Shown: positions 1-64,000 of the stretch, one piece after another | How positions within the stretch are numbered: position 1 is the stretch's first letter | How the letters are laid out: each line of letters begins with the position of its first letter | Assembly: GCA_900321715.1 (NCBI GenBank) | Contig: ONXC01000005.1 | Span: forward strand, 18,294 to 82,293 | Length of the DNA: 64,000 nt | Direction of reading: 5' to 3' | Origin: an uncultured Bacteroidales bacterium | GTDB taxonomy: Bacteria > Bacteroidota > Bacteroidia > Bacteroidales > UBA932 | Translations under genes and position numbers: made by a program | Notes under the pieces: model-generated | The model's input: the letters and a program-made list of their open reading frames with translations, nothing else | The model's database searches: none | Told to the model about the DNA's origin: nothing

Positions 1-238
1 GTTTGCTTTCCGGAGCAAAGGGAACCAGTATCTTTCCGTCCGAAAAATTTCCGGCGGCCAGCCCCCGGTCCCATCCGGTAGAGGCGGGGTCTATGGAATA
101 ATCCCATTCTCCGTTGAGGTTGATCCAGCTTGTGCGCTCAAATTGAGGACGGGGATATTCCGCCCTGGGGAGAGCTTTTGCGCCAATGCCCATAAGCAGT
201 ATGGCAAGGGTGGCCAAAATGGTTGCAATCTGTTTCAT
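1..238 (-). CDS. GH2-type glycoside hydrolase, N-terminal fragment (cut by window edge)
   Basis: Reading from the ATG at 238 toward position 1 gives 79 codons with no stop, so the gene runs off the left edge. It begins with a hydrophobic signal peptide (MKQIATILATLAILLMGIGA), followed by a block containing RPQFERTSWINLNGEWDY. That block is typical of the N-terminal jelly-roll (sugar-binding) domain of GH2 beta-galactosidase-like enzymes. No catalytic residue lies inside the window. It sits 19 nt downstream of the GH43 gene on the same strand and is probably co-transcribed with it. The family call is from pattern recognition of the N-terminus only; the substrate cannot be told. Confidence 0.75.
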   Translation of the reverse strand, partial: MKQIATILATLAILLMGIGAKALPRAEYPRPQFERTSWINLNGEWDYSIDPASTGWDRGLAAGNFSDGKILVPFAPESK

Positions 239-257
239 ATCTGTCTTTTATATTGTT

Positions 258-1349
258 CTAGAATTTTGGCATATAATCTTCTCCAACAGGCTTGCCTCCA
301 TCGAAATAAGGCCAGCCGTCCTTATCCCAGAATATCCGCTGCAGGAAGGTATAGCGGGCTTTGGTACCGCTGGAAGCGTCGTGGCAATGGTAAAACACGT
401 ACTCCTGGCCTCTCTGGTCCGTGAATATCTCTCCGTTGTGCCCGGGGCCGTAATAATTGTCGCCGCTCTGGCTTGTCAGGATTTCTGTGGCAAATCCGTC
501 AAGCATCTTTTTCCCGTCTTTACTTAGAAACTCGCCTTCAAGAGAAGTGCTGCGCCCAACCTTGATCCTGTACGAAGAGTTCCCATAATTGCCGGAACTG
601 ACAAACAGATACCAGTAATTGCCGTGACGGTAGAGGTAAGAGCCCTCGAATACTTTTTCGCGGGATTTGTCCTGGCTGTATGTGAGCCCGGCAACCTTTA
701 TATATTCTGCGCCGGGAGCTACACTGCATCCGTCCTGAGAGAGTAAAACGCGGTGGATACTGCCGATGCTGCCAAAAAACAGCCAAAGCTTTGAGCTTTC
801 CGGGTCATACACCACTTCAGGGTCTATGGTATCCTGTATTCCGGTATCTGAACTATGCGTAATAATCCCTTCCCATTCAAAGGGGCCGGAAGCGGAGTCT
901 GATGAAAAAGCGGCAATCCCGCAGTTGTCGGCAGAATTGTAGCAGGTGAGATAAAGCATCCATTTAGAACCTACTTTCACAACATCCGGAGCCCAGAAAT
1001 TTGACCCGTGCGTACGGGCCTCATTCCTTGCCGCAATGCTCAGGGGAGTAGAATTCATCTTGTACCAGTGAACCATGTCTTTACTGGCGAAAATGGAACC
1101 GATGCCGGTAGAAACCGTATAGAAACGGTTGCCGTCATACCATATGGTTGGGTCTGGCCAATCGAAAGAAATCACGGGATTATGGTATTTCTCAATTGGC
1201 TCCTCTTTCTGTTCTTCTTTCGGTTCTTCTCCCTCTTCCTGTGGGGTTTGTGCGGGGGCTTCCCTGCCATTATCCTGACTGGCGCATGAGAACAGGCATA
1301 AAGCAAAGGCGGCGCTGAGAAACAGGGCCAAGGTAATAAATCTTTTCAT
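258..1349 (-). CDS. GH43 family glycosidase lipoprotein (arabinanase/arabinofuranosidase-like)
   Basis: A 363-residue secreted lipoprotein. The signal peptide ends at a lipobox with Cys22 (LFSC), followed by an acidic, lysine- and proline-rich linker (about 30-54) that tethers the enzyme to the membrane. The remainder is a five-bladed propeller of GH43 type. The three expected carboxylates are visible: Asp66 (FDWPDPTI) as base, Asp176 (TIDPEV) as pKa modulator and Glu235 (FEGSYL) as acid. A late GPGHNGEI block resembles the conserved histidine region of endo-arabinanases. Known GH43 enzymes act on alpha-L-arabinofuranosides, arabinan or beta-xylosides; which applies here is not decidable. It is preceded by a GH2 gene on the same strand, 98 nt upstream, with no clear promoter between. 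Confidence 0.9.
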   Translation of the reverse strand: MKRFITLALFLSAAFALCLFSCASQDNGREAPAQTPQEEGEEPKEEQKEEPIEKYHNPVISFDWPDPTIWYDGNRFYTVSTGIGSIFASKDMVHWYKMNSTPLSIAARNEARTHGSNFWAPDVVKVGSKWMLYLTCYNSADNCGIAAFSSDSASGPFEWEGIITHSSDTGIQDTIDPEVVYDPESSKLWLFFGSIGSIHRVLLSQDGCSVAPGAEYIKVAGLTYSQDKSREKVFEGSYLYRHGNYWYLFVSSGNYGNSSYRIKVGRSTSLEGEFLSKDGKKMLDGFATEILTSQSGDNYYGPGHNGEIFTDQRGQEYVFYHCHDASSGTKARYTFLQRIFWDKDGWPYFDGGKPVGEDYMPKF

Positions 1350-1447
1350 CTTTTGACTAACTGGTCATAATAATGGATTCTTCCCACAATTCGCTGCATT
1401 CACATTTGGGCGCAGCGTAGTCTGCAAGCAGATCTGGTCTTTGGTTG

Positions 1448-3880
1448 TCAGTTTTCATTTGTTATGTCAATGGTTGTTGTAGTCGGTTTGAGTCCTGCAC
1501 TCCTGGCTTTCACCACCAGTTTCCCAGGCTCGTCAGCAGCCTGCAGGACCAGCAGGGTCTTCCCCATGAAAGCCTTACTGGAGAGACTCTGGTTGGGATT
1601 CCAGTCGAGGATGTCTCCATTCTCTACACCCACAAGTCGGTAGGGGCCGGAGACCTCATATTCTACGAGGTTGGAGGCTCCGGGGACGAGACGTCCGGCC
1701 GCATCCACGATATCCACGGTAAAGAATACTACGTCCCGCTGATTGGCGGACATGGTCTTTCTGGAAGGAGTGACACGGATTGCTGCCGGAGCACCGGCGG
1801 TGGAGACAGTCTCGGTCGCCACTTTCTTGCCGTTTCTGTAACCCACGGCTTTCAGCGTGCCTTTACGGTATTTCACGTTCCACAGAATCTGCAGGTTCTC
1901 CTGGTCGAAAGGCTTGCGGCCAAGGGACTTGCCGTCCTGGAACAGCTCGACCTCATCGCAGTTTGTCCACGCCACGACGGGAATCGTGACTCCCTCCATC
2001 CCCGGCCATGTCCAATGCGGCAGGAGATGTATCATGGGTTCGTCGGTCCACAGACTCTTGTAGAGGTAGTACGGGTCCTTCGGGAACCCGGCGAGGTCAA
2101 TAATGCCGTAATTGTTGGTGCGGGCATTATCACCCCAGGACTCGCCGAGATAGTCGAAGGCGGTCCATCTGAACTCCCCGATGAAATAAGGATATCTCAG
2201 GACCTGTTTCCACTCTTCGCGGCAGGTCGCCTTGCGGGGCTGATTGTCATAGCCGGATGCATAGCGAGGATCGAACTGGGTGAATATCTCCTCCTCGGTA
2301 TAGCTGTCGATGGGATAATAGTTGGCCCTGTCGGACGGCTTCACCGCCACCGAATCTATCCAGGGACGGACGCGGCCGATGGTGTTGTAAACGCCACGGG
2401 TAGCCCTCGTGTGGGGGATTTCGGTGCCTATGGATACCTTGGTCGGCTGATTTATATGGAACTTTTCGATATCTCCCCTGCCTTCACCGTTCATATTGAA
2501 ACCGGCTATATCGAGGTATTCTCCGAGCGCCCATGCCTGAGTGGTAGGGCGGGTCGGATCCAGTTCATGATAGGTACGCTGAATGAGGAGCTGGAGGTAC
2601 TGGTGGTTCTCCCACTTCCAGACCTCGTTGCCCTGACTCCACATAAATATGCAGGGGTGGTTACGGTCGCGCCTGATAAATTCGCGAAGGTCCCGCTCCC
2701 ACCAGTCAAGGAAATAGTAGGAATAATCATAGTCGGCCTTACCGTACCCTTTCCATTTGAACCATCCGTCCCAGGGCTCGTCCATGACGAGAAATCCCAT
2801 CTCGTCGCACATATCATAGAACTCGGGGGCGAAGGGGTGGTGCGTGGTCCTTATGGCGTTGCACCCCATGTCCTTCAGGATCAGAAGCCTGCGCCGAAGC
2901 ATATCCGGATAGACTGCAATCCCGGCAGGTTCATCGTCCTGATGGATGCAAACACCCTTGATGAGCATTTTCTCGCCGTTGAGTTTGAAACCCTCGTCCA
3001 CGGAGAATTCCAGTGTCCTGAATCCCAGAGGGGTACGGTAATCGTCCACCAGGACATCTCCGTCGTACACCTCAGTCAGGATGCTGTACATATTGGGAGA
3101 GTCCGGAGACCAAAGCTTCGGGGACGCGACACTCTGGGTGGTGGAGAACACCGTGGTCCCGAGTTCGGCCGTCTTCGAAGCGATACTGTGGGAAACGACG
3201 TTGCCGGAAGCGTCGATGACGCTGTTGAGAACGGACAACTGTGAAGCCGAGCCGCTTTCATTGACGATTTCGACATCCGTAGTCACTTCAGCGCTCCCTT
3301 CAGTGATGACAGGAGTCCTGACACAGGTTCCGTCTCCGGCCACGTGAATGGGAGAAGTAATCACGAGGTTTACGGGGCGGTAAATACCTGATCCCGTGTA
3401 CCATCGTGCAGACGGCTGGAGGCTGTTGTCCACCTTGACTTTTATCACATTGGTACCTTCATGGAGGAAGGGGGTGATGTCATAGCGAAGTGTGAGGTAA
3501 CCATTTGGGCGATAACCGACCTCGTGGCCGTTTACCCACACAGTGCTGTTCATACATACGCCATCGAAAACGATGTTGACCCTGCGGCCCTTCCAGTCGG
3601 GATTCCATTCGATGGTCCTGGCATACCAGCCGATGCCTACGGGAAGATAACCCTGCTGCTTGACTGCGGGATTGTCCTCGGAATACGGTCCTTCTATGCT
3701 GAAATCGTGAGGGATGTTGAGCTGTCTCCAGCCGGAGAAAGCCGCTGTCTCCCCCGCTTCGATGTCGCCTTTGTGGAAATACCAGCCGAAATCGAGATTT
3801 ACCGTCTCTCTGCGGGCCGCCTGCCCGGCGGCCTGAGATAGCAGCAGCAAAGATGCTAAAATAACTGTCAGTTTTTTCAT
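1448..3880 (-). CDS. GH2 family beta-galactosidase-like enzyme, periplasmic
   Basis: 810 residues with a cleavable signal peptide (first 20 residues, ending about AAGQA). The domain order is GH2: N-terminal jelly roll (about 25-180, with RPNGYLTLRYDIT), Ig-like domain (about 185-290), TIM barrel (about 295-600) and C-terminal Ig-like domains. The acid/base is Glu419 (WSQGNEVW) and the nucleophile Glu569 (YFIGEFRWTAFDYLGE). Length and architecture match beta-galactosidase/beta-glucuronidase-like GH2 members of Bacteroidales. It is first in a minus-strand operon with the GH43 gene and probably the truncated GH2. A TATCTTTG -7 element lies at 3919-3926. A long open frame on the opposite strand (1445-3244) is a shadow. 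Confidence 0.93.
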   Translation of the reverse strand: MKKLTVILASLLLLSQAAGQAARRETVNLDFGWYFHKGDIEAGETAAFSGWRQLNIPHDFSIEGPYSEDNPAVKQQGYLPVGIGWYARTIEWNPDWKGRRVNIVFDGVCMNSTVWVNGHEVGYRPNGYLTLRYDITPFLHEGTNVIKVKVDNSLQPSARWYTGSGIYRPVNLVITSPIHVAGDGTCVRTPVITEGSAEVTTDVEIVNESGSASQLSVLNSVIDASGNVVSHSIASKTAELGTTVFSTTQSVASPKLWSPDSPNMYSILTEVYDGDVLVDDYRTPLGFRTLEFSVDEGFKLNGEKMLIKGVCIHQDDEPAGIAVYPDMLRRRLLILKDMGCNAIRTTHHPFAPEFYDMCDEMGFLVMDEPWDGWFKWKGYGKADYDYSYYFLDWWERDLREFIRRDRNHPCIFMWSQGNEVWKWENHQYLQLLIQRTYHELDPTRPTTQAWALGEYLDIAGFNMNGEGRGDIEKFHINQPTKVSIGTEIPHTRATRGVYNTIGRVRPWIDSVAVKPSDRANYYPIDSYTEEEIFTQFDPRYASGYDNQPRKATCREEWKQVLRYPYFIGEFRWTAFDYLGESWGDNARTNNYGIIDLAGFPKDPYYLYKSLWTDEPMIHLLPHWTWPGMEGVTIPVVAWTNCDEVELFQDGKSLGRKPFDQENLQILWNVKYRKGTLKAVGYRNGKKVATETVSTAGAPAAIRVTPSRKTMSANQRDVVFFTVDIVDAAGRLVPGASNLVEYEVSGPYRLVGVENGDILDWNPNQSLSSKAFMGKTLLVLQAADEPGKLVVKARSAGLKPTTTTIDITNEN

Positions 3881-3918
3881 ATCGCAGGTTTTTGACTATA
3901 TAAAATCCCTTATGCTTT

Positions 3919-3926
3919 CAAAGATA
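3919..3926 (-). promoter_or_regulatory. -7 promoter element of the GH2/GH43 operon
   Basis: TATCTTTG on the minus strand, matching the Bacteroidetes TAnnTTTG consensus. It implies transcription starting near 3915, about 35 nt before the GH2 start codon. No exact TTTG -33 box was found at the usual distance. The upstream DNA is AT-rich and holds an ATTAATTGG word (3930-3938) also seen upstream of the Kelch regulator. Confidence 0.6.
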
Positions 3927-3959
3927 ATAATTAATTGGGGATTAATTAAAATAATACAC

Positions 3960-3967
3960 TATATTTG
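3960..3967 (+). promoter_or_regulatory. -7 promoter element of the GH172 gene
   Basis: TATATTTG, matching TAnnTTTG, with a TTG at 3935-3937 as a weak -33 box. The predicted start of transcription, near 3971, lies downstream of a possible GTG start at 3967. That rules out the GTG and supports the ATG at 3988. It is divergent from the GH2 promoter, and the two share an 85-bp AT-rich region. Confidence 0.6.
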
Positions 3968-3987
3968 TGCTAAATCGTATTAAGTCA

Positions 3988-6114
3988 ATGAGAAAAATGA
4001 TCTTTTCGTCTTGCGTTTTCTTATGCAGCGTCATATTCTGCATGCTGCCTTTCACCTCATGCTCTGAGAGCAGGGAGCATGTGGGGCCGGATGACACCCG
4101 GGCTCAGGTTACTATCGGCACCCTTCTGGATGAAATGACTGATAGGGACGCAGTTGCACGCTATCCGGAGCTGGAGTACAGGTCTGCGTCATTCAGCAGT
4201 TATGACCGCAACTCCACCTCCAAGGACGGGGACTGGTTTGCAAATGGAGACAATAACTGGTTCCTCCGCCATGAGAAAGTTTCAAACAGGGAAGAATTCG
4301 TTCTCTTTGAGGCCGATGGCCCTGGCGCCGTCACGCGTTGGTGGATGACTTTTGCCGGCGTAAAAGGAGGTCAGGGGTATTTACGCGTATATATAGACGG
4401 GGCCGATACTCCCGTAATAGCCGGCACCCCGTTCCAGATCCTAAGCGGCAACAACGTCACCATTGCCCCGTTGGCCGGTTCCGTGTCGCAGCTGACTCCC
4501 GTGGAGCAGCGCGGACATAACCTGTTCTACCCCATACCTTACCACAAGCACTGTAAGATAACATACTGTTCATACAACCTTAATCCCGACGGAGACATGC
4601 ATGTCATCAGCGATGAATGCATCTACTACAACGTAGAATACCGTACGTATGCCCCCGGAACGGTGGTGGAATCATATTCGGATAAGGCTGCGGCTAAATA
4701 TGCCGATAAAGCAAAGGCCGTAGCTGGCGCCCTCAGCCATCTACAAACGGTATCATTCTCATCGGAAAGCAAGCTTGACTGCACGCTTGACCCCGGAGCG
4801 GATTTTGAGGTGAAACTTGAAGGCCCGGCGGCTATCCGTGAAATTGCCATGAAGCTGGAGGCCGGGGATGTGAACCAGGCTCTGAGATCAACGGTCCTCG
4901 AGATTTCCTTTGACGGAATCAGCACCGTTTTTATCCCCATAGGAGAATTCTTTGGAATTGGTTATATGCCTCTTTACACCAATATGTGGTACGTGGACGC
5001 CAACGCCAGGAATGCCATGACTGCCCGTTGGGTTATGCCGTTTAGCCGTGAGGCAAACGTCAGAATCATAAACTACGGTAATCAGAAGGTGAGCCTCAGC
5101 AGTGCGCATGTTGGGTATTCAAGTTGGAATTTTGACAACCGGTCCATGTATTTCCACGCAATTTGGAAGATGTATCCACGGCTTGATACCCGCATGGATC
5201 CCGTCACGGGCAAGTCCTGTGAGCATTACGACCTAAACTTTGTTACGCTGGAAGGAAAAGGAGTATATATGGGAGATTCCATGAGTATCTTCGACACCTC
5301 TTCCGGATGGTGGGGAGAAGGAGATGAAAAGATCTATATAGATGACGATACCTTCCCCTCCATTTTCGGCACTGGAACCGAAGATTATTACGGCTATGCA
5401 TGGTGCCATCCCAACACAATAGTGGATCATCCCTTTACCTCACAGCCATCAGGACTTGGCAATCTTTCCCCCGGATACACCTTTGATTCACGGCATCGCT
5501 GCCTGGACCGCATCGCTTTCACCACAAAGCTTGTCTTTGATATGGAAATGTGGCACTGGAATCACTCCACCATGGATTTGGGGATATCCAATTATTTCTA
5601 TATGCTTCCCGGCGGTAAAGTCATGAACCAGCGAGATTTATCTAATGTCAGCGCAAAGACAGTCCTGTCTCCTATTGAATTCGTTGATATGACAGAAGAT
5701 AAAATGGACATAGAAGCAGAATACATGACCCTAGAGAAGATTACAGGCGGCAACTATGAAACCCAGAGTGCGTTCGCTGAGCATTGGAGTAATGGCGCTC
5801 AGGTTTTCTGGAGTAATGCACCTGTTGGCTCGGAAATGACACTTTCCTTTGACAGTCCATACGAAGGGAGCTACAAGCTGAAGATGTTATATGCGTTCTC
5901 CTGGGATTACGGCATTTTTGACATCTGGTTCAACAACGGAAAGATAGAGACAAACCGGAACCTTTATGATGCCGATCTCCATACGGAATGGACCGACTAC
6001 GGTGTGGTTCAGGTGTCACGTGGCAAGAATACAATAACTGTAAAGGCCATTACTCCTCATCCAGGTATTCCAAACTGCTTCTTCGGTTTGGACCGGGTGG
6101 TTCTGGAAAGGTAA
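3988..6114 (+). CDS. GH172 (DUF2961) glycoside hydrolase with C-terminal beta-sandwich
   Basis: 708 residues from the chosen ATG. The signal peptide ends at a probable lipobox (PFTSCSES). The first two thirds is a DUF2961/GH172 jelly-roll domain, with a GPGAVTRWWMTFAG block and the signature FGTGTEDYYGYAW; Glu465 of that motif is a candidate catalytic residue. Characterised GH172 enzymes act on alpha-D-fructofuranosides or alpha-D/L-arabinofuranosides, often as oligomers. The last 140 residues or so form a separate beta-sandwich (IEAEYMTLEK through the end), common in secreted DUF2961 proteins. The gene stands alone between two minus-strand operons, with its own promoter and a hairpin terminator. 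GTG at 3967 was rejected because it overlaps the -7 box. Confidence 0.85.
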   Translation: MRKMIFSSCVFLCSVIFCMLPFTSCSESREHVGPDDTRAQVTIGTLLDEMTDRDAVARYPELEYRSASFSSYDRNSTSKDGDWFANGDNNWFLRHEKVSNREEFVLFEADGPGAVTRWWMTFAGVKGGQGYLRVYIDGADTPVIAGTPFQILSGNNVTIAPLAGSVSQLTPVEQRGHNLFYPIPYHKHCKITYCSYNLNPDGDMHVISDECIYYNVEYRTYAPGTVVESYSDKAAAKYADKAKAVAGALSHLQTVSFSSESKLDCTLDPGADFEVKLEGPAAIREIAMKLEAGDVNQALRSTVLEISFDGISTVFIPIGEFFGIGYMPLYTNMWYVDANARNAMTARWVMPFSREANVRIINYGNQKVSLSSAHVGYSSWNFDNRSMYFHAIWKMYPRLDTRMDPVTGKSCEHYDLNFVTLEGKGVYMGDSMSIFDTSSGWWGEGDEKIYIDDDTFPSIFGTGTEDYYGYAWCHPNTIVDHPFTSQPSGLGNLSPGYTFDSRHRCLDRIAFTTKLVFDMEMWHWNHSTMDLGISNYFYMLPGGKVMNQRDLSNVSAKTVLSPIEFVDMTEDKMDIEAEYMTLEKITGGNYETQSAFAEHWSNGAQVFWSNAPVGSEMTLSFDSPYEGSYKLKMLYAFSWDYGIFDIWFNNGKIETNRNLYDADLHTEWTDYGVVQVSRGKNTITVKAITPHPGIPNCFFGLDRVVLER

Positions 6115-6117
6115 AAA

Positions 6118-6141
6118 AAGGGCCGTGGATTCACGGCCCTT
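6118..6141. terminator. Bidirectional terminator between GH172 and SusD genes
   Basis: A perfect 10-bp stem (AAGGGCCGTG/CACGGCCCTT) with a GATT loop. On the minus strand it is followed by a run of T, so it ends the SusC-SusD transcript well. On the plus strand it lies directly after the GH172 stop but lacks a good T tract. Confidence 0.8.
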
Positions 6142-6148
6142 GTCATAA

Positions 6149-8071
6149 TCAATCTTCTTCTTCTGTTTTCTGAGTTATCCAGCCCAGATTCTGAACCAGA
6201 TATCCTTTCTGGTTCTTATTGATTTCTGTCTGGCTGATGGGGAAGAAATAATGCTTTGGCGCCTCAAATACGCGGTCTTCAATTTTGATTCTCTGATAGA
6301 AATCAGGATCCTGCAGATTGGTACCTGCGTATATATTCATGGAGTAAACTGGTTGGCACTCCGATTTCTCCGCGTCAAGCCAGCGGCGGACATCAAAGAA
6401 ACGATGTGTCTCGAAGGCCAGCTCAATACGGCGCTCGTGCTTGATCCGGTCACGCATTTCCTCCTTTGAAAGACCGGTGGGAAGATTGGGAAGGCCCGCA
6501 CGGTTACGGATGGCATTGATGGCGTCGTAGCACTCCTGGGTGGGGCCGCTGTACTCGTTGACTGCTTCGGCCAGGTTGAGGTAGATTTCTCCAAGACGGA
6601 TATAAACCCACTGAAGAAGGGGAGTATACTTCCATGGAATGCGGTCAGGGGATACCAGTTTCTTCATAAGGTATCCGGTCTTGCAATAGTCGGAACCGGC
6701 ATTATTCTTTCCATCCACGCCGGTGTACCAGAATTCCAGATAATGGGGGTCATTGGTGTTGTAGTTGGGGGCATTCCATTTCCATTTTGCGCCGTTGAAA
6801 TTAATGGAAGCGTAGAACCTTGGCTCACGATTCACATACATGTTGCTCACGCCTGCGGGCCAGCGGTCCATGCCGGAATTATCGGCCGCAGCGGCAAATC
6901 CGGTTTCCGTATAGATGGCTTCGGGGTTGATAATGGGTTTGAGAACCTCGACATTGCTGCCGTTTATCATTATTTTTTCCTTGGTGTAGCCGGTGATGGG
7001 GTTGACACCCTCAGCGGTTTCATAGGCGTCTACCTGATTCTGGGTGGGGTTGAGAATGGAGTAGCAATTGAAGGAAATGGGGTCTGCGCAGTTGAGCCAG
7101 TGATCGTATGTGCCGATATTCTTTGCCCACAGGATTTCTTCGTTCCAGCATTCCGTGAAGATGCTCTGGTAGTTCTTGACGGGATTTGTGGGATACCTGT
7201 TGAAGAGTGAACGTCCGGCATCCTTACAAGCCGTGATGCAATCCCTGGCGGCATCGGCCGCTAGTTTCCATTTCTCCGGATCATAGGTCTGGCTGATGAG
7301 ATTCTCTCCGGTGACAGGGTCTACCAGGTTGGCCTGCTGGGCATTTCCGTTGTAAAGCGGAGATGCAGCATAGAGAAGGATACGGGACATCAGGCCATAG
7401 GCAGAGAGCCTGGTTGCACGGCCGGTGTCGGAATCTACCCATTTGTCTATCTGGCCCTGGGTTCCCCGGACATCATACAGAAGATCTATAGCCCTCTGGC
7501 AGTCCTGGACCATAAAATCCACGCATTCTTCTACGGAAGACCGCCGGATGCTGAGAAGGTCTTCGGAAGGGTCATAGCAGTGGTCGGCAAGGATGATGGG
7601 ACCGTGGGTCCTGAATGCAAGGAAATGGAAATATGCCCTGAGGAAATAGGCTTCGCCCTTCCAGTGGCGTATCTCCTCCTCTGATGCGGGGGAATTGTCA
7701 ACTCTTTCCAGGAACATATTGGTCTTGCGCAGGGCCATGTAGGACTCTTCCCAGACCTGGGTCTTAGAAATTGTGGTGGGGTTCCAGGCACCGCTGTTGA
7801 TGTTGTGGCCATATGCGCCGCCGAAGGCGCACTCCATCTCATCACATCCGGCCACGAAGGGATCTCTCCAAGCACCTCCGTCATCGGCCATATTGGCCTC
7901 CGTGGGTATCCATGAATAGATATGGGAGAGGAAATCCTTGGTGTATTCCCTGTTGGAGAATATGTCGTCAACAGTTAGGTTCTCTTCCGGGCTCTTGTCA
8001 AGAAAATCTTCGCAGGCACACGTTGCCAACGTTGCCATCAGTATTGCAGAAAGGATATATATTTTACGCAT
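6149..8071 (-). CDS. SusD/RagB-family nutrient-binding outer-membrane lipoprotein
   Basis: 640 residues. The signal peptide ends at a lipobox (LATCACEDFLD), the usual SusD start, with the lipidated Cys at 18 or 20. The body is the TPR-rich SusD fold: an N-terminal block (about 30-330, with KGEAYFLRAYFHFLAFR) and a C-terminal SusD domain. The latter has the hallmark NAIRNRAGLPNLP and ERRIELAFETHRFFDVRRW. SusD lids sit on the SusC barrel at the cell surface and capture glycans for import. It lies 19 nt downstream of the SusC gene on the same strand, so the two form a standard pair. The ligand is unknown. A bidirectional hairpin follows the stop. Confidence 0.95.
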   Translation of the reverse strand: MRKIYILSAILMATLATCACEDFLDKSPEENLTVDDIFSNREYTKDFLSHIYSWIPTEANMADDGGAWRDPFVAGCDEMECAFGGAYGHNINSGAWNPTTISKTQVWEESYMALRKTNMFLERVDNSPASEEEIRHWKGEAYFLRAYFHFLAFRTHGPIILADHCYDPSEDLLSIRRSSVEECVDFMVQDCQRAIDLLYDVRGTQGQIDKWVDSDTGRATRLSAYGLMSRILLYAASPLYNGNAQQANLVDPVTGENLISQTYDPEKWKLAADAARDCITACKDAGRSLFNRYPTNPVKNYQSIFTECWNEEILWAKNIGTYDHWLNCADPISFNCYSILNPTQNQVDAYETAEGVNPITGYTKEKIMINGSNVEVLKPIINPEAIYTETGFAAAADNSGMDRWPAGVSNMYVNREPRFYASINFNGAKWKWNAPNYNTNDPHYLEFWYTGVDGKNNAGSDYCKTGYLMKKLVSPDRIPWKYTPLLQWVYIRLGEIYLNLAEAVNEYSGPTQECYDAINAIRNRAGLPNLPTGLSKEEMRDRIKHERRIELAFETHRFFDVRRWLDAEKSECQPVYSMNIYAGTNLQDPDFYQRIKIEDRVFEAPKHYFFPISQTEINKNQKGYLVQNLGWITQKTEEED

Positions 8072-8090
8072 GATACTCTGTTTTTAAAGT

Positions 8091-11000
8091 TTAGAATCCA
8101 AGCTGCACTCCCATGGTCAGTGCTCTCTGTGTAGGGTAGGCGGCTACGCCTAAATGACCGAATTCGGGATCTATGATTTTGATTTTGTCAATGCAGAAGA
8201 TGTTATTTCCATTAATGAAAATGCGCAGGCTCTCAGCGCGGATCTTGCTGCAGACCTTCTTGCTGAAATTGTAGCCTAATTCAGCCGTCTTGAGTTTCAG
8301 GTATGATGCGTCGCGCATATACAAGGTGTTGACCGTAAAGTTGTTCGTGGTCTTGTTGGAATGCGCCACAGGATATTTCGCATTGGTGTTGTCGGCTCCT
8401 GGAATGAAGCGGTTGTCGAAATACTCGTGGTAAATGTTATAAGAAGGATAGGCAAGGGAGAACGGCCACATTCCCGTGCTGTCAAGCAATATGTTGGTAT
8501 TGCCGGCACCCGTGAAGTTGAGGGTAAGGTCAAATCCCTTGTAGGCGAACGTCATGCCAAATCCGTACATGATCTCCGGGATACGTCCAAGGCCGATGAA
8601 GCTGTAGTCATATGCGTTGATGACGTTGTCGCCGTTTAGGTCGGCATACCTGATATCACCTACGCCGTAGCTGTCGTCAAGTTCCTGCTTGGGGGCATTG
8701 TCAACTTCTTCCTGGGTTTGGAAAAGGCCGATGGCGGTAAGACCGTAAATCATGCCGGTAGAGCGCCCGCGGGTGTCCTGATAAGACCAGGTATGGTATG
8801 CGGTGTCGTCCTCCAGGACCTTGTTGCGGGCGAAGGTCATATTTGCGCGCAGGTTGTAATAGAAACCGCCGGCGGTGGTGTTTGAGAACTCGATGTTGGC
8901 ATCGAATCCACGGTTTTCCATGATGCCGATATTCGCCCAAGGGGTATCGCCCCACTGTGCGCCAAGGATATTGGGAATCTGGGCTCTCTTGATGAGGATA
9001 TTGTCACGATACTCATAGAAGTAGTCGGCGCTCAGTTTGAGCTTGCCCTTGAACATTTCAAGGTCAAACCCTACATCGGCCTTGCGGGAAACCTCCCATG
9101 TGGCTTTGGGAGAACCCATTGAAAGCTCTGCCGTTCCTCCGGTTGGTGTCTGGCTGTTGCCAAGGAGATACGGGTTGGCGTGCATGTTGACCGTTGACAT
9201 GTAGTAGAAGCGCTCTGCGGAATTGGCGTCATTGCCCACAAGACCGTAGGACCCCCTGATTTTCAAGTGATTGATAGGGTTGTTTGCTCCCCAGAATTTC
9301 TCTCTTGAGGGCACCCAGCCGGCAGAGATGGCCGGGAAGAAACCGTAACGCAGGCCTTTTGCGAAGTTCTCCGAACCATTGTATCCGCAGTTGAACTCTA
9401 TCAGGTATCTCATGTCATATGAATAGTTGAGACGTCCTGCGAATCCCTGACGGCGGTGAGGGAGACGTGCGGTAGAGTTACCGGCGGTAAGATCCACGTA
9501 ATCACGGCGGTTGAACATGGCAAGCGCGCCTACGGAATGCTTGTTGAAGGTCCTGTTGTAATTAAGCCTTACGTCGTAGTAGATAGCCCTGTTTGAAACC
9601 TGGGAGAAACTGAATGACATGGGCTGCTCCTCGAAGATGATATTGTATTTCCCTTCTCCGGTGACAGTGTCATAACCCAGGAACTGTTTGGTGTCCGGCA
9701 CCTTTCGGCGGAAGGCCTCATTATAATTATAATAGTCAAATGACAAGTTTGCATTGAGGGACAGGCCGGAAGTTATGAGCCTGCTGAGGTCCCAGTTGAG
9801 GCTGGCGTTTGCCTGGGTGGTGACGCGGAATTGATCGGCATAACCATTGTTGGTGGCAAGGCTCCAGGGAGACCTTTGTTCATAGGAGGTGGCGCGTCCT
9901 CCGAGTGAGCCGTCAGGGTTTACGACGGGATATGCAAGGGGGGATGTGATCTTCAGTGAATTGAAGATGTCTCCTGCGGGGGTTCCGGGATAGATTCTGT
10001 GCTCCATTATCTGGGAAAGACCCAGGGCAAGGGAGATGTCCCTTGTTACGTTGATATCCACGTTGGAGCGGAAGAAGTATCGCTGGGAAAGGGAGTTTGT
10101 CCTGTAGTTGTATTGAGGGTCTTCCTTGAGCAGGCCGTCCTGTGATGAGAATCCGAAGTTCACATAGTATCTTACAACTTCATTACCTCCGGAGACGGAG
10201 AGGTTGTTCATGGTCTGGAACGCATTCTTTTTCAGAATCATATTTGTCCAGTCATTGTTTGGATACATGTATGGGTCTGAGCCGTCACGGAAAGACTCTA
10301 TTTCTTCGTCTGACCACGGAATGATGTTGCCGTCCGTGGCGCAGGCCTCGTTCATGAGGGTGGCAAAATCTCCGGCATTGATGAAATTGTCAAATCTGAG
10401 TCCGTGAAGGTTGGTAGCCTCAAGCCTAAGTGTGATCTTGGGCTTACCCATGCTTCCTTTCCTTGTGTTGATAAGGATAACGCCGTTAGCACCGCGCATA
10501 CCATATACAGCCGTTGCAGAGGCGTCCTTGAGGACGGAGAAAGATTCAATGTCGCTTGCATCCACAAGATTGATGTCTCGCTGGACACCATCTACAAGAA
10601 CAAGGGGCGAGGCGGAAAGCCAGGTTCCAAGACCGCGGATAAGAAGCGTGGCGCCGTCATATCCGGGTTCTCCGCTTGTCTGGCGGGAGACTAGTCCTGG
10701 GACAACGCCGCCCAGGGCGTTGGAAAGATTGGGCGTTGCCTGATGTCTGAGCTCTTTTGCGTCCACCGTGGTAAGGGCTCCGGTGATTGTAGCCTTCTTC
10801 TGCGTTCCATAGCCGATTACTACAGCGTCTTCAAGGGAAGCGGTATCCTCTTCAAGAAAGATGTCTATGACTTTGCGCTTGGAGACCTTGATCACCTGCT
10901 CCTTGAAGCCGATGGAAGATGTGACTATCTCACATTCCTCGTTGTTCACACCAAGGACGAAATAACCGAAGGCGTCGGTTATGGTTCCGATGTTGGTAGC

Positions 11001-11159
11001 CTTCTGCATAACCGCCACACCTTCAAGCGGTTCCTTGCTTACGGCGTCATAGACATGTCCTGTGACCGTTACCGTTTTTCTGCTGGAGTTCTGGGCGACG
11101 AGCGACAGACAGCAGGCAAAAGTCAACAGTACTGATGTAATCGTCTTAAATCTTTTCAT
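8091..11159 (-). CDS. SusC/RagA-family TonB-dependent outer-membrane transporter
   Basis: 1022 residues with a signal peptide (MKRFKTITSVLLTFACCLSL). An N-terminal carboxypeptidase-regulatory-like Ig domain (about 28-110, VTGHVYDAVSKEPLEGVAV) is followed by the plug with VIGYGTQKKATITGAL and the signature VLKDASATAVYGMRGANG. The 22-stranded barrel then ends in a typical terminal strand (LTMGVQLGF). It imports oligosaccharides with its SusD partner, powered by TonB/ExbBD, which are not in this window. It is the first gene of the minus-strand pair, with a well-formed promoter at 11200-11231. The nearest regulators are LacI (18364) and the AraC-type regulator (25271). Confidence 0.95.
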   Translation of the reverse strand: MKRFKTITSVLLTFACCLSLVAQNSSRKTVTVTGHVYDAVSKEPLEGVAVMQKATNIGTITDAFGYFVLGVNNEECEIVTSSIGFKEQVIKVSKRKVIDIFLEEDTASLEDAVVIGYGTQKKATITGALTTVDAKELRHQATPNLSNALGGVVPGLVSRQTSGEPGYDGATLLIRGLGTWLSASPLVLVDGVQRDINLVDASDIESFSVLKDASATAVYGMRGANGVILINTRKGSMGKPKITLRLEATNLHGLRFDNFINAGDFATLMNEACATDGNIIPWSDEEIESFRDGSDPYMYPNNDWTNMILKKNAFQTMNNLSVSGGNEVVRYYVNFGFSSQDGLLKEDPQYNYRTNSLSQRYFFRSNVDINVTRDISLALGLSQIMEHRIYPGTPAGDIFNSLKITSPLAYPVVNPDGSLGGRATSYEQRSPWSLATNNGYADQFRVTTQANASLNWDLSRLITSGLSLNANLSFDYYNYNEAFRRKVPDTKQFLGYDTVTGEGKYNIIFEEQPMSFSFSQVSNRAIYYDVRLNYNRTFNKHSVGALAMFNRRDYVDLTAGNSTARLPHRRQGFAGRLNYSYDMRYLIEFNCGYNGSENFAKGLRYGFFPAISAGWVPSREKFWGANNPINHLKIRGSYGLVGNDANSAERFYYMSTVNMHANPYLLGNSQTPTGGTAELSMGSPKATWEVSRKADVGFDLEMFKGKLKLSADYFYEYRDNILIKRAQIPNILGAQWGDTPWANIGIMENRGFDANIEFSNTTAGGFYYNLRANMTFARNKVLEDDTAYHTWSYQDTRGRSTGMIYGLTAIGLFQTQEEVDNAPKQELDDSYGVGDIRYADLNGDNVINAYDYSFIGLGRIPEIMYGFGMTFAYKGFDLTLNFTGAGNTNILLDSTGMWPFSLAYPSYNIYHEYFDNRFIPGADNTNAKYPVAHSNKTTNNFTVNTLYMRDASYLKLKTAELGYNFSKKVCSKIRAESLRIFINGNNIFCIDKIKIIDPEFGHLGVAAYPTQRALTMGVQLGF

Positions 11160-11199
11160 ACTAATAAATGTTTGTAATTCATGCCGATAAGAATTTCAA

Positions 11200-11231
11200 C
11201 AAAGATATATAAACGTTTTAGCAAAAACAAA
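11200..11231 (-). promoter_or_regulatory. Promoter of SusC-SusD operon
   Basis: On the minus strand, TTTG (11228-11231), a 20-base spacer and TATCTTTG (11200-11207) closely match the Bacteroidetes -33/-7 consensus. Predicted start near 11196, leaving a leader of about 37 nt. A TTTTGCTAAAA word (reverse strand of 11216-11226) lies between the two boxes, where a bound repressor would block polymerase. Confidence 0.75.
11216..11226 (-). repeat. Operator-like 11-mer, copy 1
   Basis: TTTTGCTAAAA on the minus strand, a near-palindrome lying inside the SusC promoter between -33 and -7. An exact copy is on the plus strand at 11364-11374, next to the opposite promoter. The arrangement suggests a shared transcription-factor site, but which regulator binds is not known. 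Confidence 0.45.
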
Positions 11232-11363
11232 GAAATAATTTTTATTTGTTAGTTTTTATATCGAAAAACAATAAAAACCCATCGTTTTAAGGATTCTTGG
11301 AGGCGTTTTTTAAAGCTTTGGGAACCGCAATTTGTCAGAAAAAATAAATAATGTGCATAAAAG

Positions 11364-11374
11364 TTTTGCTAAAA
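11364..11374 (+). repeat. Operator-like 11-mer, copy 2
   Basis: TTTTGCTAAAA on the plus strand, ending 4 bp upstream of the -33 box (11379-11382) of the fimbrillin-like gene. It is the exact inverted partner of 11216-11226, about 150 bp away. Upstream placement would fit an activator or a looping site here. Confidence 0.45.
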
Positions 11375-11378
11375 TGAT

Positions 11379-11409
11379 TTTGCAATCTGATTTTGATTCT
11401 ATATCTTTG
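11379..11409 (+). promoter_or_regulatory. Promoter of fimbrillin-like lipoprotein gene
   Basis: TTTG (11379-11382), a 19-base spacer and TATCTTTG (11402-11409): an exact match to the Bacteroidetes consensus. Predicted start near 11413, giving a leader of about 75 nt, longer than most others in the window. Confidence 0.8.
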
Positions 11410-11488
11410 TGGAAAATTGGAATACTATTAACGTGATACTGAAACAAGAAAATCAATCAAATATTCATTATTTCTAACACTAACAAAA

Positions 11489-13786
11489 ATGAAAACAAGA
11501 ACACTTTTCATCCTTGCGGCGATCGCCATCCCGCTGGTCTCTTGTCAAAAGCCGGCAAACGACAATACTCCTGCCACGCCGGACTATCAGGAGATTACCT
11601 TCAATGTGAAGGCTGCATCAGTTGAAGGCCTGGATCTGGGCTTCAGCGCAGGTGAGTCCATCTCCATCTTTGATGGTAAGGCCAATCAGAAGTTCACGGC
11701 AACTTCCGCCACAGCTATCAAGGGAACGGCCAATGCAAAAGCAGAGGCATACGCGGCTCTTTATCCTTACAACGCAGAATACAAGCGCACATCCGGTAAA
11801 GTGCCCGTAACAATTCCTTCCGCCCAGAGTCCTGACGCCGGAAAGATTGCAGCTAACGCCAACTTCCAGGTTGCATATGCCGCTTCTGCAACGGAAGAAC
11901 TGAAATTCTCCTTTATGCCGGCAATTCTGAAGATGAACATTGCTGCAGATAAGAAAATCGTTTCTGTAACTATCTTTGCCGACGGTAACGAGTCCCTTAC
12001 CGGTACCTGCAACCTTGAACTTGCCGCCACTCCCAAATGCGAGAAAGTGGGTGAAGGTGCAAATAAGGTCACAATTACCGGCACCGACATCAAGGGCGTT
12101 AATTATGCTGCCGTATTACCTGGAAACGTTTCCAGTTATACTGTTTCCTTAACTGCTGCGGATGACTATCATGCCGATGTAAAGGTTTCCGGTGCCGAGC
12201 TTAAGAGCGGTGCCATTACAGACCTCGGTACATTCAGCTCATTTAACTGGGTCGAGCCCGTCAACCCCAATCCTACAAACGTTGTTGGTGCTGTCATCAT
12301 GAAGGCTTCTTTCGAGACCGCCGACTTCAACCTTATCGGAGATGGTGGATTTGAGGATTACCCCAGAGACGGATGGAAGTGGGAAAATCCCAATCACGTT
12401 GAATCCCTTATCGATGGACATAATTCCCCGAAGGCTCTCCGTATGGAAAGGACCAGCCCGGATGGTATGACAAACCTTCAGCAGGCTGTCGTCTATAGGG
12501 AAACTACGGAGGTTGGCGCTGGCTGGTGGGTTATTGAATTCGACGCCCGTGTATCAAAAGACAGCAATAAAGATTTCTATTCCGGATTCTCCTTCAATGA
12601 CGATTTAGGTTGCTGGTACAGGGAAGTTACCGGAGGCGTAAAGGCTCCTTCACCGGAAGATGTCAAGGAGAACGGAAGATGGTTCTTCAATGATGAACAG
12701 TGGCATCACTACGTATTTGATGATACCAACTATCCTACCCAGGCATGGGGCTTCGTTCACCTCGGCATGTGGGGAGATCCCGATGCCAATCCCTGCTGGT
12801 CTGAATATGACAACGTGGTGGTTTATCCCAAGGAGCTCGACATCCGTGGTATCTCAACGGCTCCCAAGGAAGCAAAGATCCTTGGATCAATTACCAATGC
12901 AACCTATGATCAGGTTGACGGCCTTGGCAAGATTGTGGCCTGGATGGATACTGACAATAAGGTCAAACTCGCGTTCTCAGACGTTGTTATAAACGGAACC
13001 CTTATTCCTACAGCTGTGGCAGAGACTGAGTCCACGGATCCCTCATCAATCCAGATCAGCAAGTTCTACAAGAGCGAAGGTGCCATTTCTGAGATCCTCC
13101 CTGTAGCGGAAGGTGAAATTGCCGTTGTCCCTGATGATGTCTTTGTCATGGATGGAAAGACATACATGCACTATTACGGTATGACTGAATTCGATCCCAA
13201 CTTCACGCTCAACTGGAAAACTGACAAATCGGGCTTCGTAGTTTCCGAAGACAATGGCAAAACCTGGGAAGCTGCTGCTAAAACCTGGGCAGCAAGTGCC
13301 TGGGCAGCCAATAATGACGGAAAATTCTCCAACGCTGCATTCGTAAACCGTGATGGTTATACCTATATGATTGGTTCACATGCAGGACGTGACAACTGGC
13401 TGTGGGGTAAATCTTATGCCGCCCGCGTTGCAGATGGCAAGGATGTCACAGACCCCGATGCCTATGACTATTTCAAGAACCCCGGCTGGACAGACGGTGG
13501 TGGAGAATGGGCAATCAGGTTCAACCAGCATCTCCTTATGGGAGACCGCGGAACCTATGACCTTATCTGGAATCCCAAGTTTGAGGTATACCAGCTGTTC
13601 TATCGTGCCGATGCCGCTGAGGGAATCGTTTATCGTGATTCCAAGGGCCCCGATGCAGATGGTAAGTGGAACTGGTCCGGCGCCAAACTCCTCACCAAGG
13701 ATGAAGATACCGGTGTTCTCGGAAGCATCTCGGTGCTTAAGGTTGAAGAAGATGGGTCTGTAATCTTTGTGGGCTCAATCCTCTAG
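11489..13786 (+). CDS. Multidomain surface lipoprotein: fimbrillin-like + carbohydrate-binding-like + DUF4185-like
   Basis: 765 residues. The lipobox is IPLVSC (Cys19). Residues about 30-260 look like a fimbrillin/Mfa-like beta-sandwich (ITFNVKAASVEGLDLGF, YAALYPYNAEYKR). Residues about 275-450 look like a carbohydrate-binding jelly roll (LIGDGGFEDYPRDGWKWE, aromatic-rich). Residues about 455-765 resemble DUF4185, a propeller-like enzyme-related fold (VMDGKTYMHYYG, FVVSEDNGKTWE). I see no certain catalytic residues. The protein is probably surface exposed and glycan-binding. It has its own strong promoter and a strong terminator, and is followed by a CotH-kinase gene. None of the GGCCGAT words common elsewhere occurs in this gene. 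Domain names are by resemblance, and the order is unusual. Confidence 0.7.
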   Translation: MKTRTLFILAAIAIPLVSCQKPANDNTPATPDYQEITFNVKAASVEGLDLGFSAGESISIFDGKANQKFTATSATAIKGTANAKAEAYAALYPYNAEYKRTSGKVPVTIPSAQSPDAGKIAANANFQVAYAASATEELKFSFMPAILKMNIAADKKIVSVTIFADGNESLTGTCNLELAATPKCEKVGEGANKVTITGTDIKGVNYAAVLPGNVSSYTVSLTAADDYHADVKVSGAELKSGAITDLGTFSSFNWVEPVNPNPTNVVGAVIMKASFETADFNLIGDGGFEDYPRDGWKWENPNHVESLIDGHNSPKALRMERTSPDGMTNLQQAVVYRETTEVGAGWWVIEFDARVSKDSNKDFYSGFSFNDDLGCWYREVTGGVKAPSPEDVKENGRWFFNDEQWHHYVFDDTNYPTQAWGFVHLGMWGDPDANPCWSEYDNVVVYPKELDIRGISTAPKEAKILGSITNATYDQVDGLGKIVAWMDTDNKVKLAFSDVVINGTLIPTAVAETESTDPSSIQISKFYKSEGAISEILPVAEGEIAVVPDDVFVMDGKTYMHYYGMTEFDPNFTLNWKTDKSGFVVSEDNGKTWEAAAKTWAASAWAANNDGKFSNAAFVNRDGYTYMIGSHAGRDNWLWGKSYAARVADGKDVTDPDAYDYFKNPGWTDGGGEWAIRFNQHLLMGDRGTYDLIWNPKFEVYQLFYRADAAEGIVYRDSKGPDADGKWNWSGAKLLTKDEDTGVLGSISVLKVEEDGSVIFVGSIL

Positions 13787-13797
13787 AAACTATCAGG

Positions 13798-13838
13798 AAA
13801 GTTGCGCAGGCGCATGCGCGCGTCTGCGCAACTTTTTT
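13798..13838 (+). terminator. Strong intrinsic terminator after the fimbrillin-like gene
   Basis: A 12-bp perfect stem (13798-13809 with 13824-13835, AAAGTTGCGCAG arm) encloses a loop containing the palindrome GCGCATGCGC, with T's from 13833 to 13838. The next gene starts only 7 nt later, so the CotH kinase must depend on read-through or on a weak promoter overlapping the T tract (TATATTTA-like sequence just before its ATG). Confidence 0.85.
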
Positions 13839-13844
13839 ATATTT

Positions 13845-15746
13845 ATGCTTCGTACTGTTCGTAAAATACTGACAGTTTTATTATCGGTTCTTGCGGCGCT
13901 ATCATGTGTCAGGAAAGATGAATTGGACAGTGGTCGCAATCCTTCTGCAAGACCATATAATTATACAAAACTGATTGACGCGGTCCAAGGCGGACTCTGG
14001 TATGAGAAAGCCGAAGACTTCGGTGATTACCTTGCTGTTTTCTTCGAGGACGGGACAGTTGTAAATATCCCCTACGACGAAGTAAAGACCATTGACGGAA
14101 ACATTTTCGATGAGCCTAAGATTACCCGGGATAAAAACAGCGGGACATGGCTCAATAACCTTGTAAGGACAGGCCTGTATTTTGAGACTGCGGAGGATTC
14201 TGAATCATATCCTATCTGTATCTGGTATAATAAGGATTGTGTCAAAATCTATCTCTGCAACGGTTCTGTAATAACCCGCGGCGGCAACCCTAAAGAGGTT
14301 TTCAAGTCCTTCTCCATCCTTTCATCCGACAACAGAAACCTTTCAAAGGATATTATATGTACCATTGCAAATGAGGAAATCAAGGGTACACGGCCGCAAT
14401 TCTTTGACAATCTTCTTTTCCGCCCTCGTTTTGAGATAAGCGCCAGCAGTGTTTCGGTAAATGGGGAGCTGCAGATCAGCGGAGAGTCTGTTCAGGATTT
14501 TTCCCAGCCAGTAGTTTATGACGTTAAGCTGTTTGACGGTACTTCCGTGTCTTATACCGTCACGCTGGAATGCTATGGGAAATTCCCTTCCGTTTATATC
14601 ACTACGGATAATAATCGGCCCGTAAATGACAAGGTGAATTACATCCCCGGATCAATCAGGGTGGAAGATCCGCTCAGGGAGCACTCTGACATAACTTGTT
14701 TTCAATCACGGATGAAAATCAGGGGAAGGGGTAACTCTACCTGGTCCTATTTCCCCAAAAAACCATATCGCATCAAACTTGATGAAAAGTCAGAAGTACT
14801 TGGCCTCAAGTCTGACAAAGACTGGATAGTCCTTGCCAATTACAATGACAAATCTCTTCTGCGCAATGCCGTTGCCTTTGAACTCTCCCGAATATGCGGT
14901 TTTTCGTGGACTCCAAGCTTCTATCCGGTAGAACTGTATTTCAATAATCTGTATATGGGGGTATACGATTTTGGGGAACACAAGGAAGTTGGCAAGAGTA
15001 AAGTGAATATAAACCCGGACGCCGGGGACGTGTATCTTGAGCTTGAGTGCTATCCCGATGAGCCGTACAATTTCTGGACATCAATGTCCGTACCTCTCAC
15101 ATATAAGGACCCTGACACCCCCAGCACGGAAGTGCGCATGGAGGTTGAGGGTTTCTTCCAGGCTTTTGAAACGGCTCTGCAGTCGGACTATTTTGCCGAT
15201 CCATACCGTGGATATGCCGCTTACATTGACATAAAGTCCTTCGTGGACAACTATATAATTCAGGAACTCACCAAAAACTTTGACGGGAATCTCCATAAAA
15301 GTACGTTCTTCTCCAAAAAGAAGGGAGGAAAACTGGAGTTCTGTCATGTGTGGGATTTCGACCTTTCCATGGGCAACTGCAGCTTCTTTGGAAACATCCC
15401 CGGCGGAAACGGTCCGGAAGGTTTTTATGTAAAGGACTACGGTTTCCAGGGGTATGGCTGGGGATGGTATTACCGTCTTTTCCAGGACCCCAATTTCCGC
15501 AAAAAGGTAAAGGATCGCTGGAACGAGCTAAAGCCCCAGTTGCAGACAATACCGGCTTTCATTGATGAAAAAGTCGCCTACCTTGATGAGGTTTCATACA
15601 ATAATTTCAAGAGGTGGAATATTCTGGGAACCAATGTTTGGTCACAGGTGGTTGTCACGGGCTCATATGAGGGGGAAATAGCTTATTTGAAAGACTTTTA
15701 CACAAAACGCCTGAAATGGCTTGACAAGGAAATAAATAAATGGTAA
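13845..15746 (+). CDS. CotH-family atypical kinase, lipoprotein
   Basis: 633 residues from the ATG at 13845. The longer frame from 13767 is rejected because it begins inside the preceding gene and lacks a signal. The lipobox is LAALSC. The first 260 residues or so form beta-rich domains of unclear family, with a repeated GLWYEKAEDFGDYLAVFF / GLYFETAEDSESYPICIW motif. Residues about 265-633 are a CotH kinase domain: KIRGRGNSTWSYFPKKPYRI, then Asp480 (NFDGNLHKSTFF) as likely catalytic Asp and Asp504/Asp506 (HVWDFDLSMGN) as likely metal ligands. Known CotH proteins phosphorylate spore-coat proteins on Ser in Bacillus. Here the lipobox puts the kinase outside the cytoplasm. The substrate is unknown; the adjacent fimbrillin-like protein is a candidate. 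Confidence 0.85.
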   Translation: MLRTVRKILTVLLSVLAALSCVRKDELDSGRNPSARPYNYTKLIDAVQGGLWYEKAEDFGDYLAVFFEDGTVVNIPYDEVKTIDGNIFDEPKITRDKNSGTWLNNLVRTGLYFETAEDSESYPICIWYNKDCVKIYLCNGSVITRGGNPKEVFKSFSILSSDNRNLSKDIICTIANEEIKGTRPQFFDNLLFRPRFEISASSVSVNGELQISGESVQDFSQPVVYDVKLFDGTSVSYTVTLECYGKFPSVYITTDNNRPVNDKVNYIPGSIRVEDPLREHSDITCFQSRMKIRGRGNSTWSYFPKKPYRIKLDEKSEVLGLKSDKDWIVLANYNDKSLLRNAVAFELSRICGFSWTPSFYPVELYFNNLYMGVYDFGEHKEVGKSKVNINPDAGDVYLELECYPDEPYNFWTSMSVPLTYKDPDTPSTEVRMEVEGFFQAFETALQSDYFADPYRGYAAYIDIKSFVDNYIIQELTKNFDGNLHKSTFFSKKKGGKLEFCHVWDFDLSMGNCSFFGNIPGGNGPEGFYVKDYGFQGYGWGWYYRLFQDPNFRKKVKDRWNELKPQLQTIPAFIDEKVAYLDEVSYNNFKRWNILGTNVWSQVVVTGSYEGEIAYLKDFYTKRLKWLDKEINKW

Positions 15747-15765
15747 ACTAACATAACGGCTTCAT

Positions 15766-18306
15766 ATGAAGAAACTACTCTCCTCCCTGCTGATTCTCTG
15801 TGTCTCTACATCGTTGATATCGGCACACAATTACAACGGGTCATACACAGGTCATGAGCTTGATCATATCGCTTTCCCTGTCGGGGGAATCGGCACAGGA
15901 ATGTTTTGCTTCGAAGGAACCGGAGCCATATCAAACATGTCGCTCCGCCATTATCCTCAGCTTTTCCATGAGCCGTGCACCTTTGCGGCCATTTGCGTGA
16001 AAGGGCTTGAGAACGGCACCAAAGTCCTTGAGGCCAACGTCCCGGACTATAAGAAATTCGGCCGATTGGAGGGTGGTATGGGAGTTGGTGGTACCACCTG
16101 GGGGCTCCCGCGTTTTGACAATGGAATATTCACCCCTCATTTCCCCTTTGCAACTCTCGAGCTCTGGGATAAGGATCTTCCGCTTAAGGTCTCAATAACT
16201 GTCTGGAATCCTTTCATTCCAAACGATGAGGATGAATCAGGACTCCCTGTGGCGGGATTTGAGTACACTTTCACCAATAGTTCAAGCAAGCCCGTAGAGG
16301 CGGTGTTCTCTTTCAATACAAGAAACTTTGTCTTTACATCGCATGAGGCTCTTTCCTGCGTTGAGGAGATGAAAAACGGGTTTGTCCTGCGTCAGGATCC
16401 TACCCCCAGGAATCCCGAGTGGGAAGGGCGCTTTGCCATCTACACAGACGATGATTCCACAGAATGTGACTACTGCTGGTTCCGCGGCGGATGGTTTGAT
16501 CCTCTCACAATGGCCTGGAACAAGGCGGCAAGCGGAGAAATAGTCCCCAATGGAACAGGAGACGGCGCACCTGGAGGTTCCCTCTATGTGCCACTTAGCC
16601 TTAAGCCCGGTGAGAGCAAGACAGTCAAGCTCCGTATGGCCTGGTATTTCCCTACCTCATTCCATCGTATCGGCCCAGAGCCCAATTGCCCCGAGGATTA
16701 TGGCTCCTGCTACAATCCCGACAATTTCAAGGATCTTCCGGAGCGCTATGAGCCCTATTACAGCCGTCGTTTCAAAAATCTGGAAGAAGTGACTGAATAC
16801 TGGGACGCCAACTATGACAGGCTGAAAGATGCAAGTCAGAAGTTCTCGGAGACATTCTTTGACAGTACCCTGCCAGCGGAAGTCCTTGAGGCTGTAAGTG
16901 CCAATCTTACCATACTTAAATCCACCACTGTCATGCGTCAGCACGACGGCAAATACTGGGTTTGGGAAGGCAGTGGAGACAACTGGGGCAGTTGCCACGG
17001 CTCCTGTGAGCATGTGTGGAACTATGCTCAGGCCGTGCCCCATCTCTTCCCCCGTCTGGAGCGTTCCCTCAGAGAGACAGAGTATTATATTGACCAGAAC
17101 ACGGAAGGTCATCAGGCATTCCGCGCCAATCTTCCTATCCGCCCCCTGCGCCATGACTTCCATGCTGCCTCTGACGGCCAGCTGGGCGGTATAATAAAGG
17201 CTTACCGCGAGTGGCGCATCAGCGGAGACAATAAGTGGATTGCCGATATGTTTCCCCAGATCAGGCAGAGTATGGATTATTGTATCCGTACCTGGGATCC
17301 ACGTCATGTGGGTGCTCTGGAGGAGCCTCATCACAATACTTACGACATTGAGTTCTGGGGGCCGGACGGAATGTGTACCAGCATATACACATCTGCGCTC
17401 AATTGCTTTGTAAAGATGGCAAAAGACCTCAAGGCCCTTAAGAAGAAGGAGATCAACTTCTATGAAGAGCTCCTTGAAAAGAGTGTCAGATTCATGGAAA
17501 CAGAGCTGTGGAACGGAGAATACTTCTACCAGCAGGTAAGGTGGGAGGGCCTGAATGCCCCCTCGCCGATGGAAGTCCAGTCTTTCCAGAGCACATACAG
17601 CCCCGAGGCCCAGAAGATACTCCTTGAAGAAGGTCCCAAATACCAATATGGAAAGGGATGTATCTCTGACGGCGTCCTTGGATGTTTCCTGACAACTTTC
17701 GCGGGTCTTGAAGAACCTCTTGACCATGAAAAAGTCAGAAGTCATCTCCTATCCGTTTACAAATACAATCTCAAGCACGACTTACGTGACCACTCCAACC
17801 CTCAACGTCCGGGTTATGCGCTAGGAAATGAAGGAGGACTCCTTCTATGTTCCTGGCCGTATGGAGATAAACCCAACCTTCCCTTTGTTTACAGTGACGA
17901 GGTCTGGACCGGCATTGAATATCAGGTGGCGGCTCATCTCATAGCGGAAGGATGTGTGGAAGAAGGGCTTGATATCGTCCGCACCTGCCGAAACCGTTAT
18001 GACGGAACCCTGCGCAATCCTTTCAATGAATATGAATGCGGATCATGGTATGGACGCGCCCTTTCAAGTTATGCACTTCTGGAAGCCCTTACCGGAGCAA
18101 GATATGATGCCGTAGAGAAGACCCTCCATATCAACTCCAAGGTTGGAGACAACTTCCGGTCCTTCCTTTCCACCGCAACCGGTTACGGAACCGTGGGTCT
18201 CAAAGACGGTATTCCATTTATTGAAACTGTAAGCGGAAACATTGAAGTTAAACAGTTCATAATCAACGGAAAAATTTATAAAAACCAGTCGGCCAAACGG
18301 CGTTAG
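15766..18306 (+). CDS. GH116 family beta-glycosidase (GBA2-like), periplasmic
   Basis: 846 residues with a signal peptide (MKKLLSSLLILCVSTSLISA). The N-terminal GH116N beta-sandwich (about 25-330) opens with IAFPVGGIGTGMFCFEGTG. The C-terminal DUF608 (alpha/alpha)6 barrel (about 370-835) carries the predicted nucleophile Glu529 (HNTYDIEFWG) and acid/base Asp711 (YSDEVWTGIEY). Characterised GH116 enzymes are retaining beta-glucosidases, beta-xylosidases or N-acetylglucosaminidases; human GBA2 cleaves glucosylceramide. It follows the CotH gene by 19 nt and is followed by a LacI regulator. Length is normal and all key regions look intact. Confidence 0.9.
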   Translation: MKKLLSSLLILCVSTSLISAHNYNGSYTGHELDHIAFPVGGIGTGMFCFEGTGAISNMSLRHYPQLFHEPCTFAAICVKGLENGTKVLEANVPDYKKFGRLEGGMGVGGTTWGLPRFDNGIFTPHFPFATLELWDKDLPLKVSITVWNPFIPNDEDESGLPVAGFEYTFTNSSSKPVEAVFSFNTRNFVFTSHEALSCVEEMKNGFVLRQDPTPRNPEWEGRFAIYTDDDSTECDYCWFRGGWFDPLTMAWNKAASGEIVPNGTGDGAPGGSLYVPLSLKPGESKTVKLRMAWYFPTSFHRIGPEPNCPEDYGSCYNPDNFKDLPERYEPYYSRRFKNLEEVTEYWDANYDRLKDASQKFSETFFDSTLPAEVLEAVSANLTILKSTTVMRQHDGKYWVWEGSGDNWGSCHGSCEHVWNYAQAVPHLFPRLERSLRETEYYIDQNTEGHQAFRANLPIRPLRHDFHAASDGQLGGIIKAYREWRISGDNKWIADMFPQIRQSMDYCIRTWDPRHVGALEEPHHNTYDIEFWGPDGMCTSIYTSALNCFVKMAKDLKALKKKEINFYEELLEKSVRFMETELWNGEYFYQQVRWEGLNAPSPMEVQSFQSTYSPEAQKILLEEGPKYQYGKGCISDGVLGCFLTTFAGLEEPLDHEKVRSHLLSVYKYNLKHDLRDHSNPQRPGYALGNEGGLLLCSWPYGDKPNLPFVYSDEVWTGIEYQVAAHLIAEGCVEEGLDIVRTCRNRYDGTLRNPFNEYECGSWYGRALSSYALLEALTGARYDAVEKTLHINSKVGDNFRSFLSTATGYGTVGLKDGIPFIETVSGNIEVKQFIINGKIYKNQSAKRR

Positions 18307-18326
18307 ACCGTGCCTGGAGTACTCTG

Positions 18327-18359
18327 TTGTGCCGTTTCCCCTAATTTTTTGTAAATTTG
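18327..18359 (+). promoter_or_regulatory. Promoter of the LacI regulator (leaderless)
   Basis: TTG at 18327-18329 (spacer about 22) and TAAATTTG at 18352-18359. The ATG of the regulator is at 18364, just 4 nt after the -7 box, so transcription is predicted to start at or next to the A of the start codon. Confidence 0.6.
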
Positions 18360-18363
18360 CATC

Positions 18364-19395
18364 ATGATTAGGAAGAATAATGTGTCTTTGAAGGATGTCG
18401 CCGCTGCTGCCGGCGTTTCAACATCCCTCGTGTCCTTTGTATTAAACGGGAAGCAACAGCAGTATCGTGTCAATAAGGATGTCGCGGAAAAAGTAAAGAG
18501 AATTGCCAAAGAGCTTAACTATAAGCCCAACGGACTGGCAAAAAGCTTGCGTGACGGATCATCAAAGACCATAGGGGTTATTGTCTCCGATATTTCCAAT
18601 CAGTTCTTTGCGGATATAGCCCGTCATATTGAATCCGCAACTGAGGAGAAGGGATACATGGCTCTTTTCGCCAGTTCCGACGAAAATGCCCAGACCATGG
18701 AAAAGCAGGTGGAGAGGATGCTGGCCAAGGAAGTGGACGGACTTATCCTTGTTCCCTGCAACGGCTCAAGGAACACAATAGAGTGCCTCTCGGAAAGGAA
18801 CGTTCCCTTTGTCCTTCTGGACCGTTATATACCGGACCTGAAATCCAACTATGTCACTCTGGATAATGTCAAGGCTGGATATGATGCCACCATGCACCTC
18901 ATCCAGCAGGGTTATTCCCAGATAGCCATGGTAGGTTACAAGGGAGAACTCGTGAACATTGCCGGCCGTGAGGAAGGATACCGTCAGGCTATGCGCGATG
19001 CCGGCCGTGAGGATTTCATCTCTATCCACAATGTCCCCATGGAAGATACTGCCCGCTATTGCCGCAAAGAGGTGCGCAGCATTGTGGAAGGCGGGGCCGA
19101 TGCCCTCCTTTGTGCCACCAATGCCATCACTATCCAGTGCCTCAGGCATATAAAGGACAGCGATATACGTATCCCCGACGACCTCGCCCTGGTGGGCTTT
19201 GACGGTGGCAGCGTATTTGATTTCTTCTATGCTCCGCTTACTTATTTTGAACAGCCCCTTGAAACAATGGCCCGCAAGAGCGTGGACGTTCTGGTAGAGA
19301 TGCTGGAATCAGGTCAGGGCATGATGCAGCAGATAGAAGTTGCCGGCAAACTGATTGTCCGGGAATCATCGGCCAGGAAGAAACAAAACAAATAA
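18364..19395 (+). CDS. LacI-family transcriptional regulator
   Basis: 343 residues. The N-terminal LacI helix-turn-helix and hinge helix are clear (VSLKDVAAAAGVSTSLVSFVLNG, here split: VSLKDVAAAAGVS then the recognition helix; hinge NYKPNGLAKSLR). Residues about 62-340 form a periplasmic-binding-protein-like sensor with KTIGVIVSDISNQFFADI and LALVGFDGG. It binds DNA in the cytoplasm and responds to a small sugar ligand. The start is fixed, because the HTH begins 7 residues in. Its stop codon abuts the ATG of the GH97 gene, so it heads an operon with GH97 and CE1. Its -7 box lies 4 nt from the ATG, implying a leaderless mRNA. Targets may include the GH116 and SusC regions. Confidence 0.95.
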   Translation: MIRKNNVSLKDVAAAAGVSTSLVSFVLNGKQQQYRVNKDVAEKVKRIAKELNYKPNGLAKSLRDGSSKTIGVIVSDISNQFFADIARHIESATEEKGYMALFASSDENAQTMEKQVERMLAKEVDGLILVPCNGSRNTIECLSERNVPFVLLDRYIPDLKSNYVTLDNVKAGYDATMHLIQQGYSQIAMVGYKGELVNIAGREEGYRQAMRDAGREDFISIHNVPMEDTARYCRKEVRSIVEGGADALLCATNAITIQCLRHIKDSDIRIPDDLALVGFDGGSVFDFFYAPLTYFEQPLETMARKSVDVLVEMLESGQGMMQQIEVAGKLIVRESSARKKQNK

Positions 19396-21363
19396 ATGAG
19401 AATCAGATATCTGCTCTGTTTGATAGCGGCTCTTTGTGCGTTATCCGCTACTGCTGCCTCCGTCCGTGTGACATCTCCGGACAGGCATCTTGTTTTTACT
19501 CTTTCTCCATCGGAGGGCACCCTGCAGTATAATCTTAGTTATCAACGGGAGATATTGGTTCAAAACTCCTCCCTTGGTTTTGACAGTGCCGCTATTCCCT
19601 GTTCACCTTGGAAGATCGGCCAAACAGAAAAAGGCTCTGCCGTTGAAGAATATGTCCTGCCGGTTGGAAAGAAATCCCATGTAAGGGAGTCGTACAACTA
19701 TGCATCAGTGCCCGTGTATGGAAAAGGCGACAAAGAGCCTTTCATGTACGTCCACATCAAGGTGTTCAACGACGCCGCTGCTTTCCGTTATGAGTTCTGC
19801 AATACGGAAACCCTCCAGATCAGGAATGAGCTCATGGAAATCCGGCCGTCGGGGACCCCTCTTGCCACTGCCCTGTTTGTTCCTGGATTCATAAATACAC
19901 ATGAAGGCCCTTATACTCGCGTCCCGTTGCCTGCGCTGGAAAAGGACAGGCTCATAGACATGCCGCTACTTCTGGAGTATCCTTCCGGCCGATATCTTGC
20001 CATCATGGAGGCAAACCTTGTAGATTATGCAGGAATGTATCTTGTGTGTGGCGGCGGAAATCTGAAGAGCCGGCTCTCCCCGCGCCTGGACATCCCGGGT
20101 GTAAGTGTACTCCTTGATGCTCATGGACGTACTCCCTGGCGCGTCTTTCAGGTTGCAGACCGCCCTGGGGCCCTTATTGAAAGCACTGTACTTACAAGCC
20201 TGGCAGACCCGTGTAAGGTTGAGGACACCTCCTGGCTCAAGCCCGGCAAGACAACTTTCCCCTGGTGGAATGACACAGCCATGCCGGATACTACATTCCA
20301 GAGAGGGAATAACTTCCTGACCAATAAATACTACATTGATTTTGCGGCCGACCATAATCTGGAGTACCACTCGGTCTATGGGTATGCCGATATGCCCTGG
20401 TATACGGATGACGGCCCCAGTTTTGGATTGGCCGGGCCCAACGCAGACCTCACCAGGCCGGCCTCCGTGCTTGATTTTCCTGCTGTATGCCGATATGCAG
20501 CTTCGCGTGGCGTGGATATCCATGTCTGGCTGAACTGGGCAGCTCTCTACAAGGATATAGACAGGGTTTTTGACCAGTTTAATATCTGGGGCGTTAAAGG
20601 GATGATGGTGGATTTCATGGATCGTGACGACCAGGAGATGATCCGTATCCAGGAGACAATCCTAAGAAAAGCAGCCCAGCACAGATTATTCATCCAGTTC
20701 CATGGCGCAAGCAAGCCTTCCGGCCTGTGGCGCACCTGGCCCAATGAATTCACGCGTGAGGGCACACTGAATTATGAAGTCTACAAATGGGATACAGCCC
20801 GTCTGATGGGCCCCGACCACGACATAATGATGCCTTTTACCCGTCTTTTGGCCGGTCCGGCCGATTATCATCTTGGCGGATTCCGCTCACTGCCTCCGGA
20901 CAAATGGCGGGTCAGGTATACCCGCCCCTTCGTGACGGGTACACGATCCCATATGCTGGCCATGTATATAGTTATGGAGAGCTATCTGAGCATGGTATGT
21001 GATGAGCCCGATGCATATAGGGGCCAGCCCGGATTTGATTTCATAATGTCCATTCCCACCCGTTGGGATGACACGGTGGTGCCAGATGCCCGGGTCAGCG
21101 AATACGTTGCCGTTGCCAGGAAAAACGGAGAGAAGTGGTATCTGGGGTGTATAAACAATTCAAAAGAGCGTACGGTATCTATCCCCCTTTCATTCCTTGG
21201 TGACGGCAAATGGAAACTGCGCCTCTACAGGGACGTTCCACTCTGCGAAGAAGACCCTAACCTTCTGGAAGTGGAGGAATTCAATGTGGGCGCACAGGAT
21301 GAACTCCCCGTCCACCTTGCTTCCGGTGGCGGCTGCGCCATGATATTGACCCCGGAAGAATAA
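19396..21363 (+). CDS. GH97 family glycoside hydrolase (retaining type, alpha-galactosidase-like)
   Basis: 655 residues with a signal peptide (about 1-20). The GH97 layout is an N-terminal beta-super-sandwich (about 22-280), a TIM barrel (about 290-555, with WNDTAMPDTTFQRGNNFLTN and YYIDFAADHNLEY) and a C-terminal beta domain. Asp406 (KGMMVDFMDRDDQE) sits where retaining GH97 alpha-galactosidases have their nucleophile, and Glu461 (GTLNYEVYKW) is a candidate acid/base. Inverting GH97 alpha-glucosidases such as SusB use glutamates instead. The retaining assignment is therefore an inference from residue placement. It directly follows the LacI stop with no gap and precedes a CE1 esterase by 28 nt. 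It is calcium dependent if like known members. Confidence 0.87.
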   Translation: MRIRYLLCLIAALCALSATAASVRVTSPDRHLVFTLSPSEGTLQYNLSYQREILVQNSSLGFDSAAIPCSPWKIGQTEKGSAVEEYVLPVGKKSHVRESYNYASVPVYGKGDKEPFMYVHIKVFNDAAAFRYEFCNTETLQIRNELMEIRPSGTPLATALFVPGFINTHEGPYTRVPLPALEKDRLIDMPLLLEYPSGRYLAIMEANLVDYAGMYLVCGGGNLKSRLSPRLDIPGVSVLLDAHGRTPWRVFQVADRPGALIESTVLTSLADPCKVEDTSWLKPGKTTFPWWNDTAMPDTTFQRGNNFLTNKYYIDFAADHNLEYHSVYGYADMPWYTDDGPSFGLAGPNADLTRPASVLDFPAVCRYAASRGVDIHVWLNWAALYKDIDRVFDQFNIWGVKGMMVDFMDRDDQEMIRIQETILRKAAQHRLFIQFHGASKPSGLWRTWPNEFTREGTLNYEVYKWDTARLMGPDHDIMMPFTRLLAGPADYHLGGFRSLPPDKWRVRYTRPFVTGTRSHMLAMYIVMESYLSMVCDEPDAYRGQPGFDFIMSIPTRWDDTVVPDARVSEYVAVARKNGEKWYLGCINNSKERTVSIPLSFLGDGKWKLRLYRDVPLCEEDPNLLEVEEFNVGAQDELPVHLASGGGCAMILTPEE

Positions 21364-21391
21364 CATCTGCAAATTAATAACTGAATACAAT

Positions 21392-22552
21392 ATGCTGAAA
21401 CGTGTACTTTTTATTCTTCTGGCGCTTTTACCCTTAAGCCTTTTCGCCCAGCAGAATATCGGCCATAAGACAGAGACCGTACGGTCTCCGGAAGTGAACC
21501 CGGATGGATCCGTCACTTTCCGCCTTTATGCCCCCAAGGCTCATAATGTTGGAGTGATAGGGGACTGGATCAACGGAATATCGCCCCTTACGGAGGGGGA
21601 AGGCGGCGTGTGGGAATATACCACGGCGCCGCTGCCGTCGGAGCTCTATACCTATAGGTTATATGTGGACGGGCTTATCGGCCTTGATCCCGGGAATCCC
21701 TTTACCCTGAGGGATGTGGGGTATACGTTCAGTTATTTCTACGTGGACGGGGACAAGGCTTCATATTATCAGGTTCAGGACGTCCCTCACGGCAATGTGG
21801 AGCAGATCTGGTACCGCTCCGGTGCCACCGGGAAGGACCGTAGGCTCAGCGTTTATCTTCCTGCGGCCTATGACGGCAAGAAGAAGTTCCCCGTGCTTTA
21901 TCTCCTTCACGGCAGTGGCGGGGATGAGAACGCCTGGCTGGAGCTTGGAAAGACCGCAAGGATTATGGATAACCTCATCGCAAGGGGAGAGGCCGTCCCT
22001 ATGATTGTGGTTATGCCAAACGGAAATATCGGCGTGCAGGCCGCTCCCGGTGAGACTCCGGACAACCTGGCCTTCCGCCCAGTTATGTCCAACGAGATTC
22101 CAAGCAGTTATAAAAACGGCACGTACGAGGCTTCCTTCGGGGAGATAGTCTCCTTTATTGATGGCCGATATAAAACTGTGCGTAATCGCCAGTCAAGGGC
22201 CGTGGCAGGCCTTTCCATGGGCGGATTCCACTCACTGTACATATCGCTGAACCATCCGGACCTCTTCTCCTGGACCGGCCTTTTCTCTGCCGGCCTGGTG
22301 CCGCAGTTCACATCGGAACTTGACGTTTATTCAAACCGTGAGGCCAAACTTAGGGCTTATCAGAAGAAGGGCTGCAACCTTTTCTGGATAGCAATAGGCA
22401 AGGAAGATTTCCTCTATGATGTGAATGCCGATTTCCGTACGGAACTGGACGCCCTTGGCTTCCCCTACGAGTACCACGAATCTTCCCGCGGCCACCTCTG
22501 GTGCAACTGGCGCCAGTATCTCCTGCTGTTTGCCCCAAGGTTGTTCAGGTAA
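21392..22552 (+). CDS. CE1/esterase-D-like carbohydrate esterase with N-terminal CBM48-like domain
   Basis: 386 residues with a signal peptide (MLKRVLFILLALLPLSLFAQ). Residues about 30-120 form an early-set/CBM48-like domain (VTFRLYAPKAHNVGVIGDW). Residues about 130-386 form an alpha/beta hydrolase of the PF00756 type. The triad is visible: Ser275 (AGLSMGGFHS), Asp339 (GKEDFLYD) and His368 (SRGHLWCNW). Similar proteins in polysaccharide loci remove feruloyl or acetyl groups from xylan and related glycans. It ends one base before the stop of the opposite-strand regulator gene, with no terminator between. The substrate is not deducible. Confidence 0.88.
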   Translation: MLKRVLFILLALLPLSLFAQQNIGHKTETVRSPEVNPDGSVTFRLYAPKAHNVGVIGDWINGISPLTEGEGGVWEYTTAPLPSELYTYRLYVDGLIGLDPGNPFTLRDVGYTFSYFYVDGDKASYYQVQDVPHGNVEQIWYRSGATGKDRRLSVYLPAAYDGKKKFPVLYLLHGSGGDENAWLELGKTARIMDNLIARGEAVPMIVVMPNGNIGVQAAPGETPDNLAFRPVMSNEIPSSYKNGTYEASFGEIVSFIDGRYKTVRNRQSRAVAGLSMGGFHSLYISLNHPDLFSWTGLFSAGLVPQFTSELDVYSNREAKLRAYQKKGCNLFWIAIGKEDFLYDVNADFRTELDALGFPYEYHESSRGHLWCNWRQYLLLFAPRLFR

Positions 22553-22553
22553 T

Positions 22554-25271
22554 TCAGGCCTTGTAGTCCTTGGGGGAAACCCCAAACTGGGCATGGAAAC
22601 AGCGGGAGAAGTATGACAGGGAGTTGAATCCTACCATGCTTGCCACTTCCGCTATGGGCCAGGACTTTTCTGCAATAAGCTTTGCCGCCTTGTTAAGGCG
22701 GTATTGCTTTATATAGTCGTTCACGGGGATATCGGTTATTACCCTCATCTTCCTGTAAAGGGTGGACCTGCTCATATGTAGTTCGTCCACAAGGGTGTTC
22801 ACGTTAAATGACGGATTGCTGAGATTCTCTTCCATCAAATTCTTAACGCGGTCCATGAATTTGAGATTCTCAGGAGTTGCGGCGGCACGGCGGCGTTCCA
22901 GTTCCCTCTCGACGGCTTCCTGATTGAGCTTACGGATCTTGCTTGCAACAAAGCGCCCTAAGAGATATAGGAGGAACAGGATTATAATCACTTCTCCTAT
23001 TATGGCGGGAGCCCTCCTATACCACGGGGGCATAATCCTGATGTCAAGGCCTTTTACGGGGTCCCCGGGTGCGGCATTAAGAGGATTGGCGCGAACTTCC
23101 AGCCTATAACGTCCTGAGGGCAGGTTTGAAAAGCTGATAAGGTGGCTTTGTTCTATGTTTATCCAGTCCTTATCCTGCCCCAGGAGCCTGTACTGGTAAG
23201 TTTTGATGCCGAATGAAGAATAATCCAGGTCTGCGAAACCTATGCTGAACATCTTCTGGTCCGGACGCAGGACGATGGCGTCCTTTGGCCATCGTTTTAC
23301 CTCGGAATTATAGATGTTAAAGCGACTGAAGACAATTTTGGACGGCCTTGGAGGATAATTGAATGATTCAGGCCGGAAGCTCACGAAGCCCTTTACGCCG
23401 CCAAAATACAGAGTCCCGTCGGGGGCCTTCATCCCGGATTTGAAATTGAACTGGTCTCCGGTAAGACCGCTCCGGTGGTCGAAGCGAATCACCCTGTCAC
23501 GATTTGGTGTGAGGTGGAAGAGTCCGTGGTTGGTACTTCCCCATATCCCTCCGGAATTGTCTTCCAGGAGCATGTATATCATATTGTTGGGAAGCCCGTC
23601 TTCCTCTGTCCACCTTCTTTCAGACTCTCCAGTTTTATGGTTATAATAGATGATTCCGGAGTCCTCCGTCCCCAGCCATATGTCGTGCGCGGAATCCTCT
23701 AGCATGCAGCTTATATATGGATCCATATCGCCCAGGTTGAGCCAGATTCCCGTTTCCGGATCCAGGCGGAATACTCCCTGGCCCATAGTGGCAAACCAGA
23801 GCCGGCCGTAGAAGTCCTGAAGGATGTCATTGACGTGACTGTAGATCAGATCTTCTGCTACCCTGTAAAACCTGTCTGCTGAGGCGTTGTACTGAAAGAG
23901 CCCTCTTTCCGTTCCTATCCAGATGGTCCCGGAAAGGTCTTTGAAGATAGAGTAGGCGCTGTTTCCTCCGGGACCGCCACCTTCAGAGTCAAGGCTGTAT
24001 TTCCGGTAATTCCTGCCGTTTTGGCTTAGTACAAAGAGCCCCTGCCCGTAAGACCCCACCCATAGTTTATTGTCAATTATCTTAAGTGCATGGATGTTTC
24101 CGGCGGGAAGGAAGCCTGATTCAAAACGGCCTTCATCGGGATAGAAACGGTGGAGTCCTGCGTCTTCCGTTCCTATCCAGATGCTTCCGTCACCGGCCAG
24201 ACAGAATTCACTGATGTTCTTTCCGCGGAGCCTGTTCTCCCCGGGGACAGGGACGAACCTCTGGAAAAGGGATGAATAGGGGGAGTAATAGTTAACCCCG
24301 CCAAAGTAGGTGCCTATCCATACGCCGCCGTCAATATCTTCAGTGAGGCAGAATACTGCGTTGTCGGAAATTGGATTGGAAATATCGGCTGTGTGGACAA
24401 GTCTGGTGATGCCAGAGGGGTCACTGATATGGACTCCGTTTTCTGCACCCACCCACACGCGGCCGTCCGACGCCACAAGTATGTCGTGAACAAAGTTTAC
24501 ATCACCTGCCCCCATCCCGTCCACGTTTGTGAAGGATTTATTCCTAAGATGAAACTTCAGTACGCCGTAGTCAACTGAACCCACAAGGAGGGTCTCGTTA
24601 TCCAAGGGCTTTACCTTTGTGAACATTTGTCCGGATTTGCCCTTGAACGGGTACTGCTTTATTTTATCAAGGTCTTTTCCCTGAAGTTCCAGAAGGCCTC
24701 CGGCGTATGAGGCTATCCATAGATTCCCGGCGCTGTCTGTCTGGAGGTCCCTTATGTTAATGCCACGTCCCTTCTCTCCCAGACTGATCTGACGGGAAGT
24801 GAAATCACGGCCGATCCTTATAAGACAGGTGTCGGCAATGGCAACATAGGCCTCTCCTTCCGGGCCGAATTCAATATCGCGCACAAGGCCATCTATGGGA
24901 TTTCCGGAGATGTCTCTCAAAGGGACAAAACGGAAAGTCTCGTTGGATGGATTGAAAATATGAAGGCCGGCGATTGTCCCAACCCAAATGTTGCCATCAT
25001 GGTCTTCGTTAAGTGAACATACTCCGTCGTTGAAAAGCCCGGATCCGTCTGTTTTCTTATAAACCTTGAAGGAGTTTCCGTCATAACGGTTGAGCCCGTC
25101 CTGCGTTCCTATCCAGATATAGTCATCGCGGTCCTGGATTACGCAGTATACCATATTCTGGGAGAGCCCGTCCTCTACTTGCAGGCTTCGTAGGGTGTAG
25201 GGCTGAGCCCACATCAGATCCCCGGTGAGGAAGGCCACCAGTGAAAACATCCATATGGTAAATCTGTTCAT
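22554..25271 (-). CDS. Membrane-spanning propeller/Y_Y_Y sensor fused directly to AraC domain
   Basis: 905 residues from the ATG at 25271. The frame stays open further upstream, but the extension overlaps the divergent gene and lacks a signal. A signal peptide (MNRFTIWMFSLVAFLTG) is followed by two-component-regulator propeller (Reg_prop) repeats (about 25-670, e.g. YIWIGTQDGLNRYDG, GNIWVGTIAGLHIF). Next come a Y_Y_Y Ig-like domain (about 675-745), one membrane helix (about 755-780, AIIGEVIIILFLLYLLGRFV) and an AraC HTH (about 800-905, MSRSTLYRKMRVITDIPVND). The layout is that of hybrid two-component systems, but histidine kinase, ATPase and receiver domains are absent. It probably senses an oligosaccharide in the periplasm and regulates the adjacent loci directly. 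Confidence 0.9.
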   Translation of the reverse strand: MNRFTIWMFSLVAFLTGDLMWAQPYTLRSLQVEDGLSQNMVYCVIQDRDDYIWIGTQDGLNRYDGNSFKVYKKTDGSGLFNDGVCSLNEDHDGNIWVGTIAGLHIFNPSNETFRFVPLRDISGNPIDGLVRDIEFGPEGEAYVAIADTCLIRIGRDFTSRQISLGEKGRGINIRDLQTDSAGNLWIASYAGGLLELQGKDLDKIKQYPFKGKSGQMFTKVKPLDNETLLVGSVDYGVLKFHLRNKSFTNVDGMGAGDVNFVHDILVASDGRVWVGAENGVHISDPSGITRLVHTADISNPISDNAVFCLTEDIDGGVWIGTYFGGVNYYSPYSSLFQRFVPVPGENRLRGKNISEFCLAGDGSIWIGTEDAGLHRFYPDEGRFESGFLPAGNIHALKIIDNKLWVGSYGQGLFVLSQNGRNYRKYSLDSEGGGPGGNSAYSIFKDLSGTIWIGTERGLFQYNASADRFYRVAEDLIYSHVNDILQDFYGRLWFATMGQGVFRLDPETGIWLNLGDMDPYISCMLEDSAHDIWLGTEDSGIIYYNHKTGESERRWTEEDGLPNNMIYMLLEDNSGGIWGSTNHGLFHLTPNRDRVIRFDHRSGLTGDQFNFKSGMKAPDGTLYFGGVKGFVSFRPESFNYPPRPSKIVFSRFNIYNSEVKRWPKDAIVLRPDQKMFSIGFADLDYSSFGIKTYQYRLLGQDKDWINIEQSHLISFSNLPSGRYRLEVRANPLNAAPGDPVKGLDIRIMPPWYRRAPAIIGEVIIILFLLYLLGRFVASKIRKLNQEAVERELERRRAAATPENLKFMDRVKNLMEENLSNPSFNVNTLVDELHMSRSTLYRKMRVITDIPVNDYIKQYRLNKAAKLIAEKSWPIAEVASMVGFNSLSYFSRCFHAQFGVSPKDYKA

Positions 25272-25277
25272 TTTTGG

Positions 25278-25285
25278 CAAAGATA
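25278..25285 (-). promoter_or_regulatory. -7 promoter element of the propeller/AraC regulator
   Basis: TATCTTTG on the minus strand. Its last base is only 7 nt from the start codon at 25271, so the predicted transcript has a leader of about 3 nt or none. No TTTG at the standard -33 distance was found. Confidence 0.55.
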
Positions 25286-25296
25286 AGAAAAATGAA

Positions 25297-25325
25297 ACAA
25301 ATGTTAAAAAAAATGACACATTTGT
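25297..25325. promoter_or_regulatory. Inverted-repeat operator candidate between divergent genes
   Basis: ACAAATGT (25297-25304) and ACATTTGT (25318-25325) form a perfect 8-bp inverted repeat with a 13-bp spacer. It lies upstream of the regulator's -7 box on one side and of the TAACTTTG box (25351-25358) on the other. The position fits a site where the AraC-type regulator controls itself and the long operon. Confidence 0.5.
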
Positions 25326-25350
25326 GAATTCGCCTTGAAAAACTGTTTCA

Positions 25351-25358
25351 TAACTTTG
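25351..25358 (+). promoter_or_regulatory. -7 promoter element of the main polysaccharide operon
   Basis: TAACTTTG, matching TAnnTTTG, 22 nt before the ATG at 25381. The -33 region lacks a good TTTG at the right distance, as expected for an activator-dependent promoter. The inverted repeat at 25297-25325 is just upstream. Confidence 0.55.
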
Positions 25359-25380
25359 TGTTGAACTTACCGCATAAGCT

Positions 25381-28278
25381 ATGCTTTGCCGCACATTATT
25401 CAGCACACTGGCAGCCACTGTAATGCTTGTGGCGTGCTCTTCTCCCGTCAAAATCGGCCTTATCTCTTCCGATGAAGGCCTGAGGTCAATGCTGGAAGAG
25501 CGCGGGTATGTATGCGAGGATATCACCCCCGGGTCACCCCTTGACGGCTATGACCTTGTATGGTGGAACCGTACGGATACAACGGCATTGACTCCTGATG
25601 AAATATCGGCCGGTCCTGCCTTTATCCGCTATATTGAAAAAGGTGGGAATGTGGTTCTGTCCATGGATGCCGTCCGTCTTGGTAATGCCTGGTGCCTGGA
25701 ACCAAATCCCGTTGAGGAGAATTCATGGGCGGCGGAAGACTACGGTTTTGGACGCAAGGTTGGATACCATTCCTACCGCAGCCACCCTCTCTTCGATGGC
25801 ATGCACGGCGGCGCTTATGTGTGGCATGGCCATCAGGACAATACATGCAGGGTCCTTGGTTATTCCGGAGACAATGCCCCGCAGCGCGAAGGCACACGCA
25901 TAGTTGCCACGCTCTGGGAGCTTATTTTCTATCATCCGGATTACAAGGTCATCTGGGAGCAGACAATTGGCAGGGGACATCTTCTTTCAATAGGCTGTTT
26001 CCTCTATTATGACCGTCCCAACTACAATACAAAGATTCTTGGCCGATTCACTGCCAATGTGGTGAACTGGCTCACAGGGGGTAAGACTCAGAGTCCTGAA
26101 AGATACTGGACTTATGACCCCGCAATTGTTCAGACGGGACAGGAGGTTCCCGTTTCAGGAGTATCTTCTGCCGCTCCCTCCCGCTGGGCTCAGGCCTCAG
26201 ATGTAGATTCCCTTGTCTTTGCTCCTGCAGCCCAGGAGATAGTTGTCCCGTCGCGCAGATGTATGACCGTCTGTGACGAAAGAGGCGGCATCAAGGAAAT
26301 CTGGACCCATCCTATCATGTCCCTGAAGGAGATGGGTGTCTCCGTAGCTTCCGGAGGAAGTCTCTATCCATTGAGAGATCCCGCCAGCGTGACCCTGAGG
26401 GCAGGAAGTATCTCCAGGTATTTCAATGCCGGTCCGGTACGCCTGACAGAGATCCTTACCACGGATCCTGAATCTCCTGCCGTGGTGGCACACTATCAGT
26501 GGGAAGGGGATGTTGACAGCCTTGTTGTCTCCTTCTCCTCCAACATGCGCTTCATGTGGCCGTATGATTCCAACGCCCTTGGGTCCATCCTGGGCGGATG
26601 GTCTGAGAATGCCGGACTATATGCTTTTACCGCGGCCGACGGTGAGTTTGTTTCGCTCCTTGGCGCCAACCTTCCCGGGAAGCTTCTCTCTGAAGCCCGT
26701 GCGGGGCAGCTGCTGCAGTTAAATGCGTCCATATCTCTGGATGCCTCCGGCCATCAGGCCTGTGATATCGTAATGGCCGCCGGCAGCGAAGGCATGAAGC
26801 CGGCATTATCGGCCTATAGGAAGGCCATGAAAGACCCCCGCGCCGTATACGGGAACAACACTGATTACTGGCAGAAGTACCTTGAAAACACGGTAAGTGT
26901 GGTATCTCCGGATCCCGAATTCAACGAGGGTTACCGCTGGGCAACGGTATCGGCCGGCCAGTTCATCGCAGAGACCCCGGGAATTGGTTCCGCCCTTATG
27001 GCCGGATATGCCTCTTCGCTTCGCGGATGGGGAGGCGGCCACCGCGTGAGCGGCCGTCCTGGTTACGCCTGGTATTTTGGACGTGACTCTGAAATTGCCG
27101 GTTTCGCATACCTTGGGATGGGTGATTTCAATGCCGTCAGGTCCACCTTGGAGGTGCTCTCAGACTTCCAGGGAGAGGACGGCCCCATCTTCCATGAACT
27201 CACCACCAGCGGCTCCGACCATTTTGACGCATCTGATGCCACGCCTCTCTACGTGATTCTGATGGCCGATTACCTGAGGGCTACAGGAGACACCCGTTTT
27301 GTGAAGGAGCACATGACCAACGTCTATAAGGCCATGGATTTCTGCTTCTCCACGGATACGGACGGAGATCATTTCATTGAGATCCGCCACGTGGGGCACG
27401 GCTGGCTGGAAGGAGGGGATTATTTTGCCGATAATACGGAATTCTACCTCTGCGGTATCTGGGCCAGGGCGCTCTCTGACGCCGCCTGGCTTGCCGGACT
27501 TTACGGCAATCAGGAAAAAGCAAAGGCATGGGCCGATGAATCCGTGGTTGTGACAAGGGAGCTGGACCGTTACTGGAATCCAAAGGGCTATTATAATTAT
27601 GGTATATATAATGATGGCTCTTTCACCACTTCCCTTCTTGCCCTGGAGTCATTCCCCATCTGGCTTGGCGTGACAGACCCCGAAAAGGCGGCAAGTACGG
27701 TGAAGTGGTATTCCGGAGAGAATTTCACCCAGCCCTGGGGTGTGCGTCAGACGGGAGACCCCCGCGACGAAGAGAATGTGGGTCCCTATGACGAGAGCAA
27801 CATCTGGCCGCTTCTCACAGGTTCAGTGGCTTTGGCCGAATACTGCACGGGATTCAAGGATGCCGCCTATTACCATCTTATGGGTAACCTCAGGTGCTAT
27901 AGCGGCTCCACTCACGGGCGCGTTCCGGAAGTCCTAAGGGGGAACGCCTACAGAAGCGGAGGCATCACTGCATTCCAGTGCTGGTCCGAAACAGGCGTAA
28001 CAGGCCCCGTGATCCGCGGAATGCTTGGCTGGAGATGTAACGCCGTTGACGGCACATGCACGTTTGCCCCGCAGCTCCCCGATCACTGGAACAGCCTTAA
28101 GGTCCGGGGCCTCCGTATGGGCCGGGATCTGATTGGTTTTGACATGACTGCAGAGGGCGATACCCTCACCTTTGACTTCACCTCTACCGGCAAACCCAAG
28201 GAACTGACGTTCACTTATGCCGGAAAGACACAGATACTGACTTTGTACAATAACACTAAACTGGTAATTAACAAATGA
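25381..28278 (+). CDS. Lipoprotein fusion: GATase-like domain + (alpha/alpha)6 glycoside hydrolase
   Basis: 965 residues. The lipobox is MLVACSSP. Residues about 25-245 form a class I glutamine-amidotransferase/ThuA-like fold (KIGLISSDEGLRSMLEERGY, YIEKGGNVVLSMDAVRLGN). No clear catalytic Cys-His-Glu set is seen, so it may be only a binding module. Residues about 270-480 are beta-rich. Residues about 500-920 are an (alpha/alpha)6 barrel like amylo-alpha-1,6-glucosidase/GDE-C and related GH families (GRPGYAWYFGRDSEIAGFAY, GHGWLEGGDYFADNTEFY). Conserved acids such as the Asp of FGRD and the Glu of WLEGGD are candidate catalytic residues. It is the first gene of the main operon and overlaps the next start by ATGA. 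The exact GH family was not recognised. Confidence 0.7.
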   Translation: MLCRTLFSTLAATVMLVACSSPVKIGLISSDEGLRSMLEERGYVCEDITPGSPLDGYDLVWWNRTDTTALTPDEISAGPAFIRYIEKGGNVVLSMDAVRLGNAWCLEPNPVEENSWAAEDYGFGRKVGYHSYRSHPLFDGMHGGAYVWHGHQDNTCRVLGYSGDNAPQREGTRIVATLWELIFYHPDYKVIWEQTIGRGHLLSIGCFLYYDRPNYNTKILGRFTANVVNWLTGGKTQSPERYWTYDPAIVQTGQEVPVSGVSSAAPSRWAQASDVDSLVFAPAAQEIVVPSRRCMTVCDERGGIKEIWTHPIMSLKEMGVSVASGGSLYPLRDPASVTLRAGSISRYFNAGPVRLTEILTTDPESPAVVAHYQWEGDVDSLVVSFSSNMRFMWPYDSNALGSILGGWSENAGLYAFTAADGEFVSLLGANLPGKLLSEARAGQLLQLNASISLDASGHQACDIVMAAGSEGMKPALSAYRKAMKDPRAVYGNNTDYWQKYLENTVSVVSPDPEFNEGYRWATVSAGQFIAETPGIGSALMAGYASSLRGWGGGHRVSGRPGYAWYFGRDSEIAGFAYLGMGDFNAVRSTLEVLSDFQGEDGPIFHELTTSGSDHFDASDATPLYVILMADYLRATGDTRFVKEHMTNVYKAMDFCFSTDTDGDHFIEIRHVGHGWLEGGDYFADNTEFYLCGIWARALSDAAWLAGLYGNQEKAKAWADESVVVTRELDRYWNPKGYYNYGIYNDGSFTTSLLALESFPIWLGVTDPEKAASTVKWYSGENFTQPWGVRQTGDPRDEENVGPYDESNIWPLLTGSVALAEYCTGFKDAAYYHLMGNLRCYSGSTHGRVPEVLRGNAYRSGGITAFQCWSETGVTGPVIRGMLGWRCNAVDGTCTFAPQLPDHWNSLKVRGLRMGRDLIGFDMTAEGDTLTFDFTSTGKPKELTFTYAGKTQILTLYNNTKLVINK

Positions 28279-30287
28279 AGCGTTTGATAATCATGGCACT
28301 ATCGGCTGCTGCTCTCTTTTCCTGCGCTTCCCCCAAAACGGAGGAGGGGCTGTATCAGAACAATCGCTCACCACTTGTCCATAAACCGTATATGGAACTC
28401 CCGCTGGGCGCCGTAAAACCCGACGGCTGGCTCAGGGATCAGCTTCTGCGCCAGGCTTCCGGCATGACCGGCCACCTGGACCAGATAGTCCCCAATATTA
28501 TGGGAGACCGTAACGGCTGGCTTGGAGGAGACGGCGACAAATGGGAGCGCGGTCCGTACTGGATTGACGGCCTGGTACCGCTGGCTTACATCCTTGACGA
28601 TCAAACCCTGAAGGATAAGGCACAGCGCTGGATAGAATGGACTCTTTCCAGCCAGCAGGAAAACGGTTTCTTCGGACCCTCCGAAGACCTCCCCAACGTG
28701 GATGGCCTCCAAAGGGACCGTACGCATGACTGGTGGCCCCGCATAGTGGTTCTCAAGTTCCTCCAGCAGTATTACGATGCAACCGGAGATCCCAGAGTCA
28801 TATCATTCATGACAAACTACTTCCGTTATCAGCTGGAAAGGCTCCCGGAAGAGCCTCTTGGACAGTGGAGCTACTGGGCTGTGGAGAGAGGAGCAGACAA
28901 TATTATGGTTGTCTACTGGCTGTATAACATCACCGGAGACGCTTTCCTTCTGGACCTTGGAAAGCTTCTTGCCCAGCAGACCGCACCCTGGAAGGACCGC
29001 CTTTCAGATCACAGCACCCTGTTCACTCGTTATGCCCTTCACTGCGTAAACCTTGCCCAGGGCTTCAAGGCCCCGGTCATAGAATATCAGGGCAATGGTG
29101 ATAAATCATATGTAGACGCTGTCATTACCGGTTATGAAGACCTTATGAAGCAGCTTGGCTGGCCCAACGGGATGTATGGCTCCGACGAACTCCTCCATAG
29201 CGGTTCTCCCACCCAGGGATCGGAGTTCTGCTCTGCCGTTGAGCTTATGTTCTCACTTGAGCGCATGATAGAGATCACAGGCCGGACGGATCTTGCCGAC
29301 TGGCTTGAGAAAGTGGCCTACAACGCCCTTCCCACCCAGGCTACGGATGCCTTTGACGCCCGTCAGTACTACCAGCAGCTCAATCAGGTGGAGGTATCCC
29401 GCCGGATGCGAAACTTCATGACCAGTTATAATGGCACGGAAGGCACATTCGGCCCTCTCACCGGTTTCCCCTGCTGTACTGCCAATATGCATCAGGGCTG
29501 GCCTAAATTCGTGAGGGACCTCTGGTTTGCATCGGCCGATTCCGGGCTTGCAGCCATGTATTATGGCCCTTGCACCGTAACGGCAAAGGTGGCCGACGGC
29601 ACGGAAGTTACCATTTCCGAATCCGGCGGCTATCCCTTCTCTGAGGCTGTCCAGTTCAGGATCGAAGCTCTCTCAAGCCCCGCCGTGTTCCCGCTTCATC
29701 TTCGCGTTCCGGGCTGGTGTGAGACCGGCACAGTGAAGGTTAACGGCGTTGAGGTAGCATCGTCCGCGGGCGGAGAAACCCTGGTTGTGAACCGTGAATG
29801 GAGCCAGGATGATCAGATAGAACTACTCCTCCCTCTGGAGATAAAGGTAACCCGCTGGTATGAGAATTCCGCAGCCATCGAACGCGGTCCCCTTGTGTTT
29901 GCCCTGAAGATGAAGGAGAACTGGACAAAGGTAGCCAACGACGGAAAGTTCGGAACCCGTTACGGAGACTGGTACTATGAGGTTCACAGCAAGGACGCCT
30001 GGAATTTTGCCCTTCTGAGGGAAGATGTGGAAGGAGATGCTCCCAAGCAGGCCTTCACTCTGGAAGAGATGCCAACGGACGCCTACCCCTGGAACGTTGA
30101 GAATGCTCCGCTTCAGATCAAGGCACGTGCGCGTATGATGAATGACTGGAAACCTTATGGCGGCTCTACCGGCCCGCTTCCTTACAGTGACCAGTATCAG
30201 GCCGATCTAGGCCCCGTGCAGGAGATAACCCTTATCCCTTATGGCTGCACAACCCTGAGGATTACCGAATTCCCTGTAACCTACTAG
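28275..30287 (+). CDS. DUF1680 (GH127/GH146-like) glycoside hydrolase lipoprotein
   Basis: 670 residues. The lipobox is ALFSCASP (Cys17). It has an (alpha/alpha)6 barrel followed by C-terminal beta-sandwiches, as in beta-L-arabinofuranosidases. The zinc-thiolate set of the family can be matched: Glu317 and Cys319 (GSEFCSAVELM) and Cys400/Cys401 (GFPCCTANMHQGW). One Cys is the nucleophile in GH127. The CCTANMH block departs from the more usual CCPxN, so specificity may differ from the second DUF1680 gene at 45802. It is translationally coupled to the preceding gene by a 4-nt ATGA overlap and followed after 6 nt by the first tandem paralog. The sugar released is not proven. Confidence 0.83.
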   Translation: MKRLIIMALSAAALFSCASPKTEEGLYQNNRSPLVHKPYMELPLGAVKPDGWLRDQLLRQASGMTGHLDQIVPNIMGDRNGWLGGDGDKWERGPYWIDGLVPLAYILDDQTLKDKAQRWIEWTLSSQQENGFFGPSEDLPNVDGLQRDRTHDWWPRIVVLKFLQQYYDATGDPRVISFMTNYFRYQLERLPEEPLGQWSYWAVERGADNIMVVYWLYNITGDAFLLDLGKLLAQQTAPWKDRLSDHSTLFTRYALHCVNLAQGFKAPVIEYQGNGDKSYVDAVITGYEDLMKQLGWPNGMYGSDELLHSGSPTQGSEFCSAVELMFSLERMIEITGRTDLADWLEKVAYNALPTQATDAFDARQYYQQLNQVEVSRRMRNFMTSYNGTEGTFGPLTGFPCCTANMHQGWPKFVRDLWFASADSGLAAMYYGPCTVTAKVADGTEVTISESGGYPFSEAVQFRIEALSSPAVFPLHLRVPGWCETGTVKVNGVEVASSAGGETLVVNREWSQDDQIELLLPLEIKVTRWYENSAAIERGPLVFALKMKENWTKVANDGKFGTRYGDWYYEVHSKDAWNFALLREDVEGDAPKQAFTLEEMPTDAYPWNVENAPLQIKARARMMNDWKPYGGSTGPLPYSDQYQADLGPVQEITLIPYGCTTLRITEFPVTY

Positions 30288-30293
30288 AAGAAG

Positions 30294-31937
30294 ATGAAAA
30301 GAAGAATACTCATACTCCTCATTCTTGCATGCCCCTTCCTCATGAACGGGTCATGCACGCCCACAGAAACGGCAAAGCCTGAGGATAAGACCGCGGAGGA
30401 ACAGACTCCCGGCCCCAGTACTGATGTCCCCGGGCCGGAAATAGCCCTGGTGGCTCCCGCAGACGGCTTTTCCATAGAATTATGGTACAATGAGGACTAT
30501 GCCTTTGAGTGGAAGCCCATGGAGGGCCAGAATTTCTACCGCCTGAATTTCAGCAGTACGGCCGATATGGCAAAGGTGTCTTCCATAGTTGTCAACGGCA
30601 CGGAGGCCTCCGTGAGCTGGCGTGACCTTGACAAGGCCTTTAAGGAAATCGGCCTTGGCTCTGCGCAGACAACCGATGTCTGGTGGAGCGTTGCTCCCTG
30701 GACGGAAGGGACGGCTTATACTCCCAAAGTGCGCCGCCTGAGGGTTACCACCCTCAAGGAAGACGGTGTCTCTGAGCCAGTGACGGACCCTGTAAAGGTT
30801 AAGGTTGCCGTAGTCTACGAGGACCCTGTATACAACGATCCCTCCAATCCTTCAGACCCCCGCAACGGAAAGCGTATCCATGAGATTGAGCACTGGAACA
30901 ACCCCTGGGCCCAGATGCAGGAGTATGCTGCGGCCTTTGAGGAGATCTCTCACGGCGCAGTGGACATAGAGATAGTGGAAGAGCATGATTCCGACAGGAT
31001 GTTCTGCTACACCGCCTCTACAGCAAGTTCCTCCAACCGGGAATACATGACCCCCGTGCTGCTCTACAAGCGCTACCTGGACCCCGATCCCGATAGCGGA
31101 AAGGCCCACATTGACATTGACGGAAAAACCCTGGAGTACGACTACGTGGCCATGATGGATGCCTTTGACCTTTCTGCCAAAGTAGAGGCCGGCACCATAA
31201 ACGAGGTCTGGGTGTACAACCATCCCGCCTGTAAGATGAACGAGTCCCGCTTTATGGGTAAGGGAGGGTTCTGGTGCAATTCCATGCCCATAGACTATGG
31301 CGTTGGAAAGAACTACGCCCACAACAAGAAACTGGTGTGCGTGTTGTTCTGCAACTATGAACGCACCGTGGACCTTGCCCTCCACAGCTTTGCCCACAGG
31401 ACGGAGTCCATAATGAGCCAGCTCTACTATCAGAATTACAACACCAAGTCAAAGACCTGGCGTGACTACAACAAGTACGGCGTGTTCACATACGTGTATG
31501 AACGTGACTGGTTCAAAGGGACCACGCGTGACCTCAACAAGTTTGATATGTTCTTCTCCCATGGAAGCGCATATGAAAAGGTAGGGGAGAAGGGATATGC
31601 CCACATCGGCTGCTGCCATTCTCCCTGCAACACTGACATGAACTACGGGTACGAGGACACAGCCTCCATCTATTCCTTTGCCGACGAATGGGACAATTAC
31701 CCTTACGTCCACGGTATAGAGGCCGATGCCCGCAAGGTCACCTGCGCGGAATGGCAGCACCCCAAAGGCTACCAATACGGCTATATGAAGTGGTTCTACA
31801 GCCATGTCCCCCACTTCAAGGGCATCAACACCTATGATGAAGGGGATCTTCACCTGAATAACTGGTGGCACTATCTTTTTGATTACTACGGCGCGCTGGA
31901 ACTTGAGGCGCAGCTGAGAGCAGAAATAGGAAAGTAA
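30294..31937 (+). CDS. SusE-like lipoprotein with unrecognised HxxxH/NYER domain, paralog 1
   Basis: 547 residues. The lipobox is NGSCTPTE, followed by a charged linker. Residues about 45-155 resemble a SusE/SusF-type beta-sandwich (DLDKAFKEIGLGSAQTTDVWWSV). Residues about 160-547 form a domain I do not recognise, nearly identical in motifs to the next gene. Its blocks are VYEDPVYND, NGKRIHEI, NEVWVYNHPACKMNESR, KGGFWCNS, VLFCNYERTVDLALHSF with His364 and His368 (HSFAHRTES), HIGCCHSPCNTDMNYGY, and LHLNNWWHYLFDYYGAL near the end. The dense invariant His, Glu, Asn and Cys residues suggest a metal-dependent hydrolase, but this is inference. It lies between the DUF1680 and SusC genes. Confidence 0.6.
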   Translation: MKRRILILLILACPFLMNGSCTPTETAKPEDKTAEEQTPGPSTDVPGPEIALVAPADGFSIELWYNEDYAFEWKPMEGQNFYRLNFSSTADMAKVSSIVVNGTEASVSWRDLDKAFKEIGLGSAQTTDVWWSVAPWTEGTAYTPKVRRLRVTTLKEDGVSEPVTDPVKVKVAVVYEDPVYNDPSNPSDPRNGKRIHEIEHWNNPWAQMQEYAAAFEEISHGAVDIEIVEEHDSDRMFCYTASTASSSNREYMTPVLLYKRYLDPDPDSGKAHIDIDGKTLEYDYVAMMDAFDLSAKVEAGTINEVWVYNHPACKMNESRFMGKGGFWCNSMPIDYGVGKNYAHNKKLVCVLFCNYERTVDLALHSFAHRTESIMSQLYYQNYNTKSKTWRDYNKYGVFTYVYERDWFKGTTRDLNKFDMFFSHGSAYEKVGEKGYAHIGCCHSPCNTDMNYGYEDTASIYSFADEWDNYPYVHGIEADARKVTCAEWQHPKGYQYGYMKWFYSHVPHFKGINTYDEGDLHLNNWWHYLFDYYGALELEAQLRAEIGK

Positions 31938-31945
31938 CACAATCT

Positions 31946-33487
31946 ATGAAAAGAATTCTTGCATACACTTTGATTCCTCTTGCGGTGCTTGCCTGTGCAG
32001 GCCCCCAGATCAACGTAGAAGAGGAAGTTGAGGAAGAGACCAAGACCTACAGCCTGGATCTGCAGCAACCGGAAAACTCAACTGTATGGACGCTGGAAGC
32101 GGACAAGACCTATACCTTCTCCTGGCAGGCCGTCCCCGGCCAGACCAACTACAAACTGTTATTCAGCAAGAGCCAGGATCTGTCCAGCCCTTATACCGTG
32201 AGTATAAGGAAAACCTCTCAGGATCTGGACGGCAGGACCCTGGACGGTTATCTTCAGGAGCTGGGCATAGCATCTGAGGCCACGGCCGATATTTGGTGGA
32301 GCGTGCTTCCCTACAAGGAGGTGGCACATACTGAGTATACCACATTTACCCGTAAGCTCACCGTTACCCGTCTGGCCGAAGAAAAACCTGACTGGGGGCC
32401 CGTTGAGGATCCGCTGGTGGTAAAGGTGGCAGTGATCTATGAAGATCCATATTACACCAACATAAGTAATGCCTCGGACCCCTGGAACGGCAAACGCATC
32501 CATGAGATATTCTCCTACAACGACCCTCATGCCCAGATGCTTGAATATGCCCGTGACTTCGAGGAGGTTTCCCACGGCGCCGTGGATATCCAGATAGTGC
32601 ACGAGTTCTCACTAAACGACCGCCTGTTCTCATATTATTCTGAGGGTGAGACAGAAACCTCAGAGAGAAGGTATGTCACCCCTGTTGAAATCTGCAACGA
32701 CTTCATCAAAGACCATAAGAACATTGACGGAGTGGGACTGGAGTACGACTATCCCGGTGTGCTGGATCATTTCGGCATTTCAGAGATGATAGATGCCGGG
32801 GAGGTGAACGAGGTCTGGATCTACAACCACCCTTCCTGCAAGATGAACGAGTCCCGCCTCATGGGCCAGGGAGGCTTCTGGTGCAACAGCGGTCCCATTG
32901 ATTATGGCCAGGACCGCTATCATGCTCATAACAAGAAACTGGTGTGCGTGATGTTCTGCAATTATGAGCGCACCGTAGACCTCGCCCTCCACAGCTTCGC
33001 TCACAGGACGGAGTCCATCATGAGCCACCTGTATTATAATGAGAACTTCCACTGGTTCCCCAACGATTCCCATTTCTCCGGCCTGAAGAAGGACCTCCGT
33101 GCCTTTGACAAGTTCTTCTCCCACGGCACCGCCTATGAAAAGGTAAGTGACAAGGGGTATGCCCATATCGGCACCTGCCACTCTCCCTGCAATACGGACG
33201 TAAACTACGGATACTATGAGTATTCATACATCTATACTTACGCCGACGAATGGGATAACTACCCTTATATTGAAGATAACCCCGATAATGCCCGCAGGGT
33301 GAACTGCACCGAGTGGAACAGTACCCAGTATGGGTATATGAAATGGTTCTACAAACATATCCCGCACTTCAAGGGTATCAATACCCATGACCCTAACGAC
33401 CTCCATCTTAACAATTGGTGGTATTACCTCTTTGATTATTATGGGGCCGTGGAGTATGAACAGCGTCTCCAGAGAGAATTATTATAA
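31946..33487 (+). CDS. SusE-like lipoprotein with unrecognised HxxxH/NYER domain, paralog 2
   Basis: 513 residues, 9 nt after its paralog and ending 15 nt before SusC. The lipobox is AVLACAGP, followed by an acidic stretch and a SusE-like beta-sandwich (about 35-140, DGYLQELGIASEATADIWWSV). The same unrecognised C-terminal domain follows: VIYEDPYYTN, NGKRIHEI, NEVWIYNHPSCKMNESR, GGFWCNS, NYERTVDLALHSFAHRTES with His349, His353 and Glu356, HIGTCHSPCNTDVNYGY and LHLNNWWYYLFDYYGAV. Paralog 1 has CCHSP where this has TCHSP. Tandem duplication followed by divergence is likely, with the N-terminal domains less alike than the C-terminal ones. Both may be surface enzymes acting on the same glycan as the SusC/D pair. 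Confidence 0.6.
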   Translation: MKRILAYTLIPLAVLACAGPQINVEEEVEEETKTYSLDLQQPENSTVWTLEADKTYTFSWQAVPGQTNYKLLFSKSQDLSSPYTVSIRKTSQDLDGRTLDGYLQELGIASEATADIWWSVLPYKEVAHTEYTTFTRKLTVTRLAEEKPDWGPVEDPLVVKVAVIYEDPYYTNISNASDPWNGKRIHEIFSYNDPHAQMLEYARDFEEVSHGAVDIQIVHEFSLNDRLFSYYSEGETETSERRYVTPVEICNDFIKDHKNIDGVGLEYDYPGVLDHFGISEMIDAGEVNEVWIYNHPSCKMNESRLMGQGGFWCNSGPIDYGQDRYHAHNKKLVCVMFCNYERTVDLALHSFAHRTESIMSHLYYNENFHWFPNDSHFSGLKKDLRAFDKFFSHGTAYEKVSDKGYAHIGTCHSPCNTDVNYGYYEYSYIYTYADEWDNYPYIEDNPDNARRVNCTEWNSTQYGYMKWFYKHIPHFKGINTHDPNDLHLNNWWYYLFDYYGAVEYEQRLQRELL

Positions 33488-33502
33488 ACCAAAAATAACA
33501 CT

Positions 33503-36500
33503 ATGTCAACTAAACTCCAAAGAATCGGAACCTTCCTCCTTGGGACCGTCCTTCTCCTTCTGGCTCCGGCCATAAGGGTGGATGCCCAGAAGATGGTTAC
33601 GGCCAAGGGAACGGTCATCGACCAAAACGGTGATCCCGTTCCAGCCGCCGTATTCTATGTCAAGGGGAACAAGGACAACGGCGGTGTTGCCAAGGACAAC
33701 GGTACATTCAGTATCACGGTCCCCAGAGGCGCCACCCTGGTGTTCACCAGCCTCGGTTATGCCGACGTAGAACAGACGGCGTCAGCCAACATGGTTGTCC
33801 AGATGAAGACGGAGAGCCAGATGCTTGATGAACTGGTTGTTGTTGGTTACACCAAGGAGAACCTGAGGAACATCTCCGCCGCTGTCCAGCGTGTGGATAT
33901 GCAGGCTCTGGAAAACAACCAGTCAGTGTCCCTTGCATCCATGCTCGCCGGTCAGGCCGCAGGTCTGCAGACCGTTACCCGAAGCGGCGTCCCCGGTGCC
34001 TCCAACACCGGTCTGGTTATCCGAGGCAACAGCTCCCTGTCATCGGCCAATGATATCACGGGTATCTCCAACCCGCTTTACATCATTGACGGTGTCCCTA
34101 TGTCCCTCCAGGATTTTGCCGGATACAACGTGACGGATAACGACTTCCTGTCATCGCTGAACCCGCAGGATATCCAGAGCATCGACATCCTGAAAGATGC
34201 CGCAGCAACGGCTATCTACGGTTCCCGAGGCGCTAACGGCGTTGTCATCATCACCACCAGGAAAGGTACTTCCGGAAAGGCCCGTATCACGGCCCGTGTA
34301 AGTCACGGTTTCACCGTCAAACCGGCCAAGATTCCGGTATATGTTGGTCAGGAGGAGCGCGAGGCCAAGATCGACCTCCTCAAGAAAACCTGGACCAACC
34401 TCTTCCAGGGGGCCGAATGGTACGACCAACGCACAAGCGGTAACGGCGCAACCTACGTGGAAGCCATTGCCTATCCTTCCGTGCTCTCGGATAAGTACAA
34501 CCCGTACTTCAATAACGCCTACGACTTCCAGAACATGTTTTATCAGACCGGCCAGACCGGCAATTACGACCTATCCATGGAGGGTGGTAATGAGAACAAT
34601 TCATACCGCGTGTCGCTGGCTCATTACAACGAGACCGGTGTCCTTGTGGGCTATGGACTTTCCCGTACAAACCTTTCGATGTCTCTGGTTACGGATGTGA
34701 ACAAATGGATCCACAACGAGGTTGTGATGCGTTACTCCTACGTAGACCGTGAAGGCGGTATGGGTGACGTGATGAAGGCCATGCCTACAAGCCCCACCAA
34801 CCTCCCTTCCTCCCTGTTCTACCGTACTCCCACTGAATTGAATCAGATGTCTGGTGAGCTTGGTGACGCCTACAACAAGAACGTTTCCCATAACCTCACG
34901 GTGGGTGAAACCCTGCGTCTGAAGTTTGCCGAATGGCTCACCATGGACAATCAGGTTTCCATGGTGCTGGATTTCGGAAAGCGCGACTATTCCGTTCCTT
35001 CCATCGCGCGTACGGATAACAAGAGTATCGCCTACTCCTATGCCAGCATGACCACAACCTACAACGTGAACTCAGTCCTTAACTTCAACAAGTCTTTCGG
35101 CAAGGACAAGAAACACACGGTAATCGCCCTGCTGGGAACGGAGGTCAACATCAATGACCTGAATACCCTGAGGGCCGAGGCCCAGTCCGGTATGTCGGAT
35201 CACCTGAAGGTTATCCAGGGATACACCAAGGAGAACACCTTTGCTTATTCCGATATAGTGACCTCCAGGATGTTCTCCGTATTCGGCCTGCTTTCCTATG
35301 GCTTTGCCGGAAACCGCTACAAGATTGAAGGTGTGTACCGCCGTGACGGCTCCTCCCGTTTCGGTGCCAATACGCGCTGGGCAAACTTCCCTTCAGTGAA
35401 GGCTCAGTGGGCATTCAGTGAAGAGCCCTGGCTGAAGCCGGTTACCGGCGCCTGGCTGGATTTCGGTAAGTTACGTGTTTCTTACGGTACTTCCGGTGAA
35501 ATCTACTACGACCCCCTGCTTCAGTACAACTCCCTGGTTGCGCCCAACGGTTTTGGATCCGGTGTGCTCTGGGCATCCAGCAACAAGATGGACGTCAAGA
35601 CATATGGCGGCAACCTTTCCCTGGTCTCCGACTTTGACAAGATTGCAAATAAGGACCTCACCTGGAGCTGGTCAAAGGAAGTGGACTACGGTCTGGACCT
35701 GGAGCTCTTCGGCCGAAGGCTGAACATGACCTTCGATATCTACTCAAGATACATCTCCAACCTGGTCTATACGTCACAGCTCCCCGCCTACGTTGGCTTC
35801 AACAGGATTTCCTCCAACCTTGTGGATATGGTGGGACACGGCTTTGAGGCATCCCTCACTGCCTATCTCTTCCCCCGTACCAGCAAGGTGCAGTGGGACT
35901 GGACCCTCAACCTTGGCAACAACCACATGGTCATAGCCAAGATGGGCAACGGCGGCAAGGACTATATCAACACCGATGACAATTACGCGTTCATCCAGGG
36001 TGCCCCTGCATTCCAGTACTATATGCACGAGTATAAGGGAGCGCTTGATAACTTCTCCGACCTCCCCGTGAATCCCCTTACCGGTGAGGCTCTTACCTAT
36101 TACATGGTAGATATGGGTCTTGCCCGAAACCTTCAGGGACGTATCTTCCCGGGCTGTTCCCTCTATACGGATGTTGACGGTGACTACTATCTCCGCAACG
36201 ACGAAAGCGACATGAAGGTAATCGAAGGAAAGACAGCAGAACCCAAGATCACCGGCGGTCTGTCCACCGGCTTCAAGTACAAGAACTTCTCCTTCAGGAT
36301 CAATACTTCATTCGCTTTCGGCCACTGGATTTTCAATACCACCCTCTACGAGCAGCTGAGCCGTCTGGATAATTCATCCGATTTCTATCAGTATGCCCTC
36401 TACAAGTTTGACGAGTCCAAGTTCTGGTCCGGCCCCGGAGACAACTCCTATTATCCCATGCTCTATGTGAACTACTGGGAAGGCGGCGGTGCAAGCATCT

Positions 36501-36760
36501 ACCGTAAGTCCAGCATGTATCTGGAAAGGGGAGACTACTGGAGCATAGACAATATCAATGTCTCCTACAACCTGCCGGACAAATGGATGAGCAAGATCCA
36601 CCTCCGTGGAATCAACGTCTATCTGAACGTGAGCAACGTTGCCATGTTCAAGGCCTCTTCTGTGCTTGATCCCCGCAAGGTCTCCCGTATCGGCTTCTAC
36701 AATGGTGAAGGTTATCCTCTGTCCCAGACCTTCGTCATCGGCACTCAGATTCAGTTCTAA
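33503..36760 (+). CDS. SusC/RagA-family TonB-dependent outer-membrane transporter
   Basis: 1085 residues. The signal peptide ends near RVDAQ, followed by a carboxypeptidase-regulatory-like domain (about 33-110, VTAKGTVIDQNGDPVPAAVF). The plug has VVGYTKENLRNISAAVQRV and the SusC signature ILKDAAATAIYGSRGANG, and a long barrel ends in QTFVIGTQIQF. It is larger than and divergent from the SusC at 8091. It forms a pair with the SusD gene 19 nt downstream and imports the oligosaccharides produced by this operon's enzymes. No TonB or ExbB is encoded nearby. CGA arginine codons are fairly common here. Confidence 0.95.
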   Translation: MSTKLQRIGTFLLGTVLLLLAPAIRVDAQKMVTAKGTVIDQNGDPVPAAVFYVKGNKDNGGVAKDNGTFSITVPRGATLVFTSLGYADVEQTASANMVVQMKTESQMLDELVVVGYTKENLRNISAAVQRVDMQALENNQSVSLASMLAGQAAGLQTVTRSGVPGASNTGLVIRGNSSLSSANDITGISNPLYIIDGVPMSLQDFAGYNVTDNDFLSSLNPQDIQSIDILKDAAATAIYGSRGANGVVIITTRKGTSGKARITARVSHGFTVKPAKIPVYVGQEEREAKIDLLKKTWTNLFQGAEWYDQRTSGNGATYVEAIAYPSVLSDKYNPYFNNAYDFQNMFYQTGQTGNYDLSMEGGNENNSYRVSLAHYNETGVLVGYGLSRTNLSMSLVTDVNKWIHNEVVMRYSYVDREGGMGDVMKAMPTSPTNLPSSLFYRTPTELNQMSGELGDAYNKNVSHNLTVGETLRLKFAEWLTMDNQVSMVLDFGKRDYSVPSIARTDNKSIAYSYASMTTTYNVNSVLNFNKSFGKDKKHTVIALLGTEVNINDLNTLRAEAQSGMSDHLKVIQGYTKENTFAYSDIVTSRMFSVFGLLSYGFAGNRYKIEGVYRRDGSSRFGANTRWANFPSVKAQWAFSEEPWLKPVTGAWLDFGKLRVSYGTSGEIYYDPLLQYNSLVAPNGFGSGVLWASSNKMDVKTYGGNLSLVSDFDKIANKDLTWSWSKEVDYGLDLELFGRRLNMTFDIYSRYISNLVYTSQLPAYVGFNRISSNLVDMVGHGFEASLTAYLFPRTSKVQWDWTLNLGNNHMVIAKMGNGGKDYINTDDNYAFIQGAPAFQYYMHEYKGALDNFSDLPVNPLTGEALTYYMVDMGLARNLQGRIFPGCSLYTDVDGDYYLRNDESDMKVIEGKTAEPKITGGLSTGFKYKNFSFRINTSFAFGHWIFNTTLYEQLSRLDNSSDFYQYALYKFDESKFWSGPGDNSYYPMLYVNYWEGGGASIYRKSSMYLERGDYWSIDNINVSYNLPDKWMSKIHLRGINVYLNVSNVAMFKASSVLDPRKVSRIGFYNGEGYPLSQTFVIGTQIQF

Positions 36761-36779
36761 CGCTTAAAGGAAAAGTAAT

Positions 36780-38411
36780 ATGAAAAAGTACATTATAATA
36801 CTTATGGCAGCGGTGATGGCAGTGTCCGTCTCTTCCTGCAAGAAATTCCTTGAGCCCACCCAGATTGACCTTATCTATAATGAAGCCTTCTGGGAATCCC
36901 AGGCCGATGCAGAGGTTGGTGTCACCGGCATCTATTCCCTATACCGCGGCCTTATGTCTTCCGGCGCCAACTGGTACCAGAGGGCCGATGTAACTTGCGG
37001 CTTCGTGAAGAACGGCTGGTCCGGCGGTTCCAACAGGAACTACTATACCGTGGGTAACTATTCCGATGTCTCTTCCGTAGACAGGATGTGGGGTTCCATG
37101 GACAGCGCCTGCGACTGGGGCACTTTCTACAAGGTGATCGCCCAGGCCAATCTTGTTATCAGCAAGATTCTGGCAATGGACGTCAAGCAGTTCCGCAGCC
37201 AGGACGACTATAACCACCTCCTTGGTGAAGCATACTTCCTCCGTGCACTCACGTATTTCGACATCCTGAGGGTGTGGGGTGACGCTCCGCTCATCACCGA
37301 CGCAATCGAATCCTCCAGCCAGGTGATCAACAAGGATCACTCTCCCATCCTTATCGGCCGCAGCTCTGACTTTGAGATAGCCAGCCAGGTCCTTGCCGAT
37401 GCAGAGCAGGCCGTGGCCCTTCTGGATTACGGCATCCCCGGCAGCGCAAGCTGGGGCATCCGCGCAAACAAGGGATCGGCCCTCCAGCTGCTGGCACATG
37501 CTAACATGTGGGCCAACTTCCTGGCCAGGCGCGACCGCCTGCCCAATCCGCTGGGTTATGTGGCCGATGCAATCACCGCCCTTGAAGACCTCAGGGATCA
37601 CGGCGGATACTCATATGTGGATTACAGCAATGCCGATGCAGTCAAGGCCATGTTCAACGGCCAGTCCTCAGAGGCAGTCTTCGAGCTATATGTGGGCACG
37701 GAGAACAACGAGTCTTACAGGGCCGACTGGTCTGGCGTCCAGGCCTACACCTGCAAGATGAATCCTCTTGACGACGACCCCACCCATGACCGTTCTGCCG
37801 GTATCGACTGGATCCCCTACAGCCAGAAACCCAAGCTCTACCCCGAGTACGATTTCGCCATCGGCGGTCCGGACATCCGTCCCCACCTGTTCTTCGGCGC
37901 ATGGGATTCCACCTACAACGAGCCTTTCAACGAGACCCAGGGTTCATCCACCAACGACAGGACCAAGGTCACCTGGCTCACCAAGTGGGCTCAGCTCACG
38001 GAGGACACGGAGCGTGAACAGGGTTCCTACATAGCCTACTTCGCAGAGTGCAATATCCCCGTTTTCCGCTACACGGATGCCATGCTTCTGCTTGCCGAGG
38101 CCTATTACAAGAACGGCGAGGACGGCAAGGCCCTGCCCATCGTGAACGATATCCGTAACCGTGCCGGCCTGGCCGATTATTCTGGCTCAGACCTCATCTC
38201 GGAGATCATGCAGGAGCGCGTGAGCGAACTCTTCGGTGAGGGCTACCTCTACTTTGACTTCGTGCGTAACAACTACTGGCCCAACGCTCACCTGATGGGT
38301 GCCGTGAAGTACCGCCAGAAAGGTTATTACTGGCCGGTTTCTTCCAGTGTTCTCTCTACGAATACCCTTATTGACCAGACTCCGTACTGGAATGGTAAGT
38401 GCAACTGGTAA
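36780..38411 (+). CDS. SusD/RagB-family nutrient-binding outer-membrane lipoprotein
   Basis: 543 residues. The lipobox is SVSSCKKFLEP. Typical SusD blocks are present: LLGEAYFLRALTYFDILRVW in the N-terminal half and IVNDIRNRAGLADYSG and EIMQERVSELFGEGYLYFDF in the C-terminal half. It is the glycan-capturing lid of the SusC at 33503. It is followed by four further surface lipoprotein genes in the positions where SusE/SusF or other surface glycan-binding proteins normally lie. The ligand is unknown. Confidence 0.95.
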   Translation: MKKYIIILMAAVMAVSVSSCKKFLEPTQIDLIYNEAFWESQADAEVGVTGIYSLYRGLMSSGANWYQRADVTCGFVKNGWSGGSNRNYYTVGNYSDVSSVDRMWGSMDSACDWGTFYKVIAQANLVISKILAMDVKQFRSQDDYNHLLGEAYFLRALTYFDILRVWGDAPLITDAIESSSQVINKDHSPILIGRSSDFEIASQVLADAEQAVALLDYGIPGSASWGIRANKGSALQLLAHANMWANFLARRDRLPNPLGYVADAITALEDLRDHGGYSYVDYSNADAVKAMFNGQSSEAVFELYVGTENNESYRADWSGVQAYTCKMNPLDDDPTHDRSAGIDWIPYSQKPKLYPEYDFAIGGPDIRPHLFFGAWDSTYNEPFNETQGSSTNDRTKVTWLTKWAQLTEDTEREQGSYIAYFAECNIPVFRYTDAMLLLAEAYYKNGEDGKALPIVNDIRNRAGLADYSGSDLISEIMQERVSELFGEGYLYFDFVRNNYWPNAHLMGAVKYRQKGYYWPVSSSVLSTNTLIDQTPYWNGKCNW

Positions 38412-38420
38412 AAAAGGAGG
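38411..38420 (+). promoter_or_regulatory. Canonical Shine-Dalgarno site of the FAS1-like gene
   Basis: AAAAAGGAGG ends 5 nt before the ATG at 38426 and overlaps the SusD stop codon region. Strong anti-16S complementarity is unusual in this window, where most starts have only A-rich upstream DNA. It decides the start at 38426 over the longer in-frame start at 38399. Confidence 0.75.
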
Positions 38421-38425
38421 ATGTT

Positions 38426-39214
38426 ATGAAAAGAATAGTATATATAGTTATTGCAATGGCGGCAGCCATCTTCGTCTCCTGCAGAAAGGACGACTCTATA
38501 GGCGGCAGCGTCAACTCTACCGAGCAGCTTGACATCCCCACCTATGAGTGGATGCTCCAGACCGACGAAACCGAGGTTGTGGCTAAACTCTTCGAGAAAG
38601 CCGGCCTCAAGGACGTCATCAACGGCGATGACATCACAATAGTCGGCCCCAGCAAGTGGTCCGTAATGCGTTATGTGTATCGCCGCAACAAAGCCTTCCG
38701 TAACGGCACTGCCCCTGAGTTCAAGATTGAGGATATAGAAGACGAGGAAGTGGCCAAGATGGGCATGTACATCTTCCCGGGCCGATGGGATTCCAAGGCT
38801 CTCAAGGAGCAGGGACCGCAGTATCTTACCTCGATTGACGGAACCCAGGAGATATACCTCTCCCTTGAAAAGGCATCGGCCGATCCAGGTGCATCCTGGA
38901 ATGGTGAAGGTAATGCCGGCGCAGGTTACCAGTACGGTAACTTCATGATGTCCAACCCTGAGATCGTGTACGTGGTGTTCAAGCGCGGTACCGATTGGGA
39001 AGTGGACGAGCGCACCGGAAAACCCGCATATCTGGCCCGCTATGCCAAGGGACTGGCCAATCCTGACTGTGATCAGGCCTATCGCATGTATCTGTCCGAT
39101 GTCCGTACTTCCAACGGTGTAGTCCACATCGTGGTCATGGGCAACGACGCCTACACGGAGCGCTATCAGTATCACACGCTCTTCTTCTATGGAGTGAGAA
39201 ACGACGATTATTAG
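38426..39214 (+). CDS. FAS1 (fasciclin)-like lipoprotein
   Basis: 262 residues. The lipobox is IFVSCRKD, followed by an N-terminal segment with LFEKAGLKDVINGDDITIVG, which resembles the first strand and helix of a FAS1 domain. The remainder has no enzyme motif I recognise. FAS1-like lipoproteins are frequent directly after SusD in Bacteroidota loci and are thought to be surface glycan-binding or scaffold proteins. The start is fixed by an excellent Shine-Dalgarno site; an upstream ATG at 38399 would lie inside SusD. Assignment to FAS1 is tentative. Confidence 0.6.
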   Translation: MKRIVYIVIAMAAAIFVSCRKDDSIGGSVNSTEQLDIPTYEWMLQTDETEVVAKLFEKAGLKDVINGDDITIVGPSKWSVMRYVYRRNKAFRNGTAPEFKIEDIEDEEVAKMGMYIFPGRWDSKALKEQGPQYLTSIDGTQEIYLSLEKASADPGASWNGEGNAGAGYQYGNFMMSNPEIVYVVFKRGTDWEVDERTGKPAYLARYAKGLANPDCDQAYRMYLSDVRTSNGVVHIVVMGNDAYTERYQYHTLFFYGVRNDDY

Positions 39215-39224
39215 CAGAGAGATT

Positions 39225-40352
39225 ATGAAAAAGTATATTCCCATAATAATCCTGGCCCTTGCCTGCCTTACTTCGTGCTTCAAGGAATCACAGCTGCAGG
39301 GCTACCTGGGCACCAACATCTACCTTCAGGGTTCCGATACCCTCATCGTTCCTATCGGCCAGCAGGTGTCCACTCAGAAAGCGTGGCTGGACAACTCCAC
39401 CAAGCCGGTCAAGTTTGAGATCACGAACATCCGTGACAAGTTTGGCGAGCGAAAGGAGGAGTTCTTCAAGACGGCCCCGCTCACGGTTTGGAATGTCCCT
39501 TACGACCACCTGACCGACACAACCCGTGCCCTGATTGAGGAAAAACTTGGAAAAGCCATCGTTTCTCCAATCATGATCAACGAGGTGAACGGACAGTTAT
39601 ACACCATGCCTTCCACGGCCGATTGCGGTCTCACTGCAGGAGACATCTTCAACGTGGATGTAAGGATGTCCAACAGCAAGGGCTCCATCGATATCCCCGA
39701 CTACGCCGTCATAGCCTTCGCAACCGGGTCATCGAATGACCAGTTCTTCATCGAGGACTTCGTGAACGGCATCTGCGTGGAGTATTTTGACGAGACCGAG
39801 AACCAGGTTGTGAACATCTTCCCGTTCTACGACCAGATTAACAACAGCGACCCCAACTTCGAAACCCGCCGCGCCAATGTGGTGGCCGACAACGGCAAGG
39901 AGTCTGGAATGATCTTCCACAAGATTTCCGATACCCCAGAGACCGGAGTCACCGTTTGGTATAAGATCCTGGACAAGAACGGCAAGCTCTACGATCCCTC
40001 AAAGTACGCGAATTATACCACCACGCTCAGCTATTTCGATGTTGGAATAGACCGTGTCAACGACCCCGAGAAAGGAATGGGAGTTTCCTTCCCCATGACT
40101 CCCTGGCCAGTTCTTGACCAGCATTACTATATGAGGGGAGAGTACAACTCAGACCTTTCCAATCTGGATACGGATGCACTTCGCACCTACTATCTGTCCC
40201 ATTCCGACAAGGCTTCTGCGTCATGGTCACCAACCATATTCGACAGTACGCATTTCAGGGGCTGGTACGTGCGTCTCCGTACAAGGATCCGTATCTACGA
40301 GCCTGGTACCTATGAACTTATCATTACCGTGCCTTTCACTACAACAAAATAG
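39225..40352 (+). CDS. SusCD-associated surface lipoprotein (DUF5007-like)
   Basis: 375 residues. The lipobox is CLTSCFKE. The body is beta-rich with no catalytic motif seen; one block reads NIYLQGSDTLIVPIGQQV. Order, size and lipoprotein nature match the DUF5007-type proteins often found after SusD, but the family name is a recollection and not proven. The probable role is surface glycan binding with the SusC/D complex. It is 10 nt downstream of the FAS1-like gene. After it a 46-nt AT-rich gap precedes the BACON lipoprotein. Confidence 0.55.
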   Translation: MKKYIPIIILALACLTSCFKESQLQGYLGTNIYLQGSDTLIVPIGQQVSTQKAWLDNSTKPVKFEITNIRDKFGERKEEFFKTAPLTVWNVPYDHLTDTTRALIEEKLGKAIVSPIMINEVNGQLYTMPSTADCGLTAGDIFNVDVRMSNSKGSIDIPDYAVIAFATGSSNDQFFIEDFVNGICVEYFDETENQVVNIFPFYDQINNSDPNFETRRANVVADNGKESGMIFHKISDTPETGVTVWYKILDKNGKLYDPSKYANYTTTLSYFDVGIDRVNDPEKGMGVSFPMTPWPVLDQHYYMRGEYNSDLSNLDTDALRTYYLSHSDKASASWSPTIFDSTHFRGWYVRLRTRIRIYEPGTYELIITVPFTTTK

Positions 40353-40398
40353 GAAACCACTAATCACACTATTTATTAACTTTTAAACTATCAAACTT

Positions 40399-41814
40399 AT
40401 GGAATTAAATCTCAAATGGTTTGGAGTATTGGCTCTGTCCTTCTTTGTGATTGCCTCCTGCAATAAGCCGGAAGCACCCAAGGAAGAAGACAAAACCAAG
40501 CCCCAGGACGAGGTAACAGTTCCTGACAAGCAGGAAGTCACCCTCACGGTCGGCCCCGGCGGATCGACTACCCTCACGACTGACATTGAGGCTTATGCCG
40601 ATTGGACAGTCTCTCCTGATGAAAACTACAAGTGGATTTCTGTAAGTCCCACCAGCGGCAGCAAGGGTAAGAGCACCCTTACTTTCGCGGTCTCTGCCAA
40701 CAGCGAGGAAGGTGCCAAGGAGCGTTCTGCTTCCTTTGCCGTCTTCCAGGGCACGGCAGTCATCTACGACATCCTTGTAGTTCAGTCAAGTCCTGAATCC
40801 AAGGTTGCCGAAGGCGACCTCCAGTTCCTGCAGGCCATCGTGGCCGGTAAGCTCCTTGGTGATGATACTCCTACCATCACCGACTGGGTTACCGCAGAAG
40901 ACGCAGAACTGACAGCATTCCCCGGAATCGTGTTCGGCAATGACGACAACGGAAAGATCACCGTTGTGGAAATCAAGGAGGAAGCTCCCTTCGTGGCATT
41001 CCCTGAAGTTATGAGGCTTCCCAATGTCGAAAGGATCCGTCAGAACGGCAACAGCAGGCTGGCCGGTACCCTGTTCCCGAAGGAATGGGATACCCCTAAG
41101 CTTAAGCACATCGCCCTCTCCCACACAAAGATGACGGGTGTTCTGGCCGATGGTTTCGCCGCAAGCCCCATGCTCTCTGAAATCTATTTCGATGACACCG
41201 ACTTCTATGGCGCACTGCCTCATATCTGGGCTTCCAAGGTCCTTGAGGTTGCTCTTATAAGCACCGCCCGTAACTGCACCTTCACCGGTGAGAATCCTTA
41301 CGATGGCGACACAGAGTGCCCTTATCTTGGTTACATCGTCCCTGCAACCCTTGACGTTATCCTCAACTCCGAGCGCACCGCTCAGGGTGACAAGACCCAG
41401 ATGAAGGTTGGAGGTGTCAAGGAAGGTCACTGGCTTGGCTTTGAAAAGGGCTGGGGTCAGGTCCGCTACGAACTCTTTGATGAGAATGCCGAAAAGGGCA
41501 ACAAGGAAATCTGGAGTGACTGGCGTCTTCTTATCGGCAAGATCATCGGCGACGATGCTACCAACACCTGGGAGTGGTACTTCTCCAGCATGGGTTATGC
41601 TGCCGAGGCCGGTTACAAGACCTTCATCCCCAAGCAGATGCTTGACTGGGATCAGTCTGTGGCCGACAGGTTTACCGCAGCTGCAAAGGCCGCCCACGAT
41701 GCCGGAACGCCTATTGACATGAGCGAGTTCGGCGTTGTTGTTGAGCATCACGACGACAATATCGATCACGGCGAAGTGATCCCTATTGACGATGGCTTCT
41801 GGACTGTTCAGTAA
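40399..41814 (+). CDS. BACON-domain surface lipoprotein with LRR-like region
   Basis: 471 residues. The lipobox is VIASCNKP, followed by a Lys/Glu/Pro linker. Residues about 45-130 are a BACON domain (YADWTVSPDENYKWISVSPT, with the usual Trp pattern). Residues about 185-300 have LRR-like spacing (RLPNVERIRQNGNSRLAGTL, LKHIALSHTKMTGVL). The C-terminal part is rich in Trp and aromatic residues, consistent with glycan binding. The protein ends in IDDGFWTVQ, and its neighbour ends in PNDFWTVSLN. BACON domains in Bacteroidota act as spacers or mucin/glycan-contact modules. There is no enzyme signature. Confidence 0.72.
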   Translation: MELNLKWFGVLALSFFVIASCNKPEAPKEEDKTKPQDEVTVPDKQEVTLTVGPGGSTTLTTDIEAYADWTVSPDENYKWISVSPTSGSKGKSTLTFAVSANSEEGAKERSASFAVFQGTAVIYDILVVQSSPESKVAEGDLQFLQAIVAGKLLGDDTPTITDWVTAEDAELTAFPGIVFGNDDNGKITVVEIKEEAPFVAFPEVMRLPNVERIRQNGNSRLAGTLFPKEWDTPKLKHIALSHTKMTGVLADGFAASPMLSEIYFDDTDFYGALPHIWASKVLEVALISTARNCTFTGENPYDGDTECPYLGYIVPATLDVILNSERTAQGDKTQMKVGGVKEGHWLGFEKGWGQVRYELFDENAEKGNKEIWSDWRLLIGKIIGDDATNTWEWYFSSMGYAAEAGYKTFIPKQMLDWDQSVADRFTAAAKAAHDAGTPIDMSEFGVVVEHHDDNIDHGEVIPIDDGFWTVQ

Positions 41815-41840
41815 TGTTGAACCTCTAACAGATGAATGAT

Positions 41841-42797
41841 ATGAAAAAGATATTTGTTGCAATTCTTGCAGCCGCCGCATTACTGTTAGCAGGATGCGCC
41901 AAGACTGAGAATTCCGCTCCCGCCGTCAGCAGGACCGTCCGGGTCTCCGTAGGCGTAGATGCCACCATCTCCAAGGTGGTAAGTAGCACCACCGGCCGTT
42001 TCACCTGGAAAGCCGGTGACGAAATAGGTATCTGGACCGGAAACGGAATCACCAAGTTTACCCTGGATCCCGAGTGGGACAACTTCGGTTATGGTGAGTT
42101 CGTGGGTGAGCTTCCCGAAGGAGGCGTCATCAACGAAAACTCCTATGCCATATATCCTTATGCAGAAGGCGCCGAGGCAACGGCTACTTCCTATACTTTC
42201 CCCGCAGCAAGCAAATGGGAAATCCCTGCAGCCAACTATATGCTTTATGGTAACGGCGCGCAGGAGAAGGATGGGAAATACACTTTCACCTTCCATCATA
42301 CCACAGCTTACTTCCGTGTAAAGGTTACCAACATCCGTCAGGCCGCCACGCATCTCTTCATAGAGTCTGCAGGCCCCTGCTTCGCCCTTGGCGCAACGTT
42401 GGATTTCTCCGCCGCTACTCCCGCCATCACCTATGCGATGGATGAGAACCTCATTTACGCCCTTCCTGAGCACTCCGGAGCTACGGACGCAACGCTCATC
42501 ATCCCTATTGCCGTGGATACTTTTGCCCAGCAGTGGGGTAAGGGAGGTCTCAAACTCCGTATCGTGACCACCGACGTAGGAGGCTGGTGGGGTACACCAT
42601 TTGACGATGCAGCCGGATTCCTTGGTGAGGGCGTAGGCTTCACTACCGCCGCCGGCGAGTATTACATCTTCCCGGAGATCAAGTGTGCAAACGCCAAGAA
42701 TGCCGATGACAGCGGTACCGGCGTGAACGACGGTATTGAGGATTCCAATGTTATCATTCAGGATCCTAATGACTTCTGGACTGTTTCCCTTAACTAA
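41841..42797 (+). CDS. Fimbrillin-like lipoprotein, single domain
   Basis: 318 residues from the ATG at 41841; an in-frame ATG at 41832 would add three residues, and the shorter start gives the standard MKKIF signal. The lipobox is LLAGCAKT. The body matches the fimbrillin/Mfa-like fold seen in Bacteroidetes (TVRVSVGVDATISKV, FTWKAGDEIGIWTG, YAIYPYAEGAEATATSYTFP). These can be pilus subunits or surface lipoproteins. Within a SusC/D operon a surface glycan-binding or structural role is more likely. It ends in QDPNDFWTVSLN, like the preceding gene's terminus, and is followed 12 nt later by a double-domain relative. Confidence 0.72.
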   Translation: MKKIFVAILAAAALLLAGCAKTENSAPAVSRTVRVSVGVDATISKVVSSTTGRFTWKAGDEIGIWTGNGITKFTLDPEWDNFGYGEFVGELPEGGVINENSYAIYPYAEGAEATATSYTFPAASKWEIPAANYMLYGNGAQEKDGKYTFTFHHTTAYFRVKVTNIRQAATHLFIESAGPCFALGATLDFSAATPAITYAMDENLIYALPEHSGATDATLIIPIAVDTFAQQWGKGGLKLRIVTTDVGGWWGTPFDDAAGFLGEGVGFTTAAGEYYIFPEIKCANAKNADDSGTGVNDGIEDSNVIIQDPNDFWTVSLN

Positions 42798-42809
42798 TCT
42801 GATTGTACC

Positions 42810-44375
42810 ATGAAGAAGTATATATTTTCAATTGTCGCGCTGGCAGTCCTTGCATTGATTGCCGGATGTGCGAAACAGCAGTCAGTGGATGTTGTCCCCG
42901 GCAGTAGGATCGTTACGGTTACTGCGGCCCTGGAGAATGCCACTACCAAAGTCACCACCGGTTCCGAAGTAGGCAAGTTCGCTTGGGAAAAGGGTGACGT
43001 GATTGGCGTCTGGGTTGGCGATGCATTCGTCCCCTTCACGCTTGATGATAGCTCTGTGGGAACAGTTGCCGGCAAGTTTACGGGTGAAGTTCCTGCAGGT
43101 AAGGAGATAGACTTTGCCGTCTATCCTTATTCTGAGGCCGATACTTATGCCGATGGCGTCTACACCTCCAATTACAGCCAGGACTGGTGGGACTACAAGA
43201 ACGCAGTTCATATGTATGCTCCCAAGGCAAATTCCGCCAACGAGTATAAGTTCCAGCATCTTTGCGCCTATGCCCTGATTACCATCAAGAACCTCCGTGC
43301 CGACTGCAAGTATGCATATCTTGAGTCTCCCGGCGGATCCATGTTCCTCCAGGGCGGAGAGAGCGCCAATCTTAACGATGAGTATCCCAAGTTATCCGGA
43401 GAAGCCGCAGAGCAGTGCTTTGTGGAACTCCCCGAGGATCACTCCAAGATTGTCATCTATGCTCCTATCCTTCCCGGTGAGTGGAAAGACGGCAAGGACT
43501 TCAAAGTGAAATTCTTCCGTGAAAAGGACTTTGACCAGGAATATGGCAAGAACGATCTTGAGGCCGAACCTGTTATCAACCACAAGGGTAAGATAGTTAC
43601 CGGCGGAATCGTGAACCGCGGTGAGATTATCGTATTCCCCGACATAGTGTTCGAGGGCGCTGCCGCTTCCGGTATCAGTGCAACTATCGAAGGTGGTCTT
43701 ACCTGGCTTTCAGGTACAAAGATCGGCCTTTGGGATGGCACAACCCTTACTGAGAAGACCGTTGCCAGCGGCAATGTGGCCGTAGGTGAATTCGAAGGAG
43801 ATGTCCCCGAGAATGCATTATATGCTATCACTCCCACCACCGGCATCGAACTGGATGGAACTTCCCTCAAGTACACCAATGACCAGTGGAATTTCGCCCC
43901 TGGTGCATTCCTCTTCGGTACAGTTGGTGAACCCACCTCTTCTGCATACCTCAAGAGCATTGCCTTCAAGAATATGGGCGCTACCATCCGCGTAACGCTG
44001 AAGAACATCCCCGCTGCGGCGAAGACTGTCTTCCTGGAGTGCGGTGCACGTCCGTTCTTCTTCTTCGAGGGAACTGTGAATCCGCTTGATGAGAATCCCG
44101 TGATTGAGGCTGCCGCCAAGGACGAATGGTGTGTCATGGTGCTTCCTGAGCACACAGGTGATATCGCATCCCTGACGTTTGACGTTCCCATTCTCACCGG
44201 AGCCTATGATACTCCGCCATGGGGCTTCAAGGCCGAATGCTACTCTGAGACGGCAGATACTTGGGATTGGGGTGCAAAGGTATCCAACAAACCTCAGAGC
44301 GACGAGATCGAGACAAACGGTACCATCAATCGCGGTGACATCTTTAACGTGACCCTCACCTTCGAGGCTCTGTAG
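42810..44375 (+). CDS. Tandem fimbrillin-like lipoprotein (two domains)
   Basis: 521 residues. The lipobox is LIAGCAKQ. Two fimbrillin-like halves are visible. The first (about 28-285) has IVTVTAALENATTKV, FAWEKGDVIGVWVG and FAVYPYSEADTYADGVY. The second (about 286-521) has ISATIEGGLTWLSGTKIGLW and LYAITPTTGIELDG. Each half holds the same late motif (YLESPGG / FLECGAR, then VELPEDHS / VMVLPEHTGD). An internal duplication is likely. It is followed by a GC-rich hairpin and then a CotH-kinase gene, mirroring the 11489-15746 pair. Confidence 0.72.
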   Translation: MKKYIFSIVALAVLALIAGCAKQQSVDVVPGSRIVTVTAALENATTKVTTGSEVGKFAWEKGDVIGVWVGDAFVPFTLDDSSVGTVAGKFTGEVPAGKEIDFAVYPYSEADTYADGVYTSNYSQDWWDYKNAVHMYAPKANSANEYKFQHLCAYALITIKNLRADCKYAYLESPGGSMFLQGGESANLNDEYPKLSGEAAEQCFVELPEDHSKIVIYAPILPGEWKDGKDFKVKFFREKDFDQEYGKNDLEAEPVINHKGKIVTGGIVNRGEIIVFPDIVFEGAAASGISATIEGGLTWLSGTKIGLWDGTTLTEKTVASGNVAVGEFEGDVPENALYAITPTTGIELDGTSLKYTNDQWNFAPGAFLFGTVGEPTSSAYLKSIAFKNMGATIRVTLKNIPAAAKTVFLECGARPFFFFEGTVNPLDENPVIEAAAKDEWCVMVLPEHTGDIASLTFDVPILTGAYDTPPWGFKAECYSETADTWDWGAKVSNKPQSDEIETNGTINRGDIFNVTLTFEAL

Positions 44376-44396
44376 TGATTCACTGCCGGCTTTTCG

Positions 44397-44424
44397 GGCG
44401 GCGCCCCCTGACCGGGACGCCGCC
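44397..44424 (+). other. GC-rich hairpin between fimbrillin-like and CotH genes
   Basis: GGCGGCG (44397-44403) pairs with CGCCGCC (44418-44424), with further C/G pairing possible in the loop. There is no T tract, so it is not a classic terminator. It may stabilise the upstream mRNA end or partly uncouple CotH expression from the operon. Confidence 0.55.
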
Positions 44425-44441
44425 TGCCAGCAACGCAAACT

Positions 44442-45800
44442 ATGAATAAAAACTTTATCTGTCTTGTCCTTGTGGCCGTGGTGCTGGCTCTGCCTTCCTG
44501 TGAGAAGGCGGAAGAGCCCGCTACGGCCCGGGAGGACACGGTAGATCAACCTTCAGGCCCTAAAGTCTATCCGTACATCTCTCTTACGACGGAAGCAGAG
44601 ATAGTGGGCCCCACCCGGCACGGAAAGGACGTGGATAAATCGGCCTACTATGTACGCGGGCGTATGCTGCTCAACGACCCAGACGGCTTCTATTCCGACA
44701 CTCCGCTTGTGGATGCAAAGCTTAATATCCGCTGGAGGGGGCACTCCACCCTTACCTGCGAAAAGAAGTCGTATCGCATAAAGCTGGACGAAAAAGCCAG
44801 CCTCCTTGGGATAAACTCTGACCGGGACTGGTACCTCATTGCCAATCATCCCGACAAAACGCTTATGCGCAATATGGTGGCCATGCGTATCTCTCAGATC
44901 TGCGGAATGTCCTGGACCCCCACGATGCTGCCGGTAGAACTATGGCTCAACGGGGATTTCAAGGGAAACTATATGCTCAGTGAGCATAAGGAAGTCAACG
45001 ACAACAAGGTAAAGATCCATCCTGCCGGTCCCAAGGACAACGAGGGTGAAGCCCTTACCGGAGACTATTACTTTGAGATAGAGTCCGACATGGACCAGCC
45101 GGCCGGGTTCTGGACTTCAATCTACAGGGAGCCCGTGATGTTCCGTGAACCGGAAGAACCCACCGAGGCCCAGATAGAGTATTGCCGGGAGTACTTTGAA
45201 GCTATGGAGAGATCCATCCAGGACGGAGATTTCTCTGCCGGCGGCCACCGCGCATATGAGGATTATATAGACGTGGAATCATTTGTGAACCACTATATAA
45301 TCCAGGAGTTCTGCAAGCCCGTGGATGTGCTCCGGAAAAGTACGTTCCTTACCAAGACCCGCGGCGGAAAACTTGCCTTCTGCCACGTTTGGGACTTTGA
45401 CCTGGCGCTTGGGAACTGCTCATATCTTCATGCCGATCCCGGCGCAGAGGACGGCCCGGAGGGATGGTGGGTAAAGACCATCGCTCCCTGTAGGATGAAG
45501 ACGGGATGGTACCTCCGGCTGTTTGAGGATCCCAAATTCCGTGAGGCCGTGATAGTCCGTTGGAATGAAGTGAAGGGAGAGCTTGAGACGCTTCCCGGTT
45601 ATATAGACGGCCTTCTTGCCCTTCACAGGGAGTCGTTTGACAGGAACTTTGAGAGATGGCCTGTTATCGGCACCAATGTGTGGCCAAATTCCTGGCCTGA
45701 AGAGCAGCTTCCCACATCCTACGATGAAGAGGTGGCGCTCCTTAAGGACTTCTGCGTCAGACGCCTCCAATGGTTAGATACAAATATAAATGACCTATAA
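44442..45800 (+). CDS. CotH-family atypical kinase, lipoprotein
   Basis: 452 residues. The lipobox is ALPSCEKAE. The CotH domain covers about 45-445: LNIRWRGHSTLTCEKKSYRI, LLGINSDRDWYLIANHPDKT, GNYMLSEHKEV, Asp295 (CKPVDVLRKSTFL) as candidate catalytic residue and Asp318/Asp320 (HVWDFDLALGN) as candidate metal ligands. It is shorter than the CotH at 13845 because the N-terminal beta domains are missing. Both are exported lipoproteins beside fimbrillin-like genes. Bacillus CotH proteins are protein kinases; here a surface protein or a glycan could be the acceptor. The next gene starts 1 nt after the stop. Confidence 0.85.
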   Translation: MNKNFICLVLVAVVLALPSCEKAEEPATAREDTVDQPSGPKVYPYISLTTEAEIVGPTRHGKDVDKSAYYVRGRMLLNDPDGFYSDTPLVDAKLNIRWRGHSTLTCEKKSYRIKLDEKASLLGINSDRDWYLIANHPDKTLMRNMVAMRISQICGMSWTPTMLPVELWLNGDFKGNYMLSEHKEVNDNKVKIHPAGPKDNEGEALTGDYYFEIESDMDQPAGFWTSIYREPVMFREPEEPTEAQIEYCREYFEAMERSIQDGDFSAGGHRAYEDYIDVESFVNHYIIQEFCKPVDVLRKSTFLTKTRGGKLAFCHVWDFDLALGNCSYLHADPGAEDGPEGWWVKTIAPCRMKTGWYLRLFEDPKFREAVIVRWNEVKGELETLPGYIDGLLALHRESFDRNFERWPVIGTNVWPNSWPEEQLPTSYDEEVALLKDFCVRRLQWLDTNINDL

Positions 45801-45801
45801 T

Positions 45802-47634
45802 ATGAAGTATTGCTGTCACATCCTTCTCCTTGCCCTGGCGCTTTCCGCCTGCACGGATAAAGCCGCACTGGAGCCGGTAGATTTCTCTGACGTGCTCATA
45901 GAAGACTCCTTCTGGACGCCCCGCCTTGACCGTCATAAGACTGCTACCATTCCCATCTGTATAGACCAGATAGAGAAGGAGACGGGAAGGATGCGTAATT
46001 TTGAGAAGGCCGCTGCCGGGGAAGGGGAGCATGAAGGCTACTTCTTCGATGATTCAGACGTGTACAAGGCCCTGGAAGGCCTTGCATACTCCCTTATCCA
46101 GCATCCGGACCCCGTCCTTGAGGCAAAATGCGACGAGTGGATTTCCAAGATTGCCGCCGCCCAGCAGGAAGACGGCTACATCAACACCTACTTCACCCTG
46201 CCCTGCCCCATAGAGCGCTGGACCGATATGGATAAGCATGAGCTTTACTGCACCGGACATATGATAGAGGCCGCCATCGCGTACTATCATGCTACCGGTA
46301 AGCGTACCCTTCTTGACGTGGCGCAGCGTATGGTAGATCATGCCATGACCGTAATGGGCCCCGGTCTCAGGCACTGGGTCCCCGGTCATGAGGAGATAGA
46401 GCTTGCCCTTGTGAAACTCTACCGTGAAACCGGCGATAAGAAGTATCTTGATTTTGCCGACTGGCTCCTTGACCAGCGCGGACACGGCTACGGTGTTTAC
46501 GGAGACCCTCTGGAGCCCGTGGACGACGGAACGCGCCTCTACTATCAGGACAATGTCCCGGTAAGGGAAATAACTGATATAGTGGGCCACGCGGTACGTG
46601 CCATGTATCTCTATTGCGGTATGGCCGATGTTGCATCTTTTACGGGAGACAAAGGCTATATGGAAGCTCTGGACCGCGTTTGGGACGACGTAGTGCTCAG
46701 AAACATGTATATAACGGGCGGAATCGGCTCGTCCTATACCAACGAAGGATTCACTGAAGACTATGACCTCCCCAATCTGGAAGCATACTGCGAGACCTGC
46801 GCATCTATCGGCATGATTCTCTGGAATTCCCGTATGAACCGCCTTACGGGTGATGTCCGTTATGCCGATATCATGGAACGATGCCTCTACAATGCTGCCC
46901 TGGCCGGGATGTCCCTCTCCGGAGACCGTTTCTTCTATGTGAACCCCCTGGAGTCCAAGGGTAATCATCACCGCCGCCCCTGGTTTGGCTGCGCATGCTG
47001 CCCCAGCAATGTGTGCCGCTTCCTTCCCTCCATAGGAGGCTACATCTATAATGTAAAAGGCCGCAGCATCTACACCAACCTGTATATCGGCGGCACTGCC
47101 ACATTTGACGTGGATGGTAAGCCCGTCACCCTTAAGCAGGAGACAGGGTATCCCTGGGAAGGAACTGTCCAGCTGACGGTTCAGACCGAATGCCGTGCCA
47201 GGCTGATGCTCAGAATCCCTGGCTGGTGCACCTCCTGGAGCCTTGAGGTAAACGGGGAAAGAGTGACATATTCCAATTCCGGAACCGCCGGCTATGTGTG
47301 CGCCGGCAATGCCTGGAAGGCCGGAGACCGGGTTACCCTCAAACTGGACATGCCTGTGCGCATGGAGGCCGCAGACCCTAACGTTAAGGCCGATATCGGA
47401 AAACGTGCGGTTTGCCGCGGTCCTCTTGTGTATTGTATGGAGGAGGTTGATAATCCCGAATCCTATGATTCTGCACTGCTTTCCAGCGCCACCGTTTTCC
47501 AGGAGACCTGGGAACCTGACCTTCTTGACGGGGTAACCACAATCCGCACTGCCGATGGCGCAGTATTTGTGCCCTACTATTCATGGGACAACCGCGAAGC
47601 CGGCAGGATGAAGGTATGGGTAGATTACAAATAA
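45802..47634 (+). CDS. GH127 beta-L-arabinofuranosidase-like (DUF1680) lipoprotein
   Basis: 610 residues from the ATG at 45802; a start at 45790 would overlap the CotH gene and was not chosen. The lipobox is ALSACTDK. The (alpha/alpha)6 barrel and beta-sandwich follow the GH127 pattern, and the active site of the Bifidobacterium HypBA1 type maps well. Glu315 (TNEGFTED) would be the acid/base. Glu331 and Cys333 (AYCETCAS) plus Cys399 and Cys400 (FGCACCPSN) would form the zinc-thiolate nucleophile site. This is a much better match than the DUF1680 protein at 28275. GH127 releases beta-L-arabinofuranose, e.g. from hydroxyproline-linked or RG-II side chains. It is followed by GH89 after 11 nt. 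Confidence 0.9.
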   Translation: MKYCCHILLLALALSACTDKAALEPVDFSDVLIEDSFWTPRLDRHKTATIPICIDQIEKETGRMRNFEKAAAGEGEHEGYFFDDSDVYKALEGLAYSLIQHPDPVLEAKCDEWISKIAAAQQEDGYINTYFTLPCPIERWTDMDKHELYCTGHMIEAAIAYYHATGKRTLLDVAQRMVDHAMTVMGPGLRHWVPGHEEIELALVKLYRETGDKKYLDFADWLLDQRGHGYGVYGDPLEPVDDGTRLYYQDNVPVREITDIVGHAVRAMYLYCGMADVASFTGDKGYMEALDRVWDDVVLRNMYITGGIGSSYTNEGFTEDYDLPNLEAYCETCASIGMILWNSRMNRLTGDVRYADIMERCLYNAALAGMSLSGDRFFYVNPLESKGNHHRRPWFGCACCPSNVCRFLPSIGGYIYNVKGRSIYTNLYIGGTATFDVDGKPVTLKQETGYPWEGTVQLTVQTECRARLMLRIPGWCTSWSLEVNGERVTYSNSGTAGYVCAGNAWKAGDRVTLKLDMPVRMEAADPNVKADIGKRAVCRGPLVYCMEEVDNPESYDSALLSSATVFQETWEPDLLDGVTTIRTADGAVFVPYYSWDNREAGRMKVWVDYK

Positions 47635-47645
47635 AACTTTGAAGC

Positions 47646-49733
47646 ATGAAAAAACTGCTCCTCGTGGCATTCTGTACCGCAATTATGGCCGGGTGCGCCT
47701 CTCCCAAGGATGTGAGGGAGGCCAGAGCCCTTGCCGGCAGGGTACTGGAAGGAAGCGGCGTAAGCCATATCCAATTCCGTAAATTATCGGCCGAGGCCGA
47801 TACCTTCCGCATAGAATCCGAAGGAGGCAAGGTTATCATATCCGGTAATAATGCCAATTCCATGGCCACCGGCCTTGGATACTACCTAAGGCATTACTGC
47901 AACATAAGCATAGGCTGGATGGATGAAGGCAGGGCACGTCTGGATGCCCCTATCCCGGAGGTGACAGAGGCTGTGGAGTCATCGGCCCTTGTGCCCAACC
48001 GCTTCTTCCTTAATTACTGCACATATGGTTATACCCTGCCATGGTGGAAATGGCCGGACTGGGAGCGTCTCATAGACTGGATGGCCCTCAACGGCGTAAA
48101 TCTGCCCCTTGCCATCACCGGCCAGGAATCAGTCTGGTACGAGGTATGGCAGGAAATGGGCCTTTCTGACGAGCAGATCCGCGGTTTCTTCTCCGGACCG
48201 GCCCATCTTCCCTGGCACAGGATGATCAACATAGACGGATGGCAGAGCCCTCTGCCAAAATCCTGGCTCCGTGGCCAGCAGGCTCTCCAGAAAAAGATCC
48301 TGGAAAGGGAAAGGGCGCTTTCCATGCGGCCGGTACTGCCGGCTTTCTCCGGACACGTCCCTCCGGCTCTGCGGGAGGTCTATCCTGAGGCCGATATCCT
48401 TCAGATAGGGCCCTGGGCGGGCTTCTCAGAGGAATATACGCCTTATTGCCTGAATCCCACGGACAGCCTTTTCCCCGTCATCCAGGAAAAATTCATCCGG
48501 AAGCAGACCCAGATATACGGAACGGACCACGTCTACGGAATAGACCTTTTCAATGAGATCCAGCCCAGAAGTTGGGAGAACGAGTGGCTTTCAAGTGCCG
48601 GCTCAGGGGTGTATTCTTCCCTTGAAGCCGCAGATCCTGAAGCCGTCTGGCTCCAGATGACCTGGCTGTTCTGGTATCAGGGGAGGGACTGGACTCCTGA
48701 GAAGATCAAGGCTTACATCACGTCCTATCCCGCTTCCAGGCAGCTTCTGCTGGATTATTTCTGCGAGTCCAGCGAGATTTGGAGAAGGACGGAGAGTTAC
48801 TTCGGCGTACCTTTTATCTGGTGCTATCTTGGTAACTTCGGCGGAAATACGGTGCTCACCGGCAATATCCATGAAGTGGACCGGCGCATCAATGAAGCCC
48901 TGGCCACTGCGGGGCCTTCAATGCAGGGTATCGGCTGCACCCTGGAGGCTCTTGACTGCAACCCTTACGTGTTTGAATATGTCCTTGGAAAGGCCTGGGA
49001 CTATCCCGCAACTCCGGAGTCCTATGCCACTCTCCTTGCCGATTCCCGCACCGGCAAGGCCGATGAAAATGCCCGAAAGGCCTGGGAGATCCTGGTTCAG
49101 GATATCTATGGCAAGACCGTTCCGGTAGGGTTCAGTTGTACCGTCCATGAGAGGCCTTCTCTTGGGAAGAATATGAAGTGGCTCCATCCCCGCTATGAGG
49201 ATGCCCGCCTGGAAGAGGCTCTGGAGCTGCTCCGCAAGTCCGGCGGCTCAGGCCCGGCCTATGAGTATGACCTTGCGAACCTTCAGAGGCAGGTCCTTGC
49301 CAATAAATCGGCCTATATCTATGAAGACTTCCAGGCTGCTTATGAAAGGAAGGACGTTGCCGCAATGAAGGAATCGGCACGGGAATTCCTATCCCTTATA
49401 GACAAGATGACGGAGGCTGTTTCCGGACAGTCGTATTTCTCCCTGGACAAGTGGATTGCCGATGCCCGCTCCTGGGCCGACACCCCTCTGGAGGCCAATT
49501 ACTATGAGAAGAACGCCCGCTGTATCCTGTCCACCTGGGGCGATTTCGGGTCCGGCCTCACGGACTATGCCTGCCGGTCATTTGACGGCCTTCTTTCCAC
49601 TTATTACAAACCTCGCTGGGAAAAGTTCTTTGCCGATGTAGTCACGGCCGTGGAAAGCGATGAGCCCTTTGACCAGGAAGCCTTCCAGGCCTGGTGCAAA
49701 ACCTTTGAATATGGCTGGTGGCAGAAGGACTAA
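47646..49733 (+). CDS. GH89 alpha-N-acetylglucosaminidase lipoprotein
   Basis: 695 residues. The lipobox is IMAGCASP. It has the NAGLU layout: a small alpha/beta N-terminal domain (about 25-105, FRIESEGGKVIISGNNANS), a TIM barrel (about 110-440) and an all-alpha C-terminal domain. Catalytic residues by comparison with human NAGLU are Glu304 (DLFNEIQP) and Glu434 (GCTLEALD), 130 apart as in the human enzyme. It removes terminal alpha-GlcNAc, found on some mucins and in heparan sulfate. It is the last gene of the main operon. Its stop codon overlaps the stop of the opposite-strand Kelch regulator, leaving no room for a terminator. Confidence 0.92.
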   Translation: MKKLLLVAFCTAIMAGCASPKDVREARALAGRVLEGSGVSHIQFRKLSAEADTFRIESEGGKVIISGNNANSMATGLGYYLRHYCNISIGWMDEGRARLDAPIPEVTEAVESSALVPNRFFLNYCTYGYTLPWWKWPDWERLIDWMALNGVNLPLAITGQESVWYEVWQEMGLSDEQIRGFFSGPAHLPWHRMINIDGWQSPLPKSWLRGQQALQKKILERERALSMRPVLPAFSGHVPPALREVYPEADILQIGPWAGFSEEYTPYCLNPTDSLFPVIQEKFIRKQTQIYGTDHVYGIDLFNEIQPRSWENEWLSSAGSGVYSSLEAADPEAVWLQMTWLFWYQGRDWTPEKIKAYITSYPASRQLLLDYFCESSEIWRRTESYFGVPFIWCYLGNFGGNTVLTGNIHEVDRRINEALATAGPSMQGIGCTLEALDCNPYVFEYVLGKAWDYPATPESYATLLADSRTGKADENARKAWEILVQDIYGKTVPVGFSCTVHERPSLGKNMKWLHPRYEDARLEEALELLRKSGGSGPAYEYDLANLQRQVLANKSAYIYEDFQAAYERKDVAAMKESAREFLSLIDKMTEAVSGQSYFSLDKWIADARSWADTPLEANYYEKNARCILSTWGDFGSGLTDYACRSFDGLLSTYYKPRWEKFFADVVTAVESDEPFDQEAFQAWCKTFEYGWWQKD

Positions 49734-51391
49734 CTGACTGACTCTACCCACTGACGGGGTGTGACCCCTGTGACTTTCTTGAAGTTGCGGAAGAAGGAGC
49801 GCTCTCCGGAAAAACCGGCTTCTTCGGCAATCTGGGACACCTTTTTGTCGGGGTGCATCTTCATCAGCTCCTGTGCATACCTGACCCTGTAGCCGGTGAC
49901 AAAGTCGTTGAAGGACACCCCCGCCTGGCCGTTTATGCAGGCGGAAATATAAGTGACGTTTGTTCCCAGTTCCAGCGCAAGATCGGCCAGTTTAAGGTCA
50001 CTGCGGCGGAAAAGCTCCTTCTCTTCCATGAGCGCGGTGATCTTGGACATAAGGTCACCTCTTGAACCGGGTGCCTCCGAAGGCTCCTCCACATCCTCCT
50101 GTTTGCTTCTGCGCCTTCGCAGAAGGATGATTGCCGTCAATGCAATGGCCAGAAGTGCCAGAATGGCTGCCACCACTATGCCAGTCCAGGGAACTGCGGC
50201 CTTTGCTGGTGCTTCAGTATGAAGGATAAAAGCCTCTCTTGTGGTGGAGAAATTTGTAATATGGGGATTACCATCTACGTTTGACAGTTCCACGCCACCA
50301 ACCATGGCAAAACGGCCGCCGGGCATCATAATGGGATCCCCTGCGAAGTGAGTCTCTCCGTGAATGGCGGCGCAGTAGAAGGAGACGGCCGCTTTTTCGC
50401 TGTCATAGCGTATACGGGCCAGATACACATTCCCTCCCGCATCAACTCCCGGTATCCAGGCCGCGTGGTCCTGAGCGTCAACCTGGAGATTCCCGGACCA
50501 GAGGATTCTGCCTTCCAGGCCTTCCCGTGGCAGCGGAGCATCCATATCAAGAAGCGAAAACCTGCCTCCGGAAAGCTTTATTACCGCAAACATATCAGAG
50601 TGCTCACGGCTTCTGGCTACAAGAAGGTAGGTGTAGGGCGCTATTTGGAAAGTATCCGCCGACAGCGCATTGTTATGGATGAGTCTCCAGGAATCAAGCA
50701 GCGGTTCTTTGTATGAATTGCCGCCCAGGACATCCACAGTGCCGTCCAGGGCTTCTCCCCTTGGCCCTTCGGCCCCAAAAACCACAGTTTTGTCTTCAGA
50801 TGCGGGAAGGATGAACGGTTCTGTCCTTTCCTCACACTGATAATCAAGGTCAGTGAAACCATCCCCGGCACGGTATACGCCAAATCCGTCCGGTGCATAC
50901 CAGTTGCCGCCCACAAGCACGCCGCCGTCCGGCATGGTAAAGGCCGATGACCTGGCGCGCTTCCTGTCCAGGATGCAGTCCGAGCTGAAAACATGGGTGA
51001 CGGGGTTGTACGTTTCCACGCCCCAGCTCTGACCCACCCCGAAGTTCTCCGGGGTGCCTCCCATGAGCATGATCCTGCTGTCCGGAAGTCTGACGGCGGC
51101 GCAGAAGTCGTGCGTGTACATCATCTGGACCTCATGCCAGACGCCTCCGTCCAGATATTCCGCCGTCTGCACCGGCTTGAAACCGTCGGTATGCCCGCCG
51201 AATACGGTAATCTCATCCCCAAGAATAACCGTATGATGACCGCCGCGGGGCGTTGAGAGGTTTGGAAGATGCTCTACGGACATGGCCCTGAACGTTACTC
51301 CAGCAGCCTCAAATGCCTCCTGATCCCCTTTCCCTGAGTGGGCGCAGGAGACCAGAATAATTGTCATGATCAGTAGCGCAGCGTTTTTCAT
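49730..51391 (-). CDS. Kelch-propeller transmembrane AraC regulator
   Basis: 553 residues. The N-terminal signal ends in ILVSCAHSG, which resembles a lipobox. Residues about 30-390 are Kelch-type repeats (GGHHTVILGDEITVFGGH, RIMLMGGTPENFG, GGVLVGGNWYAPDG). A single membrane helix (about 398-424, GIVVAAILALLAIALTAIIL) is followed by RRRR, then a linker and a C-terminal AraC HTH (about 455-553, VTYISACINGQAGVSFNDFV, FSGERSFFRNFKKVTGVTP). No kinase or receiver is present. A periplasmic Kelch sensor joined to a cytoplasmic AraC domain is unusual. It likely regulates the long operon that converges on it or the lipocalin-like gene. The -7 box is 6 nt from the ATG. Confidence 0.85.
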   Translation of the reverse strand: MKNAALLIMTIILVSCAHSGKGDQEAFEAAGVTFRAMSVEHLPNLSTPRGGHHTVILGDEITVFGGHTDGFKPVQTAEYLDGGVWHEVQMMYTHDFCAAVRLPDSRIMLMGGTPENFGVGQSWGVETYNPVTHVFSSDCILDRKRARSSAFTMPDGGVLVGGNWYAPDGFGVYRAGDGFTDLDYQCEERTEPFILPASEDKTVVFGAEGPRGEALDGTVDVLGGNSYKEPLLDSWRLIHNNALSADTFQIAPYTYLLVARSREHSDMFAVIKLSGGRFSLLDMDAPLPREGLEGRILWSGNLQVDAQDHAAWIPGVDAGGNVYLARIRYDSEKAAVSFYCAAIHGETHFAGDPIMMPGGRFAMVGGVELSNVDGNPHITNFSTTREAFILHTEAPAKAAVPWTGIVVAAILALLAIALTAIILLRRRRSKQEDVEEPSEAPGSRGDLMSKITALMEEKELFRRSDLKLADLALELGTNVTYISACINGQAGVSFNDFVTGYRVRYAQELMKMHPDKKVSQIAEEAGFSGERSFFRNFKKVTGVTPRQWVESVS

Positions 51392-51396
51392 ACCCG

Positions 51397-51404
51397 TAAA
51401 GATA
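51397..51404 (-). promoter_or_regulatory. -7-like element of the Kelch/AraC regulator
   Basis: TATCTTTA on the minus strand, one base off TAnnTTTG. It lies so close to the start codon (51391) that the mRNA would be almost leaderless. ATTAATTGG (plus strand, 51410-51418) sits just upstream and recurs at 3930-3938. Confidence 0.45.
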
Positions 51405-51537
51405 ACACTATTAATTGGTTTTTAATAATTGGGGTGACAAATTCTTAAATAAGACGGCAGTGCGTTTATTGGTTGTGTCAGTTGCCCTTATCCTTTTAAT
51501 CGCGATATTGAGCCCAAATTACAAATTGCTAAACGCT

Positions 51538-52539
51538 ATGTCAAAGAAGAATTATTTATTGGCAATGGTCGCAGGACTCGCCGTCCTGGTGGCCGGTTGT
51601 ACTAAACCTGACGCCCAAAATCCGAATTCCGGTAATGAAAATAATGGCACCGAGCAAGGTGGAAATGGAAATGAAAATGAGAATGGAAATGGTGCCGATA
51701 AAATCACTTCCGCAGATTTTGTAGGTAGCTGGGGCCAGGGAGAACAAACCGATATGCTGGTTCTGAAGGAAGACGGCACTTTCTCAGAAAAAGGCTGGGA
51801 AGAAACCATTTCCGGAAAATGGTCTTACAATGAGAATGACAGCACCATTACTATGACTCCTGACGGAGGCGAAGCAGTGGTAAGGAATGTTCTTCTCATA
51901 GGCGGGAAAGCCTGGCTGGTATTTATTGAAGAAAACGGTGAGGGTGAATATAAATCCAGATTTACCAACAGTTACCGTAAAGCCGGAGCCACTGTGAAAT
52001 CCGCTCCTCTCGGTGACGGCCGCTGGGATTCCCCTCATAGCGGCTTCAAGCCCGCCCAGTATACGGAAGATACCGATTACAGGATATGCCTTGTTGTTGC
52101 TGGAAATAAGATTGACCTGTATGTCCCTATGTGGGGCTACCACATTCAGGGAACATTCACCCTTGAAGATGGCCGCATCAAAATCTCAACGGATGACGAC
52201 CACATCTGGGCTGGTAAGCAGATCTCCGTTCAAGATTCAGAACATTGGTCTTTTGGCTGGAATGCCTGGGGTGACGGGCCTGACGCCGGCCCGAGCATGA
52301 ACCGTGAGACGTTTGAACTCAATGGTTATACCTGGTATACTGTGAACCAACTTAAGGCAATGGGTCACGCACCGGCCGATAGTTCTGACTGGACCTTTGA
52401 AGCCCGAATCTGGGAAGCGGCAGAGCAGTTGCACGACGAAGCAATGGATCTTTGCAACTTCGAACTTTGCGTTGCCGATGACGGCAAGGAAGCCTTCGGC
52501 GGCGCCGTCGGCCTCACCCCCTGGTTCTACAAGCGCTAA
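51538..52539 (+). CDS. Lipocalin-like lipoprotein of unknown role
   Basis: 333 residues from the ATG at 51538; the longer frame from 51415 would place the signal peptide internally and overlap the divergent promoter. The lipobox is VLVAGCTKP (Cys21), followed by a Gln/Asn/Glu/Gly-rich low-complexity linker (about 25-50). Residues about 55-130 resemble a lipocalin-like domain (ADFVGSWGQGEQTDMLVLKE, GKWSYNENDSTITM). The C-terminal part (about 150-333) is not recognised. It is divergent from the Kelch regulator and could be its target. No clear TAnnTTTG promoter was found. It ends in a strong terminator shared with the tRNA gene. Confidence 0.6.
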   Translation: MSKKNYLLAMVAGLAVLVAGCTKPDAQNPNSGNENNGTEQGGNGNENENGNGADKITSADFVGSWGQGEQTDMLVLKEDGTFSEKGWEETISGKWSYNENDSTITMTPDGGEAVVRNVLLIGGKAWLVFIEENGEGEYKSRFTNSYRKAGATVKSAPLGDGRWDSPHSGFKPAQYTEDTDYRICLVVAGNKIDLYVPMWGYHIQGTFTLEDGRIKISTDDDHIWAGKQISVQDSEHWSFGWNAWGDGPDAGPSMNRETFELNGYTWYTVNQLKAMGHAPADSSDWTFEARIWEAAEQLHDEAMDLCNFELCVADDGKEAFGGAVGLTPWFYKR

Positions 52540-52562
52540 CCACACTTAAATATATATAAAGG

Positions 52563-52594
52563 AAAAACGCCTCACAGCAATGTGGGGCGTTTTT

Positions 52595-52595
<1 letters not shown>
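52563..52595. terminator. Bidirectional terminator between lipoprotein and tRNA-Gly
   Basis: A 14-bp stem (one T-G wobble) with a GCAA tetraloop, flanked by A's on the left and T's on the right, so it works on both strands. It ends the lipocalin-like gene on plus and the tRNA on minus. Its T tract abuts the encoded CCA end of the tRNA. Confidence 0.85.
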
Positions 52596-52670
<75 letters not shown>

Positions 52671-52680
52671 GTTGGGAATG

Positions 52681-52711
52681 CAAAGGTAATGCTTTTTTTT
52701 GAACCTGCAAA
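52681..52711 (-). promoter_or_regulatory. Promoter of tRNA-Gly
   Basis: On the minus strand, TTTG (52708-52711), exactly 19 bases, then TACCTTTG (52681-52688). Predicted start near 52677, about 7 nt before the mature tRNA 5' end. Confidence 0.8.
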
Positions 52712-52782
52712 CTTTTTAACAAATTTTTTAATGATATTGTTTTCAAGACGTATTTGCAGATGCAACGATTCAAAAAAATAAT

Positions 52783-52790
52783 TATATTTG
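52783..52790 (+). promoter_or_regulatory. -7 promoter element of the OmpA-like gene
   Basis: TATATTTG, matching the consensus. Predicted start near 52794, leaving a leader of about 36 nt to the ATG at 52830. The -33 box is not clear. Confidence 0.6.
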
Positions 52791-52829
52791 TATGACATTG
52801 ACTGCGAACACTTAAAAACCAATATCGTT

Positions 52830-53513
52830 ATGAAAAAAGTTATCTCCCTCCTCCTTTGCGGCGTGATCGTTCTCAGCTGCGGTATGTCAAACCTCGGTAA
52901 GGGTTCCCTCATCGGCTCCGGTGCAGGTGCAGTCCTTGGTGCAGGTATCGGCTACCTGATCGGCCAGAACGGTGAAGGCGCAGCCATCGGCGCAGCAGTA
53001 GGTACTGCAGTGGGTGCAGGTACCGGTGCCCTTATCGGCAACGCTATGGACAAGAAAGCCAAGGAACTTGCAGAGCTTGAGAACGCCCAGGTAGAAACCA
53101 CCACGGACGTCAACGGCCTCAAGGCTATCAAGGTCACCTTCGACAACGGCATCCTCTTCGACTTCAACAAATCTTCCCTCAAGGCAGAGGCCAAGAAGGA
53201 GCTGGACAAGTTCACCACGGATATGGCCGATATGCCCCTTGCCAACATCAACGTCTACGGCCACACTGACAACATCGGCTCTGAGGAAGCAAACCAGAAG
53301 GTATCCAACCAGCGCGCAGCCGCCGTTTCCAACTACCTCATCAAGAAGGGTATCGACAAGAACCGCATCGCTGCTGAAGGCCTTTCCTTCAACTTCCCCG
53401 TAGCAGACAACGCCACAGAGGCCGGCCGTGCACAGAACCGCCGCGTTGAGATTTACATCAGCGCTTCTGAGGACATGGTGAAAGAGGCCGAGGCCGCTGC
53501 CGCACAGCAGTAG
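52830..53513 (+). CDS. OmpA-family lipoprotein with glycine zipper
   Basis: 227 residues. The lipobox is IVLSCGMS. Residues about 25-75 are a glycine-zipper segment (GSGAGAVLGAGIGYLIG, GAAVGTAVGAGTGALIG) able to pack in membranes. Residues about 105-215 are an OmpA-like peptidoglycan-binding domain (ILFDFNKSSLKAEAKKELDK, NVYGHTDNIGSEEANQKVS, AQNRRVEIYI). It anchors the outer membrane to peptidoglycan. It is a core gene with its own promoter, followed by a long perfect hairpin. The start is fixed by the MKK signal; the longer frame from 52788 lies over the -7 box. Confidence 0.93.
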   Translation: MKKVISLLLCGVIVLSCGMSNLGKGSLIGSGAGAVLGAGIGYLIGQNGEGAAIGAAVGTAVGAGTGALIGNAMDKKAKELAELENAQVETTTDVNGLKAIKVTFDNGILFDFNKSSLKAEAKKELDKFTTDMADMPLANINVYGHTDNIGSEEANQKVSNQRAAAVSNYLIKKGIDKNRIAAEGLSFNFPVADNATEAGRAQNRRVEIYISASEDMVKEAEAAAAQQ

Positions 53514-53571
53514 TCTTACGCCGCCTCACGGTTTTGGGCCGTGGAGTTAACGAGCTGATTATCAGCTAAAA

Positions 53572-53613
53572 ACGCAAAAGAGGGTGTCGGTTTTTTGACA
53601 CCCTCTTTTGCGT
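53572..53613. terminator. Perfect 17-bp hairpin after the OmpA-like gene
   Basis: The arms 53572-53588 and 53597-53613 are exact complements (ACGCAAAAGAGGGTGTC arm) around a GG+T6 loop. The A-rich 5' side and T-rich 3' side suggest a terminator that can work in both directions. Confidence 0.8.
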
Positions 53614-53669
53614 AAATAACTGTAAATGAAGAACTTAATCCCACGGGCTACCTTTTCCCCTTTTTTAAC

Positions 53670-53677
53670 TATATTTG
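53670..53677 (+). promoter_or_regulatory. -7 promoter element of the aldehyde dehydrogenase gene
   Basis: TATATTTG, predicted start near 53681, leaving a 13-nt leader to the ATG at 53694. Confidence 0.6.
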
Positions 53678-53693
53678 TGAAAACAATGGAAAT

Positions 53694-55070
53694 ATGGAAA
53701 ATACATCGGCAGAAAGGATAGAGGAACTGGTCCTTAAGCAAAGGGCGTTCTATGCTGCAGGCACTACGCGTGACATCAGGTGGCGCATTGGGCAGCTCAA
53801 GGCTTTCAAAAAGGGTCTTGAAAAATGGGAAAAGCACATTATGGATGCGCTGTGGCAGGACCTTCACAAGAGTTACGAGGAAGCTTTCATCTCTGAATTC
53901 GGCCTGGTTTACGGTGAAATCAGGGAGGCAATCCGTAAAACGCCCAAATGGGCAAAGCGCAGGTGTAAGCCTACTCCGCTTACCGTTCTTCCCGCCTCAA
54001 GCTATATTGTAAGGGAGCCGCTGGGGTGCACGCTCATCGTGAGCCCGTGGAACTATCCCGTCCAGCTTCTTCTGAATCCGCTGGTTGGGTGTATATCGGC
54101 CGGATGCACCGCCATCCTGAAGCCTTCTCCGTACGTTCCCAATGTCTCAAAGGCTCTGGAGGATATGATTGCCGATACTTTCCCGGAGGAGTACATTGCC
54201 GTGGTGCAGGGAAACCGCGTTGTGAACGGAGAGCTTTTCAGGCACAGGTATGACCTTGTGTTCCTCACCGGCAGCCCGTCCCTCGGCCGCATTGCAATGG
54301 AGGCTCAGTCAAAGTATCTCACGCCCATGGTTCTGGAACTTGGCGGCAAGAGCCCGTGTATTGTTGACAAGGACGCAAACCTCAAACTTGCGGCAAAGCG
54401 CATTGCCTGGGGGAAGTGCCTCAACAGCGGCCAAACCTGTATTGCGCCGGATTACCTTTTCCTGCATAAGGACATAAAGGAGGCGTTCGTGACTGAGTTC
54501 AAGGCCGCTCTGGAGGAACTCTACCCCGGCGGCACCGAGAACTCCGACAAATTTGTGCACATTGTGAAGGAATCGGCCTTTGAGAGGCTTGAGAGCTATT
54601 TCTCTGATGGGAAGATCCTGGCGGGAGGCCGCCGTGACAAGTCCCGCCTCTGGATGGAGCCAACCCTTCTTGGGGGCGTTTCCCCGGATTCTCCGGTCAT
54701 GCAGGAGGAGATTTTCGGGCCGATATTCCCGGTCATGACCTTCCAGGACCGCAGGGAGGTTACGGACTTTGTGAATTCCCGTGAAAAGCCCCTGGCGTTC
54801 TACTATTTCGGGAATGGGGCCGATGCCTGGGATATCATAGGCCGCACCACTTCCGGCGGTGCATGCATCAACGACACGATCATGCACATAGCCAACAGCA
54901 ATATCCCGTTTGGAGGCGTTGGTAACTCCGGTATGGGCAGCTACCACAGTGAGAGGAGTTTCCTTGCCTTCAGCCATGAGCGCGCCGTGGTGAAGTCCCC
55001 CACGTGGATAGACGCTCCTTTCCGGTATATGCCGTATAAGTTCTTCGGCATCATCAAACGGATGCTGTAA
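53694..55070 (+). CDS. Aldehyde dehydrogenase (class 3/coniferyl-type)
   Basis: 458 residues, no signal peptide, cytoplasmic. This is the short class-3-type ALDH fold with a C-terminal extension. The NAD-binding region has PLGCTLIVSPWNYPVQL and FLTGSPSLGRIAM. The general base is Glu215 (VLELGGKSPC) and the catalytic nucleophile Cys249 (NSGQTCIAPDY), with the expected 34-residue spacing. It oxidises an aldehyde to an acid with NAD(P). Related Bacteroidales proteins are annotated as general ALDH; the substrate is not known. It is monocistronic with its own promoter, followed by upp after 44 nt. Confidence 0.93.
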   Translation: MENTSAERIEELVLKQRAFYAAGTTRDIRWRIGQLKAFKKGLEKWEKHIMDALWQDLHKSYEEAFISEFGLVYGEIREAIRKTPKWAKRRCKPTPLTVLPASSYIVREPLGCTLIVSPWNYPVQLLLNPLVGCISAGCTAILKPSPYVPNVSKALEDMIADTFPEEYIAVVQGNRVVNGELFRHRYDLVFLTGSPSLGRIAMEAQSKYLTPMVLELGGKSPCIVDKDANLKLAAKRIAWGKCLNSGQTCIAPDYLFLHKDIKEAFVTEFKAALEELYPGGTENSDKFVHIVKESAFERLESYFSDGKILAGGRRDKSRLWMEPTLLGGVSPDSPVMQEEIFGPIFPVMTFQDRREVTDFVNSREKPLAFYYFGNGADAWDIIGRTTSGGACINDTIMHIANSNIPFGGVGNSGMGSYHSERSFLAFSHERAVVKSPTWIDAPFRYMPYKFFGIIKRML

Positions 55071-55086
55071 TCTCGGAAAAAAGAGT

Positions 55087-55094
55087 TATATTTG
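55087..55094 (+). promoter_or_regulatory. -7 promoter element of upp
   Basis: TATATTTG between the ALDH stop and upp; predicted start near 55098, with a 17-nt leader. Confidence 0.6.
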
Positions 55095-55114
55095 TATGAT
55101 ACAATTAACCAGAT

Positions 55115-55744
55115 ATGAGTACACTGCACGTAATTGACCACCCCATGATCCAGCACAAGCTCACGATCATGCGTAAAAAGGAAACCGGTTCAAAGGATTT
55201 CCGTGAACTTCTTCAGGAAATTGCCCTCCTTATGGGTTATGAGGTTACCCGTGACCTTCCCCTTATGGACGTGGAGATAGAAACCCCCATCTGCAAGACC
55301 ACCGCAAAGATCATCACCGGCCGCAAGCTGGCCGTGGTGCCCATCCTCCGCGCCGGCCTTGGAATGGTGGACGGTATCCGCACGCTGGTCCCCGTGGCAA
55401 AGGTTGGTCATATCGGCCTTTACCGTAATGAGGAAACACACCAGCCCGTGGTCTATTACTGCAAACTCCCTGAGGATGTCCAGAAACGTCTTGTGATTGT
55501 GACTGATCCCATGCTCGCAACCGGCGGCAGCGCCTGCGACGCAATCGCCATGCTCAAGGAGCGCGGCTGCCACAATATCCGCCTTATGTGCCTTGTAGGT
55601 GCCCCTGAGGGCATTGAGAGGGTTCAGAAAGAGCATCCGGATGTAGATATCTACCTTGCCGCCGTGGATGAGAAGCTCAACGAGAACGCGTACATCGTTC
55701 CCGGCCTTGGAGACGCCGGCGACAGAATCTTCGGTACGAAGTAG
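55115..55744 (+). CDS. upp: Uracil phosphoribosyltransferase
   Basis: 209 residues, the usual length. It converts uracil and PRPP to UMP in pyrimidine salvage. Family features are the [20 protein letters not shown] block, the PRPP-binding loop [18 protein letters not shown] and the C-terminal uracil-binding region ending [14 protein letters not shown]. It is a cytoplasmic core gene with its own promoter and a downstream hairpin terminator. Nothing looks abnormal. Confidence 0.97.
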
Positions 55745-55803
55745 CCAGTGTAGCGCTCGCTTTCGCGGTGTGAAGATAACTGATTGAAAATTAGTATGAT
55801 ATG

Positions 55804-55839
55804 CAAAAACGTCTACCTGAAACCAGGCAGACGTTTTTG
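55804..55839 (+). terminator. Terminator after upp
   Basis: CAAAAACGTCT (55804-55814) pairs with AGACGTTTTTG (55829-55839), with an inner CCTG-AAAC-CAGG stem-loop and one A-C mismatch. The T's on the 3' arm give an intrinsic terminator. Confidence 0.75.
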
Positions 55840-55943
55840 TGTAATACGCTGATAGTGAGGTGTTTGACTCCACGGGGTGGTGGCGGTTTCAGACCTGGTG
55901 GCATCCCGTAGGAGGCAATATGGGAGTTTTAACGGAAAAATGC

Positions 55944-55951
55944 TATCTTTG
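55944..55951 (+). promoter_or_regulatory. -7 promoter element of the metallophosphoesterase operon
   Basis: TATCTTTG; predicted start near 55955, about 20 nt before the ATG at 55975. It serves a run of closely packed genes that includes the lipid kinase and acyltransferase. Confidence 0.6.
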
Positions 55952-55974
55952 TAGATAGCAACGCTAATAAACAA

Positions 55975-57069
55975 ATGAAATTCAGGACCTACGTGCTGTT
56001 TTGGATACTCTTCGGGGTGGTGGCCGATACAATTATCGGCCTTACGCTCCTGAAGGGCGCGCCGTGGTGGGCCATTGCAGTGATGGCGGCTCCTACGCTG
56101 GCCGCGGGGCTGTGCCTGCCGCTTATCGGCACGGGAAAATGGTACGCAGACTCCCTGAGGGTTTTTTCTTACCTCATCTTTATCTTTGAACTGCCAAAGT
56201 TCCTGGTGGCTCTCATCGGCCAGGCTTCTCCGGTAGCGGGCATTGCCGTGGGCGCCGCCGTGAGCCTGTTTTTCATTACGCTCATATTCTATGTGACACG
56301 GCATCTTCAGGTGAAGGAAACAGTCCTTGAAATTGAAGGCTTCCCCTCAGAACCCCTCAGGGTGTGCCAGATAGGGGATTTTCACCTTGGATCCTTTGGG
56401 ACAAAGAGCAAGTACATAAGCCGTATCATAGATACTGTGAATGCCTGCAATCCGGATGTAATCCTGTTTGTCGGGGACCTTGTGAACTTTGAGGCAAAGG
56501 AGGCTTTCCCGTACAGGGAGGTGCTGGCGCGGCTTCAGGCGCCTGTGTACGCCATCCTCGGGAACCACGACTTCCTCCTTCACGGCCCGCATGATTCCAA
56601 TGAGGAAGGCCGATTAAAAGATATGGCCGCCCTGGAAGCCTTTGAGAAGTCCCTGGGATGGAGAGTCCTCCGCAATGAAAGCGTAGAGCTCCGCCCGGGA
56701 GTGGTCCTTGTGGGAGTAGACAATATCACAAAGAACCCCTACTTCCGTAAAGTTGGAGGAGACCTTGGGAAGGCGCTGGAGGGTGTGGAGGAATCGGCCT
56801 TCAAAATCCTTCTCTCCCATGATCCCACCCATTGGCGCATGGAAGTGCTGCCCAAAACTGACATTCACCTTACCCTTTCCGGCCATACGCACGGCCTCAA
56901 ATACAAGCTCACGGGCCTTCTTCCCAGCCACTGGCGGCTGCATGAGTCCGGCGGGCTGTATGAGGATGGAGCTCAGAAACTATACGTAACCCCCGGCCTT
57001 GGAAGCGCCTTTGCGTTCAGGCTGGGAGGCTACCCAAACGTAGATATATTAACTCTAAAACCTAGATAA
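55975..57069 (+). CDS. Membrane-anchored metallophosphoesterase
   Basis: 364 residues. The N-terminal 110 residues or so hold about four membrane helices. The remainder is a calcineurin-like phosphoesterase domain with the full metal-binding series: GDFHLGS, GDLVNF, GNHDF, SHDPTH and SGHTHG. The fold is like YkuE/LpxH-type enzymes, though LpxH itself lacks such helices. The likely role is hydrolysis of a phospholipid-related phosphodiester or monoester near the inner membrane. It is two nt upstream of a diacylglycerol-kinase-like gene and in series with an acyltransferase, which supports a lipid role. Confidence 0.88.
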   Translation: MKFRTYVLFWILFGVVADTIIGLTLLKGAPWWAIAVMAAPTLAAGLCLPLIGTGKWYADSLRVFSYLIFIFELPKFLVALIGQASPVAGIAVGAAVSLFFITLIFYVTRHLQVKETVLEIEGFPSEPLRVCQIGDFHLGSFGTKSKYISRIIDTVNACNPDVILFVGDLVNFEAKEAFPYREVLARLQAPVYAILGNHDFLLHGPHDSNEEGRLKDMAALEAFEKSLGWRVLRNESVELRPGVVLVGVDNITKNPYFRKVGGDLGKALEGVEESAFKILLSHDPTHWRMEVLPKTDIHLTLSGHTHGLKYKLTGLLPSHWRLHESGGLYEDGAQKLYVTPGLGSAFAFRLGGYPNVDILTLKPR

Positions 57070-57071
57070 CA

Positions 57072-58001
57072 ATGGAAAAATGGATGATGATCGGCAACCC
57101 CAAGAGCGCATCGGCCTCTACGGGAGACGCCTGGAACAAATCTGTTGAAAAACTGACCAAGGCCGGCCTTGAAGTTGAGGTAGCTGCAACCGAACATGCC
57201 GGACACGCAATTGAACTGGCGCAGAAGGCAGCGGCAAAGGGCTTCCGCAAATTCATCGCGGCCGGCGGAGACGGCACCATTCACGAGGTCCTCACGGGCC
57301 TCCTGAGATATGCCGACGAGTCAAAGACATCCCTCGCAGAGTTCACCCTTGCCGCCCTTCCATACGGCACCGGCAACGACTGGATCCGTACCCCTGGCGT
57401 CCCAGAGGATGTTGAAAAGGCGGCCGATTGCATCATAGCAGGCAAAACAGCCAAGGAAGACGTTGTTCGGATGACCTTCCCGCAGGGCGTTTTTGCAATG
57501 GCAAATATAGGCGGTATAGGCGTAGATGCAGACATATGTATCCGCACCAACAGGCTTAAGGAGAAAGGCCGGAAAGGCGGTTTCCTCTACACCATGGTAG
57601 CACCCCTTGCAACGCTTTCAAGGAAACGCCACCAAGTAGAAGTCACCCTTGACGGAGAGGTAGCATACAAAGGCAAACTCTTCACCGCAACCCTTGGAAA
57701 CGGCGCTTACCGTGGCGGCGGCCTCATCCAGACAGCCCAGGACACCAAGTGGGACGACGGCCTCCTGGACATCACCCTTATGCCTGGCTACAACCACATC
57801 AAGGGCCTTATGCTTATGCTCCACTGCGTATCCGGAGACCTTGCCGTGCAGCCCGGAATGATTACCCGGAAGTTCAAGAAAATGACGGTAAAGCCCCTTG
57901 GAAAGGTGGCCGATCCAGTGGAAGTTGACGGCGAAATCCCCGGCACACTGCCCCTTACCATGGAGGTTACCGGAGAGCAGATTAACGTGATCGCAGGATG
58001 A
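57072..58001 (+). CDS. Diacylglycerol/lipid kinase family protein (YegS-like)
   Basis: 309 residues, no signal. The DAGK catalytic domain has GNPKSASAS near the N-terminus and the nucleotide-binding motif AAGGDGTIHE at about residue 64-73, followed by LPYGTGNDWIR. The C-terminal domain is beta-rich, as in YegS/DgkB. It transfers phosphate from ATP to a lipid hydroxyl. It is coupled to the next gene by a 4-nt ATGA overlap; a kinase followed by an acyltransferase suggests glycerophospholipid metabolism. Confidence 0.92.
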   Translation: MEKWMMIGNPKSASASTGDAWNKSVEKLTKAGLEVEVAATEHAGHAIELAQKAAAKGFRKFIAAGGDGTIHEVLTGLLRYADESKTSLAEFTLAALPYGTGNDWIRTPGVPEDVEKAADCIIAGKTAKEDVVRMTFPQGVFAMANIGGIGVDADICIRTNRLKEKGRKGGFLYTMVAPLATLSRKRHQVEVTLDGEVAYKGKLFTATLGNGAYRGGGLIQTAQDTKWDDGLLDITLMPGYNHIKGLMLMLHCVSGDLAVQPGMITRKFKKMTVKPLGKVADPVEVDGEIPGTLPLTMEVTGEQINVIAG

Positions 58002-58618
58002 GCGGAACCATAAAAGAAGCGCATCTTAGCCTGGCCGATAAAGCCCTCCGCTACTTCTGCTGGGGCGTGGTCCACACGGTGCAGAGGCCAAAGGTGTGCG
58101 GCGGAAAGCCCGCCCACGACGGCCCCACCATCTATGCCTGCCGTCACGTGGGCCTGATGGACCCGGTAATCCTTATGGTGGAGTATTTCAGGTGGATGAT
58201 AAGGCCGCTTGTTGCCAAGGACTACTATGACAAGTCCAGCTTCACCCAGAAGTTCTACTCTCACGCCCAGTGCATTCCTCTGGACCGTAAGAATACTTCC
58301 CTGAGGTGGATTGAGGAATCCCTGGAGGCACTCCGTAAGGGAGAGAGCGTAATCATCTTCCCTGAAGGCAAGCGCAACAAAACAGGCCAGGGACTCCTGA
58401 AGTTCCAGAACGGAGCCGCGCTCCTTGCCCTGAAGAGCGGAGCCAAAGTGGTTCCTGTCTGGAACGCATACTGGGATTTCCCTCACCGCTACCGCATGGC
58501 CATCGGGGATCCCGTGGAGCTTGATCCCGTTCCTGCCGCCGGTCCGGATTCAGAGTGGCTGGATGCCCAGACCGCCAAGATCCAGGCCGCCGTGGCTGCA
58601 CTGGAAGACAGAGTATAA
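57998..58618 (+). CDS. 1-acylglycerol-3-phosphate acyltransferase-like (PlsC family)
   Basis: 206 residues. The HX4D acyltransferase motif is CRHVGLMD with His50 and Asp55. The second motif is IIFPEGKRNKTGQGLLKF, matching the FPEG-type glycerol-phosphate-binding block. There is no strong membrane helix, so it is probably peripheral. It transfers an acyl chain to a lysophospholipid or similar acceptor. It begins inside the lipid-kinase stop (ATGA), indicating co-translation. Confidence 0.9.
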   Translation: MSGTIKEAHLSLADKALRYFCWGVVHTVQRPKVCGGKPAHDGPTIYACRHVGLMDPVILMVEYFRWMIRPLVAKDYYDKSSFTQKFYSHAQCIPLDRKNTSLRWIEESLEALRKGESVIIFPEGKRNKTGQGLLKFQNGAALLALKSGAKVVPVWNAYWDFPHRYRMAIGDPVELDPVPAAGPDSEWLDAQTAKIQAAVAALEDRV

Positions 58619-58632
58619 GATAATATAGTCAT

Positions 58633-59175
58633 ATGAGTACACAATGGATTGTAACGGAGATTGACGGGAAGGTGGCATCAATTGCTACGGATTACCGTCA
58701 TCTGGCCAGGATTGGGGCGGAGATTGCCGCCCTGGACCCCGCAGAGGTTGGGAGTATCGGCACCCGGAAGATCTCCACGGAAGATCTCCTTGAATTTGCA
58801 AGGTACCTGAAGTGGGAAGACCTGAGGCCGTTCGGCACGCCTTTCCAGATCAAAGTGTGGAAGACACTCTTTGACCTTCCCCGCAAGCTCTACAGCTACT
58901 CCGAGATTGCGGCCCTTGCTGGAGTCCCGCAGGGTGTGCGCCCCGTAGCACACGTTGTGGCCTACAATCCCATTGCGTACGTCATTCCCTGCCACCTTGT
59001 AATCCCCAAGGAATCCATGGACAAGGCGCTGGAGATACGCACCGCGGCAGAGGGCACTCTCTTCAAGGGCAGTGACCTCTACCTCCTTGACAGCATAGAC
59101 GTGGGTGCCTATGCCTATGGAGCAGACTTAAAGCGGGAACTAATCAAACGCCAGCTCTCCGGAGGCGTTGTATAA
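58633..59175 (+). CDS. Methylated-DNA-[protein]-cysteine methyltransferase-like protein
   Basis: 180 residues. The C-terminal half (about 75-150) has the Ogt/MGMT DNA-binding and active-site region: TPFQIKVWKTL, YSYSEIAALAGVP, NPIAYVIPCHLVIP. The methyl-accepting Cys120 is present, but the usual PCHRV is PCHLV, and the region around AHVVAYNP departs from the common AVGxAxxxNP. The C-terminal tail (about 140-180) is longer than usual. It may repair O6-alkylguanine or be a divergent relative. It is 14 nt after the acyltransferase and 15 nt before GH2. Confidence 0.8.
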   Translation: MSTQWIVTEIDGKVASIATDYRHLARIGAEIAALDPAEVGSIGTRKISTEDLLEFARYLKWEDLRPFGTPFQIKVWKTLFDLPRKLYSYSEIAALAGVPQGVRPVAHVVAYNPIAYVIPCHLVIPKESMDKALEIRTAAEGTLFKGSDLYLLDSIDVGAYAYGADLKRELIKRQLSGGVV

Positions 59176-59190
59176 TACCTGATAACAACT

Positions 59191-61587
59191 ATGAAAAAGA
59201 CACTGATCTTAATAACACTTCTTGCCTCAGTTATCTCAGCCGCAGCGCAGCCCTCGGGCCGTGAACTATGGAACAGCGGCTGGTCCTTCACCAAGGACGG
59301 CAGCACGCGCACCGTGAACCTTCCCCATGACTGGGGCGTGGAAGGGGAGTTTAATCAGGAATACCCCGGAGAGACCGGAAAACTTCCCTGGTGGGGTAAG
59401 GCCCGCTATGGGAAAACCCTGGAAGTGACGGAGGAAGACCTTCAGAAGGACATTCGCCTGGAAGTGGACGGCGCAATGTCCAATGCTTCCGTTTTTGTGA
59501 ACGGAGTTAAGGCCGGCGGCTGGGCTTATGGATACTCCAGCTGGGCTGTAGACCTTACCGGAAGGCTGCAGGAAGGCAAAAACCGCATAGAGATAGTGCT
59601 TGACAACAAGCCGGAAAGTTCCCGCTGGTACCCCGGCGGCGGTATTTACCGTAACGTGTGGATTACAAAGACAGAAAAGACTTCCGTGGCCCACTGGGGC
59701 ACCTTCATCACCACTCAGTTTGCTCCCGGCAAGGCCATAGTCTATCAGAAGGTTACACTCAAGGCCCCTGAAACCTGCATTGCACGCATAAGCACCCGCA
59801 TACTCTACAGGGAGGGCAACACAGAATTTATTGTGGCCGAAACCCGCTCGGTGATTGAGGCCTGGGACGGCCGCACGGAGGTACAGGACTTTGAGATTGT
59901 GAATCCCCGCCTCTGGAGCCCGGAGAATCCTCAGATGTATCTTGCCCGCACGGTGGTTGAGACAGAAGACACCAGGGACGTGTATGAGACTCCCTTCGGC
60001 ATAAGGAATGCCGAATTCCGCCCGGACGGCTTCTATCTTAACGGTGTGAAGACCTTCCTCAGGGGCGTGTGCCTGCATCATGACGCCGGTGCCCTTGGTG
60101 CAGCATGGAATGAGGATGCCTGGAACAGAAGGCTCATCATGCTCAAGGAGATGGGCTGCAATGCCATCCGCATGAGCCACAATCCTCCTGCACCGGAACT
60201 ACTTGACATGTGTGACCGTATGGGCTTCCTTGTAATGGACGAACTCACGGACACCTGGACCGTTTCCAAGAAGGAGAACGGCTATGCAACTCTCTTCGAT
60301 GAATGGGTGGAAAAAGACCTCACGGCAATGATCCGCCGTGACAGGAACCATCCCAGCGTAATACTCTGGAGCATAGGTAATGAATGCGGAGAGCAGGGCT
60401 GGCCGGAAAAGTGGGACATTCCCCACCGCCTCACGGACCTCTGCCACAGGGAGGATCCCACCCGCCTCACAACAGCCGGTAATGACAACCCCGGTGCCGC
60501 CTTCTCCGGCTATGCCGAAACAATAGACGTTTACGGCTTCAACTACAAGCCTCACCTCTATGAGCAGTTTGTGGATGAGCATCCCGGCCAGCCCGTCCTT
60601 GGCTCAGAAACATCCTCCTGCATATCCACACGCGGATATTACCTCTTCCCGGTAGAGGAGGAGAAGGGCAAGGGCTGGACCATGGACCCTCCCTTCCAGG
60701 TGAGCTCCTATGACCTTTACGCTCCCGGATGGGCTTCCAAGCCGGATTACGAGTGGGAGTATGAAGACAAGGTCCCGGAATGCGCCGGAGAGTTTGTCTG
60801 GACCGGCTACGACTACCTTGGAGAGCCCACGCCCTTCAACATGGACCCTTCCGTGTTCACAAACTTCCATACTGAGGAAGAGAAGGAGGCATACCGCAAG
60901 ATGGTGGCCGCCTGGGGCCAGGAAATTGCAAACGTACCGCTTCCTTCCCGCAGTTCATACTTTGGGATAATAGACCTTGCCGGCTTCCCCAAGGACAGAT
61001 TCTGGTTGTATCAGTCACGCTGGTGCCCGGATAAGCCCGTGGCCCACATCCTCCCGCACTGGACATGGCCCGGCAGGGAGGGCATCCTTACCCCCGTCCA
61101 CGTGTACACTTCCGGTGATGAGGCAGAGCTCTTCCTTAACGGACAGTCCCTTGGCCGAAAGAAAAAGGACGGCTACAGAATAGTCTGGGACAGGGTGTTC
61201 TACACCCCCGGCACCCTTGAGGTGGTGTGCTACAAAAACGGCCGGGAATGGGCCCGTGACAAGGTTCAGACCGCAGGAAAGGCCGCAAGGCTCAGCGCCT
61301 CCATAGACTACGAAGGCGAAGACCTCAGCTTTGTGGCCGTGGATGTCCTGGATAAGGCTGGAGTGCTTTGCCCGGGGTCATCGGCCCAAATAAAATTTGA
61401 GGTGAAGGGCCCTGCAGAGATTGTTGCAACAGACGCCGGAGACCCCACCTCCCATGTGCCTTTCTACAGCCATGAGCTTCCCGCATTTGCCGGAAAGGCT
61501 TCCGTAATCATCCGCCGTACTGGTAATGGCCCCGTCACCGTGCAGGCATCGTCAAAAGGACTTAAAAAAGCTAAGATAACGTTATGA
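59191..61587 (+). CDS. GH2 family beta-galactosidase-like enzyme, periplasmic
   Basis: 798 residues with a signal peptide (MKKTLILITLLASVISAAAQ). The jelly-roll domain (about 25-180, LPHDWGVEGEFNQEYPG), Ig-like domain, TIM barrel (about 275-590) and C-terminal Ig domains follow the GH2 order. The acid/base is Glu398 (WSIGNECGEQ) and the nucleophile Glu473 (VLGSETSSC). C-terminal Ig domains, including EAELFLNGQSLGRKKKDGY, resemble those of the GH2 at 1448. The spacing between the two glutamates is shorter than in that protein, so the two are different subfamilies. It starts a three-gene coupled set with DUF3298 and GH29. Confidence 0.93.
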   Translation: MKKTLILITLLASVISAAAQPSGRELWNSGWSFTKDGSTRTVNLPHDWGVEGEFNQEYPGETGKLPWWGKARYGKTLEVTEEDLQKDIRLEVDGAMSNASVFVNGVKAGGWAYGYSSWAVDLTGRLQEGKNRIEIVLDNKPESSRWYPGGGIYRNVWITKTEKTSVAHWGTFITTQFAPGKAIVYQKVTLKAPETCIARISTRILYREGNTEFIVAETRSVIEAWDGRTEVQDFEIVNPRLWSPENPQMYLARTVVETEDTRDVYETPFGIRNAEFRPDGFYLNGVKTFLRGVCLHHDAGALGAAWNEDAWNRRLIMLKEMGCNAIRMSHNPPAPELLDMCDRMGFLVMDELTDTWTVSKKENGYATLFDEWVEKDLTAMIRRDRNHPSVILWSIGNECGEQGWPEKWDIPHRLTDLCHREDPTRLTTAGNDNPGAAFSGYAETIDVYGFNYKPHLYEQFVDEHPGQPVLGSETSSCISTRGYYLFPVEEEKGKGWTMDPPFQVSSYDLYAPGWASKPDYEWEYEDKVPECAGEFVWTGYDYLGEPTPFNMDPSVFTNFHTEEEKEAYRKMVAAWGQEIANVPLPSRSSYFGIIDLAGFPKDRFWLYQSRWCPDKPVAHILPHWTWPGREGILTPVHVYTSGDEAELFLNGQSLGRKKKDGYRIVWDRVFYTPGTLEVVCYKNGREWARDKVQTAGKAARLSASIDYEGEDLSFVAVDVLDKAGVLCPGSSAQIKFEVKGPAEIVATDAGDPTSHVPFYSHELPAFAGKASVIIRRTGNGPVTVQASSKGLKKAKITL

Positions 61588-62330
61588 AAAGGTTGATTCC
61601 CGTCATATTTGTGGCCCTCGCGGCTCTTGTAACCTCCTGCGACACCTTCAAGGCTGGCGTCTTTGAAGACGAGATGGTTATGCCCCTGGAGGGCTCTGAG
61701 GCCGATTCCCTATTCTACAAGGTCTCCATCCAGTACGCCTCCAAGGGTATGCTCATCCCTGCAATGGAGAAGATGAACGCTGCAATAGTGGCGCAGGCCT
61801 TCGATATGGAGGGGGTGGATATCGGCCCCCTTGAAGAAACGGCCGCGCAGTACCGGGAGAACCTTATTGACGAGTATATCACGGAAAATTCCGGCATGGT
61901 GGGAGAGCTTCCCGTCCTCACCTGGGAAGACACCCTCACCGGGGAATTCGGCGCAAAGTACAAGGGCTGGCGCAACTACCTTATCAATTATTACTGGTAC
62001 AGGGGCGGCGCCCACGGGGCCTCCACCTACTGCCAGATAGTGTTTGACGCCAAGACCGGAGACGTAGTGACGGAGGCCGATATCTTCACGGACGGCTACT
62101 ATGACAAGGTTGTCTCCCTTATGCAGGCGCAGGTCAAGGCCGATATAGAGGCCGATAACCCCGAAATCCTGGAGCTCCTTGATCTGGAGGAGGTTACTCC
62201 CAACACCAACTTTTCCGTGGGTCCGGACGGCGTGCAGTGGGTTTTCCAGCCCGATGACCTATTGCCTCACGCCTTCGGCCCTCTCTTCGTGACGCTGTCC
62301 TGGGATAAGCTTAAGCCATATCTCAGATGA
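61584..62330 (+). CDS. DUF3298/RsiV-like lipoprotein
   Basis: 248 residues. The lipobox is LVTSCDTF (Cys19). The DUF4163-DUF3298 pattern is present (YLINYYWYRGGAHGASTY, FDAKTGDVVTEADIFTDGYY, FQPDDLLPHAFG), as in the periplasmic part of the anti-sigma factor RsiV, which binds lysozyme. Here there is no anti-sigma part, only a lipid anchor. The function is unknown; glycan or lysozyme binding is possible. It is joined by 4-nt ATGA overlaps to both the GH2 before it and the GH29 after it. Confidence 0.82.
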   Translation: MKRLIPVIFVALAALVTSCDTFKAGVFEDEMVMPLEGSEADSLFYKVSIQYASKGMLIPAMEKMNAAIVAQAFDMEGVDIGPLEETAAQYRENLIDEYITENSGMVGELPVLTWEDTLTGEFGAKYKGWRNYLINYYWYRGGAHGASTYCQIVFDAKTGDVVTEADIFTDGYYDKVVSLMQAQVKADIEADNPEILELLDLEEVTPNTNFSVGPDGVQWVFQPDDLLPHAFGPLFVTLSWDKLKPYLR

Positions 62331-63556
62331 GGCGGATAGTCCTCATAATGGCCCTTGCCCTGGTTTCCGCCGGGGCTTTTGCCCAATATGTGCCCACAAG
62401 GGAAAACCTTGAGGCCCGCGCGGCATTCAAGGAGCACAGGCTGGGGATTTTCCTTCACTGGGGCATATACAGCGCCTATGCGCAAGGGGAGTGGTACCTC
62501 TCCACGCATAAGCTGGATTCGGTGGCCTATATAGCTGCAGCCGGGGGCTTCTGTCCTTCAAAGTTTGATGCCGATGCCTGGGCCCAGGCCTTTGCCGATG
62601 CCGGGGCGGGTTATGTCACCCTCACCTCCCGTCACCACGACGGTTTTTCCATGTTCGGAACCCGGGAGAGCGGCTTCAACATCGTGGACGGCACGCCCTT
62701 CGGCCGGGACCCCCTTGCGGAACTTACCGCCGCCGTGAAGGCACGCGGGATGAGGATGCAGTACTATTATTCCCTCATAGACTGGATAAGGCCGGATTAT
62801 CCCAAAGGTGACAGCGGCATTCAGAAAGACTCCCTGAAGGCATCCTACGGCCATTATCTGGAGTTTGAAAAGGCCCAGATCCGGGAACTTATGGCACATA
62901 AGCCGGGGGCTCTATGGTTTGACGGCCTGTGGGACCAGCCGGAAGGCTTCAACTGGAGAGTTACGGAACTTTATGACCTTATCCATTCCATAGACCCTTC
63001 GTGCCTTATCGGCAACAATCACCATAAGGCTCCGCTTCCGGGGGAGGACTTCCAGATGTTCGAGCGTGACCTTCCCGGAGAGAACCAGGGCGGGTTCAGT
63101 GCCAATTCCCCTGTATCGGCCCTGCCGCTGGAGACCTGCGAAACCATGAATTACGCCTGGGGCTACAGGGTTGAGGACCAGTGGTACAAGCCTCTGAAGG
63201 AGCTGGTGGCCCTGCTGGTGAAAGCGGTTTCAAAGGACGCCAACCTCCTTCTTAATATCGGCCCTATGGCATCAGGAGAACTTCCTGCGCCGGCCCTTGA
63301 GCGCCTGAAGGAACTTGGCGCCTGGATGAAGGAGCACGGCCATACCGTCAACGGCTGCGGATCCACGGGCATTCCTCAGGAGCCCTGGGGCGTCACTACG
63401 CGGGACGCCCATCACATCTACGTCCATATCCTGGAGCCATCGGCCCTTCCCGCAGATAATATAATTAAGGTAAGCCTTGGCAGCCGCACTTTCTACCGTA
63501 AAGTGCCTTCAGACCTTGATCCGGTAGATACTATTCTGGAAATTTTGGTCAATTAA
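62327..63556 (+). CDS. GH29 alpha-L-fucosidase
   Basis: 409 residues with a signal peptide (about 1-19). The GH29 TIM barrel shows FLHWGIYSAYAQGEWYLS, VTLTSRHHDGFSMF and the nucleophile Asp199 (ALWFDGLWDQ). A short C-terminal part follows in place of a full beta-sandwich, so the protein is compact for the family. It removes alpha-L-fucose from glycans in the periplasm. It is translationally coupled to DUF3298. It ends 90 nt before the rpsL start. Confidence 0.93.
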   Translation: MRRIVLIMALALVSAGAFAQYVPTRENLEARAAFKEHRLGIFLHWGIYSAYAQGEWYLSTHKLDSVAYIAAAGGFCPSKFDADAWAQAFADAGAGYVTLTSRHHDGFSMFGTRESGFNIVDGTPFGRDPLAELTAAVKARGMRMQYYYSLIDWIRPDYPKGDSGIQKDSLKASYGHYLEFEKAQIRELMAHKPGALWFDGLWDQPEGFNWRVTELYDLIHSIDPSCLIGNNHHKAPLPGEDFQMFERDLPGENQGGFSANSPVSALPLETCETMNYAWGYRVEDQWYKPLKELVALLVKAVSKDANLLLNIGPMASGELPAPALERLKELGAWMKEHGHTVNGCGSTGIPQEPWGVTTRDAHHIYVHILEPSALPADNIIKVSLGSRTFYRKVPSDLDPVDTILEILVN

Positions 63557-63575
63557 AATATTTTTCTTATCTTTG
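63543..63575 (+). promoter_or_regulatory. Promoter of the rpsL (str) operon
   Basis: TTTTG (63543-63547), a 20-base spacer and TATCTTTG (63568-63575). Predicted start near 63579, leaving a leader of about 68 nt before rpsL. The -33 box overlaps the end of the fucosidase gene. Confidence 0.75.
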
Positions 63576-63646
63576 CAGCCCATTTTGCGGGGACATAAGC
63601 CCTTCAAGATGGACTGTAACTATATTTTATTTATTAACAAACATTT

Positions 63647-64000
<354 letters not shown>

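What the first reader, a model, noticed from the sequence alone, without database searches (positions are those of the whole stretch)
2374..63445. Highly iterated heptamer GGCCGAT/ATCGGCC across the window
Reading by eye I find about 86 copies (about 46 GGCCGAT and 40 ATCGGCC on the plus strand); equal base use predicts about 8 on both strands together. They occur in both orientations in roughly equal number, in core genes and polysaccharide loci alike, and in several reading frames. Examples are G-GCC-GAT (Ala-Asp), a-TCG-GCC (Ser-Ala), ATC-GGC-C (Ile-Gly) and GGC-CGA-T (Gly-Arg: 16060, 22163, 26041, 38780, 56608). ATCGGCC outnumbers ATCGGCA, ATCGGCT and ATCGGCG (about 12, 6 and 4 by eye). 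The full palindrome ATCGGCCGAT occurs at 29531 and 38875. This looks like selection on DNA rather than codon choice: a repair, methylation, uptake or nucleoid signal analogous to cyanobacterial HIP1. I saw no copy between 9082 and 14613, which includes the whole 11489 gene.
Basis: seen in the sequence. Interest (0 to 1): 0.72.

Follow-up and report, generated by a model that had tools for sequence, protein, structure and literature searches.

The report
Iterated DNA word in Cryptobacteroides
One group of Bacteroidales bacteria carries thousands of copies of a seven-letter DNA word in its chromosomes, mostly made at silent positions of genes, which suggests that an unknown protein of the cell reads this word.

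Summary
The window holds 47 GGCCGAT and 40 ATCGGCC; the genome (genus Cryptobacteroides, Bacteroidales) holds 3279, against 226 for the reversed word. Codon use does not explain it: 653 copies in ORFs against 91 after synonymous permutation, with excess in five of six frame and orientation classes and in non-coding DNA. Serine (TCN) between A and GCC is TCG in 208 of 216 cases, against 8.5% elsewhere. The effective word is nearer KGCCGAT. Orientation shows no skew and spacing is random. Against a relative 5% apart the word is better conserved than the average heptamer, while positions turn over between species. The ten high genomes placed on gene trees group together, with one low genome among them. 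By hand count 76 of 400 genus genomes carry 0.45 per kb or more.

A MmeI-type gene that fits the word exists here but does not track it.

Best explanation, inferred: a protein reads the finished word in double-stranded DNA, most likely for DNA uptake or recombination.

The parts
2374..63445 (.). The set of 87 copies of GGCCGAT/ATCGGCC in the window
   Evidence: GGCCGAT starts: 2374, 4311, 4401, 8591, 8726, 16060, 19095, 19987, 20859, 22163, 24809, 26041, 27264, 27531, 29534, 30200, 30560, 31721, 32284, 36902, 36983, 37562, 38171, 38780, 38878, 39617, 41145, 43136, 46623, 47388, 47795, 48389, 49058, 50942, 52374, 53225, 54718, 54818, 56022, 56608, 57422, 57908, 58033, 61700, 62075, 62138, 62150. 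ATCGGCC starts: 6881, 7253, 7883, 9075, 14614, 16669, 19368, 19615, 21458, 21677, 25453, 25605, 26808, 26949, 29531, 30648, 34042, 37353, 37475, 38875, 39354, 43722, 44639, 47786, 47981, 49307, 49982, 52959, 54095, 54572, 55412, 56035, 56215, 56793, 57110, 61380, 61821, 63115, 63257, 63439.
29531..29540 (.). Overlapping inverted pair ATCGGCCGAT
38875..38884 (.). Overlapping inverted pair ATCGGCCGAT
16060..16066 (+). Copy in the Gly-Arg frame (GGC CGA T), which uses the rare codon CGA
   Evidence: over the sample CGA is 3.4% of CGN arginines not preceded by GGC, but 44 of 74 between GGC and T
22163..22169 (+). Copy in the Gly-Arg frame
26041..26047 (+). Copy in the Gly-Arg frame
38780..38786 (+). 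Copy in the Gly-Arg frame of the plus-strand ORF 38399-39214
   Evidence: an overlapping antisense ORF 38327-39283 is longer
56608..56614 (+). Copy in the Gly-Arg frame
9082..14613 (.). Stretch without a copy (part of a SusC-like ORF, a DUF4185 ORF and the start of the next ORF), GC 0.48
   Evidence: long gaps are not more frequent than random over the sample

Best explanation
The word KGCCGAT (strongest as GGCCGAT in this genome) is an asymmetric iterated DNA word of one Cryptobacteroides group, at about 0.5 to 1.6 copies per kb in the genomes placed on trees. It is kept by a force acting on the finished word in double-stranded DNA, in either orientation, through synonymous and non-coding positions. 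Shown here: DNA level, genome-wide, grouped on gene trees, better conserved than the same codons elsewhere, positions turning over, random placement, and differences at word sites of many substitution kinds (direction not determined). Inferred: a DNA-binding protein of the group reads it, and fragments with the word are favoured in DNA uptake or recombination between relatives, so that the word spreads by biased replacement, as has been proposed for uptake sequences of Haemophilus and Neisseria. I put the DNA-level part at about 0.95 and the uptake or recombination role at about 0.4.
For: Genome count 3279 against 226 control. Permutation test 653 against 91, maximum 107 in 50 runs. Codon context: TCG 208 of 216 against 8.5%; GAT 279 of 310 after G|GCC against 36%; CGA 44 of 74 against 3.4%; weak or absent in samples of 20 outgroup genomes (10 of 24, 21 of 51, 0 of 19). 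Strict non-coding DNA: 15 against 1.8 expected. Conservation against a relative at 94.9% identity: 0.884 against 0.742 for all heptamers; codons with the third base in the word 573 of 601 identical against 526 expected. DNA within 100 bp of a word is slightly more divergent than DNA further away (0.941 against 0.952), as reported for Neisseria DUS (passages of PMC2397512). Low density in the GC-poor stretch around the MmeI-type gene: 3 in 15.8 kb, about 25 at the mean density. Gene trees. Sites differ between species.
Against: No receptor or competence gene was searched for. No inverted word pairs under 60 bp lie in intergenic DNA (0; all 49 lie in ORFs; only 40 kb of non-coding DNA was seen), whereas Neisseria uses such pairs as terminators. 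One orientation is not clearly favoured in reading frames (315 against 338), and gene ends hold fewer copies, not more (50 and 51 in the end deciles against 66 to 85), unlike the bias reported for uptake sequences (abstract of PMC2346458). Density outside long ORFs is lower than inside (1.20 against 1.74 per kb). Identity inside words of either genome is 0.950, not above the 0.952 of distant DNA (this counts gained and lost words). Absence from acquired DNA would fit any slow process. The codon contexts are much weaker in G038, G054 and G057.
Confidence: 0.4

Rival explanations
1. HIP1-type process: an orphan methyltransferase marks the word and methyl-directed repair favours strands that carry it, so copies accumulate as a by-product (Elhai's model for cyanobacteria).
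For: Density near one per kb and no strand skew resemble HIP1 (PMC4390886: abstract, section 2.2 and the first part of section 3.4).
Against: Of ten high genomes (G000, G003, G005, G019, G028, G037, G038, G051, G054, G057), matches at E 0.001 or better: PF00145 in 2, PF01555 in 4 (one below cut-off), PF02384 in 3, PF02086 in 6, PF07669 in 8 (several weak; it also matches 34 of the 51 others), PF20466 in 1. None is in all ten. G003 and G037, 92% and 95% complete, have matches to PF00145 alone. The assemblies are incomplete, and a methyltransferase outside these families, or different ones in different species, is not excluded.
Confidence: 0.2
2. Chi-like site: the word regulates the AddAB or RecBCD nuclease of this group during break repair.
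For: Short, GC-rich, asymmetric word within the size of known Chi sites (recalled).
Against: No orientation skew between stretches (chi-square 17.9 on 24 df, p 0.81) and no relation to GC skew, whereas Chi is usually skewed (recalled). Density is far above E. coli Chi (recalled). The nuclease genes were not compared.
Confidence: 0.15
3. A nucleoid or chromosome-organising protein binds the word.
For: Even use of both orientations, genes and non-coding DNA.
Against: Spacing is random rather than regular (cv 1.06, random 0.98 to 1.21). Segregation signals such as KOPS are strand-skewed (recalled).
Confidence: 0.13
4. It is the target of the MmeI-type restriction-modification enzyme found in this genome (L158:7809-10592, 927 aa).
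For: The form of the word fits targets of that family such as GCCGAG of NmeAIII (recalled). Full-length MmeI match.
Against: The family's target domain occurs in 3 of 61 genomes; only G000 is high, G034 and G049 are low. The stretch around the gene is nearly free of the word.
Confidence: 0.04
5. Base-specific mutation or codon and codon-pair preference produces the word.
For: A Markov model of order 5 gives 681 of 749.
Against: That model is trained on the word's own sub-words. Synonymous permutation gives 91 of 653; the excess is also in non-coding DNA. Differences at word sites between relatives include transitions and transversions of many types (not polarised). Codons shift toward TCG, CGA, GAT and ATC mainly where they finish the word or a near form of it.
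Confidence: 0.04

Closest known systems
HIP1 (GCGATCGC) of cyanobacteria and its alternates
   Same: Thousands of copies per genome, about one every several hundred bases to a kilobase, varying between related genomes
   Different: HIP1 is palindromic and HIP words generally go with methyltransferases of matching specificity (PMC4390886, abstract and sections named in the report); this word is asymmetric and no shared methyltransferase family was found
DNA uptake sequences of Neisseria (DUS) and Pasteurellaceae (USS)
   Same: Asymmetric, of the order of 1 per kb, in both orientations, lineage-specific, conserved, scarce in acquired DNA (here one stretch only)
   Different: This word is shorter, has no intergenic inverted pairs in the sample and no clear orientation preference in genes; uptake is untested; phylum Bacteroidota, for which the listings of my searches showed no report
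Chi recombination hotspots
   Same: Short asymmetric over-represented words (recalled)
   Different: This word is much denser and without strand skew
MmeI-family (type IIL) restriction-modification targets
   Same: Form of the word (recalled)
   Different: Gene presence does not track the word

Membership tests
HIP1-type iterated words | Strong genome-wide over-representation at about one per kb | tested here: met
   about 1.6 per kb, 10- to 11-fold
HIP1-type iterated words | Palindromic word | tested here: not met
   asymmetric; ATCGGCCGAT at 13 places in 471 kb
HIP1-type iterated words | Methyltransferase specific for the word present in the genomes | tested here: inconclusive
   none of six families is in all ten high genomes; specificities, other families and missing genome parts not tested
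HIP1-type iterated words | Maintained by selection | tested here: met
   conservation above expectation (biased fixation would look the same)
DUS/USS uptake sequences | Preferential uptake of DNA carrying the word | not testable with these tools
   Needs a culture
DUS/USS uptake sequences | More conserved than comparable sequence | tested here: met
   identity inside words of either genome is 0.950, flanks 0.941, distant DNA 0.952
DUS/USS uptake sequences | Rare in recently acquired DNA | tested here: inconclusive
   One GC-poor stretch, 3 copies in 15.8 kb; acquisition itself not shown
DUS/USS uptake sequences | Inverted pairs as intergenic terminators (Neisseria) | tested here: not met
   0 intergenic inverted pairs under 60 bp in 40 kb of non-coding DNA
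DUS/USS uptake sequences | One orientation favoured in reading frames; in Pasteurellaceae a bias to gene ends | tested here: not met
DUS/USS uptake sequences | Competence machinery and a word receptor | not tested
Chi sites | Strand skew relative to replication | tested here: not met
   using stretches and GC skew as the guide
Chi sites | Recognition by AddAB or RecBCD | not testable with these tools
   Biochemistry needed
MmeI-family restriction-modification target | Enzyme present wherever the word is iterated | tested here: not met
   3 of 61 genomes, one of them high

The most novel reading that the evidence does not exclude
The word is a self-recognition signal for DNA uptake or recombination in Bacteroidota, independent of DNA methylation, and has driven itself through the genomes of roughly a fifth of the sampled species of one genus by synonymous substitution.
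Probability: 0.3. Interest if true: 0.82.

Novelty: new variant of a known kind. Interest (0 to 1): 0.62.

Why it matters
Iterated words such as HIP1 and DUS shape genomes, and the force behind HIP1 is still debated. Here the trait ranges from background to about 14 times the control count inside one genus with hundreds of sequenced species, so its origin could be placed on a tree and matched with gene gain. If it is an uptake signal it would point to a route of DNA exchange in this group. In any case codon-based analyses of these genomes must allow for it.

Tried and rejected
Vsr or cytosine-deamination bias: suggested by depleted GGCTGAT (26 against 79), rejected because PF00145 is found in only 2 of ten high genomes and differences at word sites include many base changes (not polarised). 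MmeI-type target: gene found, then rejected on distribution. PF01555, PF02384, PF02086 and PF07669 methyltransferases: none in all ten. Replication-strand signals: no skew. DUS-type terminators: none seen. Protein-level cause: the main dipeptides are not enriched (Ala-Asp 1.04, Ile-Gly 1.02). A different dominant word in the low genomes: by eye nothing as strong and frequent in same-genus samples of at most 20 kb, of which only the top three words per length were printed. Literature: the listings showed no report of this word or of an uptake sequence in Bacteroidota in the open-access library; of the listed papers I opened only those cited, so this is not proof of absence.

The first GyrA and ParC trees used antisense frames for some rows and were discarded; one search replaces them.
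Full report
Where it is. The window is a stretch of contig 14 of a 2.04 Mb, 29-contig, 80.6% complete genome, G000. Its genus includes Candidatus Cryptobacteroides: the genomes of C. onthequi and C. choladohippi, reached through loci, show the same size and counts as G012 and G238 of the same genus, an identification by matching numbers. The best hit of the one protein search in named genomes is Tb.RUG.384 (L022, genome G101), about 95% identical over 81.8 kb. The window holds SusC-like and glycosidase genes and some ordinary metabolic genes.

The observation. The window has 47 GGCCGAT and 40 ATCGGCC. The whole genome has 1662 and 1617, against 100 and 126 for the reversed word. In a first sample of 425 kb the word has z 84 against an order-2 model, the highest of the heptamers. 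In the enlarged sample (471 kb) the excess is 11.3, 9.6, 11.3, 5.8, 2.5 and 1.1-fold for Markov orders 0 to 5.

DNA, not codons. In 303 ORFs, chosen by length so that a few may be antisense, the word occurs 653 times; 50 permutations of synonymous codons within genes give a mean of 91 and a maximum of 107. Frame by frame: a|TCG|GCC 199 against 6.2, GGC|CGA|T 43 against 2.1, g|GCC|GAT 265 against 40, ATC|GGC|C 131 against 37, ATCGGCC in its remaining frame 8 against 1.3, and GGCCGAT in its remaining frame 7 against 4.8, which is no clear excess. Ala-Asp, Ile-Gly, Ser-Ala and Gly-Arg are not notably enriched (1.02 to 1.09). Codon context is sharp: TCG is 208 of 216 TCN serines between A and GCC, and 8.5% where GCC does not follow; GAT is 279 of 310 after G|GCC and 141 of 168 after T|GCC, against 36% after codons other than GCC; CGA is 44 of 74 between GGC and T against 3.4% where GGC does not precede. 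In samples of 20 outgroup genomes the same contexts show GAT 21 of 51 (0.41 elsewhere), TCG 10 of 24 (0.22 elsewhere, so a mild rise) and CGA 0 of 19. In the group itself the contexts are strong in G101, G019, G028 and mostly G037, and weak in G038, G054 and G057, where counts are small. These numbers are conditional on the neighbouring codons; by dipeptide the word fills 280 of 711 Ala-Asp, 208 of 809 Ser-Ala, 139 of 658 Ile-Gly and 45 of 547 Gly-Arg, against 21 of 520, 10 of 558, 17 of 492 and 0 of 445 in the outgroups. Strict non-coding DNA (17.5 kb) has 15 copies against 1.8 expected; outgroups 2 against 1.7. The effective word in G000 is KGCCGAT, with G stronger than T.

Distribution in the genome. 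Orientation shows no more stretch-to-stretch variation than chance (chi-square 17.9, 24 df, p 0.81) and no relation to GC skew; spacing is random (cv 1.06, random 0.98 to 1.21); 6 gaps above 3 kb, random median 6. Use along and against genes is 315 and 338. Close inverted pairs (under 60 bp) all lie in ORFs, 49 of 49. The GC-poor stretch around the MmeI-type gene has 3 copies in 15.8 kb.

Distribution among genomes. In 60 further genomes of the genus the count runs from 103 (G031) to 3333 (G019), and none of 40 genomes from other families of the order exceeds 0.30 per kb. Of 80 loci from named genomes that encode a relative of one window protein, only L022 exceeds 0.5 per kb. RpoB was found in 40 of 61 genomes; I fetched 38, and 37 rows entered the tree (G027 lacked the signature used). 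There the seven genomes at 0.48 per kb or more form one clade with support 100/100, and the other 30 are at 0.30 or less. In a GyrA tree of 50 rows eight high genomes group (100/99), joined by G003 (0.49) and G034 (0.29) at 100/100; outside it G014 reaches 0.41. A ParC tree of 20 rows places G028 in the same group, with G003 and G034 beside it and G040 (0.35) next outside. These are single-gene trees without a true root. In 400 genomes of the genus I count, by hand from the table, 40 at 1.0 per kb or more and 36 between 0.45 and 1.0 (sizes are rounded); only ten high genomes were placed on trees. In samples of nine other genomes (G101, G019, G028, G037, G038, G054, G057, G051, G005) ATCGGCC is 2.2- to 8.4-fold over an order-1 model, although in G051 and G057 ATCGGCA is stronger; one 20 kb sample of G003 gave 0.7, and the 20 outgroups 0.9.

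Evolution. Over 81.8 kb aligned with G101 at 94.9% identity, the word is conserved in 0.884 of cases against 0.742 for all heptamers, 15th of 326 listed frequent words, each listed with its complement. Codons whose third base lies in the word, with the amino acid unchanged, are identical in 573 of 601 against 526 expected from the same codons elsewhere (z 5.9, but each pair is counted from both genomes, so the true value is lower). Identity is 0.950 inside words of either genome, 0.941 within 100 bp and 0.952 further away; the first figure includes gained and lost words by construction. Against the colinear region of L023 (74.7% identity) 0 of 25 copies are shared, and only 7 of 25 are one step away. 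In rpoB, gyrA and parC of the group most sites are not shared by most species, and the alternatives differ by many kinds of change. Density is thus kept while places turn over. A mutation process of one base type is unlikely to do this; selection or biased fixation of the finished word can. The direction of the changes was not determined.

The form of the word suggested an MmeI-type or BREX enzyme (note, written after the gene was identified), and G000 has an MmeI-type gene. But its target domain is found in only 3 of 61 genomes, one of them high, so it is not the common cause. Five other methyltransferase families also fail to be common to the ten high genomes: PF00145 in 2, PF01555 in 4, PF02384 in 3, PF02086 in 6 and PF07669 in 8 of 10 at E 0.001 or better, the last with weak matches and in 34 of 51 others. 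Incomplete assemblies and other families remain a gap. No competence, AddAB or nucleoid gene was examined.

Comparison. HIP1 shares the density and lineage variation, but is palindromic and goes with matching methyltransferases (PMC4390886: outline and abstract, section 2.2, first part of section 3.4). A later paper cites statistical support for selection on HIP1 (passages of PMC6604393). Uptake sequences share asymmetry, density, conservation and scarcity in acquired DNA (passages of PMC2397512) and a proposed growth by point changes (passages of PMC1939737), but this word lacks their intergenic pairs and orientation bias (abstract of PMC2346458). It fits no family on all tested features, so I do not file it as a member of any.

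Verdict. A real, strong, lineage-grouped DNA word with an unknown reader. Uptake or recombination is my leading mechanism (0.4), by analogy and by exclusion rather than by direct evidence.

Noticed in passing
L158:7809-10592 (G000 contig 20): Full-length 927-aa MmeI-family (type IIL) restriction-modification enzyme in a GC-poor stretch nearly free of the iterated word, near DUF2442 and DUF6577/nucleotidyltransferase ORFs.
   Followed up: yes
window 1-19450 against 21210-53674: Identity to Tb.RUG.384 is 99.2 to 99.4% in the aligned pieces up to 19450 (except 535 bp at 96.8%; 1360-3889 not aligned) and 92 to 96% beyond 21210, as if a recent exchange ended there; 19451-21209 has no counterpart in that contig.
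   Followed up: partly
window 22561-40303 and L023: The polysaccharide locus is colinear with one in G009 (RUG14270), which falls outside the high group in the RpoB, GyrA and ParC trees; possible transfer of the locus. The copy in G009 has one word in the aligned part against 25 in the window.
   Followed up: partly
G000 sample (window and L002-L021): GATC-containing words are depleted (TGATCA 92 against 267 expected, GATCC 716 against 1278), as if GATC were avoided.
   Followed up: no
L159:4152-13999 (G057 contig 32): Cluster of a DrmD/SNF2-like helicase, a DUF1156 protein and a DUF499 protein, resembling anti-phage systems; the NCBIfam scores are below the curated cut-offs.
   Followed up: no
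L141 (G094, another family of the order): GACCGTCC occurs 23 times in 20 kb against 0.8 expected; another iterated word or a local repeat.
   Followed up: no
window 9082-14613: 5.5 kb without a copy of the word over part of a SusC-like ORF and a DUF4185 ORF; GC 0.48.
   Followed up: partly
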